IMG/VR virus record: IMGVR_UViG_3300018080_000298
Coordinates: 1 to 41,308 of that record
Reading direction: 5' to 3' (one strand)
DNA from: a virus
Length of the DNA: 41,308 nt
Below are positions 1 through 41,308 of this stretch, in pieces (the first letter of the stretch is position 1; every line of letters begins with the position of its first letter). Below the pieces are notes generated by a model. That model did not search any database. It worked only from the letters and a program-made list of their open reading frames with translations, and was not told the DNA's origin. Both the position numbers and the translations under genes were made by a program.

Positions 1-1
1 C

Positions 2-94
2 ATTCGCTCGCGGGCGGCGGAGATGAAGGATGAGGAGGGGGCAGACCTCCTCCGTCGAGCGGCCTTCCTCATCGAGCTTGGCAGCCCTCAATGA
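2..94 (+). CDS. C-terminal end of an upstream gene (partial)
   Basis: The only + strand frame open from the window edge ends at a TGA at 92-94 and gives about 30 residues ending in ...FLIELGSPQ. The fragment is charged and looks helical (RSRAAEMKDEEG, then LLRRAAF). The other two + frames hit stops within the first 40 bases, and the next gene follows 34 nt later, so this is probably the tail of a real gene. The fragment is too short to assign a function. By position it could belong to the sheath, a head-tail connector or another late protein, but nothing in the sequence decides this. Confidence 0.5.
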   Translation: MRSRAAEMKDEEGADLLRRAAFLIELGSPQ

Positions 95-95
95 C

Positions 96-117
96 TGTCC
101 TATCGCCTCCCGTTAGT
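96..117 (+). promoter_or_regulatory. Putative CTATAG-type intergenic element, degenerate copy upstream of the nuclease gene
   Basis: The gap after the upstream stop contains CCTATCGCCTCCC at 99-111. This matches CCTATAGCCTCCC at 33305-33317 at 12 of 13 positions; the difference is C for A in the TATAG core. As at the other sites, a C-rich run follows the core and a G-rich run pairs with it. The shared design is seen directly. A promoter role is inferred, and this copy is imperfect. Confidence 0.35.
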
Positions 118-125
118 GGGAGGCG
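104..125 (+). promoter_or_regulatory. Hairpin enclosing the ribosome binding site of the nuclease gene
   Basis: CGCCTCCC (104-111) and GGGAGGCG (118-125) form a perfect 8-bp stem with a 6-nt loop. The 3' arm contains GGGAGG, the ribosome binding site for the ATG at 129, with 5 nt of spacing. When folded, the stem would hide that site, so it could limit translation. There is no T-run after the stem, so a classical intrinsic terminator is less likely. Confidence 0.5.
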
Positions 126-128
126 CCG

Positions 129-578
129 ATGGGACGCTACGCATCTGCCTACTTCTCCCCCGACCGGGGGGCCGCCGACACCCTCATCGGCTTCATCGAT
201 CGCTGCACACAGACCCTTGACGCGGCGGTCTACTCCATCACCCATGACGAGATCGCGAACGCACTGATCCGGGCTCATGAACGTGGTGTCCGCGTCCGCA
301 TCCTGACGGACAAGACGCAGGCAGGGAATCGGTACGCCGATGACGAGCGCCTGGAGGCTGCAGGGGTCTCGCTCCTGCGGGATCGGGTCACCGGGTTGCT
401 CCACCACAAGTTCGTCATCGGGGACTCCGCGGCCGTCGGCACAGGCTCGTTTAACTGGACGAAGGGGGCGGATGAGCGCAACGCCGAGAACTTCGTGATC
501 CTGCGGCTGAAGTACATGGTCGAGGCGTTCGAGGAGGAGTTTGAGCGCCAGTGGGAGGCCAATCAGCCGGTTGAATAG
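129..578 (+). CDS. Phospholipase D-family (Nuc-like) nuclease, single HKD motif
   Basis: This 149-residue protein is a full-length single-domain member of the PLD/Nuc superfamily. The HKD motif is intact: H92-x-K94-x4-D99, followed by G106-S107-x-N109, then N118 and the N-E-N around 118-121 that are typical of the family. The N-terminal half has the usual YFSPD opening, an AVYSIT strand near residue 33, and the RGVRVRILTDK segment at about 52-62. Proteins with one HKD motif normally work as dimers that build one active site and hydrolyse phosphodiester bonds, mostly in DNA, without a metal. No signal peptide or membrane segment is visible, so a cytoplasmic site is expected. The start follows GGGAGG by 5 nt. 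Finding it just before the tube gene is odd. It may act on host or competitor DNA, or be a late cargo gene; this is inference. A phospholipid substrate cannot be excluded. Confidence 0.88.
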   Translation: MGRYASAYFSPDRGAADTLIGFIDRCTQTLDAAVYSITHDEIANALIRAHERGVRVRILTDKTQAGNRYADDERLEAAGVSLLRDRVTGLLHHKFVIGDSAAVGTGSFNWTKGADERNAENFVILRLKYMVEAFEEEFERQWEANQPVE

Positions 579-599
579 TCTCTCTATAGCCCACCCTCC
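578..599 (+). promoter_or_regulatory. Putative phage late promoter with T7-like 3' end, upstream of the tube gene
   Basis: GTCTCTCTATAG occupies 578-589, overlapping the last base of the nuclease stop codon, and is followed by a C-rich run to 599. The identical 12-mer recurs at 39582-39593, before the fibre gene. Its last ten bases (CTCTCTATAG) match 9 of 10 bases of the T7 promoter end CTCACTATAG. The upstream recognition part of the T7 promoter is not conserved. The repeat is seen directly; initiation at or near the final G is inferred. Confidence 0.5.
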
Positions 600-626
600 A
601 TAGGAGGGTGTGAGTTCCCCACCCTC
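592..626 (+). promoter_or_regulatory. Two mutually exclusive leader hairpins before the tube gene
   Basis: CACCCTCC (592-599) pairs with GGAGGGTG (603-610) in a perfect 8-bp stem with a 3-nt loop. The motif CACCCTC is repeated at 620-626 and can pair with the same central arm (604-610) in a 7-bp stem with a 9-nt loop. Both stems cannot form at once. The second ends directly before the ribosome binding site GAAGGAG at 627-633. It may be a switch, an RNA-stabilising 5' structure or a decoy SD; the sequence does not say which. Confidence 0.45.
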
Positions 627-639
627 GAAGGAGCTTCGG

Positions 640-1488
640 ATGCCGAACCTCGACAACACCCCCGCCAACGGACTCCAGGGGTCCTCGTACATCTACAACT
701 ACGGCACGAGTCCGAACACGCGGGCGGCCGTGTCGCAGAAGGTCCGGGTGTTGACGCCCGCCTATGGCGAAACCTCGTCAATGCACCAGATGGGCGTCAT
801 CGCAACGTTCAGCCCGAGCCTCAGCCGCGGCGTTACGGAGACCCGGGGTATCGGCTTCGGCGATCAGATCGCTGAGCTTGTCCCGGACGTGACGGCGATG
901 CCGACGGCCTCCTTCGAGCGGGCGCTGCTGTACCTCAGCAACCTCTGGCAGGCCACGGGCTATGCCGCGGGTATCGACGGCCCGGTGCGGTCACTGGCAC
1001 ACCACCGCTGGCCCTTCGATGTCGAGCAGCAGATGGTGTTCAGCACGTTGGCTGACGCCGACCTGGGTCGGGCGAACACCGGGTACAGCGGCACCAGCGG
1101 TGCGTTCGATGGCGGTATCAAGGCCATCGAGTACCCCGAGGTCACCAACGACAACAGCGCCGAGGGCTTCCCGGGGGCGAACCGCGGACACTCGGCGATC
1201 ATCACCATCTACGAGGCGTGCTGGTTCCAGGACTGGAGCGTCAGCTTCGCCAAGGACACGGGCCAGATCGCGGAGTCTGGGACCGTCGCCGTGAGCGACA
1301 TCCACGACTTCTCCTCGATGTACGGTGAGTTCCTCGCCACGGGTAACGACCCGAGCATCGGCCAGCTTGGCTCCATCCGGTTCGCTGAGGTCGAGAGCCT
1401 CCAGGGCATCGGCGCCTTCTCCACGGCGGGTGGTGGTATCCAGGGTGGTGGTGGCGTCAGCGAGTTCGTCGATCAGATCGGCGGGTAA
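640..1488 (+). CDS. Probable tail tube (major tail) protein
   Basis: This 282-residue protein is assigned as the tail tube mainly from its place directly before the chaperone-like pair and the tape measure gene, the standard order in tailed phages. It is beta-rich, without coiled coils or membrane segments. Near residues 195-235 is a block like the outer strands of tube proteins (a CWFQDWSVSF segment, then VAVSDI). It ends in a flexible glycine-rich tail (AGGGIQGGGG near residue 265). Tube subunits form stacked hexameric rings around the tape measure protein and carry the DNA during ejection. I chose the ATG at 640 because GAAGGAG lies 6 nt upstream. An in-frame GTG at 610 would sit inside the hairpin only 1-2 nt after its GGAGGG. 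The gene has its own putative promoter and leader, as expected for a highly expressed protein. A minor tail protein remains possible. Confidence 0.62.
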   Translation: MPNLDNTPANGLQGSSYIYNYGTSPNTRAAVSQKVRVLTPAYGETSSMHQMGVIATFSPSLSRGVTETRGIGFGDQIAELVPDVTAMPTASFERALLYLSNLWQATGYAAGIDGPVRSLAHHRWPFDVEQQMVFSTLADADLGRANTGYSGTSGAFDGGIKAIEYPEVTNDNSAEGFPGANRGHSAIITIYEACWFQDWSVSFAKDTGQIAESGTVAVSDIHDFSSMYGEFLATGNDPSIGQLGSIRFAEVESLQGIGAFSTAGGGIQGGGGVSEFVDQIGG

Positions 1489-1740
1489 GGTCTTACCGAG
1501 GGTCGCGTAGGCTCTCGTAGATATCCCTCGCCTCGGTGAGGGGAGATAGGCAACCGAGGTCTCCTCGGTGGAGAAGACAGATAGACACCGAGATGTAGAT
1601 GTAAATCCTTGTGCTTTGCTCCTCTCCCGGCCTTGCGGTTGGTGAGATGGTTAGATGGACATGTAGACGGCGAACATGGAAACGCATCTCTTGCGCTGTC
1701 TTTGCCACCGGGCGACCCCACAGAGGAGTGGGTCAGCCCC
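1489..1740 (+). other. 252-nt untranslated stretch between the tube and chaperone-like genes
   Basis: This is the longest non-coding stretch in the window. It is visibly more AT-rich than its neighbours and crowded with TAGA/GATAG words, including ATGTAGA at 1593-1599 and 1661-1667. It contains two hairpins (annotated separately). CTCTCGTAG followed by a CCCTCGCC run near 1512-1532 may be a very degenerate copy of the CTATAG-type element. A short open frame from the ATG at 1676 and a TTG-initiated extension of the next gene are possible on paper, but neither has a credible ribosome binding site. I see no tRNA fold. Confidence 0.6.
1525..1569 (+). terminator. Tandem hairpins after the tube gene: possible terminator, attenuator or RNA 3'-end stabiliser
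   Basis: The first stem pairs 1525-1531 (CCCTCGC) with 1536-1542 (GTGAGGG) around the tetraloop CTCG, with one G-T pair. The second is a perfect 7-bp stem, ACCGAGG (1553-1559) with CCTCGGT (1563-1569), and a 3-nt loop. They lie 36-81 nt after the tube stop. No run of Ts follows either stem, so an intrinsic terminator is not certain. Partial termination or protection of the abundant tube mRNA from exonucleases fits the position. Confidence 0.4.
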
Positions 1741-2952
1741 ATGGAATTCACGGAACTTGAAGCTGCCTTCGCGGGCATCGAACAGGTCGGCAAAGGTGAG
1801 CTAACGTTCGATTTGGCCGGCATCCCGGTCACTCTCCGTGTCGTTCTTCCGACGGAAGAGACGGAGATCCAGAAGTATTCGGTCCAGGCTTTGTCCGAGG
1901 GGGACGAAGACCAGGCCACGATGACCGACTACATCCAGCGGTTCCGCTTCGCCCTGTTGAGCTACGCCATCGTGCAGGTGGGCTCCTTGGACTTCCGGGA
2001 TGTCGAGTACGTCGAGACGGGCGAAAAGCTGGAGAATGGCCAGACGGTCAAGCTCCCTCGACATCTTGCTGTTCGGAAGATCCTGCGGGAGCGCTTCGGC
2101 GGGGCCAACCTGATCATCCTGTTCCGCAAGTACCACGAACTCCTGGAGCAGGTGGAGAACGAGGCCGAGAAGGCGGTGGTCTTCAAACCCGTGGACTACG
2201 ACGCGCAGATCGAGCGTCACGAGAAGCGGGCGTCCGAGCTTCGGGAGTTGCGGAAGGAAGCGCTGGAGGCTCAGCCGGACACCCTGCGGACACCCCTCAG
2301 CGACACCGTACACAGCGTGGCCCAGGGACGTGTCCCGGCGGCGGAACCTGTGGCCCCGGCAGAGGCAGAGAGCGAGGAGCCGGCACCGCCCGTGCCCGAG
2401 CCCCAGCCCACCCCCGAGACGTCCCCTGCCGCTCCGAAGGAACGTCAGCCGATTTTCCCCCAGGCCGCCCCGCCACCCTCGGATCGGCCGGAGTCCTCCG
2501 CGGCGCCCGAACTCGACAGCCCGGGGTCGGAGATGGATCAGCAGGAGACGATGAGCCGCATCCAGTCGTCGTTCGTGGATCAGGCCGACCCTGACGAGCT
2601 AGAGCGCGCGATGGCCCGAGAGAATGAACGGCTGGCCCGCATCCGGCAGCAGCGGGCCCGAGGGCCGCAAGGGGCGGCTACCCCACCCCAGCAGCAGCCT
2701 CCCCCGCAACAGCAGTCGGTTCGCCAGCCGCCCCACATGGGAGCCCGGCAAGTTGCCGAGGAGGTGTCGAAGGTCTCTGTGGAGAAGGTGGGCGAGGTGG
2801 GTGGTGTGGAAGCCTTCCGCCTCGGTGAAGATCAAGTCCTCACCGGCAAGGCGATGCCTGTGGACAAGATGGCCAAGGTGCCTGTGGACAACGTGGACTC
2901 GACCCAGGGGACCCGGAATCCGCGGTTCAAGGCTCCACCGAAGGGGCCGTAG
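1741..2952 (+). CDS. Tail assembly chaperone-like protein with a long disordered C-terminal extension
   Basis: This 403-residue protein lies between the tube and tape measure genes, where phages encode the chaperones that hold the tape measure before tube subunits polymerise on it. Residues about 1-170 form a compact mixed alpha/beta region (VTLRVVLPTEE near 30, then a helical FALLSYAIVQVG segment) ending in charged helices. Residues about 180-340 are low-complexity, rich in Pro, Ala, Glu and Gln (QQQPPPQQQ near 320), and surely disordered. The last 70 residues are conserved-looking again (VEKVGEVGGVEAFRLGEDQV). The ATG at 1741 is the first good start; AGAGGAG lies 12 nt upstream, rather far. 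It ends in an amber codon only 6 nt before the next start, in the same frame. The chaperone assignment rests on position and general character, and the length is unusual for the family. Confidence 0.5.
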   Translation: MEFTELEAAFAGIEQVGKGELTFDLAGIPVTLRVVLPTEETEIQKYSVQALSEGDEDQATMTDYIQRFRFALLSYAIVQVGSLDFRDVEYVETGEKLENGQTVKLPRHLAVRKILRERFGGANLIILFRKYHELLEQVENEAEKAVVFKPVDYDAQIERHEKRASELRELRKEALEAQPDTLRTPLSDTVHSVAQGRVPAAEPVAPAEAESEEPAPPVPEPQPTPETSPAAPKERQPIFPQAAPPPSDRPESSAAPELDSPGSEMDQQETMSRIQSSFVDQADPDELERAMARENERLARIRQQRARGPQGAATPPQQQPPPQQQSVRQPPHMGARQVAEEVSKVSVEKVGEVGGVEAFRLGEDQVLTGKAMPVDKMAKVPVDNVDSTQGTRNPRFKAPPKGP

Positions 2953-2958
2953 CTCGGG

Positions 2959-4173
2959 ATGACGCTCCCTCGCACCACGTTTGATCAGCGGAGGCCGTAC
3001 TACCAGGACCTGACGGACCTGCTGACCACGGGCTTCCTCTGTCAACGTGTGCGTGTTGGGGATGTCGAGTTCAGCCTCCGCAACGTTCAACCACGAGACC
3101 TGTTCCTCATTGAACAGCGTTCAGGGGTCGAGTCCTCGGATCTCTCCTGGGCCCGCTGGCTGGTGGCTCATACCATCTGGATGATGTCGGGGTACATCTT
3201 GCTAGAGGATGGCAACGCCCCGGTTCAGCTACACCGATCGCTTTCCCACCTCCCACAGCGGACGCTGTACCAGCTTGTCCACCTCGTCGGAGATCTCTCG
3301 TCGAGGGTCGTAGGGGCTACCAAGTCCCTGGAGGCGTACCTGTACGAGAACGAGTCTCGATCGATGTGGTTCCAGTGGAGGAACCAGCAAATGCCCTCGA
3401 TGAAGGTGTCCGGTATCCCGGGTGCCTCTTCCATCGGCATGAACGTCGTCCAGCGGTTGTGGTGGGCCTACAACACGACCGAGGACAAGCGGGACGATGA
3501 GCGGACGCTGTGGAGCGCGGCGAAGGTGATCGCCAGTGCAGCGGCACCCAAGGCCATCGAGAAGCTCAACAGCCGGGAGAAGACAGCCGAGCGTCGGGAA
3601 GAGGACCGGCGCCAGCGAGTGCAGGACCTTTTCTACTACAAGGCCATCGGTCAACTCGACGAGGAGGGCAAGGACGCTCTTGGCCACGACGGCATCGTCT
3701 TCGAGCTTCCTAGCTACGACGATCTGGCCGACGACATGCGGCGGTGGATCGTCGGTGAGTTCGACTGGCACGACCAAGTGGTGGACGCCTACAAGAAGCA
3801 CGTCATCGAGCAACAGGAGCAGGCCCAGCGGGAGCGTGTGGCCCGCCTGTTGGTCCTCCAGAGGGAGATGGAAGACGAGGGTCTCGAAGATGAAGCCGTC
3901 GTGGTCCAGCAGCTTGTCGGCTACACGCCTGAGCAGATGAAGGACGTCTTGGCCCAGCGGGGATCCCCGAAGCCTGGTGTAAAAACCATCATCGATAGCA
4001 ATGAGCAGCCCGATTATGTCTATGAAAAGTACCTACAGAAGCCTCCGACGTCTGGGAACCTTCAGGTGGAGGGCGACCAGATCAAGGTGAAGGGCGAGGA
4101 TCGCCCTGGCTTGAACCAAGAACTGGCGGGGCGCCAGGTCCGGATGCAACCGGGTTCGAGACGCTTCCAGTAG
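2959..4173 (+). CDS. Second tail assembly chaperone-like protein
   Basis: This 404-residue protein lies directly upstream of the tape measure gene. Its first 60 residues hold a short beta element (VRVGDVEFSLRNVQPRDLF). A Trp-rich helical region follows at about 55-170 (SWARWLVAHTIWMM). Long Arg/Glu-rich helices, likely coiled coil, span about 200-320 (EKTAERREEDRRQRV). A flexible, charged tail runs from about 350 to the end. The start ATG is 6 nt after the amber codon of the previous gene and in the same frame. Its own ribosome binding site is weak (AAGGGG, 12 nt away), so translation probably depends on the upstream gene through coupling or amber readthrough. In many phages the second chaperone is made by a -1 frameshift; here the reading frame does not change. 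I do not recognise the family from sequence alone, and the role is inferred from position. Confidence 0.45.
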   Translation: MTLPRTTFDQRRPYYQDLTDLLTTGFLCQRVRVGDVEFSLRNVQPRDLFLIEQRSGVESSDLSWARWLVAHTIWMMSGYILLEDGNAPVQLHRSLSHLPQRTLYQLVHLVGDLSSRVVGATKSLEAYLYENESRSMWFQWRNQQMPSMKVSGIPGASSIGMNVVQRLWWAYNTTEDKRDDERTLWSAAKVIASAAAPKAIEKLNSREKTAERREEDRRQRVQDLFYYKAIGQLDEEGKDALGHDGIVFELPSYDDLADDMRRWIVGEFDWHDQVVDAYKKHVIEQQEQAQRERVARLLVLQREMEDEGLEDEAVVVQQLVGYTPEQMKDVLAQRGSPKPGVKTIIDSNEQPDYVYEKYLQKPPTSGNLQVEGDQIKVKGEDRPGLNQELAGRQVRMQPGSRRFQ

Positions 4174-4185
4174 AGGTGGGTTCAC

Positions 4186-7100
4186 ATGCCTGACGAGGGG
4201 ATGAAACTGAGAATCGGCCTGATCGGGGACAGCAGTGACCTCGTTCGGGAACTGAATCGCCTGGAGAAGAAGGGGCTCACGTTCGGCATCAGCAGCAAGT
4301 CCCTCAACGACATGAAGAAGCTGCAGACGGACCTCGACAAGCGGCTGGAGGAGAGCCGTCGCAAGGGTCTGCTGGCAGGGCTGTCGCAAGCTGACATCCG
4401 GAAGATCGACAAGATCGGTGTGACGTTGACGCAGGGGTTGAAGACGCACCTCCAGGAGGGCGCCAAGATCCAGGAGAAGATGGTCAGTGCGGCCCGTGTC
4501 TTGAAGCGCATCGAGGAGGAGCGGAACAAGGAAGGGTTGGAGGCCCAGCGGATCGAGGCTCTCGATAAGCGCAAGGCGATCATGGAGGAGGCGATGAGTC
4601 GCCTCAAATCCCAGGACAAGCTACACGCCGAGCGTCTGGAGCAGATCAGGGCCGAGGCCGCGGAGCGTGCGGAGACGGAGCTTGCTGCCCTCGATCGGGT
4701 GTCCGACCGTCGCATGGATTTCCTGGAACAGGAGAAGAAGCTGGAGAAGGCGGGTGTCGCTGAGACTGTGAAGGGCCGCGCCGAGAGTATCGGCGGGGCG
4801 ATGCAGCAGCTTCAATCCAAGGACTTCGCCGGATTCCTGGGCGGCCTCGGCGGTCGCATGGAGGCTGCTGGTGCCACGATGGGCAAGAAGGGCGGGATGC
4901 CCGATGCCAAGGCGATGCAGAAGGCCATGGGCAAGATGGGCCCGATGGTCAGTAAGATGGGCTCCGCTGTGTCGTCGATGGGGGCGGCTGCCGGGGCTAT
5001 CGCCGCTTCGGTAGGTGTGATCGCGGGGCTCGTCGCCCTTCTCATGAAGGCGTGGGACCACGCGACCAAGTTGAACAAAGCGATTCTCGAAGGGGCCTCT
5101 GCATTGGATGTGGCGGCGGCGGCGGGAGGTGACCTAAAACAGTCCCTGGATTCGGTCCGGGATGCCTCGCAGAGTGTGGCGTTCAATCTCAAATACGGGT
5201 TGAAGCCCGAGGACTTCATCAAGACGATGGGGGCCTTCCAGGAGGCTGGACTGACCTTCCAGGAGATCAACAAGTATGTCGAGGGTATCGGCAACAGCGT
5301 CGAGAAGTACCGCAAGGCCGTTCAGGGGGCGGTGACCTACGCCCGCCTCTTTGGGCAGTCTACCGACGCCATCGCCCAATCGATGGCTGAGTACATCGAG
5401 CAGCTTGGGATGACCCTCGAAGGCGTCGAGATGCGGTTCTCGGCCATCGCCAAGGTGGCGGGCCTCTCTGGGTTCGGCGTCAAGCGTTTCTACTCGACCA
5501 TCCTCGAAGCCACCTCTGGCATGAGCATGTACAACGTGCGACTCGAAGAATCGGCGGGTCTGTTGCTGCGTCTGGGGAAGATCCTTGGGACCAAGGCTGG
5601 CGGCGAGTTCTTCAAATCCCTGGCGGGCGGCTACATCGAGGAGTCGGCCACCGACAAGATCAAGCGCATCATGCTCACGGGGGGTGACACAACGAGGAAG
5701 CTGCTGGCAGACGAGGCCCGGAAGACGAGTGAGGACTTCATCATCAAACTGCGGGGTGTGATGGACCCCCAGGCGATCCAGGCCGAGTTCGCCAACGTGG
5801 GTGCTGTCATCGGAGAGGACATTCTCCAGGGTCTTCGGAAGGGGGCCTCCATCGAGGAGCGCCAGAGGGCCGGTGACGAGTTGCTCCGCACCCTACAGGG
5901 GCTCGACCAACAGGAGCAACTGACGCTGCTGGGCCGCATCAATAAGCATGACGAGAACCTGGGCCGGCAGATGAGCAACTTGCTTGATGTCGAGAAGGGC
6001 GCCGCCGGCTCGATGGGCGAGATGATGATCGCCATGGACTACATGGGTCCGCAGGGCAAGCTCCTGATGGAACTGGCCCAGATCGAGCGCAACTTCGGCA
6101 ACATCCAGAACATCAACGACGCCACGCAGCTTGCCGCGGTCGAGGGGATGCTCGGGATGTCTCACAAGCAGTTCATGGAACTACGCCAGATCGATCGGGC
6201 GATGCAGGGGTCATGGGAAGCCCTGAACTCGCAGATGAGTCGAACGGAGTGGAAGGCGGCACTGGCGGCGGAGCTTGCCGGCAACAGCGAGGCGTGGGAA
6301 CGCTACCAGATCGAGTCGGTCAAGCAGTTCGGGGCCTACATCAACCGCAACGGCGAGATCGTCTCGGCGAGCTTGGACGAAACGGGCAAGCGCATCGACG
6401 AGAGCACGGAGAAGGAGGTCAACAACGCTCGTGAACTTCTGGGGGCCAGCCAGGACCTGGCCAACCTCACGGAGGAGAGCATCAGCGAGGACACGAAGCT
6501 CGCCCGCCAGGTGGCGGCCAATACGATGTCTCTCAGCGATGTGACCGAGAACGTGATCGCGAAGCTGTTGGAGGAGATCTGGAAGTCGATTAGCTGGTAC
6601 GTCGCCTTCTTCAAGAAGGAAAAGAGCCTCGGCGGCGAGGAACTGATGTTCCAGCAAGAGGCGCTAACACAGATCGCGGAGGAACGCCGCGAACTCTCGG
6701 CAGCCATGACCGACCTCAACCAGGACATCCAGGAAGCCCAAAGGGAGGGGAATCTGGAGAGGGCTGAGGAGCTTCGACAGCGGCAGCACCTGATGGAGGC
6801 TGAAATGAACAGCCTCGACCAGCAGGAACAACAGGTCTCGAAGATGACAGAGATGGCCCCCGAGATGATGAAGTACATCGCCTCGACAGAGGCTGCCCGC
6901 GAGTACGGCCGGGGCAGCCTGGGGATGGGGGCTGTCGGCAGCATGAATGCCAAGCAGAAGGCTGCCATGCAGGCCCAGGTTGACGAGATCACCGGGGGGA
7001 TGTCAGAGGAGCAGCGATCCCTGTTCAACAAGTTGACCTACCTGGGTCGAGGGGAAAACCTGGCCCGGAAGCGCGTTGAGGCCGAGGGCAAGACATGGGA

Positions 7101-7671
7101 CAAGCTCGATGCCCAGGAACAGGAGCTTGCGAAACAGACGGCTGCCCTGGAGATCATGAGCAACCCGACGGACTTTCAGCAGCCCGTCACAGCACTCATG
7201 CAGAAGGTGGAGGACGCGAGTGCGGAGCGTGCGAGGAAGTCAGACAGTCTGTTGCAACAGGCCCTGGTGTGGGATGAGAAACAGTACCTGATTAGCTTGC
7301 GACAACAGTATGGGGTCGAGGCGTCTATCTCCGACCAGGAAGCCTTCCGCCGCGAGTTGACCTCCAAGATCCAAGCCCAAGAGGGGGCGGGTGCTGAACA
7401 AACCATCGCCAGCCTCAAAGCCCTGGGGGTCCTCCAAGACGCCGTGCTTCATATCCCGGACCGTGGGGCGGCTAAGGCGTGGGCCCTCTCCCCAGGCGAC
7501 GTGGTGGGCGTGGGGAGGGGAGCCGGTGCAACCCCAGGCACGGTGGCAGCGGGGGCAGCGGGTCTCACAGGAGGGAGAGGGGGCACCGTCATGATCAACA
7601 TCTACGGCGGTGACCAGCAGAAGGTCTACCAGACGGTGAAGAGGGTGTTGAAGGAGGCCCGTTTGGTCTGA
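4186..7671 (+). CDS. Tail tape measure protein
   Basis: This 1,161-residue, mostly helical protein sets tail length and fills the tube lumen until ejection. Residues about 30-220 are long charged helices with heptad character. A Met/Gly/Ala-rich stretch leads into a hydrophobic segment at about 266-288 (SVGVIAGLVALLM), as in many tape measure proteins that reach the host membrane. A large helical middle follows. The C-terminus is a Gly/Ala linker and a short strand-plus-helix module (MINIYGGDQQKVYQTV), often seen in tape measures of contractile tails. No peptidase or lysozyme motif is visible; the muralytic domain sits in the hub gene instead. At about 0.15 nm per residue the tail would be near 170 nm. 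The ATG at 4186 follows a GAGGTG-type site, and its TGA overlaps the next start (TGATG). Confidence 0.9.
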   Translation: MPDEGMKLRIGLIGDSSDLVRELNRLEKKGLTFGISSKSLNDMKKLQTDLDKRLEESRRKGLLAGLSQADIRKIDKIGVTLTQGLKTHLQEGAKIQEKMVSAARVLKRIEEERNKEGLEAQRIEALDKRKAIMEEAMSRLKSQDKLHAERLEQIRAEAAERAETELAALDRVSDRRMDFLEQEKKLEKAGVAETVKGRAESIGGAMQQLQSKDFAGFLGGLGGRMEAAGATMGKKGGMPDAKAMQKAMGKMGPMVSKMGSAVSSMGAAAGAIAASVGVIAGLVALLMKAWDHATKLNKAILEGASALDVAAAAGGDLKQSLDSVRDASQSVAFNLKYGLKPEDFIKTMGAFQEAGLTFQEINKYVEGIGNSVEKYRKAVQGAVTYARLFGQSTDAIAQSMAEYIEQLGMTLEGVEMRFSAIAKVAGLSGFGVKRFYSTILEATSGMSMYNVRLEESAGLLLRLGKILGTKAGGEFFKSLAGGYIEESATDKIKRIMLTGGDTTRKLLADEARKTSEDFIIKLRGVMDPQAIQAEFANVGAVIGEDILQGLRKGASIEERQRAGDELLRTLQGLDQQEQLTLLGRINKHDENLGRQMSNLLDVEKGAAGSMGEMMIAMDYMGPQGKLLMELAQIERNFGNIQNINDATQLAAVEGMLGMSHKQFMELRQIDRAMQGSWEALNSQMSRTEWKAALAAELAGNSEAWERYQIESVKQFGAYINRNGEIVSASLDETGKRIDESTEKEVNNARELLGASQDLANLTEESISEDTKLARQVAANTMSLSDVTENVIAKLLEEIWKSISWYVAFFKKEKSLGGEELMFQQEALTQIAEERRELSAAMTDLNQDIQEAQREGNLERAEELRQRQHLMEAEMNSLDQQEQQVSKMTEMAPEMMKYIASTEAAREYGRGSLGMGAVGSMNAKQKAAMQAQVDEITGGMSEEQRSLFNKLTYLGRGENLARKRVEAEGKTWDKLDAQEQELAKQTAALEIMSNPTDFQQPVTALMQKVEDASAERARKSDSLLQQALVWDEKQYLISLRQQYGVEASISDQEAFRRELTSKIQAQEGAGAEQTIASLKALGVLQDAVLHIPDRGAAKAWALSPGDVVGVGRGAGATPGTVAAGAAGLTGGRGGTVMINIYGGDQQKVYQTVKRVLKEARLV

Positions 7672-8279
7672 TGGCGACGCAGACTCCCCTTTTCCGCTCG
7701 GCGTTCATGTCGCCGGAGGACGAGTACAACGGCCAGGGTGTGCGCCCCGTGGTCCTCGACGTGCTGGCGACAGACCTCGAAACGAGTCTCCTGCCCAATG
7801 ACATCAAGATGGTCTTGCATGTCAATCCGAGCACCTTCAAGTTCAGCTACACCAAGGTCATCGAGCGCATCCAGACGAAGGGTGGGTGGGTCGAGCAGCA
7901 TTGGGGGGAAGGGGTCCAGGGCCTGTCCTTCGAGCAAGCCTCGGGCGGCTTCATGCGCCTCTACACAGGTCTCTCCAACATCACAGGACCTGGGCCCACC
8001 GGAGACGGATACGACACGGGAGGGACGCGGCGGGAGACGATCGCCTACGACAAGTACCTCGACATGCTGGCGTTGTTTCACAGCAACGGGAGCATCTACG
8101 ACACACGGGGCCAGATCGTGTTTCAAGGGATCATCAAGGTCTCGTTCGACGGGGGTGTCCACTTCGGCTGGTTCCAGAGCTTCAACGTCACCGAGGCGGC
8201 GGAGAAGCCCTACCAATTTGACCTTTCCGCGGAGTTCACCGTCTCCCACGAGGCGTGGACGCTGCGAACGACACTGTGA
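7671..8279 (+). CDS. Tail/baseplate protein, short paralogue of the next gene product
   Basis: This 202-residue beta-rich protein starts at an ATG sharing one base with the tape measure stop. Two blocks recur in the next protein: VLHVNPSTFKFSYTK (about residues 47-61) matches LLINPQSFAIAYNK there, and LDMLALFHSNGSIYDT (about 127-142) matches LMALFNFYKNNGYIYDT. Each is followed by a similar strand set and the motif GW/GN...F.SFN. The pair is therefore a duplication. By position between tape measure and hub they probably cap the distal tube or join tube to hub, like the tube initiator and LysM-type proteins of other contractile tails. No catalytic motif or LysM repeat is visible. The family is not recognised with certainty; the role is inferred from gene order. 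Confidence 0.55.
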   Translation: MATQTPLFRSAFMSPEDEYNGQGVRPVVLDVLATDLETSLLPNDIKMVLHVNPSTFKFSYTKVIERIQTKGGWVEQHWGEGVQGLSFEQASGGFMRLYTGLSNITGPGPTGDGYDTGGTRRETIAYDKYLDMLALFHSNGSIYDTRGQIVFQGIIKVSFDGGVHFGWFQSFNVTEAAEKPYQFDLSAEFTVSHEAWTLRTTL

Positions 8280-8285
8280 GGAGTG

Positions 8286-9677
8286 ATGGCGAACGAGGTT
8301 TCATCGGGTAACAACAACCCCGTCAACCAACTCGACACGGTGGCGGGGAGTACCCAGCAGACGACGTACACGACCACTGCCCAGGTGGTCCCGGCGGTGA
8401 GCTACGGCCTCACCGTAGGCCCCGAGACGCAGATCGCCTACGAACAGCAGCAAGGGCGCCCCATCGACGGGTCCAACGCATGGCTCCGCACCCTGTCGCC
8501 GTTCACCTTCCGGATGATTCCGCCCATCCTGTACCTGGAGAACCCAGACCTGCTGGCGGGGACCGAGACCAATGCTGTGGACGAGAATGGCAACCTCGTC
8601 CCCATCAACCTGGGCATCGTGAGCGCTGCCGTGTCGGCGAATAGCTCGTTCGCCAATGGGGTGGATTACCAGGGAAGTCGCTTCAGCGACAACCTCACGG
8701 GGACAATCACGACGACCAACGTCAATGGGCAGACGCAGGATGTGGTGACCACAGGGGGGCGTAGCACGAAGAAGCCGGACAGCGACGAGACGTGGGAGCC
8801 GGCCATCACCGACTACGACACCGCCATGGACATCGCCATCCAGTTGGAGGCGTTGCTCCAGACGCCACCCCTGACCCTGCTGATCAACCCGCAGTCCTTC
8901 GCTATCGCTTACAACAAACTCCAGCAGTTCAGCGAACGATCCCGTCATGGCTACATCTTCCAGGCGTGGGGGGAGGACCAGCCAAAGCTCACGATCAACG
9001 GGAAGATCGGGGCCTTCTACGCCGGGGCCTTCGAGTACATTGACACGGACGGCTCGAACACGACGGGAGAGGGGACGATCCCCTCGGGAGTCCAGTTTGC
9101 CAGCAAGCGGAACTCCGCCAGCTTCCAGAACCTCATGGCCCTGTTCAACTTCTACAAGAACAACGGCTACATCTACGACACCCTCGGCCGCTCCAACGCG
9201 ATGTTGATGGTCGGTTGCATCGCCATCGACTACGACGGCTGGACGTACTTCGGTAACCTCAACAGCTTTAATTGGGGCTACGAACAGGCCCTCCCCAACG
9301 GCGGCCTCACCTTCGACATCGACTTCTCCGTGGTCATGATGTTCGACAATCGGGAAAGCACCTACGCAGTCGAACCGATGGTCTCGCCGACGCCGAGCCC
9401 CAGCAATTTCCGGTATTGGGGTGGCCCGGGAACGAGTGGGGCAGTGCCCCTCGCCGGCAGTACCCTCACCGGCACCCTCAACACCCAACTCCCGGACTTC
9501 ACGGGGGCCTTCTCGCAGAACGCGACGACGGGCGTGGGGGCCGGTGGCGGGGGAGGGACATCGACTCTCGATTTGCCCACCAGCGATAGTGGTTTCGAGG
9601 CTCCGGCCGTGGTGGTGGAGGAGGACATCTCCACGCCCGTTCCCCCCTACAACACCTTCATCGAGGGTCGGAGGTAG
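8286..9677 (+). CDS. Tail/baseplate protein, long paralogue with Gly-rich C-terminus
   Basis: This 463-residue protein shares its core (about residues 195-365) with the preceding protein and adds an N-terminal domain of about 190 residues and a flexible C-terminal tail of about 95. The tail has a run of glycines near residue 420 and ends in an acidic, proline-containing segment that may bind a partner. The N-terminal region starts Asn/Thr/Gln-rich (VAGSTQQTTYTT) and then contains beta strands. GAGGAG lies only 2 nt before the ATG at 8286; an in-frame GTG at 8283 is worse placed. It sits between tape measure and hub, so a role at the tube-baseplate junction is the best guess. No enzyme motif is visible. 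Confidence 0.55.
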   Translation: MANEVSSGNNNPVNQLDTVAGSTQQTTYTTTAQVVPAVSYGLTVGPETQIAYEQQQGRPIDGSNAWLRTLSPFTFRMIPPILYLENPDLLAGTETNAVDENGNLVPINLGIVSAAVSANSSFANGVDYQGSRFSDNLTGTITTTNVNGQTQDVVTTGGRSTKKPDSDETWEPAITDYDTAMDIAIQLEALLQTPPLTLLINPQSFAIAYNKLQQFSERSRHGYIFQAWGEDQPKLTINGKIGAFYAGAFEYIDTDGSNTTGEGTIPSGVQFASKRNSASFQNLMALFNFYKNNGYIYDTLGRSNAMLMVGCIAIDYDGWTYFGNLNSFNWGYEQALPNGGLTFDIDFSVVMMFDNRESTYAVEPMVSPTPSPSNFRYWGGPGTSGAVPLAGSTLTGTLNTQLPDFTGAFSQNATTGVGAGGGGGTSTLDLPTSDSGFEAPAVVVEEDISTPVPPYNTFIEGRR

Positions 9678-9680
9678 GGC

Positions 9681-12600
9681 ATGGGAATCGAACAACGACC
9701 CTACATCGGCACCTGGCGGCTGAACAATCGTCAGCTTGTCCAGTACACGCCGGACTGCCTGGTGTACATCAACGGTGACCTTACGGTGCCGGGATCCAAC
9801 CTGCGTGGTGAGCAGAGCCGGCTGAACCTCCAGCCCTACATCACCAGCGTCAGCGTGGAGGGTAGCGTCGAGCCCGGCGGCCACAGTGCCAACGTTTCTG
9901 TTTCGCTCCCCGTCCACCTCCTTGAATCGGTGGTGCGGGATGCACAGTTCATCCTGCGCCCGGCCCTCGAAGTCCATGTCTACATGCGGGGATATTTCCC
10001 GGTCCGCGGCTTGTTCCGTGAAACCGGGGATGACGTGGAGGTGTACGACAGCGAGACGGGGCAGTTCGCGGCGGGGGAGCCTGACGTCACCTTCGAGGAG
10101 TTCGAGGGTGAGGGGGACACCGAGCAAGTGGACGGTGAGGGTGTCGAGACGCCCACGTCGACCCTGAATCTCGAAGACACCATCGCCAACTCGTGCCTCT
10201 CCCCGGCACAGCAACAGGTGGCCAATACGATCGCTCAGACGATTCGTAATGCGGGGTACTCCGACAATCTCGCTCTGGCGGCCATCACCAATGGTATTCA
10301 AGAAAGCAGCCTGAACCCGAATGCTGTTCAGCAGACGACGTGGACGGACTCCAGCGGGGACGAGCGACAGCCCACAGGGGCCCTCGGGATTTTCCAGCTA
10401 CTCCCTGACAAGGGGGCTGGGGCTGGGGTGGCCGGTTTCGAGAATGGGAAGGCTGCGGGGACGTCCGAGACGGAGTCTACCTACGACGCCTTCGATGTCG
10501 ACACCAACACCCGGCGCATGATCTGGGAGATGCAGAACACGAAGTTCGGGGAGTCCATCCGCCAGGCCGAGGCCGAGGGGGCTTCTGCAGCCGTGCTTAC
10601 CGACCTGTGGAGCCATGACCTGGAGCGCTCCCAAAGCTCCGACAGCCGCGTCCCCATTGGTGTCGAATGCTTCGGCGAGGATGCCATGGGGGCAACAGGG
10701 GGGAGCTTCGAGACCTTCAACACCCTCAATGTGGACGAAGCTCTGAGCGGGAGCAACGAGTTCGAGGGACGTGGGTGGCACAGCAAACAGGTGTGGGACG
10801 ACCTGCTGTCCTACCCCTACTACCACGTCTTCCACGGCGTGGTGACGGATGTTTCGTTCAGCTACTCGGGGGGTTTCCAGACGGCCCAGATGAACTGTGC
10901 CTCGATGCTCCACTTCTGGCAGTACCACAAGGTCTCGACGAGTGCCGCCGCCCGAGGCGTCAAGGTCGCGAACTCGGGTCTGAAGACGAGCTACACCGGC
11001 AACTGGTACACGAACAAGACACCCTACGAGATCATCTACTCGCTGTGGCACGACACGGCCGGTTCGGCGGCAGGATTGTCGTCCACGTTCAGTCAGAAGA
11101 CGAACATCGCGGCGAGCTACCAGGGGGCATCGCTGTTCTCCATCGCCATCGAATACTGGCGTCGCCGCTTCCAGACGCAGATGAACAATCTGCGCCTCCA
11201 TGGCATCAGCGGCCAGTTGTTCAACTCGGCCCAGGCGGCGTTCCTTGGACGCCTCAGCAAGGATGAGGCAAAGGCATTGTTCCCCTCGGAGGGCGGGGCA
11301 CATCAAGGCTCGACCAACATCCTGTCTGCGGCCCAGGCGTTGAACCTCCTCGACCCTCGCAAGACGGCAACCAACGAGAAAGCAGCCGCTGAGCAGGAGC
11401 AGACAGGGACGGCGGGGGAGGGCCAGACGGGGCTGTTCGAGGAAGGTGACCAGGTTGAACTCAACATCTTCTCGATGTTGCCCTTCGTCTACGACATCGG
11501 CAGCCTCGGCGCCCCGGCTCTGTTCGAGTCGGCGTTCATGAGCAAGCTCGACATTGCCCAGCAGGTGTGTGAGGCGACGAACTTCGAGTTCTTCCAGGAC
11601 ATGGACGGTGATTTCGTTTTCAAGCCGCACATGTACAACATGGACACGTCCTCCAGCCGGGTATACCGCATCGAGGACATCGACCTCATCGACATCAATT
11701 TCTCCGAGAAGGAACCCATCGCCACCTACGTCACGGCCAAGGGAAACACCTTCGAGAATGTCCAGGGGACTGGCACAGAGGGCGAGTGGGGAGCCTCTGG
11801 CCTCTACGTGGACTACCGGTTGGTGGCGCAGTTCGGCTGGCGTCCTGGCGACATGGAGATCAGCTACTACAACGACGCCCGCCGGATGTTCTACGCCGCC
11901 ATCAACAAGCTCGATCTGTTGAACATCGAGATGAGCAGTGGAAGCTGCAACATCCCGTTACGGCCAGAGATGCGGCCGGGCTACCCCGTCTACATCCCGT
12001 ATCTGGATGCCTTCTACTACGTCCCGAGCTTCTCCCACAGCTACCAGGTCGGGGGGCGTTGCACCACCAGCCTCCAGTTGACCGGCAAGCGGGCCAAGTT
12101 CTTCGCCCCCGGAGACACCGCCGACATGAACGGCGGCCTCGACACGATCCACCTGGAGAATCTCGCGTACCCGCCGAAGCCCTTGCAGGTACTCGACGAC
12201 GAGAACAACGCCCGCATGGTCGGATTCCCGAACGTGGTGATGGCGCTTGACCCGCAGGGGGTGAACCCCCTCGAACTCATCGCGGGAGCCGACTTCACCG
12301 ACCTGACGGACACACAGTCTCTCCGGGCGTTGCTCTACTACGCCGTGCAGATGCGGAACGAGATCACCGGACCGGACAGCCAGGGCTACTACCAGTACCA
12401 AGGGGACCTTTTCGGAGGGAAGAAGGTCTCGCTGTACATCAGCGACCCCGAGCAGGAGCGTGGGTCGGGTGTCTACCAGGAGGGGCAGGCCATCGACTTG
12501 CGGGCTGTGGGTGAGGTGTCCACGGAGATCGACAAGGCCAACCTCCAGCAGGGCATCCAGACGGTCGATACGGCGACGGTTACCGGCCCCGACGACCAGC

Positions 12601-14510
12601 AGATCTCGGCCAGCACCGAAGCCATCAACTTCCTTCAGGAACTGGCAGAGTGGGGAGAGAACTGGCTGTCTGGAAGCGCCCTGTCGGGGTGGGAGAACCC
12701 CAACAGCAGCGCGAACTACCTCAGCCTCTTGGCGAATCAGAAGTCACGGTACACCTGTGACCAGATCCCCGGTTTCTTCCGCTACTACTCTCAGGCCCAC
12801 CCGGACGAGGAGCACCAGGGGGTGGCTTTCGATTTCGACGACACCGGGGCCGTGGTGGAGGATGGCAGCAAGGCGAGCACGGGGGATCTCCCCACGGGGG
12901 GTGAGGTCTTCCTTCGCGACACCGTGTCCCCCGAGGCCGGCATCATTGCACCCGAGACGGCGTTGGAGTTCCAGGACGGGGCGGTGAAGCGGGGTATCTA
13001 CGTCAAGGACGCCTATGGCGACCTCCAGGCCGTGCCCACCGGGGCGATCCAGAACATCTCCTTCATGCGACACACGGAGACGAGGTGGCAGGAGGTCACG
13101 GTGCCGGCGGTGGTCCGCAAGCGACGCCCCACGAAGAACCGAATCCAGAACAACGTGTGGAACAACTGGCGGGGGCTCATCGCGACCAAGTACACGCGCA
13201 ATCTCAGCGAGTACATGGACACAGCAGTTGGCACTTTTGTCACGGATAATCTGTTGCCCCCTCTCAACACTTTGAAGAACGGCGGCACGACGACAGCCAC
13301 CCCCGGCGGGGTCCCTAACTTCGCGATGCCTTCGTCGTACTTCCCTTACGGCCAGCAGGCCACGTCGCAGGACACCTTCGAGGACATCGCGGTTCGTTAC
13401 AACATCGACACCTCGGGAGGGAACGACCTCAAACACTTCCGAACCGTGTTGGAGGCCGTGGCCCGCTCGATGGTGGCGGCTTTCTGGCAGGGCTACCAGG
13501 ACACGATCAATGGGGCTGTCGTGGCCGTCGATGTTGTCGAAGCCCAGATGACACACCTCGTACCCCAACCGAAGCCCAAGCAGCAGTCCAAGACAGAGAT
13601 GCAGAAGAAGACCGTTGAGGGCTACAGCCCGGTCTTCCCGGTCAGCGATGAGAAGGGCTACACGGTCATCGGGGCGTACCGTTACGGTCGTGGGGTCGAT
13701 ATCGTGGCGAACAACCCCTTCGACCAACTGCTGAAGACGGACCCCCTGAGTGCCATCGACCGCGAGACGGTGGAAGCCTACGTCGATACGGTGATCAAGG
13801 GCGCCCAGACCGCCACCATCACGAAGACGGACGCGGACGGTGACCCGATGAATGAGGGCGGCTCTCCGGTGAGCACCACCGTCGAGGTCAACGCGGCGGA
13901 TGCCCACAACAACATGATGGAGGCCATCACCGGCACGTTGTCCTCTCAACAGATCCTGGACCTTGGCCTCGGGAAGATGTCGGGTGGGCAGCTTGAAGTG
14001 AACCTCATGAACTGGTTTGCCGACCAGGTTCGGGACGGGACGCAGAAGATCCCCATCGAGAACAGCGCCTATTCGTTGGCCGACCTCGGCTTCTCGAAGG
14101 ACACCCTCCCCTACGCCTCGGAGTACCGGGGGGCGGAGGCTGATGTCTCGTTGCCGGCGTTCAGCACGGATTTCGTGGACATCGCGGCTCAGCAGGACAT
14201 CGGTAAGGCGGAAGCCTACGCGGACCTGGAGTTCGACCCGTCCTCGGGCGAGCCCATCCTCGACATCCCCTCCGTCTACCAGACACTGGAGCAAGGGTCG
14301 AAGACGCCGGACTGGCGTCAGTCGCAGTCGGCGTTGCGTGGGCTGGCCCTGGAGAACCGGCAGCCGAGCACCGCCCAGGAGTTTCAAGCAGTCATCGACC
14401 GCTTCGATGACAGCGTGCGAAACAGCTTCCAACAGTTGAAGGACGAGACGCTGACCCAGGATGCCGAGCGGGCTGCACAGCAGGCCGCCAGCACGACCGA
14501 GGAGACGTGA
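9681..14510 (+). CDS. Baseplate hub protein with an inserted tail-lysozyme domain
   Basis: This 1,609-residue protein looks like a gp27-type hub interrupted by a muralytic domain. The hub fold begins in residues about 1-130 (ITSVSVEGSVEPGGHSANVS, then VHVYMRGYF), pauses, and resumes at about 375 (YHVFHGVVTDVSFSYSGGF). It includes a late hub segment near 740-810 (MRPGYPVYIPYLDAFYYVP). Between them, residues about 160-330 match the phage tail lysozyme pattern: helices ANTIAQTIRNAGYSD, LALAAITNGIQESSLNP with the likely catalytic Glu208, and GALGIFQL. It would cut peptidoglycan during penetration. Residues about 830-1609 are of unknown function; GxAxD motifs at 935-939 and 1047-1051 faintly recall metallo-peptidases but lack the normal ligand set. 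A GGAGG site overlaps the previous stop, 6 nt before the ATG. The spike gene follows directly, as expected for a hub-spike complex. Confidence 0.75.
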   Translation: MGIEQRPYIGTWRLNNRQLVQYTPDCLVYINGDLTVPGSNLRGEQSRLNLQPYITSVSVEGSVEPGGHSANVSVSLPVHLLESVVRDAQFILRPALEVHVYMRGYFPVRGLFRETGDDVEVYDSETGQFAAGEPDVTFEEFEGEGDTEQVDGEGVETPTSTLNLEDTIANSCLSPAQQQVANTIAQTIRNAGYSDNLALAAITNGIQESSLNPNAVQQTTWTDSSGDERQPTGALGIFQLLPDKGAGAGVAGFENGKAAGTSETESTYDAFDVDTNTRRMIWEMQNTKFGESIRQAEAEGASAAVLTDLWSHDLERSQSSDSRVPIGVECFGEDAMGATGGSFETFNTLNVDEALSGSNEFEGRGWHSKQVWDDLLSYPYYHVFHGVVTDVSFSYSGGFQTAQMNCASMLHFWQYHKVSTSAAARGVKVANSGLKTSYTGNWYTNKTPYEIIYSLWHDTAGSAAGLSSTFSQKTNIAASYQGASLFSIAIEYWRRRFQTQMNNLRLHGISGQLFNSAQAAFLGRLSKDEAKALFPSEGGAHQGSTNILSAAQALNLLDPRKTATNEKAAAEQEQTGTAGEGQTGLFEEGDQVELNIFSMLPFVYDIGSLGAPALFESAFMSKLDIAQQVCEATNFEFFQDMDGDFVFKPHMYNMDTSSSRVYRIEDIDLIDINFSEKEPIATYVTAKGNTFENVQGTGTEGEWGASGLYVDYRLVAQFGWRPGDMEISYYNDARRMFYAAINKLDLLNIEMSSGSCNIPLRPEMRPGYPVYIPYLDAFYYVPSFSHSYQVGGRCTTSLQLTGKRAKFFAPGDTADMNGGLDTIHLENLAYPPKPLQVLDDENNARMVGFPNVVMALDPQGVNPLELIAGADFTDLTDTQSLRALLYYAVQMRNEITGPDSQGYYQYQGDLFGGKKVSLYISDPEQERGSGVYQEGQAIDLRAVGEVSTEIDKANLQQGIQTVDTATVTGPDDQQISASTEAINFLQELAEWGENWLSGSALSGWENPNSSANYLSLLANQKSRYTCDQIPGFFRYYSQAHPDEEHQGVAFDFDDTGAVVEDGSKASTGDLPTGGEVFLRDTVSPEAGIIAPETALEFQDGAVKRGIYVKDAYGDLQAVPTGAIQNISFMRHTETRWQEVTVPAVVRKRRPTKNRIQNNVWNNWRGLIATKYTRNLSEYMDTAVGTFVTDNLLPPLNTLKNGGTTTATPGGVPNFAMPSSYFPYGQQATSQDTFEDIAVRYNIDTSGGNDLKHFRTVLEAVARSMVAAFWQGYQDTINGAVVAVDVVEAQMTHLVPQPKPKQQSKTEMQKKTVEGYSPVFPVSDEKGYTVIGAYRYGRGVDIVANNPFDQLLKTDPLSAIDRETVEAYVDTVIKGAQTATITKTDADGDPMNEGGSPVSTTVEVNAADAHNNMMEAITGTLSSQQILDLGLGKMSGGQLEVNLMNWFADQVRDGTQKIPIENSAYSLADLGFSKDTLPYASEYRGAEADVSLPAFSTDFVDIAAQQDIGKAEAYADLEFDPSSGEPILDIPSVYQTLEQGSKTPDWRQSQSALRGLALENRQPSTAQEFQAVIDRFDDSVRNSFQQLKDETLTQDAERAAQQAASTTEET

Positions 14511-14511
14511 G

Positions 14512-16956
14512 ATGCCCCATCCTGACGACACCATGGGCCGGGATGTCTCGGTCAGTGCCATCCGAGGAGACATCGGCAAGGAGGCCGCCCATCGTCAGAT
14601 GGACCCGTCCTTCGGGGCGAGCGCCTATGCCCTGGGGCTCTGCAAGGTTGTCGAGATCAACTACGAGGAGTTCATGGTCACGCTGCGGTCCCTCAGTGGC
14701 GAGGCCCAGGAGTTTCAACACGTCCCGGTCCCCATGACGTTCCCCGGGGCAGGCACCCGTCACTTCTTCGGTGCCATGCCCAGGCAAGGGGATGTCTGTG
14801 TGGTGGGTTGGATTCCGCAGTCGAGCACCGGGGCGGGGCAGAATGCCGTCGGCTCCAAGCTGCCGATCATCGTGGCCTGGACGGTGCCCGGGGTGTGGAC
14901 TGGTCACGATTGGGTGCCGACGCAGGACTTCGAGGATAGCGAGTGGGACTACTCTCCGAAGAACGCGGCTCTCATCGAGGGGGCCTACCAGCGCCAACGC
15001 CACAAGCTCCCCCACATGCGGCCAGGGAACATCGTCGCAAGCTCGGCTCAGGGCTCTGACATCTTCCTCGACGAGGGGGTGACGATCGCCAACCGTCGGG
15101 GGAACGAGATCCGACTGCGGGACCAGGATCAGGCCCTCGTGCTGCGGACCCTCCAGCAGTTCCATGCGATGGCGGGGGCTCGGGTCTATGCCGGCATGGT
15201 GCAGCGGGACGCGGCCATGTTGCAGACGCAGATGGTCTCGGATGGCTCCTCATGGGATTCGCCGACGCAGGTGGACGAGAACGGCGACCCCATCCCGGTC
15301 GACGACCTCCCCGACAGCCTCTATGCAGCGGGCACCCTCACCCCCACCGAACTGCTGACTCGTCGCCCCACCGGGGAAGGGCTCACTTCTCCCGGCATCG
15401 CTTTGGGGGCCAACCTCGATCCCTACGTCCTGTTGCGCCGCGGCCTCTACATGGATGGCCAGGGCTTCATGGCCGACGGTTACGAGCCCGAGGCGGTCTA
15501 TGGGGGGAAACCGCTGTACCGAGTGTCCTACAGCCCGAACTTCGCCAACTCGGTCGCTGACGAGGCGGATCTTCCCACGTTGACGGAGTACCGCGTCGAG
15601 GTGGCCCACACCTCAGATGGGAGGTTGCCGGTCACGGACGAGACGGATGGCTTCGACGCCGACCGTTTGCCCGATACCCCGGACGGCTCCAAGGCCACGG
15701 ACATGTCGCCCAACCGTCCCTTCATGGAGTGGGTGTTGGGCAGTGTGGTGGGGAATGATCCCTTCTCGGAAGCGGGGCGCACGCAATACGGGCTGCCACT
15801 AGGTCTGGATGTCTTCACCTTCAAGAACCTGGAGAGCAACGTGGTGGAGGCGAACCCTCGTCTCTCGCCGCGGCTGGATACCCGGACCCAGGCCGCATCG
15901 CTGCTCCGTGTCCGGCCCCCTATGGAGGGCTGGGGCTCCGGCTCGATGACGTCCTTTACGAAGGATGGGAGACTGCGGGCCTACCTGGGAGGCCCCGAGG
16001 GAGAGGACAGCCTGCAACTGGCGACAGCGGGGAACGCCCGCATCGCTCTGGGCGGTCAACTGTTCCTGCAGTTCCACGGGCCCTTCCGTATCAACCACGC
16101 CTCGAAGGGGGACAAGAACAACCACGGCCTCGATTTCCGTTCCGAGACGGCAGGTGTTGTCATCTACGGGGGTGGCCAGATCGAGGACGACACGGTCCCC
16201 CAGGCCATCTCTCCGTCGGGGGAGGGGGGCTCCCCGGCCGATAAGCCGAGCGTCCTGATCCGCGGCAACAGCACCACGCAGATCGAGGGAGGCACCTCGG
16301 TCAACGTCCAGGCTGGGCAGCGGGCGAAGGTGGCGGCGTCGCAGGTCACCATTGACGGAACGAACAACGTCCAGGTGAGTGCTGGAGATCGGGTAGCGGT
16401 CAGCGGTAAGCAGTACGAGCTTTCCGTCACCGGCAAGGCGATCGAGAACTTCTCCGGGCCGAAGGACAACCTCCCCTCGACGTACCCCTTGCGGGAGACG
16501 ACGTTCTCGACCATCGCTCCCACAACGCAGACGGTGGACAAGGCGACCTACCAGACGGGCAGTCGCGAGGAAGTCTTCAACATCGGCAACCACACCACGT
16601 CCATGCTGGTGGGGGACATGACCTACGAGACGGAGGGGGGGACGTGGAAGGCTCGCTCCCTCCAGAACGAGGCGACCCTCTCACCGGACGGCTTCCAGGT
16701 CAGCGTGGCGGCCGGCGTGGCGAACATCGAGGCCAAGGCAGGGGCTGCTTCGTTGAAGGGCTCTGCGTCGGTCACGGTGAGTAGCAACGGGTCCGCTCTT
16801 GTTAGCGGAACGATGGTGACCCTCGGGGCCAACGGCACGGCCGGCGGTATTGTCAGTGGTGGGGACATCGATCCCCTCAACGGGCAACCCCTCTCGTCCC
16901 CCATCAATGGAAACATGGGAAGCGCGGGGCACGTCCTCGGACCGATGGTGACCTAG
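14512..16956 (+). CDS. Central spike (gp5/VgrG-like needle) of the baseplate
   Basis: This 814-residue protein begins with an OB-fold-like region (about residues 30-130; FFGAMPRQGDVCVVGWIPQ near 84) typical of gp5 and VgrG-type spike bases. A DIFLDEGVTIANRRGNEIRL segment follows near 183, where the fold turns towards the needle. The middle is an extended insert of unknown fold. The last 240 residues are rich in Gly, Ser, Thr and Val with short repeated strands (NSTTQIEGGTSVNVQAGQ near 585, VTVSSNGSALVSG near 760), as expected for a trimeric beta-helical needle. The spike pierces the outer envelope ahead of the tube. The ATG at 14512 follows the hub stop by 1 nt, with GAGGAG 7 nt upstream. No lysozyme domain is present here, unlike T4 gp5; that activity has moved into the hub gene. 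Confidence 0.78.
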   Translation: MPHPDDTMGRDVSVSAIRGDIGKEAAHRQMDPSFGASAYALGLCKVVEINYEEFMVTLRSLSGEAQEFQHVPVPMTFPGAGTRHFFGAMPRQGDVCVVGWIPQSSTGAGQNAVGSKLPIIVAWTVPGVWTGHDWVPTQDFEDSEWDYSPKNAALIEGAYQRQRHKLPHMRPGNIVASSAQGSDIFLDEGVTIANRRGNEIRLRDQDQALVLRTLQQFHAMAGARVYAGMVQRDAAMLQTQMVSDGSSWDSPTQVDENGDPIPVDDLPDSLYAAGTLTPTELLTRRPTGEGLTSPGIALGANLDPYVLLRRGLYMDGQGFMADGYEPEAVYGGKPLYRVSYSPNFANSVADEADLPTLTEYRVEVAHTSDGRLPVTDETDGFDADRLPDTPDGSKATDMSPNRPFMEWVLGSVVGNDPFSEAGRTQYGLPLGLDVFTFKNLESNVVEANPRLSPRLDTRTQAASLLRVRPPMEGWGSGSMTSFTKDGRLRAYLGGPEGEDSLQLATAGNARIALGGQLFLQFHGPFRINHASKGDKNNHGLDFRSETAGVVIYGGGQIEDDTVPQAISPSGEGGSPADKPSVLIRGNSTTQIEGGTSVNVQAGQRAKVAASQVTIDGTNNVQVSAGDRVAVSGKQYELSVTGKAIENFSGPKDNLPSTYPLRETTFSTIAPTTQTVDKATYQTGSREEVFNIGNHTTSMLVGDMTYETEGGTWKARSLQNEATLSPDGFQVSVAAGVANIEAKAGAASLKGSASVTVSSNGSALVSGTMVTLGANGTAGGIVSGGDIDPLNGQPLSSPINGNMGSAGHVLGPMVT

Positions 16957-17543
16957 TGCCGATCAGCCCTCCCAACTTCACGGCGGCGTTCAGCGTCATC
17001 GACCCAGCCCTCGGGCTGACAGGGACGGCGATGTCGAGGTTTGCTGCGGCGTTGAGCACCGCGATCTACAACTGGACGGTGACCCCGACGAACGTGCGGT
17101 TGACAGGGGTGACGACAGGCACCGCGGGGGCCGGGAATGTGACCGGAAAGCTCATCGTGCCGCCAGCCCCGCAGGTGATGCAAGCAGGCTTCCTGGCAGC
17201 GGGGGTCACCGGCCCACAGTCGTCCCGGGTGGCCACGGCGATCTCCTCCGCCATCTCGACCGCTTTCACGGCGACGGGGGGCTACACCGGCCCTTCGGCG
17301 GGTGTCGGGGTGGGGACGGATGCCTCCAAGGTTACGGTGGCCAACGCTGCGACTCTGGCCTCCCAACTGATGGCGGTGCTGGTGCCCATCCTGGGAGGGT
17401 CTGGGCCGGCGGCTTCTACGGTGGCCCGGGGGATCTCGATCGGCGTGGCAGGACAGCTTCTTCTGGGAACGGGCATCGGCGTGGTTGCAGGCAGTGTGAG
17501 TCCTACACCTTCGGTGGGGACCAGCAGCGGACAGGTGATCTGA
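16956..17543 (+). CDS. Small Ala/Gly/Val/Thr-rich virion-associated protein of unknown function
   Basis: This 195-residue protein starts at a GTG that shares its G with the spike stop codon (TAGTG). It is built of alternating Ala/Ser helices (SRFAAALSTAIYNW, ATAISSAISTAF) and Gly/Val segments (VTTGTAGAGNVTGK), with few charged residues. No Cys, catalytic motif or clear signal peptide is visible. Two halves look alike: a helix ending near W39 then TGxxxGAGNVTG, and later a helix then TGGYTGPSAGVGVG. It is tightly coupled between spike and giant protein, so it is probably a virion component, perhaps a tip, plug or assembly factor for the spike. I do not recognise the family. Confidence 0.55.
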   Translation: MPISPPNFTAAFSVIDPALGLTGTAMSRFAAALSTAIYNWTVTPTNVRLTGVTTGTAGAGNVTGKLIVPPAPQVMQAGFLAAGVTGPQSSRVATAISSAISTAFTATGGYTGPSAGVGVGTDASKVTVANAATLASQLMAVLVPILGGSGPAASTVARGISIGVAGQLLLGTGIGVVAGSVSPTPSVGTSSGQVI

Positions 17544-20500
17544 ATGGCATTCGATTTCTCGGGCTCCGTCATCCGGGGCGCACGGACGGCCAACGCCAAC
17601 GCGACGACGACGGGTCGGGCGCAGAGCGGTGTGGTCCGTGACGTCAAGCCGCTGCCCCCGACGTTCGACCTGACCAGTAGCAACGGTTACGCCCCTGACC
17701 TGGTGGACGCCGACGCCGATCACTACCGCACGGCCATCCTCAACAGCCCGGTTGAGGGGACGACCGAGTACATGATCTGGGCTGCGAACTCCTCGCAGAT
17801 CGCTCGCATCGACACCTCGAACGACGACTGGCTCAGCGAGGACGGCACCGGCACGATTCCCATCGGTACGGACCCGGTCCAGAAGATCCCGGCGTCGGCC
17901 GGCTACTTCGAGGACGGCACGAACAAGGTCATCGTCACCGACAACGGTGGCAACAGCATCGCCGCTATCAAGGAGATCCGCGTTCGCAACGGGGGCACGT
18001 TGGCGGTCACGACCATCGACGCGGTGGACTTCAAGAGCGTGGACCCGGACTCGGGTCTCATCGAGGTCAGCAGCCCCGTGCTCGTTGCGGACTTCAACGG
18101 GGCCTTCTCCAATGAACGGGGTGACCGCGTCACGAAGGTCGAGTATTGGGTCGCGGCTTCTCGCTTTTGGTGGACGCGGAACGACCCCTACGAGACACGC
18201 TTCGGCTGGGATGCTGGCCGGCAACAGTGGCGTCCCTACAAGGGAGGGCCCGTCAAGGACCTTGGGCCTCTCAGCTTCGACGGCACCTACGTCCTCTCAC
18301 CCCGCCCGACAGGGGTGGGTGTGGGGGACTATCTCCCCGGCACGGCTGGCAACGGGGATCGCTATGCGATGGTGCGCCTGGGTCGCGTGCCCGACAGCGG
18401 CTCCCTCCCTGTTGCCGAGAACAACGATGTACTGGTCGCTCCGTTCTCCGGCCTGCTGGTGGTGGATGACGGGGATGTGGGGAGCTACTCCTTCTCCAGT
18501 AGTGGGGCTCCCGAAGCGGGTGTGGTTGGGCTGACGAGCGGGGCGGTCCAGTGGAACCCTTCGTTCATCCAGGAGTACGCCGGCCAGATGGTGTGGTACT
18601 CCCACCGGAGTTTTGACGCCGAGGCGACGGGGGGAGTGGGTGCTCTCCGCGATGCGGATCGCAACCCCTTGTTCATCACACCTCCACCCACCATTGGTCA
18701 GCATGTCTTCATCCGAGTAGGGACGAGGCGCTTCCTCACGCCCATTCTCGTGGAAAGCGACACGGACCTCGACACTGTGACCCCCTCCGTGACGGAGGTG
18801 GGGGTGTCGATGTCCACCGGCAAGTTGAAGCTCAGCGAAGACCTGGTCGGGAAGGCGGACCCGGACAATCCCCTCTACGACCCGCAGTACCTCGGTGCCC
18901 AGGTCAACTTTGACGGGGTGGCCCTCAACGAGCAGCCACAACCCCTCCGGCAGCCTGTGCCCCTGGAGGACGAGGACGGCGACCCCATCGTGGGCATCCG
19001 GGACGAGGACAAGGCGTTCGTCCCGGTGGCGGACCCCTTCGAGGCCAACGGGTTGGGGACTTCGGGCATCTTGCATGTGCCGGACTGGACAGGAGCCGAG
19101 CCTCGCATCGCCACAAGTGTCCCAGGCGTCCGGCCGGGTGGTAACAACTCTGTCGATCAGACGACAGGGCTCGTGCGGCACGTCTACTTCTACCCGCCGG
19201 GTGTCGAGAGCGTGTACGTCGGCGACACCTTCATGTTCTCTTACAAGGGGGCGGTCGAGTTCCTGTTGACGGTTCCCCGCACCGAGGACCTCCCGGGGCT
19301 CTCCCTGGGGGTGAAGGGGGGCAAGGCGAAGGTCGCCCGTGAAGCGACGTTGCTGACGAACCTCACCCTCGGCTCGGCAGTGAAGCTCAACTTCAAGGCC
19401 ATCCGTGACCTCGGCACCAACAACGAGGTGTACTTCCAGCAGGCGTGGTTCCGACCGGCGACCTATACCAACACGGCTCGGGTGGTGGGCCGCATCCGAG
19501 ACGAGTTCACTTTCGACGGGGGGGAGACGCTTGTCTTCGCGATCGATGGCGTCCTCCCGGCGCATGAATGGACAGCGACGGCAGGAACGTTCTCCATCGA
19601 CGAGGTCGTGGCGGACATCCAGGCCAACACCGTGCCTGTGTTGCCAGCCAACGCGGTCTCACAGTCGGGGGGTCACCTTGTCCTCCAGGCTGCGACCTCC
19701 ATCGAGATCGGCTTCGGCAAGAACAACGTCAAGGACCTCTCGGCGTGTGAAGCTCTTGGGGTCCTTCCCGGTTGGCGTGCAGTGGGTGGGCAGGACAACT
19801 GGCTGTCGGACAGCGGCCTCACCTTCGGCCTCAATCGCAGCCCCTTGAACCTGGACCGTAGCGAGCCCTACGCGGACTTCCAGGAGCGCTACCGCGTCGA
19901 GGATCTGCAACTGTCTCCGGATTCGGGCATCCAGGCCCAGGCGTTGGTTCTCCTGGACTACCCACCACTGCAAGACGTCCCTGGCTACGACGACAACGTG
20001 TTCTTCCAGATCACGACGCTGGTGCAGAACGGGCCGACCGTTGCCATCGACAACCGCTACCTCTACAACCCCACGGATGTTCTCTACCGTTTCGGTGAGG
20101 GGTACTTCGCTTGGCTCGATGAGAGCAACACCATCCAGGCAATCGAGCAGCCGAGACGAGACCTCACCTTGGGGCAGGTCAACGTCATCGAGGACTCATT
20201 GCTGGGGGCACAACCCGACCCCGATATGGGCCTGTTCGTCTCGGAAGGGGGGAGCTTCCAGCGACTGACCACCGATCAGTACACGCTGATCAACGGCGGC
20301 GTCCCGGGGATCGCGTTGCTCACCGAACAGGTGGGGGGTCTGGTTGCTTCGGGCTCTCGTGGTTCGTGGGGCGCTGGCAGCAACGTGTTCATCAATGACT
20401 TCCAGGGGGACGAGAACTTCGAGAACCTGGGCATCGAGCCTGGCTATCGGTTGAAGATCCCGTCCGGGGACGCGACCGGGAGCTACATCGTCCAGCAGGT

Positions 20501-23500
20501 GGTGAGCCCCACCACCCTCATCGTGTCCCCTCCCTTCCTCTGGGGCAGCGGTGAACGATTCGCCTCGTGGGACCTCTACAAGGGTTTCACCGACGAGGTG
20601 TACGACCCCGCCATCGTCGCCGATGTCCTGTTCGAGGAGTTCAATCATCTCCCCGAGGAGCCTTTCCATATCCGGGTCCTCAGCCCACTTGGCGAAACTC
20701 CGGCGGACCCGGCAGCCCAGACGGCGAACCGCTTGCAGGCGGTGATGACGGACGCCTTGCAGTCAGGCCGTGAGATCAGCCTCCGATTCGGCATTGAGCA
20801 CGCGACGGCGACGAACACCGCCAGCCTCACCGGTCTCGGTCGGAAGGAGCTTGGCACCATCGCCAATGACTCGCTGTTCCTGCCGGGGGCCACGGAGAGC
20901 GACCCTGAGCACACGCGCTACGAGGATCAGGCGTTCTTCATCCAGCTAGGGACAGAGGTGTTCACCCCTGGCAGCGGGCTCACGGCAGTCACGCAGTTCA
21001 CCGATCCCTTCCCGCCGGGGGCTATCGAGTACCTCATCAGCACGGGCGAGCTTCGCTTCGGCTCAGAGGTCCTGAGTGACTACGATCAGGCCGAGGTGTT
21101 GTGGGTCGCTTCCTTCCTCGACGCTGCCAAGCTGGTCGAGGGGGTGGCCGAGTACGACCCGGCCACTGGTTTGCTGAACCTCAGTGAGGCCGATCTCATC
21201 GCCCACACGGGCCAAGAGGTCTACTTCGTCGAGCAGATGGTGACGGAGGCTCGCAAGGACGTGGCGTTCAGCCCCCTGGCGAGTGCGTTTGCCTTCATGC
21301 GGCCTCTGCGTGAACGTCAGGTTGTCGAGGTGGACTTCTTCAAGGCCGACCTCACGGGCCACAAGGCGAAGGACGGTGACGGTAACGACATCGAGGTGCT
21401 GACCTACCTCCCCGTCTACATCAACGGGGAGATGGCGACACGGGTCGAGAGCAAGGTCTACTCGTTCAACCCACCGGATGGCAGCGGCTTCCGTCGAACG
21501 GTGTTCACCGAGGTCGAGCCGACAATCTGGGTCAACGGCTACATGCAGAACTTCGGCGTCGATGACCTCACTATCGACTACGAGGACTTCACGATCCACT
21601 TCAAGACGGACCTGCAGACGACAGACGAGGTCCGGGTCAGTTACGCCGTGATCAATGCCTTCGGTGGGGAGAAGGCGTACTCGTCGGCCGTCTTCCCCGC
21701 TTACCGGCCGCCGTTCTTCCTGGAGGCCAACCAGGACACCTTCCTCCTGGATACCGACCGTCGAGGGGACATGGAGCCGGGTCGCATGATGCGCCTCGGG
21801 GCGTTCCCGACGTACATCAAGTCGTCCACCTACGACAGCAGCGCAGATCAAACGACCGTGACCATCTTCCCGGCCCCGGTTGTGGAGGCAGGAAGTCGCG
21901 CCCCCGGCAACGATGTCCTGACTCTGATCACCGACATCCCCGTGACCACCGAGGTGGACCCGGACAACCCCGTAGCCATCCCCGACGCACCTGCGGGCTT
22001 CCTGCTGCCGTTGAGTGACGCGACCCTTGGTGGTGACCTGGATTGGGAGCCGGTGAACCGAGGAGGGTTCAGCATCGACTTCCAGGGGAACCTGATGAAG
22101 TTCGCCGTGGCTGGGCACCTCATGGAAGTGGGTGGCTACCCCTTCATCATCGCCGATGCGAGTATCAGCGAGGACGGCTTCAAGACGACGGTGACGTTCA
22201 CATCGCCCTTCCCCCAGGGCTTTTCGATGGAGAACGGGGACGCGATCAAGCTCAGCGTCCGACCGATGTACCCCCCGCAGCCTCGGAACTTCTTGGGGGT
22301 CAGCCCCTTCCTCGCCACCGAGGGGACCGAGCTTGTCCTGTTCGGTGAGACGGATGAGGACGGCAACGAGCTTCCGGGACGCACGCTGGTTCCTTCGGTG
22401 GAGTACGTGGCCGATGCGGACACCGGGAACATCTCGCTGCTGGAGCCCATCCAGGCTCCTCTGGCTCCTGTGCAGAAGCTCTACTTCCGCTACACGAAGG
22501 TTGGTCTACTGCAACCGGAGTACGACAAGGGGACGCTCCGCATCCCCAGGTACACCGCTCGCTACCGTTTCAACACGGTGCCCAGCGAGGAGAACGGCCT
22601 CCTCGGCGGCTTGCTGCAGGCGACCTACAGCTTCTACAACCCCGACAGCTTCTTCGCCCGAGTGGTGCCGCTGCAGGAGTATGCTTTCGAGGCCGCCACG
22701 GAGATCATCGGCGATGTGACCAGTGGGCAGGGAGGTCAGGGTCCGTTGCTGACCTCGGGTGCCTCGACGCCTCCGGATGCGGGGCTTGCGAGTCTCACCA
22801 CGGAGCGAGGTGACCTGACCGACCTCGACCGGGCAGCCCGCCTGTTCCTCAGTTTCTACAACGATGCAGTCGTGGCCTTCGAGCAAATCAAGGAAGCCAT
22901 CGACGGGAGCATCGTCGGCGACCGGGATGGTAAGTTCCGCTTCTACATCGGCAAGGGCAAGGACTACGTCCCGCCGGGGTACGAGGACGCAATCAGTGGC
23001 TTGCTCAACCCCCGCTTCATCTGGAGCGAGGTGATGCAGTCGTCCAACGTCGGCTTCGAGATGCCGGTACTGGAGACGGACCCTCTCCTCGACCCGCTGA
23101 CGGCTGTGATCCTGGACGCGGTGATGGAGGGGGTGCCGATGGACCCCTTCACCCTCGGGAGGTTGTTCGAGTACCAGAAGCGGCTGATCCAGAACGACAT
23201 CGACGACCGGCTGTTGACAGGACCCGCTCGTCCGAAGCTCGACTGGAATCCGGCCTTGGGCCCGGTCTTCCAGCCCTTCGGCACCTTCGAGTCGATGTGG
23301 GAGCCCCAGCCCTTTTCTCGGTTGTTCCCGGAGCGGACCAACGCCTTCTTCCTCACCTACCCGGGGATCAACGCAGACCCGTCCTCTCGGACCCTCGGGG
23401 TAGACCGCTCGGCGTGGGCGGGCCGCTACTCTTTCCTCACGCCGATCTCGCGACCGTCCTTCTCGTGGGAGGAGGGCTACACCCCTCCGCAGTTCGCCTC

Positions 23501-26500
23501 GACCTACCGGACGGACATTGCGAGCATCAGCAACCCGGTCATCGGGCCGATCACGCAGATCCGGAACATCCTGGTCCAGCGGCGCCTGGCCCGAGGTCGT
23601 GTCTGGCGGTACTTCCCCACGGGTATCGAGGCCGAGGCTCTCTTCCCCGGCTCCCCGGCGGTTACCGACCCCTGTGCGATCGTGTCGCTGCTGCCTCTGA
23701 GCGAGTTCCCGATCGATCCAGGGACAGGATTCCCCGACACGGACCGTTTCATCGCCCAGGGTGGGGACCTCTACGACCTGACAACAGGAGACCCTGAGCT
23801 TCGGACACCGGCCTGGTCGGACTTCCCGGACAACCAGCAGCTTCAGGTCGGGCAGCCGACAGGCGTGACGTACCCCATCGCCTACAAGAGCGGCTCGATG
23901 CCCGTCGGGGACGGCTTGCCCGGCATCTATGTCAACGAGGTGCTGTACGGGTGCATCGTCACCTTCAAGAGCCTGGCGAGTGGTGGGCCGGGTGCCCCTC
24001 CCACCGACGTGCCCATCAGCGACTCGACGGAGATCCTGCGGCTGACCGACATCAACAGCGGCCCGGTGATGTCACTGGAGCAGGGGGATACGTTGTACGT
24101 CATCCCACCCGCCTTCACGCCGGCCGAGACGGACTCACCGCCGACGGAGGAGGACGAGCTACGGATGCGTCTGGGGATGCCGCAGTACCGCCGCGGCATG
24201 GACGTGGCCATCCGGAACAAGCTAGGCGTCCTTCGTGACCTCTCGCTGCCTGGTGGGGCGGACAACATCCCCTTCGACCTGCAGAAGTTCTTTGGCCAGA
24301 ACCCTCCGCTCCCCATGAGCGAGTTGCAGGCGCTGTGCAACTTCACGAACGAGTCGATAGACCCATTGCAGTTGCCATGTCTGCTGGGCGAGGCGAAGGA
24401 CGACACCGGGGACTTCCAGATCCCCTACGTGGCCGTGACGAACACGGAGATAGACCGCCTCTCGGCGATCACGGTGGGCATCTCGGACCTCCTCACGATC
24501 AAGAGCGCCGACGGGACGCAGTACGTCTACCCCGACGAGGTGCGGGGTTCCGATGGTCTGATCCAGGATGCCTTGGGCGGCGTGCCCCCTCTCCCGCCGG
24601 CTACGCTCATCACGACCAGTCGTCACGACCCGGCGACCTTCAACCCGGCCGCCTTGGGGGTGGGAGACGTCGAGCAGTACGACCTGTTGCTCATGGAGTA
24701 CGGCAGTCCCACGATCCTCCCCACAGGATCGCAGGGCTTCCTTTCGGTGGGTCGTGTGCAGCGAGACGCCACGGACAGCTACAGTCTCGTCGAGGTTCCC
24801 CGGTTCATCACGCAGACGGCCCAAGGGGACCCGATCCAGTACGACTTCAACAACGCCCTGACCTACTTCACACCGAATCCGCAGCCCCCACCCCCCCTGG
24901 GCATCGGCTGCCGTATCTATGAGGACACCACCACGCAGGAGACGTGGTTGGACTTCTCGGACCTGGGGCAGATCCGTCTCAACGATGGTGGAGGTGTGGC
25001 GGGTATCGGTGGCCTCAACCGCATCTTCGCGGCGGACCCTGGAAACGCGGTCATCATCCGACTGTTCGCTCGGGAGCCCTTCGTCGGCCCCATCACGGTT
25101 GAACCTGGTGACATCGTACTCACGATCATCCTGTTCCAGGGCCAGATCCGGGCGGTCTACGCGGACGGCTCGACGAACACGGTGCCCGGCACAACGGTCT
25201 CGGCCGGTGAGAACAACCCGAACTCGGCCGACCTCGACTTCCGGTCGTTCAAGTATGACGGCTACGCCCCGGGCAACGAGCCCATCGATCTCTCGACGCA
25301 CCCCGAGATCCCGAGCACCAACGCCGCTGGCATCTGGAGCACGGACTACGGCTACGACTTCACCATCTCCGTCACGACTCTCGGGGGTGGTACGGCTTTC
25401 TCCGATACAGCGTACATCGACTCGGATCGCCTGACCTTCATCGAGGTGGTGGATTGTCGAACGGCCCTTCCTCGGGGCACTCGACACCCCGTCGGCTTCC
25501 AGGAGATCGGCTGCAACCTCGTGGTCCATGGGGTCACGGTCGAGGGGGCGGGTTCCCTCAGCGACGTGAACAAATGGGTCAACGGGGACAGCAGTGGTAT
25601 TGGCGTCGGCCTTCCCTTCCCCTTGACCTTCCTTCAGCGCGACCCCTCACAACTGGAGTTGTGGCTGCAGGGAACCACAGAGGGCATCGGGGTGTGGGAG
25701 GACGCCACGGTTTCCGGTGCGGGCGACGAGCGCGGGGCTGTCCGTGTGATGTCCTTCGAGGGGTATGAGGCCCCCACAGCGGACACGGCGACGGCCTCTC
25801 CCACGCTAGTGGGTGGTCAGATCACGGCCATCGCGGTGACCTACGGCGGCTCAGGGTACGACCGCGGCATCGCCAGGGTGTTCATCACGGACCCCACGGG
25901 CATCAGCGCCGAGGCCGAGGCTGTCGTTACGGCGGGTGTCGTTACGGCGGTCAACGTACTGAATCCGGGCCATGCGTACACCGCTCCGGTAGTGACGATC
26001 GTCCATGAAGCTGGCAACATCTCGTGCCTCGACAGCAACCTCCGCTTCTCGCTCATCCCGTCCTCGGAGAAGGACGAGACCGAACTTGTCGTTGGCGACC
26101 TGGGGACCATCTGTACAGGGGTCTCCCTCATCCGGGACGGTGAGAGCAATCGCTTCTCCAACATCGACACCTCGGGCGGCCTTCCCTACGGTGGGGCCAT
26201 CACCAAGGTCGTCGCTGGAGATGTCATCGAGGTTCGCACAGGCTCGTCGGTGACGGGCACCATCAAGGCCGGAACCTACCTGGTGCGCCATGGGGTGCAG
26301 GACAACACTCCCATCCACGCTCCTGGGCCTCTATTGGGCGGCGACCGCCTCCGGGCGTTGACGCTGAGCACGACGGCGGGGGGTCGCAACGATTGGGCTG
26401 ACATCGCCTTCCCGCAGATCGCCAACGCCGAGGTGGGCAACCCCTCCATCGACGAAGGTGCCCGGCAGATCCGTGTGACGGACTTGTTCGAGGAGGAGTT

Positions 26501-29237
26501 GACAGGACTCTCGCCGACGAACCATGCGTTCCCGGCGGCTCCTGGGCGCCTCTACTGCATCACCACCCTCGATGGTGTGGACTCCGAGGTGGTGAGCGCC
26601 GAGTACACCAGCATCGACACCGTGAACTTGCGCTTCACGCTGGCCGTGAACACCGGGGCGGGGGAGTACCGCAGGGCGGATGGCACGACCATCCCGGCGG
26701 GCAGTGAGGGGACGGACTTCTGGGACCTGCTGTCGGATGGCATGACGGTCTCGGGGATGGTGTACTTCGCCCTCCGCATCAACGGCGACCAGAACAGCAG
26801 CCTGCCTGCGAACAATGCGGTGGGCTTCCGTGATGACATCACAGGGACGCAGGTCTCGGCTCACGGCTTCGCTGGGGTGACAGTGACGACGCCTGCTGGA
26901 GCCACCAACCCCAGCGAGCTACAGGAGTTCGTCTACGACAGCGCCTACTACGGTGGTGCTGCCACGGTGTACGACATCGAGGAGTCCTCGGGAGCACCTA
27001 CTCCCGAGGCACTGCAGGTCCATGCTGGCACGGTGAACTCCAGCGACGTGTTCGTACCGGACGTCGAGGATGCAGTGTTCGATCACGTTCCGGTGCTGCT
27101 GGATCTCTCGGCTTGGGCCACGGTCTACGGCGTCGCCAACGTGTGGACAACGATCCGCCAGTGGGCACAGGGGGCAACCTGTCTGCTGCCGGGTGACAAC
27201 GTCTCGACGTCGGCGACGTTCACGGCCTTGGCGCCCACCAACGTCTATGACGACGTGGATACGAACGGCCTGTGGATGGCTGCGGGCATCTGGACAGAGC
27301 CTTCCTTCCCACTGCCCGCGTTGAACAAGGCCGAACTCGACAACCTCCCCATCGGCGCACAACGGTTGGTGGACCGCCTCACCGATCCGGTGGACCTGGC
27401 TGCGTTGGGCTTCCGCTTTGGGGGCTACGATGAGATCGTCGAGATCCAGGTTCGGCGCATCCGTCGCTTCCACGACATCCTCGAAGAAGTGGGGGATAAC
27501 TTCACCCCGCTGCGTTACGCCTACGAGATCCGTCGAGGGAAGACGACTGGCTACTCGCAGACGGACAAGCAGATCGGCCTGGTCGAGGCCCAGAACTTCG
27601 CCTGGCCGCCGGATGGCAGCACGGGGAACAACGGCACGCAGATGGGGCCGTTCACGAGCCCGGATGTGGGCATCAACAACGGCGATGTCTTCCGGTTGCT
27701 GGACAACGGTGACCTCGTGGATGAGGTGGTGATCCAGGGGGTCACCAATGACCACACCCTTGCCTTGGCGCCTCCGGGGATTACCTATGCAGATTTCCTG
27801 GCGAGCCCGGGGGACGCCCGCTTCACCTTCGAGATCTACATCAAGCAGGCCCCGGTGCCTCACGAGCAGTCGAACGCACAGCTTCTCGACCTGATGACCG
27901 ATCAGGTGGTGACGGAGACGGTGCCTGACTATGCCACCCAGACGGGTGGCTACGTGCCGGCGATTCCTTATGTCCCGCCCACAGGAAACGGCTTCTGGGA
28001 GGACTACGCCAACCTGCTGTACGACGATCGCGATCTCACCCCCTTCACAGAGAGGGGTGTCCAGGAAGGCGACATCGTGTTGGTCGACCCGGCGGGCGAA
28101 GTGCGGGGACCCGGTGCTGCTACCTCCCCTCCGGAGGAAGGTGTGCGGCCCTTCGGTGACGATGGCATCATCGATCGTCCAGGCGTGGGTGTGACAGGGA
28201 CCTCGATCTACACGGCAGGTCTGACGGACACGCTGGACGACAACCGGGGCTTCTACCGCGTTGAGGAGGTCCTCACAGACCACCTGCGGGTCTCGGCAGG
28301 CTACACCGGGGACTTCGAGGGGAACCTGACGTCACAGGGCTCGGAGTACCGCGAGGACGTGAAGTTCCCCAACAACCCGGCGTACCTGTCGGACCTGGGG
28401 TACACCGTCTACCCGACGATCCACGCCAGCGTCATCAATCAGCCCCCCTTCACGGAGACCTCCGTGGATGATGGTCAGGAGGGACAAATGGACCTCCGAC
28501 CGACGCAGTATGCGGGTATCGACAACGACGGAACCCCGGTTCCCGGCTTCTCGGACAGCTTCGCGGTCAACGACTTCTCCATCCGACCCTTCGGCTTCAA
28601 GGTCATCCGGCCGTCCACGTTGTTCAGCGACGAGGCCATCGAGTTCGTGCTGATGAATCGGGAGCGCACGCTCTCGCTCATCGAGCAGTTCCGTCAGCCG
28701 TTGCTGGGGGGTAAGGAGGGGTCCTACTTCGTCTTCCAACGGGACCTCCACGGGCGCAACCTCGGGGTGCCGACGCTTCCGCAGAGCGGTCTCGGTGTCT
28801 ACCACAACGCCTTGCTCTACGACCTCACCGGGCGTGTGGATGTGGTGCCCTACTCCAACGACACCGACTGTCTGGGAGTGACCGACCGCCGGTTCTGGAT
28901 CAAGGACAGCAACTTGGACAGCCTCACCGCCGCCGCCTCGGGCGTGGGGATGAGGAAGACGGGCGTCGGTGACGTGCCCTACACGGCCTACACCGACACC
29001 ACCGGCTTGATGCCAGGCCCGAGTATCGGGTCCAGCGTGCGGCCGGTGTTGCCGGACTACGTGGATATCGCCCTCGATATCCGAGACCGCTTCCGGGATC
29101 TCCGGTTCGCCTGGGTCCGCTACCGGGCCCATCGGACGGAGGGGACCCTGGCCCAGATCCGCGTGTTCGACGCTGAGCTTCCCAAGCGACTCGAAGAACG
29201 CGAGGAGATCCTGTTGCAGCAGAAGGCGAACACATGA
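17544..29237 (+). CDS. Giant beta-rich virion structural protein (3,897 aa)
   Basis: One open frame of 11.7 kb encodes 3,897 residues; the ATG abuts the previous stop. The protein is overwhelmingly beta-stranded, without transmembrane segments or recognisable catalytic motifs. A recurring turn of the form [S/D]TGx[L/I]x[L/F] followed by V..Y strands appears near residues 424, 1165 and 1627, with a related one near 1345, suggesting many small sandwich domains in series. Residues about 2745-2825 carry a GGSGY-type repeat (AVTYGGSGYDRG, then VLNPGHAYTAP), common in phage appendage proteins. The last 60 residues become helical and charged and end in RVFDAELPKRLEER. It sits between spike and wedge genes, so it is probably a baseplate component or a long peripheral structure contacting the host. 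Alternatives are a side fibre or a whisker. No frameshift is visible. Confidence 0.65.
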   Translation: MAFDFSGSVIRGARTANANATTTGRAQSGVVRDVKPLPPTFDLTSSNGYAPDLVDADADHYRTAILNSPVEGTTEYMIWAANSSQIARIDTSNDDWLSEDGTGTIPIGTDPVQKIPASAGYFEDGTNKVIVTDNGGNSIAAIKEIRVRNGGTLAVTTIDAVDFKSVDPDSGLIEVSSPVLVADFNGAFSNERGDRVTKVEYWVAASRFWWTRNDPYETRFGWDAGRQQWRPYKGGPVKDLGPLSFDGTYVLSPRPTGVGVGDYLPGTAGNGDRYAMVRLGRVPDSGSLPVAENNDVLVAPFSGLLVVDDGDVGSYSFSSSGAPEAGVVGLTSGAVQWNPSFIQEYAGQMVWYSHRSFDAEATGGVGALRDADRNPLFITPPPTIGQHVFIRVGTRRFLTPILVESDTDLDTVTPSVTEVGVSMSTGKLKLSEDLVGKADPDNPLYDPQYLGAQVNFDGVALNEQPQPLRQPVPLEDEDGDPIVGIRDEDKAFVPVADPFEANGLGTSGILHVPDWTGAEPRIATSVPGVRPGGNNSVDQTTGLVRHVYFYPPGVESVYVGDTFMFSYKGAVEFLLTVPRTEDLPGLSLGVKGGKAKVAREATLLTNLTLGSAVKLNFKAIRDLGTNNEVYFQQAWFRPATYTNTARVVGRIRDEFTFDGGETLVFAIDGVLPAHEWTATAGTFSIDEVVADIQANTVPVLPANAVSQSGGHLVLQAATSIEIGFGKNNVKDLSACEALGVLPGWRAVGGQDNWLSDSGLTFGLNRSPLNLDRSEPYADFQERYRVEDLQLSPDSGIQAQALVLLDYPPLQDVPGYDDNVFFQITTLVQNGPTVAIDNRYLYNPTDVLYRFGEGYFAWLDESNTIQAIEQPRRDLTLGQVNVIEDSLLGAQPDPDMGLFVSEGGSFQRLTTDQYTLINGGVPGIALLTEQVGGLVASGSRGSWGAGSNVFINDFQGDENFENLGIEPGYRLKIPSGDATGSYIVQQVVSPTTLIVSPPFLWGSGERFASWDLYKGFTDEVYDPAIVADVLFEEFNHLPEEPFHIRVLSPLGETPADPAAQTANRLQAVMTDALQSGREISLRFGIEHATATNTASLTGLGRKELGTIANDSLFLPGATESDPEHTRYEDQAFFIQLGTEVFTPGSGLTAVTQFTDPFPPGAIEYLISTGELRFGSEVLSDYDQAEVLWVASFLDAAKLVEGVAEYDPATGLLNLSEADLIAHTGQEVYFVEQMVTEARKDVAFSPLASAFAFMRPLRERQVVEVDFFKADLTGHKAKDGDGNDIEVLTYLPVYINGEMATRVESKVYSFNPPDGSGFRRTVFTEVEPTIWVNGYMQNFGVDDLTIDYEDFTIHFKTDLQTTDEVRVSYAVINAFGGEKAYSSAVFPAYRPPFFLEANQDTFLLDTDRRGDMEPGRMMRLGAFPTYIKSSTYDSSADQTTVTIFPAPVVEAGSRAPGNDVLTLITDIPVTTEVDPDNPVAIPDAPAGFLLPLSDATLGGDLDWEPVNRGGFSIDFQGNLMKFAVAGHLMEVGGYPFIIADASISEDGFKTTVTFTSPFPQGFSMENGDAIKLSVRPMYPPQPRNFLGVSPFLATEGTELVLFGETDEDGNELPGRTLVPSVEYVADADTGNISLLEPIQAPLAPVQKLYFRYTKVGLLQPEYDKGTLRIPRYTARYRFNTVPSEENGLLGGLLQATYSFYNPDSFFARVVPLQEYAFEAATEIIGDVTSGQGGQGPLLTSGASTPPDAGLASLTTERGDLTDLDRAARLFLSFYNDAVVAFEQIKEAIDGSIVGDRDGKFRFYIGKGKDYVPPGYEDAISGLLNPRFIWSEVMQSSNVGFEMPVLETDPLLDPLTAVILDAVMEGVPMDPFTLGRLFEYQKRLIQNDIDDRLLTGPARPKLDWNPALGPVFQPFGTFESMWEPQPFSRLFPERTNAFFLTYPGINADPSSRTLGVDRSAWAGRYSFLTPISRPSFSWEEGYTPPQFASTYRTDIASISNPVIGPITQIRNILVQRRLARGRVWRYFPTGIEAEALFPGSPAVTDPCAIVSLLPLSEFPIDPGTGFPDTDRFIAQGGDLYDLTTGDPELRTPAWSDFPDNQQLQVGQPTGVTYPIAYKSGSMPVGDGLPGIYVNEVLYGCIVTFKSLASGGPGAPPTDVPISDSTEILRLTDINSGPVMSLEQGDTLYVIPPAFTPAETDSPPTEEDELRMRLGMPQYRRGMDVAIRNKLGVLRDLSLPGGADNIPFDLQKFFGQNPPLPMSELQALCNFTNESIDPLQLPCLLGEAKDDTGDFQIPYVAVTNTEIDRLSAITVGISDLLTIKSADGTQYVYPDEVRGSDGLIQDALGGVPPLPPATLITTSRHDPATFNPAALGVGDVEQYDLLLMEYGSPTILPTGSQGFLSVGRVQRDATDSYSLVEVPRFITQTAQGDPIQYDFNNALTYFTPNPQPPPPLGIGCRIYEDTTTQETWLDFSDLGQIRLNDGGGVAGIGGLNRIFAADPGNAVIIRLFAREPFVGPITVEPGDIVLTIILFQGQIRAVYADGSTNTVPGTTVSAGENNPNSADLDFRSFKYDGYAPGNEPIDLSTHPEIPSTNAAGIWSTDYGYDFTISVTTLGGGTAFSDTAYIDSDRLTFIEVVDCRTALPRGTRHPVGFQEIGCNLVVHGVTVEGAGSLSDVNKWVNGDSSGIGVGLPFPLTFLQRDPSQLELWLQGTTEGIGVWEDATVSGAGDERGAVRVMSFEGYEAPTADTATASPTLVGGQITAIAVTYGGSGYDRGIARVFITDPTGISAEAEAVVTAGVVTAVNVLNPGHAYTAPVVTIVHEAGNISCLDSNLRFSLIPSSEKDETELVVGDLGTICTGVSLIRDGESNRFSNIDTSGGLPYGGAITKVVAGDVIEVRTGSSVTGTIKAGTYLVRHGVQDNTPIHAPGPLLGGDRLRALTLSTTAGGRNDWADIAFPQIANAEVGNPSIDEGARQIRVTDLFEEELTGLSPTNHAFPAAPGRLYCITTLDGVDSEVVSAEYTSIDTVNLRFTLAVNTGAGEYRRADGTTIPAGSEGTDFWDLLSDGMTVSGMVYFALRINGDQNSSLPANNAVGFRDDITGTQVSAHGFAGVTVTTPAGATNPSELQEFVYDSAYYGGAATVYDIEESSGAPTPEALQVHAGTVNSSDVFVPDVEDAVFDHVPVLLDLSAWATVYGVANVWTTIRQWAQGATCLLPGDNVSTSATFTALAPTNVYDDVDTNGLWMAAGIWTEPSFPLPALNKAELDNLPIGAQRLVDRLTDPVDLAALGFRFGGYDEIVEIQVRRIRRFHDILEEVGDNFTPLRYAYEIRRGKTTGYSQTDKQIGLVEAQNFAWPPDGSTGNNGTQMGPFTSPDVGINNGDVFRLLDNGDLVDEVVIQGVTNDHTLALAPPGITYADFLASPGDARFTFEIYIKQAPVPHEQSNAQLLDLMTDQVVTETVPDYATQTGGYVPAIPYVPPTGNGFWEDYANLLYDDRDLTPFTERGVQEGDIVLVDPAGEVRGPGAATSPPEEGVRPFGDDGIIDRPGVGVTGTSIYTAGLTDTLDDNRGFYRVEEVLTDHLRVSAGYTGDFEGNLTSQGSEYREDVKFPNNPAYLSDLGYTVYPTIHASVINQPPFTETSVDDGQEGQMDLRPTQYAGIDNDGTPVPGFSDSFAVNDFSIRPFGFKVIRPSTLFSDEAIEFVLMNRERTLSLIEQFRQPLLGGKEGSYFVFQRDLHGRNLGVPTLPQSGLGVYHNALLYDLTGRVDVVPYSNDTDCLGVTDRRFWIKDSNLDSLTAAASGVGMRKTGVGDVPYTAYTDTTGLMPGPSIGSSVRPVLPDYVDIALDIRDRFRDLRFAWVRYRAHRTEGTLAQIRVFDAELPKRLEEREEILLQQKANT

Positions 29238-29470
29238 CCGAGATCACCAGCTACGAGGAACTGCTGGCCGAGCTTGAACGCCGTGGCGTGAAGGCCGGGG
29301 GGTGGCACGACATGGAGGCGAGGACCGTCAAGCCCGCCTTCGCCGACCGCCAGGCAGAGCTTCTGTCCAAGGTGAAGGACCTGTTGGAAGCTCAACTCGA
29401 AGAAGACAAGAAAAGCCTGGCCCAGGCGCAAGAGACGTTGAACCGGCTCCGGCACGGTGGGGGGATCTGA
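29234..29470 (+). CDS. Small coiled-coil protein, translationally coupled to the giant protein
   Basis: This 78-residue protein overlaps the giant gene by 4 nt (ATGA), a typical coupling arrangement. It is almost entirely helical and charged; residues about 35-72 (LLSKVKDLLEAQLEEDKK) have clear heptad spacing. It is probably a dimer or trimer that clamps or assembles a larger structural partner, most likely one of its immediate neighbours. Its length and composition match neither lysis proteins nor known regulators. Function unknown. Confidence 0.6.
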   Translation: MTEITSYEELLAELERRGVKAGGWHDMEARTVKPAFADRQAELLSKVKDLLEAQLEEDKKSLAQAQETLNRLRHGGGI

Positions 29471-29473
29471 GTC

Positions 29474-32350
29474 GTGGCGGACGCGGTACTTGGAAGTTGG
29501 CATCAGGGAGCCCTGTGGGAATGGCCGGAGGGACTGATCGATCTGGGCTCGATCTTCGACACCATCGGGAACCTGATCCTCTCGATCCTGGAGATCGCCG
29601 TCACCATCCTGGAGATGATCAAGGCGTTCCTCGTCGCTTTCATCGACCCCATCGAAGCCCTGATTCAGTTGATCATCGACGAGATCGAGGCGTTTATCCG
29701 GGACCTCCAACAGATGGGGATATACCTGACGGGTGATTGGGGTTTGATGAACTACCCCTTCGGTGACCTGTTGGGTGGCTTCCAGGCGTTTGAGCGTCGG
29801 ATGACAGGGCGCTTGACGGACTACCAGGACCCGCTGCGTCCAGATGTCTCCCCTCGCACGAAGGTCCTCGGGATCTTCATCTACACCTCGGTGGACCTCA
29901 CGGCCATCTACGAACTCATCCGGATGGTGCAGCAGTTCATCAGCCTGTTCAATGTGAGCCTGACGGCGGTCCCTCTCCCGCAGTGTATCAACATCAACGC
30001 CGCCTACGGGGCGGAGGGGGTCCAGCCCTACGAACTCGACACCCTGTTCAACACCTTGGGGAATTCCGGCTTCACGGGGGAGCCCCCTCGGGTCGCCAAC
30101 ATCCAGTGGGAGATCAGTACCCCTCTCCCCACGCCGCTGGGAGTCACGGTTCCGTTGCCGCCCCCGGCAGGATTCCTCATCGAGGTCTCCACCCTGGAAG
30201 GTGGCCTGCCTTTCTATTTCGACCGGGCAGCCCCGAGCGACCCCACGAAGACTGAAGGCAGCGACGACGCCTCGGTGGAGGGGCGTCAGGCTGGCAACGT
30301 GATGGATGCAACGGGCGAACAGCCCTTCGTCCTCTACGGGGGTGCCGATCAACTGAGCTTCGAGCCCAGCGCCAAGCTCGGGTGGAACGACAACGTGGAT
30401 TCGGAGGGGAACCTGGGTGACGGGGCCCGCCGCTACTACAGCCTCTATCCAGGGGCCGACCCCTACCCCATCCCCGTGGATCAGTTGAAGGCGGATGACG
30501 GCACCTACTACCTCCAGCGCTCGTGGATTCACCGCGTCAATGCCCAGAATCCAACGATCCCGGGGCAGCCCTACGGCATCACCATCCCGCTGGACGAGTT
30601 GCCGCACAAGATCACCATCGAGGAGAGCAACGGGCAGGTGACCTTGGAGGACGACGGCCTGCCGGGCGTTGTCTACGTCCGTGTCTCAGCCATCGATCAA
30701 GCCATCGCAGACGGCGGAGACCCTGGCGAGGACACCTTCGGGTATGTCTACGAGTTCGACGGGACGGAGCTTGACAACCCGACAGAGCCTCGCGTTCGTT
30801 TGAAGGCGTCGTCGGGGGTGATGCCTCAGTCGAAGGGGCCCGTCTCGCAGCCCTTCACGATGGCGGTGCCGGCGTCCACGCAGACGGCGGAGTATCTCCA
30901 ATCGCTGGCAACGGCCCTGGCGATTGCGGTGTTGAGTCGCAGTGACCTCGACAGCATCGAGAATGACGGTGACCTCTCCGACGAGCAGAAGGATTGGTAC
31001 ACCGTTGGCGACAGCACGTCCGTAGCCTGCGACAACATCGAGCGGAACTTCACAGCCTACCCAAAGGCTCCCAACACGGCAGGCGAGGCCACGAACCTGG
31101 AGTCCGCGAAGGACATGGTGGCCCGTGCCCTGGCGGTGGACAAGCCGAGCCAGTTCTTCGCCCGTGACCTCTCCATCCCCGAGGGTCGACGCCTCATCTA
31201 CGAGGGGTGCATGGCACTGGCTCAGGAGCTTCTGGAGCGATCGGGGCCGCTGGCCCCCTCTCTCGAAGCTCTGGTGGTCGAGAACAGCGAGAACCTCCGT
31301 ACCTTCAAGTGGAGTGACCTCAACGGGCAGTACGAGGGGGCCTCCTTCCCCGAGGCCACTATCCTCGAAAGTCTCTATGCCGAGGGTGACGTCGGCATCG
31401 ACGAGAAGTACGGCGTTTGCACGAATCTCCGCGCCATCTACGCCGGGGACGACCTGTTCTACCGGGGGTTGTTCCGCAACGGTGGCAACGACATCTTCCA
31501 GGGATGGAGCGGAGAGTACCTGACCTACACGCAGCAGGCTCCCCTCGTGCGGCAACAGTGGCCGGTGCCTATCGAGGAGACGGAGCGGACCATCGAGCGC
31601 CTGAACCGCGAGGGGGCTACGCAGCAGCGTCGGGCAGCCAAGCTCCAGCAACAGCTTGACGATGCCATCGCAGGGGGTTGCATCGACGAGGACGGACAGA
31701 CGTGGCGACCCCCACGACCGAACGCCGAGAACCTCCGTTTCACGGGGGACCTTTACTTCGCCACGGAGGACTTCCCGGTCCTCTACAGCGATCGGGCTGA
31801 CATCACCTCGGCCCCGGTGGGTGGGAACATCGTGACCTGTCGAGGGGCTCTCCGTGCCTTCGAGGGTGGCGTCCTCTACACGGAGGCGAGCATCGTTCTC
31901 AACATCGCCACGGCGGCGGACAAACGTCCGGCAGATGACACGGAGTGGATCAGCTTCCGGTGGCCGGGGACGTTGCCCCCTGTCGAGCGTGTGTTGCAGA
32001 CGATCCTGAATTGGGTCCTCAGCATCAAGGAGGGTATCAAGGCGGTGACGGACGCCATCGTGGCGTTCATCGAGTTCATCCAGGCCCGCATCGTCGAGCT
32101 TCAGAACCTCATTCGCCGTATCCTGGCACTGATCCAGTCCATCCTCCTGCTGGAGATCCCCGAGGGGAACATCCTCTTCCTGCTGAGCGACGGGACGGAT
32201 GGTCTGACGTCAGATTTCATCGGGGCCGGTAACAAGCCCCAGGACTCCATCGCGGCTTACGGGGGTGGGGCGTGTGTCGTCATTCCGACGTTGCCGGCGA
32301 TGGGCTTCCTGATTGACCTGCTGTTCCCCGAGGGCGGCCTGACGACGTAG
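29474..32350 (+). CDS. Virion-associated protein with long hydrophobic/amphipathic helices at both ends
   Basis: This 958-residue protein starts at a GTG 3 nt after the previous stop, with a GGTGGGGGG run about 9 nt upstream. Residues about 20-80 form a long helix or helices rich in Ile and Leu (IGNLILSILEIAVTILEMIK), continuing into an acidic helix. The middle (about 130-850) is mixed: beta segments, a proline-rich strand (PLPTPLGVTVPLPPP near 215), and helices around 660-730 (RTIERLNREGATQQRRAAKL). Residues about 840-900 again form amphipathic Ile/Leu helices (AIVAFIEFIQARIVELQNLI). The two ends may pair into one bundle, buried in the baseplate or contacting membrane on contraction; this is inference. 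No family recognised. Its position among baseplate genes argues for a structural role. Confidence 0.55.
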   Translation: MADAVLGSWHQGALWEWPEGLIDLGSIFDTIGNLILSILEIAVTILEMIKAFLVAFIDPIEALIQLIIDEIEAFIRDLQQMGIYLTGDWGLMNYPFGDLLGGFQAFERRMTGRLTDYQDPLRPDVSPRTKVLGIFIYTSVDLTAIYELIRMVQQFISLFNVSLTAVPLPQCININAAYGAEGVQPYELDTLFNTLGNSGFTGEPPRVANIQWEISTPLPTPLGVTVPLPPPAGFLIEVSTLEGGLPFYFDRAAPSDPTKTEGSDDASVEGRQAGNVMDATGEQPFVLYGGADQLSFEPSAKLGWNDNVDSEGNLGDGARRYYSLYPGADPYPIPVDQLKADDGTYYLQRSWIHRVNAQNPTIPGQPYGITIPLDELPHKITIEESNGQVTLEDDGLPGVVYVRVSAIDQAIADGGDPGEDTFGYVYEFDGTELDNPTEPRVRLKASSGVMPQSKGPVSQPFTMAVPASTQTAEYLQSLATALAIAVLSRSDLDSIENDGDLSDEQKDWYTVGDSTSVACDNIERNFTAYPKAPNTAGEATNLESAKDMVARALAVDKPSQFFARDLSIPEGRRLIYEGCMALAQELLERSGPLAPSLEALVVENSENLRTFKWSDLNGQYEGASFPEATILESLYAEGDVGIDEKYGVCTNLRAIYAGDDLFYRGLFRNGGNDIFQGWSGEYLTYTQQAPLVRQQWPVPIEETERTIERLNREGATQQRRAAKLQQQLDDAIAGGCIDEDGQTWRPPRPNAENLRFTGDLYFATEDFPVLYSDRADITSAPVGGNIVTCRGALRAFEGGVLYTEASIVLNIATAADKRPADDTEWISFRWPGTLPPVERVLQTILNWVLSIKEGIKAVTDAIVAFIEFIQARIVELQNLIRRILALIQSILLLEIPEGNILFLLSDGTDGLTSDFIGAGNKPQDSIAAYGGGACVVIPTLPAMGFLIDLLFPEGGLTT

Positions 32351-32359
32351 GGAGGACCG

Positions 32360-33292
32360 ATGTCGAGCTTTGGCGGCTACGCGCGTTTCCGGTCGGGATA
32401 CTGGCTCGGTATCCGTGGCTGGCTTCTTCGTGAGCGGCGGGATGTACCGAAGCGGCTGCGGGTCATCGACGCTGAGTTGAAACGCATTGGCGATGTGGTG
32501 GTGACTTACGACGGTGAGGTGGACGAGATCACCGGGGCCCGGGTAGCGAACGAGCAACGCATCGGCTTCTGGGTCACCCCCGGGTCGAGTCTGGAGAAGC
32601 TCATCCAGGCGTACATCGTGACCGGGGGAAACCCCTTCGACATCTCCATGTTCCTCAAACCGAGCACGACGCAGGTGATCGAGGTCAACGAGGACGGCGA
32701 GCCCACTCGCTGGGAGCTTTTCCCTGGTGGTGGTGTCGGGGCTCCGGCCAACCGTGACGGCCCGCTGGCGACGGACAACACCTGGTCGGACAAGACGACA
32801 TGGGGGGCGGACCCTGGTGGTTACCTGAACCTGAAGAAGTACCAGCCGGCCCGCATCGGGGGCCGGAAGCCTTACGGTAGCCCGGAGACGTTGAACGCGG
32901 CCCGGATGCGGAAGATCCGCGGATGGGCCAACCAGGAGATCGCCGAGAAGCTTCACCGGTTGGAGTGGCAGATCATCAAGCTGTGTGATCTCCGTGAGCA
33001 ACTGGAGCAGGAGAGGGACCACACCCTCGCTGAGGCGTGGGGTGGGGTCTTCACCGAGTTCGATGACCTGTGGGAAGGAGAGACCACAGAGGATGTCGGG
33101 GCTGGGGCTGCGTTCGTGCGGACGCACCGCGTCCAGGAGTTGATGGACACCCTCGACCAGATCTTCTTCTACCGGGACCCGGACACAGGGTTCATCGACT
33201 TCACCGAGGCGAGCCCGGCCATCGACAACACCTCGTGGGCCTACGAGGACGATGCCGATGGGACCGAGGCGATCTTGGAGTTGATGCTGTGA
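32360..33292 (+). CDS. Virion-associated protein of unknown function with a central coiled coil
   Basis: This 310-residue protein has a strong ribosome binding site, GGGAGGA, overlapping the previous stop and 3 nt before the ATG. The N-terminus is Arg/aromatic-rich (GYARFRSGYWLGIRGW) and leads into LRVIDAELKR near residue 33, resembling the RVFDAEL motif at the C-terminus of the giant protein. A Gly/Pro-rich linker region follows (LFPGGGVGAPANRDGP near 120). Residues about 185-225 form a charged coiled coil (WQIIKLCDLREQLEQERD). The last third is acidic. It is the last gene before the second CTATAG-type gap and the wedge genes. A baseplate accessory or adaptor role fits, but no family is recognised. 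Confidence 0.55.
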   Translation: MSSFGGYARFRSGYWLGIRGWLLRERRDVPKRLRVIDAELKRIGDVVVTYDGEVDEITGARVANEQRIGFWVTPGSSLEKLIQAYIVTGGNPFDISMFLKPSTTQVIEVNEDGEPTRWELFPGGGVGAPANRDGPLATDNTWSDKTTWGADPGGYLNLKKYQPARIGGRKPYGSPETLNAARMRKIRGWANQEIAEKLHRLEWQIIKLCDLREQLEQERDHTLAEAWGGVFTEFDDLWEGETTEDVGAGAAFVRTHRVQELMDTLDQIFFYRDPDTGFIDFTEASPAIDNTSWAYEDDADGTEAILELML

Positions 33293-33300
33293 CTGGTGGA

Positions 33301-33329
33301 TTTGCCTATAGCCTCCCCCCAGGTAGAGG
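33301..33329 (+). promoter_or_regulatory. Putative CTATAG-type intergenic element before the wedge genes
   Basis: In the 49-nt gap, CCTATAGCCTCCC (33305-33317) shares the CTATAGCC core with the site before the tube gene and 12 of 13 bases with the site at 99-111. A C-rich run follows, and CCTC at 33312-33315 can pair with GAGG at 33326-33329 in the weak ribosome binding site of the next gene. This marks a likely new transcription start for the wedge block. The shared motif is seen; the function is inferred. Confidence 0.4.
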
Positions 33330-33341
33330 AACCGCGACGCG

Positions 33342-34565
33342 ATGACCACGGACTTCCAACTGGCCCATAGCTGCCCGCACGTCACGATGGAGGAGCCTGT
33401 GACGTTGCAGCAGAACCGCCGGGTGATGCCCACGAGGCAGCCGGTGGCGGGGTTGGGGCTGATCCGTGTGTTGGCCAACGACGAGGTGGTGGTCCCCCAA
33501 GGCGGCCTGTACGTGCCCGCCCAACTCAGCGGAGGGGACGCCGGCCCCTTTCATATCCTCCCGGGTGAGGGAGAGTTCCTTGTCCACGGGTCCACGGAAT
33601 CCGTGCGCCTCGACCTGGCAGCGACGGAGTTCGGGAGGCGCCTGCAGACAGACGACTTCATCCGGCTGTTCCGACCGCTGGCGGAAGCGATCATCGTCGA
33701 GAACGTCAACGGTTTCCTCGTCTTCACCGACACGGCGGCGGTGGGGCGTGAGTCGAGCTTGCAGGTCGAGGGTTGTGCCACGTCTGCCCTGGGCTTCGGT
33801 CTACAGCAAGGGGCCAGGGGTCGGATGATCTACCCCGGCTGGCACGTCTACGCCCCACCGGACCAGATCGAGACGAAGTGGCTGCGCTTCAACAGCCCCA
33901 TCTACAGCAACCCTCGCTTGAAGGTGACCTACGCCACGCCTCAGTGGCGGTGTCTGCGGTGCCAGGCGCAACTCATCGAGAATGACTACCGCTTCGATGA
34001 GCAAGGCCGCCTGCTGATGATCCGCAACGAGAACCTGTTGCATCAGGCAGCGCTGAAGATCCTGCTGACGACGAGGGGGACCAACCCCTACTTCCGGCAG
34101 TACGGCACGAAGCTGAAGTCCATGATCGGCATGAAGGCGATCAGCGGAACGGCGGCTGCCATCAACGAGGATGTCCGTGCGGCCCTCGTTCGCTTCCAGG
34201 GATACCAAGCGGCCCAGGCGAAGTACCAGCGCGTGTCGAACCGCGAGCGTCTCTACTCGATTCAGTCCGTGCGGACGATCCCACGGCCGGGTGACCCCAC
34301 GACGTTCCTGATCGACATCGTGGCCCAGAATGCGTCCTCTCAGCCGATCAACATCTCGATCGTCTTCACGGTGCCTGGGGTGGTGAGTCGGCTGGTACAG
34401 GACGGCGAGGTGCTCGCCCAGATCGGGGACAAGGGAACAGGAGTCTTCCCGGCCCTGACTGCGGGGGAGAGCTTGGCGCGCTCGGGGCGGAAACCGGCGT
34501 ACCTGGCGCCGCCTCAGATCCTCGCGGACCGAAGCGGAAGCGAGATCGGGGATGAGGAGGTCTAA
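33342..34565 (+). CDS. Baseplate wedge protein, gp25-like domain with an N-terminal extension and a CxxC motif
   Basis: The C-terminal half of this 407-residue protein (about 232-350) resembles gp25-type wedge proteins: a helix LLHQAALKILLTT, then GTNPYFRQYGTKL, an INEDVRAALVRFQ helix and closing strands (INISIVFTVPGV). These proteins join the sheath to the wedge and trigger contraction. The N-terminal 200 residues form an extra beta-rich domain (VPQGGLYVPAQL, then LHVYAPP-like strands). C204-x2-C207 lies just before the gp25-like part, and C11 with H9 and H13 near the N-terminus could complete a metal site. The ATG at 33342 follows AGAGGA at an 11-nt spacing, a weak site. The wedge partner gp6/J-like gene follows, matching the order in other contractile systems. 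Confidence 0.7.
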   Translation: MTTDFQLAHSCPHVTMEEPVTLQQNRRVMPTRQPVAGLGLIRVLANDEVVVPQGGLYVPAQLSGGDAGPFHILPGEGEFLVHGSTESVRLDLAATEFGRRLQTDDFIRLFRPLAEAIIVENVNGFLVFTDTAAVGRESSLQVEGCATSALGFGLQQGARGRMIYPGWHVYAPPDQIETKWLRFNSPIYSNPRLKVTYATPQWRCLRCQAQLIENDYRFDEQGRLLMIRNENLLHQAALKILLTTRGTNPYFRQYGTKLKSMIGMKAISGTAAAINEDVRAALVRFQGYQAAQAKYQRVSNRERLYSIQSVRTIPRPGDPTTFLIDIVAQNASSQPINISIVFTVPGVVSRLVQDGEVLAQIGDKGTGVFPALTAGESLARSGRKPAYLAPPQILADRSGSEIGDEEV

Positions 34566-34567
34566 CG

Positions 34568-37500
34568 ATGCCCGAGACGCCCAAGTTTCTCGGTCCTGAT
34601 GGCACGCTACGCGAGGACTACTCGTTCAGCACTACGATCGAGTCCCACTTCTTCACCGGGACCATCGACGCGGACACGGTGTTCATGCAGATCAGTGTCT
34701 TCGGACAGCCGTTCGAGGACGACCCCGATCTCATCACCTTCGAGGGAACGCAGTTCATCGTCCCCAACCCTGCGAAGTACCCGGACGGCCTTCGCCTGTT
34801 CCCGGGGGATAACACCATCCAGGTGCGTTCGGTGGTCACCTCGGGGGCGACCTCCAACCCGGCCAACCTCGATGTCCGTCTGATCCAGGACAGCGACACG
34901 GGACTCATCTACGAGGCCCCCACCGGCATCTACACCGAACGCGGCGACCAGATCGTGACGGTCATCCTCGACGGTCTCGATGACGACAGCGTCCAGGGGT
35001 ACAACTTCTATGCCTCGACGCAGCCAGGGGGTGGGACCGAGGGCTACTCGCAGATCAATACGAAGCTCGTCATCGACGTAGCCGACGTCGAGGAGACGCT
35101 GACTACCCTCGGAACACTCAGCGTGGATGCCCAAATCCTGACGGATTCCAACGGGGACCCTGTGGCGGACCCCCTGATGTACCGCGTCGAAGGGAGCCAG
35201 GAGAACATCACAGGCACCGTTCTTCAGCGGGACTACAACGAACGGTTGGAGATCCCCGAGAGCGCCACACAGGTCCGCACGGCGATGACCATCTCCTCGG
35301 TGGGGAAACAGAAGAAGTACGAGTTCGTCCACGCCCGTTCTGCTGGTTTCAACTCGTCCCCCTATCCGGCGATCCCGAACGGGGACTTCGCGGCGACGCC
35401 CACAACGGATCCCCTCTACTACGTCGCAACGGCGGTGTACTACGACTCGGATCGCCGTCTCGAAGTCGAGTCACCGTTCAGCATCGAGATCCCGGCCAAC
35501 CCGTTGGTCGTGACCCCCGTGGTGGGCGCCTTCCCGACGGTCTCTCGCCAGGCCATCGTGAGGGAAACGATCAACAGCATCTACCGCAGCAACCCCGACG
35601 TGGCGGTACAGCCGGGGGCGGTCCTTCGGGACACCTTCATCGATCCCTTCTCCTCCGAGGCGGAGCGCATCCGGTTCATCCTGGACTTCCTCCACCGGGC
35701 GCAGAGCTTCGCCACGTTGCTGGAGATCGACGACCCGCAGAACAGCGGGTTCAGCATCCCCGTCCAACAGTCGAGCTACAAGCTGGCCTTGGCACAAGCG
35801 TTCTTCCTGACGGACATCCGTCAGGTCCAGAACCTCATCAACATGTGCTTCGACAAGTTGGCGGCGAACTACGGCGTCATCCGTAAGACGGGCACACGAT
35901 CTCGGGGCGAGTTGACCTTCTACTTGAAGAGTCGGCCCAACCGCTCCTACCTCATCCCTCTAGGGACGCAGGTTCCAGGCTCGTCGGTAACAGCCCGGAC
36001 GACCTCCGTGGCTCGTATCGATCTGGACAACCTGGCGACGTACTTCGACGCCACGACCAACACCTACCGGGTCAAGGCATTCGCCCAGGTCACGTCGCCG
36101 GGGACCGCCGGCAACGTCGCCGAGGGGCAGTTCCGCACCGTCCCGAGCATCCCCGACCTGTTCGTGACCAACGAGGACAGCTTCTTTGGTGGCACCAACC
36201 AGGAGACCAACCGGCAACTTGCAACCCGGGCACAGTACAGCATCGCCAGCGTGGATAGCGGCACGGACCTCGGCTACTGGAGCACGGTGGCGAAGATCCC
36301 CGGTGTCGTCGAGTTGAAGGTCATCTCCTCGGGCGAGGAGTACATGGAGCGGGACCTGGATGCGAACGGGGTCCACAAGGGCGGCAAGGTCGATGTCTGG
36401 GTCCGGGGGGACAACCCGGCCAGCGTCACCGACACCTTCGCCTTCACCTTCGAGACGCGCTACGACGTGCAGTTCGAGGTCATCGGCGATCCGCAGGACC
36501 TCATCTTCCGGGCGGTGGACAGCAACCTGTCCGAGGACTTTCCGATCATCGAGATGCTGGACTACCCCAGCCACAACCCGAGGATCGGCTTCCGCAACGC
36601 CTCGAAGGGGACCTACTTCGTCCTCGATGACTACACCTTCCTTTCCTACGACACGATTCAGCTATCGAGCGAGTTCAATGACCCTGCCACCATCGCCGTG
36701 ACGGACGTGATCATGGGGGACTACCGCTACCGGACGAGCAACCAGTTCGTGTTGCTCCGGCAGCCGGTCACCGAGGTCACGGCCATGACCGGGCAGACGG
36801 GGTACACCGGGGCGCTGGATCCGAGCCTCTACACCCTCTATCGCATCCAGTCCCCGCTTCTGCTGGGGCGCTCGTCGATGGCGAGCGACTACGTGCAGGT
36901 GTCCTCCGACGATAGGGTGGGGCAGATCATCAGCGTGCCCGACGAGGAGCACGTCCTCATCGGCGAGGCCGTCGATTACCTGTCTTTCCTCGGGGTGAAC
37001 CCGTTGAGCATCGTGGTGAAGGACAAGAACGACACCTCGATCATCTACAACTCCCCGGACACAGCGGACCCCGACTACCGCATCATCGAGGACCCTGACC
37101 CGAGAGTGCCCACCGGTATTCAGCGGACGGAGACGACGCAAATCACCTCGGGCACCGAAGTCCTCATCGACTACGAGCACGACGAGAACTTCACCATCGA
37201 GTACAAGACAAACTCCATTGTGGGGGTCGTCCAGAGCGTCATCGACGGGATGCGACACATCACGGCTGACGTGGTGGTGAAGCTCGCTCTGGGGACCTCG
37301 GTGGACATCGCGGGCACGAACGTCCTGGTCAAGGGGACGACGGCGAACCCGGCCACGCCGAGGGATCAGATCGATCAGCAGGTGCGGACACGGGTGAGTA
37401 ACAAGTTCAACACGCTCCGCATGAAGAACGCTCTGGGGCAATCGGACGTCATCACCGAGATCAAGAAGGTCGTGCAGGTGGATGACGTGCTGGTGCCGCT

Positions 37501-38059
37501 GACGAAGCTCGCACGGGCCGACGGCTCCATGGTCCTCCGGGAGAGCCTGGACACGAGCGCTGCAGAAGACCTGGTGCAGATCATGGCCTGGAGCACCGAC
37601 ACCGTCCACACCTACCTGGTGGAGGATCAGCTTTCGTCCAGCACGACGAACGGTGGCGGTCCGGAAAACGAGTACCGGGCGGTCATCCAGGATGACGTGG
37701 CGATGAACCTGCAGACGACCATCCCCAACAGCGCAGGGGTGCCGTTGAAACTGGACCCCAACAACACCTTCATCATCGGCAGCGGTGGGCTCATCATCCC
37801 GGGATACAGCGACCTCGACACCTTGCGGTTGCAGTACCCCACGATGACGGACACCGAGCTTTACGCCCAGGCGGTGTTGATCACGGCGGACCGTATCCTC
37901 GTTACCGTCGAGGCCAACGATTCGCCGACGAATCATCAGTACGCGGTGACGTACATCGTGTCGGGAGACACCGGGGCCCGGAAGATCATCCCGAAGGACG
38001 TGGAGTACCTGGTGCCTGGGGACCAGAGCTACGTCTATGACGAGGCATCCGAAGAATGA
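34568..38059 (+). CDS. Baseplate wedge protein, gp6/J-like
   Basis: This 1,163-residue protein carries the baseplate J signature. A helical start (RQAIVRETINSIYRS at about 327-341) leads to the SYLIPLGTQVPGSS strand near 458, the typical SPGTAGNVAEGQ turn near 510, and FFGGTNQETNRQLATRAQ near 538-555. The N-terminal 110 residues look like an Ig-type sandwich, and another beta domain precedes the J core. The C-terminal part has further wedge-like segments (MRHITADVVVKLALGTSV near 894). J-type proteins dimerise into the ring that opens during contraction. A GAGGAGG site lies 7 nt before the ATG at 34568, after a TAA. It overlaps the next gene by ATGA. At nearly twice the size of T4 gp6, it has added domains at both ends. 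Confidence 0.82.
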   Translation: MPETPKFLGPDGTLREDYSFSTTIESHFFTGTIDADTVFMQISVFGQPFEDDPDLITFEGTQFIVPNPAKYPDGLRLFPGDNTIQVRSVVTSGATSNPANLDVRLIQDSDTGLIYEAPTGIYTERGDQIVTVILDGLDDDSVQGYNFYASTQPGGGTEGYSQINTKLVIDVADVEETLTTLGTLSVDAQILTDSNGDPVADPLMYRVEGSQENITGTVLQRDYNERLEIPESATQVRTAMTISSVGKQKKYEFVHARSAGFNSSPYPAIPNGDFAATPTTDPLYYVATAVYYDSDRRLEVESPFSIEIPANPLVVTPVVGAFPTVSRQAIVRETINSIYRSNPDVAVQPGAVLRDTFIDPFSSEAERIRFILDFLHRAQSFATLLEIDDPQNSGFSIPVQQSSYKLALAQAFFLTDIRQVQNLINMCFDKLAANYGVIRKTGTRSRGELTFYLKSRPNRSYLIPLGTQVPGSSVTARTTSVARIDLDNLATYFDATTNTYRVKAFAQVTSPGTAGNVAEGQFRTVPSIPDLFVTNEDSFFGGTNQETNRQLATRAQYSIASVDSGTDLGYWSTVAKIPGVVELKVISSGEEYMERDLDANGVHKGGKVDVWVRGDNPASVTDTFAFTFETRYDVQFEVIGDPQDLIFRAVDSNLSEDFPIIEMLDYPSHNPRIGFRNASKGTYFVLDDYTFLSYDTIQLSSEFNDPATIAVTDVIMGDYRYRTSNQFVLLRQPVTEVTAMTGQTGYTGALDPSLYTLYRIQSPLLLGRSSMASDYVQVSSDDRVGQIISVPDEEHVLIGEAVDYLSFLGVNPLSIVVKDKNDTSIIYNSPDTADPDYRIIEDPDPRVPTGIQRTETTQITSGTEVLIDYEHDENFTIEYKTNSIVGVVQSVIDGMRHITADVVVKLALGTSVDIAGTNVLVKGTTANPATPRDQIDQQVRTRVSNKFNTLRMKNALGQSDVITEIKKVVQVDDVLVPLTKLARADGSMVLRESLDTSAAEDLVQIMAWSTDTVHTYLVEDQLSSSTTNGGGPENEYRAVIQDDVAMNLQTTIPNSAGVPLKLDPNNTFIIGSGGLIIPGYSDLDTLRLQYPTMTDTELYAQAVLITADRILVTVEANDSPTNHQYAVTYIVSGDTGARKIIPKDVEYLVPGDQSYVYDEASEE

Positions 38060-39573
38060 GTTGTGAGGACAAGAAGGACCGCACGGGCGGTCCGAAGCTA
38101 CCGGATGAGAGCTACGTCCCGGGTGATGAGAAGATCATCCCCGATTCCGTAGACCTCAACCCGTCGCCCGTTGTCCTCGAAGGGCAGCAGCCCCACGATG
38201 TCTACCGTGACCAGACGGAGCGCATCATGCGCTTCTTCCACGCGGTGTTGCCCGACAACTATGTGAGCCAGGTCCGAGGTCCCTTCTACACCCTGCAGTT
38301 CCAGGCGGCGGCCGAGCAGCTTGCGAAGATCCAGATCGATGCCAACGAGGTCTTCGCCGACCAGGACTACGACTTCACGCGGCCGGAGTTCCTCTACCAG
38401 ATCCTCGGCTACCTCGTGTTTCCGGATTACGAGGTGGACGGGACGCCGAGCATCCCCACGGACATCGGCTACCGCGACTTCCTCCGTCGCATGGTCATCC
38501 TTCTGCTGCAAGGGGCGACGTGCAGCACGATCAAGAAGGGTATCGAACTCGTCACCGACGCGGACATCGACATCATCGAGAAGGCCATCGAATCGAGGAC
38601 GAACCCCGACACGGCCTACACGATCGAGGACCAGTTCGAGTTCGAGATCAGCGTCAGCAACACCGACACGACGACCGACGAGGGGCACTACCACGACGTC
38701 AACATCGACAACCTGGGAAGCGGCGAGACGACCTCCGTGCTCCCGTTGGAGTCGGTCCCTTGGCACGTCCATGAGGTAGTGGGCTTCGAGGTGCTGGAGG
38801 CGGGTGACCCCCTGCACACGCATCAGTTGCTGCCCAAGTTCCCCAACGAGGACAGCGACCCCTTCCGCCTGTGGCAGAACGTCCAGATCATCCTGCAGGC
38901 GTTGAAACCGGCCCACACGATCTACGAGTTCCGCTTCCTGTTCCGGGAGCACTTCGGTCCCCTCTTCGAGGACGAGATGTCCTGGGACATGGAGTTGTTC
39001 CACTACGACGACTTCCGGAAGTTCTGTCTGGGGGCTCGCGAACTCACGGGGACGGGAGACACCCTCTCAGACCGGAGCCTGTTCCGAGATGCCTCCAAGA
39101 GCTTCGAGTCCATCTCGGTGGGGGCCGAGCTTGCGATCTCCAGTGGCCCGAACGTGGGGCGGTGGGAGGTCGAAGACGTGCTCGTCTTCCCGGTGGGGGA
39201 CGACTCGACGCCTCGCAGCTACACCACGTCGCCAACGGGACTGACGGGGACGTTGACCATCTCCGGGGACACGATCACCGACGAGAGCCAGGATTTCGCT
39301 GCGGCAGCCGAGGGAGAAACCCTGACGATCACGGAAGGCCCAAACGCAGGGGTTTACCTGTTGTGGGACCTGTTGGGCTCCAATGGAGGTCGGATTGGCT
39401 TCGTGACGGGACCTGGTACGAGTGTGCGGATCGCCCCTTCCCTGGTGCGTTTGACCCAACGGATGGCGGATGAGGTCGCGGGTCAATCGTACCGCATGTC
39501 GGTGGACCGCCTTGGTATCCAAGTGCCCCAGGTGGTGACGGGGGAAGATGCCAGCGAGCAATTCTACCTCTGA
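38056..39573 (+). CDS. Baseplate wedge protein, gp7/tail protein I-like, with a His-rich insert
   Basis: This 505-residue protein overlaps the J-like gene by 4 nt, as expected for the J-I pair. Residues about 50-185 have the helical character of I-like proteins (VYRDQTERIMRFFHAVLP, then RDFLRRMVILLLQGATCS). Three HxH motifs follow at residues 211/213, 237/239 and 254/256; this looks like a metal-binding insert, perhaps trimeric and iron- or zinc-loaded. The C-terminal 170 residues are beta-rich (TGTLTISGDTITDESQDF near 395), perhaps fibre-binding. The protein should connect the wedge ring to the fibre encoded next. The assignment rests on gene order and general pattern; I see no catalytic motif. 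It is clearly longer than typical P2-type I proteins. Confidence 0.6.
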   Translation: MSCEDKKDRTGGPKLPDESYVPGDEKIIPDSVDLNPSPVVLEGQQPHDVYRDQTERIMRFFHAVLPDNYVSQVRGPFYTLQFQAAAEQLAKIQIDANEVFADQDYDFTRPEFLYQILGYLVFPDYEVDGTPSIPTDIGYRDFLRRMVILLLQGATCSTIKKGIELVTDADIDIIEKAIESRTNPDTAYTIEDQFEFEISVSNTDTTTDEGHYHDVNIDNLGSGETTSVLPLESVPWHVHEVVGFEVLEAGDPLHTHQLLPKFPNEDSDPFRLWQNVQIILQALKPAHTIYEFRFLFREHFGPLFEDEMSWDMELFHYDDFRKFCLGARELTGTGDTLSDRSLFRDASKSFESISVGAELAISSGPNVGRWEVEDVLVFPVGDDSTPRSYTTSPTGLTGTLTISGDTITDESQDFAAAAEGETLTITEGPNAGVYLLWDLLGSNGGRIGFVTGPGTSVRIAPSLVRLTQRMADEVAGQSYRMSVDRLGIQVPQVVTGEDASEQFYL

Positions 39574-39581
39574 TCCCGTTT

Positions 39582-39600
39582 GTCTCTCTATAGAACCCCC
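39582..39600 (+). promoter_or_regulatory. Putative phage late promoter with T7-like 3' end, upstream of the fibre gene
   Basis: GTCTCTCTATAG at 39582-39593 is identical to the site at 578-589 and again lies just after a stop codon in a short gap (39574-39632). A C-rich run follows. Two identical 12-mers in two gaps of about 60 nt are very unlikely by chance (about 3,600 position pairs against 16.8 million 12-mers). It probably starts a separate transcript for the fibre gene; this is inferred. Confidence 0.5.
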
Positions 39601-39610
39601 TCTTTGAATC

Positions 39611-39623
39611 CTCCACGCAGGAG
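39611..39623 (+). promoter_or_regulatory. Short hairpin overlapping the fibre gene ribosome binding site
   Basis: CTCC (39611-39614) can pair with GGAG (39620-39623) around a 5-nt loop. GGAG is the core of the ribosome binding site (AGGAG, 9 nt before the ATG at 39633). The stem is only 4 bp and would be weak on its own, but the layout copies the stronger hairpin at 104-125. Confidence 0.25.
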
Positions 39624-39632
39624 TGGTGCGCC

Positions 39633-41308
39633 ATGACCGCAAGTATCCGCACGCGAATCGAACGAGGTGGCTTCCCTTGGGGCCCCGTTCTGACCGATCA
39701 GAGCCGCGACGACGCCCGCAAGGATGACGAGATCATCTGCGAGGCCGCAGACCCCATCCACACCACGTACTCGTGGACGTTGGTGTACACGCCTCCCAGC
39801 CCCAACGAGACGGCAAGTTCGGCAGGGCTGAGCACCTCGTCGGGGACCACCACCGATTTCATCGTCGATAACGAAGGCGCGTACATGATCCGCCTCGTTG
39901 TCGATGCGGGGCTGCCTACCGAGGACACTCGATTCATTCGCGTCCGCTTCCGGACGCGCTTCGGCGACTTGCACCCCAACGCGGCGGGTGAGCGTCGGGA
40001 CAGCACGGCGGTCATTCCCTACGACATCACCACCGAGGGGTGGGCGAACACGCAGAACAACAACCTGCAGAGGTTGCTGGCCTACGTCCGTCGTCTCTCC
40101 GCCAGTGGTCGCATCGTCTACGTGGACGCCAACCGTGGTCGAAAGACCTACGACCCGACGCAGGTCCAGAACGATTGGGAACTGCTGACCAACGTGGCCG
40201 TGGACTTCCCGGGGGCGGACAGCGCCGACCTCGCCACTTCCGGTGTTCAGGCCGATCCCGAGGGCTTCGGCGACTTCTACTCCATCAACTCGGCCATCGC
40301 CTACGCCATGGCCGCCGTGGGGCGTGGGGAGCCTGCCGTCACCACCGACGAGCCCTACATCGTGGCGTGTCAGCCAGGGCTCTACATCGAAGACGTCGCC
40401 TTCCAGGAGAACATCCACGTCGTCAGCACGACCTGGCTGGCGAATTGGGATCAGGCGGTGATGGCCCGGGACGTCATCATCCGAACGCAGAACGCTGCCG
40501 GCTCCGGTCACACGTTCAGCGGGTCGAGCGACTCCTCCGGCGTCATCCTCCATGGGGTGCAACTGGAGAACACGCAGCCTGGCTTCACCGCCCCGGTGCT
40601 CGACGTCACCCGTGGCTTCGCCGTCTGCGTCAACACCCGTGTGGCTCAGTTGGCCGGCACGGGCGGTCCGGCCATCCAGGCGTACAACGCCACGAACTCA
40701 GCCGGTTTCGTCGGTCTCGGCTCCCACTTCATGTCGATGGTTCCGGACGACACGGTGTACACCCTCGTCCAGAACGCTCCCGAGTCGGGGATCATCCTCC
40801 ACGACTGCCGCGTGAACACGGCGGGTAGTGGCGTTCGCCTCAACGAGAGTCGCAACGAGAACAGCAGCACGACCCTCGAACTGACCAACATCATCAGCAC
40901 CCACGCCAGCGGCTATGGTGTGCGGTCCTCGGCGGCGGAACTGACGTTCAACCGCTCCGAGGTCACCACGGTGGACTCGACGCTGGCCCTCGTCGTTCAC
41001 GACAGCGGGTTGGCCAAGGCCGGCGACATCAAGGTTCGCTTGCAGTACAGCGCCATCCACGGCGACGTGACCTTCAACACTGATGGTGTGGTAGGTGCCA
41101 CGACGCTGGATGCCGGGTCCAGCCAGTACGACAACCTGGTGTTCCCGGGGGCAGCGGCTCCCACGTACACGGCTTTGCACCGCGGCACCACGACGGACTA
41201 CCAGGCTGCGTACAACAACCCGTTCACGGGCGTCTCTCCGGTCATCCCGGCCGCCGCTCAGTTGGCGAACTCCGTCGGTCCCGTCGGCAACACGCAGGAC
41301 GCGATCGA
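39633..41308 (+). CDS. Beta-helical tail fibre/spike protein (5' part; runs off the window)
   Basis: The frame from the ATG at 39633 stays open to the end of the window, giving at least 558 residues without a stop. Residues about 15-105 form an Ig/PKD-like domain (YSWTLVYTPPSPN, EGAYMIRLVVDAG). A linker (RFRTRFGDLHPNAAGERRDS, about 108-127) then leads to helix NNLQRLLAYVRRLSASG and YVDANRGRKTYDP. From about 210 onwards the sequence is right-handed beta-helix-like: strand-turn repeats such as GVILHGVQLENTQ, GIILHDCRVNTAGSGVRL and STTLELTNIISTHASGYGV. Such proteins usually bind host surface polysaccharide, and many cleave it; the active site cannot be judged because the C-terminus is missing. 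AGGAG precedes the ATG by 9 nt. It is the last gene here, with its own putative promoter, consistent with a receptor-binding appendage. Confidence 0.75.
   Translation, partial: MTASIRTRIERGGFPWGPVLTDQSRDDARKDDEIICEAADPIHTTYSWTLVYTPPSPNETASSAGLSTSSGTTTDFIVDNEGAYMIRLVVDAGLPTEDTRFIRVRFRTRFGDLHPNAAGERRDSTAVIPYDITTEGWANTQNNNLQRLLAYVRRLSASGRIVYVDANRGRKTYDPTQVQNDWELLTNVAVDFPGADSADLATSGVQADPEGFGDFYSINSAIAYAMAAVGRGEPAVTTDEPYIVACQPGLYIEDVAFQENIHVVSTTWLANWDQAVMARDVIIRTQNAAGSGHTFSGSSDSSGVILHGVQLENTQPGFTAPVLDVTRGFAVCVNTRVAQLAGTGGPAIQAYNATNSAGFVGLGSHFMSMVPDDTVYTLVQNAPESGIILHDCRVNTAGSGVRLNESRNENSSTTLELTNIISTHASGYGVRSSAAELTFNRSEVTTVDSTLALVVHDSGLAKAGDIKVRLQYSAIHGDVTFNTDGVVGATTLDAGSSQYDNLVFPGAAAPTYTALHRGTTTDYQAAYNNPFTGVSPVIPAAAQLANSVGPVGNTQDAI

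Follow-up and report, generated by a model that had tools for sequence, protein, structure and literature searches.

The gaps between the gene blocks of a 41,308-base IMG/VR virus record contain a two-box element, CGGTAG-N5-YTATnG, that is almost certainly a promoter. It is probably specific to a clade of huge tailed phages and used by host core RNA polymerase together with a phage sigma factor, with transcription starting right after YTAT and serving late particle operons. A sequence-only reading of this DNA had proposed that a phage-specific promoter class splits the region into transcription units; the element extends beyond what was described there, and the proposal is now supported by an out-of-sample matrix, a spacing control, enrichment outside genes, conservation and co-occurrence with a sigma factor, except in the nuclease unit, which is without comparative support. 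No earlier description of the element was found in the open-licence papers searched.

Gene layout of the window

The window analyzed here is the whole record (41,308 bases, GC 0.63), which is probably a fragment of a larger phage. No named relatives were identified by nucleotide search and no family was matched in an Rfam search. Gene calling predicted 17 genes, all on the + strand, that together make up 98% of the window; a 78-aa open reading frame at 29234-29470, passed over by the gene caller, fills another space. The genes had been reported to abut except at four short gaps (95-128, 579-639, 33293-33341 and 39574-39632, here gaps A to D), and these coordinates were confirmed: apart from these four and a 252-nt gap at 1489-1740, all gaps are 0-12 nt. 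The genes and the large gap considered below are as follows.

129..578, + strand: PLD-like nuclease gene (Pfam PF13091, E-value 5e-26); unit behind element A
640..1488, + strand: putative tail tube gene, named in the sequence-only reading without a family match; unit behind element B
1489..1740, + strand: 252-nt gap, in which a fifth copy of the element was proposed; none found
33342..34565, + strand: gp25-like (sheath-initiator) baseplate gene, which opens the wedge block behind element C (PF10934, E-value 3e-5, below the family cut-off; PHROG baseplate families match)
34568..38059, + strand: baseplate wedge gene, J/gp6-like (phrog_6, E-value 4e-24); unit behind element C
39633..41306, + strand: putative fibre gene, truncated by the end of the record, likewise named without a family match; unit behind element D

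The four copies of the element

The palindrome CTATAG occurs three times in the whole window (584, 33306 and 39588), each time inside a short gap, and the core in gap A is CTATCG (100-105); a CTATAG-like core is present in all four short gaps, as the earlier reading had it. Three copies are not an unusual count (12 of 100 shuffles reach as many), whereas the gaps make up ~1.2% of the bases and the naive chance of finding all three there is ~2e-6. A second box precedes the core. Gap B reads TAG-TCTCT-CTATAG (576-589), gap D reads TTG-TCTCT-CTATAG and gap A reads TGA-CTGTC-CTATCG, while gap C has the CTATAG half only, with GGT displaced by one base. In the list below, positions are counted back from the first base after YTAT.

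89..105, + strand: candidate promoter element A, CAATGACTGTCCTATCG; T at -12 is base 92, CTAT at 100-103, predicted start at 104 or 105
573..589, + strand: candidate promoter element B, GAATAGTCTCTCTATAG; TAG at 576-578, CTATAG at 584-589, predicted start at 588 or 589
33295..33311, + strand: candidate promoter element C, GGTGGATTTGCCTATAG; CTATAG at 33306-33311, upstream box degenerate, predicted start at 33310 or 33311
39577..39593, + strand: candidate promoter element D, CGTTTGTCTCTCTATAG; CTATAG at 39588-39593, predicted start at 39592 or 39593

The TAG of element B doubles as the stop codon of the nuclease gene, and TGA 92-94 of element A doubles as the stop codon of the gene before it. 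Across five genomes, 23 of 107 TAG boxes likewise double as the stop codon of the gene before them.

Motif discovery and spacing

Relatives were retrieved from IMG/VR via the tube and wedge proteins. Many gaps of one of them, the 205-kb G010 (tube protein 56% identical), contain GGTAGTnnnnCTATnG. A de novo motif search of 109 G010 gaps, from which the gap before the tube gene was excluded, returned CGGTAGtccgtCTATnG with an LLR of 231, compared with 90-116 in five dinucleotide shuffles; shuffles were used because reversed sequences were uninformative as a control, returning the same motif mirrored. The G010 matrix and a pooled matrix of 115 sites from nine other records were then scanned against both strands of the window (~82,600 positions). 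Element B ranked first (18.8 bits with the G010 matrix, 15.5 with the pooled matrix) and element D second (15.1 and 12.5 bits), while element A ranked fourth with the G010 matrix (9.5 bits) and ninth with the pooled matrix (8.6 bits). Element C is weak by the pooled matrix (2.3 bits), with 118 positions equally good. Based on these scores, B and D are clear copies, A is a fair one, C keeps the CTATAG half and a fifth copy is absent. The worn copy that had been suspected near 1512 must be given up: the best score in the 252-nt gap is -3.1 bits, 695 positions of the window are as good, and homologues of the next gene have no upstream CTAT (0/6).

The distance between the two boxes is fixed. In a survey of 80 records (3.36 Mb, 1,509 gaps), TAG-N5-YTAT was found in 128 gaps, compared with 7-19 gaps for every other spacing from 0 to 11 and 4-19 gaps for the mirrored pattern. 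The same preference is seen within single genomes, where the number of gaps with N5 and with other spacings is 22 versus 0-1 in G010, 12 versus 0 in G014, 6 versus 0 in G011, 40 versus about 3 in G012 and 17 versus about 2 in LR745208, a 485-kb uncultured huge phage with tube and wedge proteins 63% and 41% identical to those of the window. The spacing is kept across phages of 45-68% GC. No N5 peak was found in phiKZ or in the acidobacterial jumbo phage Tunturi_5. Consistent with the promoter proposal, the element recurs in the intergenic regions of related phages and its density is 17-fold higher outside genes than within them (five genomes). Motif searches on the short fragments G001, G003, G006-G009 and G018-G020 gave nothing reliable, and a syntenic test was therefore applied to those fragments.

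Recurrence before homologous genes

For the syntenic test, distinct upstream sequences of homologues with at least 34% identity were examined for CTAT at -75 to -18. CTAT was present upstream of 13/19 tube homologues (1.9 expected), 14/16 gp25-like homologues (1.4 expected) and 6/8 fibre homologues (0.7 expected). Before homologues of genes that lack a short-gap element in the window, it was found at close to chance frequency (0/6, 1/5, 2/14 and 2/31). For the gene at 38056, CTAT lies upstream of 5/17 homologues (1.5 expected), and a promoter may exist at this point in some relatives. No clear excess of CTAT was seen upstream of homologues less than 34% identical. It is this test that supports element C, 14 of 16 distinct relatives having CTAT before the gp25-like gene. 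For the nuclease unit, the single homologous upstream region that was found has no element.

Synteny also bears on the upstream box. In 27 syntenic sites that were chosen by CTAT alone and lie outside the main motif-training genomes, T-12 is 93% conserved, C-15 67% and G-14 63%, and 92% of the sites have a pyrimidine at position -5. The upstream box is thereby confirmed in the clade to which the window belongs, where it takes the form CGGTR-N5-YCTATA.

Leader hairpins

The sequence-only reading had joined the promoter to a leader structure, in which a G-rich run can pair with a C-rich run in each gap. Stems of this kind are present in gaps A and B.

104..125, + strand: leader hairpin A, CGCCTCCC-GTTAGT-GGGAGGCG; perfect 8-bp stem, -16.7 kcal/mol, z -4.4
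592..610, + strand: leader hairpin B, CACCCTCC-ATA-GGAGGGTG; perfect 8-bp stem, z -2.9 for the first 40 nt and -2.1 for 55 nt

The 3' arm of hairpin A contains the ribosome-binding site of the nuclease gene (gene start 129), whereas that of the tube gene (AAGGAG, 628-633) lies beyond hairpin B. Gaps C and D show no stem (z about -0.2 to +0.7). Among the relatives, G010, G014 and G012 show more structure in the leaders that follow the element than in other gaps, whereas G038, a 297-kb phage discussed below, does not. The ribosome-binding sites of G010 and G014 are paired more often than when the spacers are shuffled, and the gap A arrangement CTATCGCCTCC...GGAGGCG recurs before the gp25-like gene of both phages. 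The hairpin is therefore real but, being strong in A and B only and variable by lineage, is an optional addition and not part of the element. It may serve in mRNA stability or delay translation.

Layout and start site

In G012 and G038, information content stays at noise level between -45 and -17 and is sharp between -15 and -1: there is no -35 box. The layout read by host sigma-70, with a -35 box 16-18 bp upstream of the -10 element, was not found in these two phages. With respect to the start, the stems did not show clean, sharp edges at the first base after the box, and an averaged pairing profile was used instead. In 70 G012 leaders, pairing with the downstream part exceeds that of shuffles from bases 1-2 after the box onward (0.19, CI 0.10-0.28); the excess climbs to 0.28 at bases 6-9, and positions -12 to -2 show no excess or a deficit. 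The first base after the box is depleted of T, and bases 7-8, the conventional start position, are about 75% pyrimidine in G012. From this pairing and base composition, transcription seems somewhat more likely to start next to YTAT than elsewhere, although the edge in the pairing profile could be set by the box, which cannot easily evolve pairing, and not by the end of the RNA.

If the start abuts YTAT, then TAG falls at -12 to -10 and G-14 matches an extended -10. Sigma2 domains read -10 elements at -12 to -10. The unusual part of the layout is YTAT at -4 to -1, because strong conservation there is atypical for sigma promoters. We are rather less than evenly inclined to regard the whole as a sigma-read layout without precedent, one that joins a TAG box in the -10 position to an obligatory YTAT that occupies -4 to -1 and adjoins the start, lacks a -35 box, is read by a conserved huge-phage sigma factor carrying an additional N-terminal domain and, for some genes, includes a 5'-terminal hairpin gating translation.

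A candidate sigma factor

A protein that weakly matches the Pfam sigma-70 region 2, roughly 200-400 aa long, is encoded by many of these phages. The profile of this family matches the solved sigma-H of Fusobacterium across sigma2 and sigma4 (E-value: 2e-11). In an AlphaFold model (pLDDT 82.7), both domains can be aligned with sigma factors: 79 residues lie on region 2 of sigmaE at 2.4 Å, and the model also aligns with sigma4 domains. Based on the profile match and this predicted structure, the protein appears to be a sigma factor of the sigma-H/ECF type in which both sigma2 and sigma4 are present, sigma4 being found although the element is without a -35 box. In sigma factors of the G010 type, an extra N-terminal domain precedes these two.

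The sigma gene was found in G010 (87182-88033, beside the wedge block), G014, G012, G038 and LR745208. G038 served as a forward test, having been picked solely because its sigma factor is 67% identical to that of G010: its motif search returned CGGTAG.ccgcCTAT, and 30 of its gaps have the element at N5, compared with 0-1 at other spacings. An N5 peak was likewise present in G042, G044 and G053. In contrast, the element is hardly present in the part read of G052 (618 kb), which has a distant member of the sigma family, and no N5 peak accompanies the distant branch (A1 type); neither sigma factor nor element was found in Tunturi_5. The element thus co-occurs with one branch of the sigma family, a pattern that shared ancestry alone could produce. 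The gene was not seen in the 41-kb fragment that forms the window or in its nearest relatives, which are also fragments, and the window's own phage is presumed to carry it. On balance, a phage sigma factor is the likely reader of the element.

In the mechanism that we infer, host core RNA polymerase carrying a phage sigma factor of the sigma-H/ECF type, with an additional N-terminal domain besides sigma2 and sigma4, would read an element of about C-G-G-T-A/G-n-N5-C/T-T-A-T-n-G, which would extend from roughly -15 to +1 and dispense with a -35 box. Sigma2 would contact TAG at -12 to -10, YTAT would occupy -4 to -1, and transcription would begin at the first or second base after YTAT. The element would drive late particle operons (nuclease, tube, baseplate and fibre), and the leading bases of some of the transcripts may fold back on or near the ribosome-binding site. 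The term "late" is suggested by the genes served and by clustering in the structural part of LR745208: of its 17 element sites, 12 fall in the structural third at 255-425 kb (p 0.003). The pattern is compatible with a late class without proving the timing. The strongest gap motif of LR745208 is another, CTCGTGCCGATAGGG, which marks mostly other regions.

Comparison with known phage promoters

Sigma-dependent late transcription is known from phiEco32, whose middle and late promoters use sigma gp36, and from phage 7-11, whose late promoters use sigma gp47; their elements are a single tAATGTAtA and a bipartite GTAAtg-16-aCTA, respectively, and transcription starts 6-9 nt downstream (PMC8948821). 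The element described here may work in a similar way, as in these phages a sigma factor redirects host RNA polymerase to late gene blocks by means of short phage-specific elements, with a CTA-containing downstream box in 7-11 (PMC8948821). It differs in its letters and spacing (TAG-N5-YTAT) and in a start that probably adjoins YTAT; the comparison is one of promoters. T4 late promoters, which depend on gp55, are also compact elements without -35 conservation that are read by a phage sigma factor and serve late particle genes (PMC2988020). However, they consist of a single AT-rich TATAAATA box at the -10 position, and membership in this class was rejected because the consensus here combines a TAG box and a YTAT box, which in G010 and G038 are flanked by GC-rich sequence.

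Alternative explanations

The phiEco32 and 7-11 systems suggest another arrangement of the same promoter class and phage sigma factor, in which YTAT serves as the -10 element and TAG as an extra contact near -20, with the start 6-9 nt downstream of YTAT. YTAT is the best conserved part of the element, and the phiEco32 and 7-11 sigma factors start at this distance from their boxes, the downstream box of 7-11 being aCTA (PMC8948821). The excess pairing of the leaders would, however, then begin inside a region that is not transcribed, and the expected start would fall on the pyrimidine-rich bases 7-8, whereas it is at the first base after the box that T is depleted. We know of no precedent for a sigma contact near -20, five bases from a -10 box, which also counts against this arrangement, and we consider it rather unlikely. 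A phage RNA polymerase, either multisubunit as in phiKZ and AR9 or a strongly diverged single-subunit enzyme, could instead recognize the element, with the sigma factor incidental. T7 class III promoters have CTATAG at the start, which YTAT probably adjoins here, and at phi10 a 5' hairpin directly follows. Their upstream box is unrelated, though, the recognition sequence here is much shorter, and a T7-type promoter was rejected because the T7-like polymerase domain PF00940 was absent from all 14 huge-phage records examined while T7 and N4 matched as controls, the window's own phage being a fragment. In phiKZ, the late promoter box TATG touches the start (T-3 A T G+1), and in AR9 a box lies near -11 at a fixed distance (AACA-N6-TA/G), much like TAG (PMC7598289, PMC5312081). 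These promoters differ in their letters and are read by non-virion multisubunit polymerases, which were not seen in the phages studied here: no FDGD-type catalytic motif was found in the called genes of G010, G012, G014, G038 or LR745208, although one of phiKZ's was seen, and PF00623 had no match in a Pfam test that is insensitive and misses phiKZ too. A phage polymerase as the reader is quite improbable.

A host sigma factor, or a DNA-binding regulator that is not a promoter factor, might also recognize the element, since the G-14, T-12 and A-11 positions are used by housekeeping sigma factors as well. This is very improbable: phages of 45-68% GC must have different hosts, yet the spacing is kept among them and the element follows a branch of the phage sigma family, and the first 20 kb of the window show no excess of standard sigma-70 sites (2 found, 2.2 expected). 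That the copies are merely a few similar words falling in short gaps by chance would be compatible with the count of CTATAG in 41 kb, but it is contradicted by where they lie, how they rank by matrix, the specificity of the spacing and their recurrence before homologous genes; the syntenic counts and the spacing survey refute it, and it can hardly be credited. Recognition of a promoter by a phage sigma factor remains the preferred reading.

Implications

Most of what is known of huge phages (200-600 kb) comes from metagenomes, and little work has been done on how they control their genes. A consensus that holds across 45-68% GC, together with a candidate sigma factor, allows transcription units and likely late genes to be marked in such genomes from sequence. 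The sigma-promoter pair can be tested in vitro without culturing phage or host. If transcription does start adjoining YTAT, this promoter would have a layout outside current models of sigma-dependent initiation.

Further features of the window

The 252-nt gap 3' of the tube gene, where the sequence-only reading had suggested a worn copy of the promoter element, contains neither that element nor an Rfam match. Two long proteins are encoded further along. Positions in the window:

1489-1740: gap 3' of the tube gene
9681-14510: tail protein of 1609 aa that carries a Phage_lysozyme2 domain (E-value: 3e-10)
17544-29237: 3897-aa protein with no match in a Pfam search, perhaps a very long tape measure

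Phage sigma and gap motifs in other phages

In the phage sigma of the 205-kb relative G010 (L200:8001-8906) and its relatives, residues 1-110 form a conserved N-terminal domain that precedes sigma2 and has the pattern YFARxEHGGHRV...YPSARxTIxALVN...DPKxTFDRYFRxG. G010 gaps in regions of small genes (such as those near 39400, 94100 and 160700-169000) share the repeats GTTAAAA...CTGCTTCCGTAAGTAxxTGA, which are frequently paired in opposed orientation and are candidates for another promoter or regulatory class.

The huge phage LR745208.1 has a second gap motif, ctcctCGTGCCGATAGGG, that is distinct from the promoter element and is followed by a ribosome-binding site. It has ~30 copies (for example, at 1660, 15343, 25808, 40818 and 349778), the majority of them outside the structural region, and is perhaps an early promoter class. 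Tunturiibacter phage Tunturi_5 (PP885688.1, L319-L334) has a strong gap motif of its own, C.Cc.gaTGGGTATTAGC, in ~28% of its 176 gaps (LLR 364). Tunturi_5 has been isolated and its host is known, so this motif can be tested in culture.
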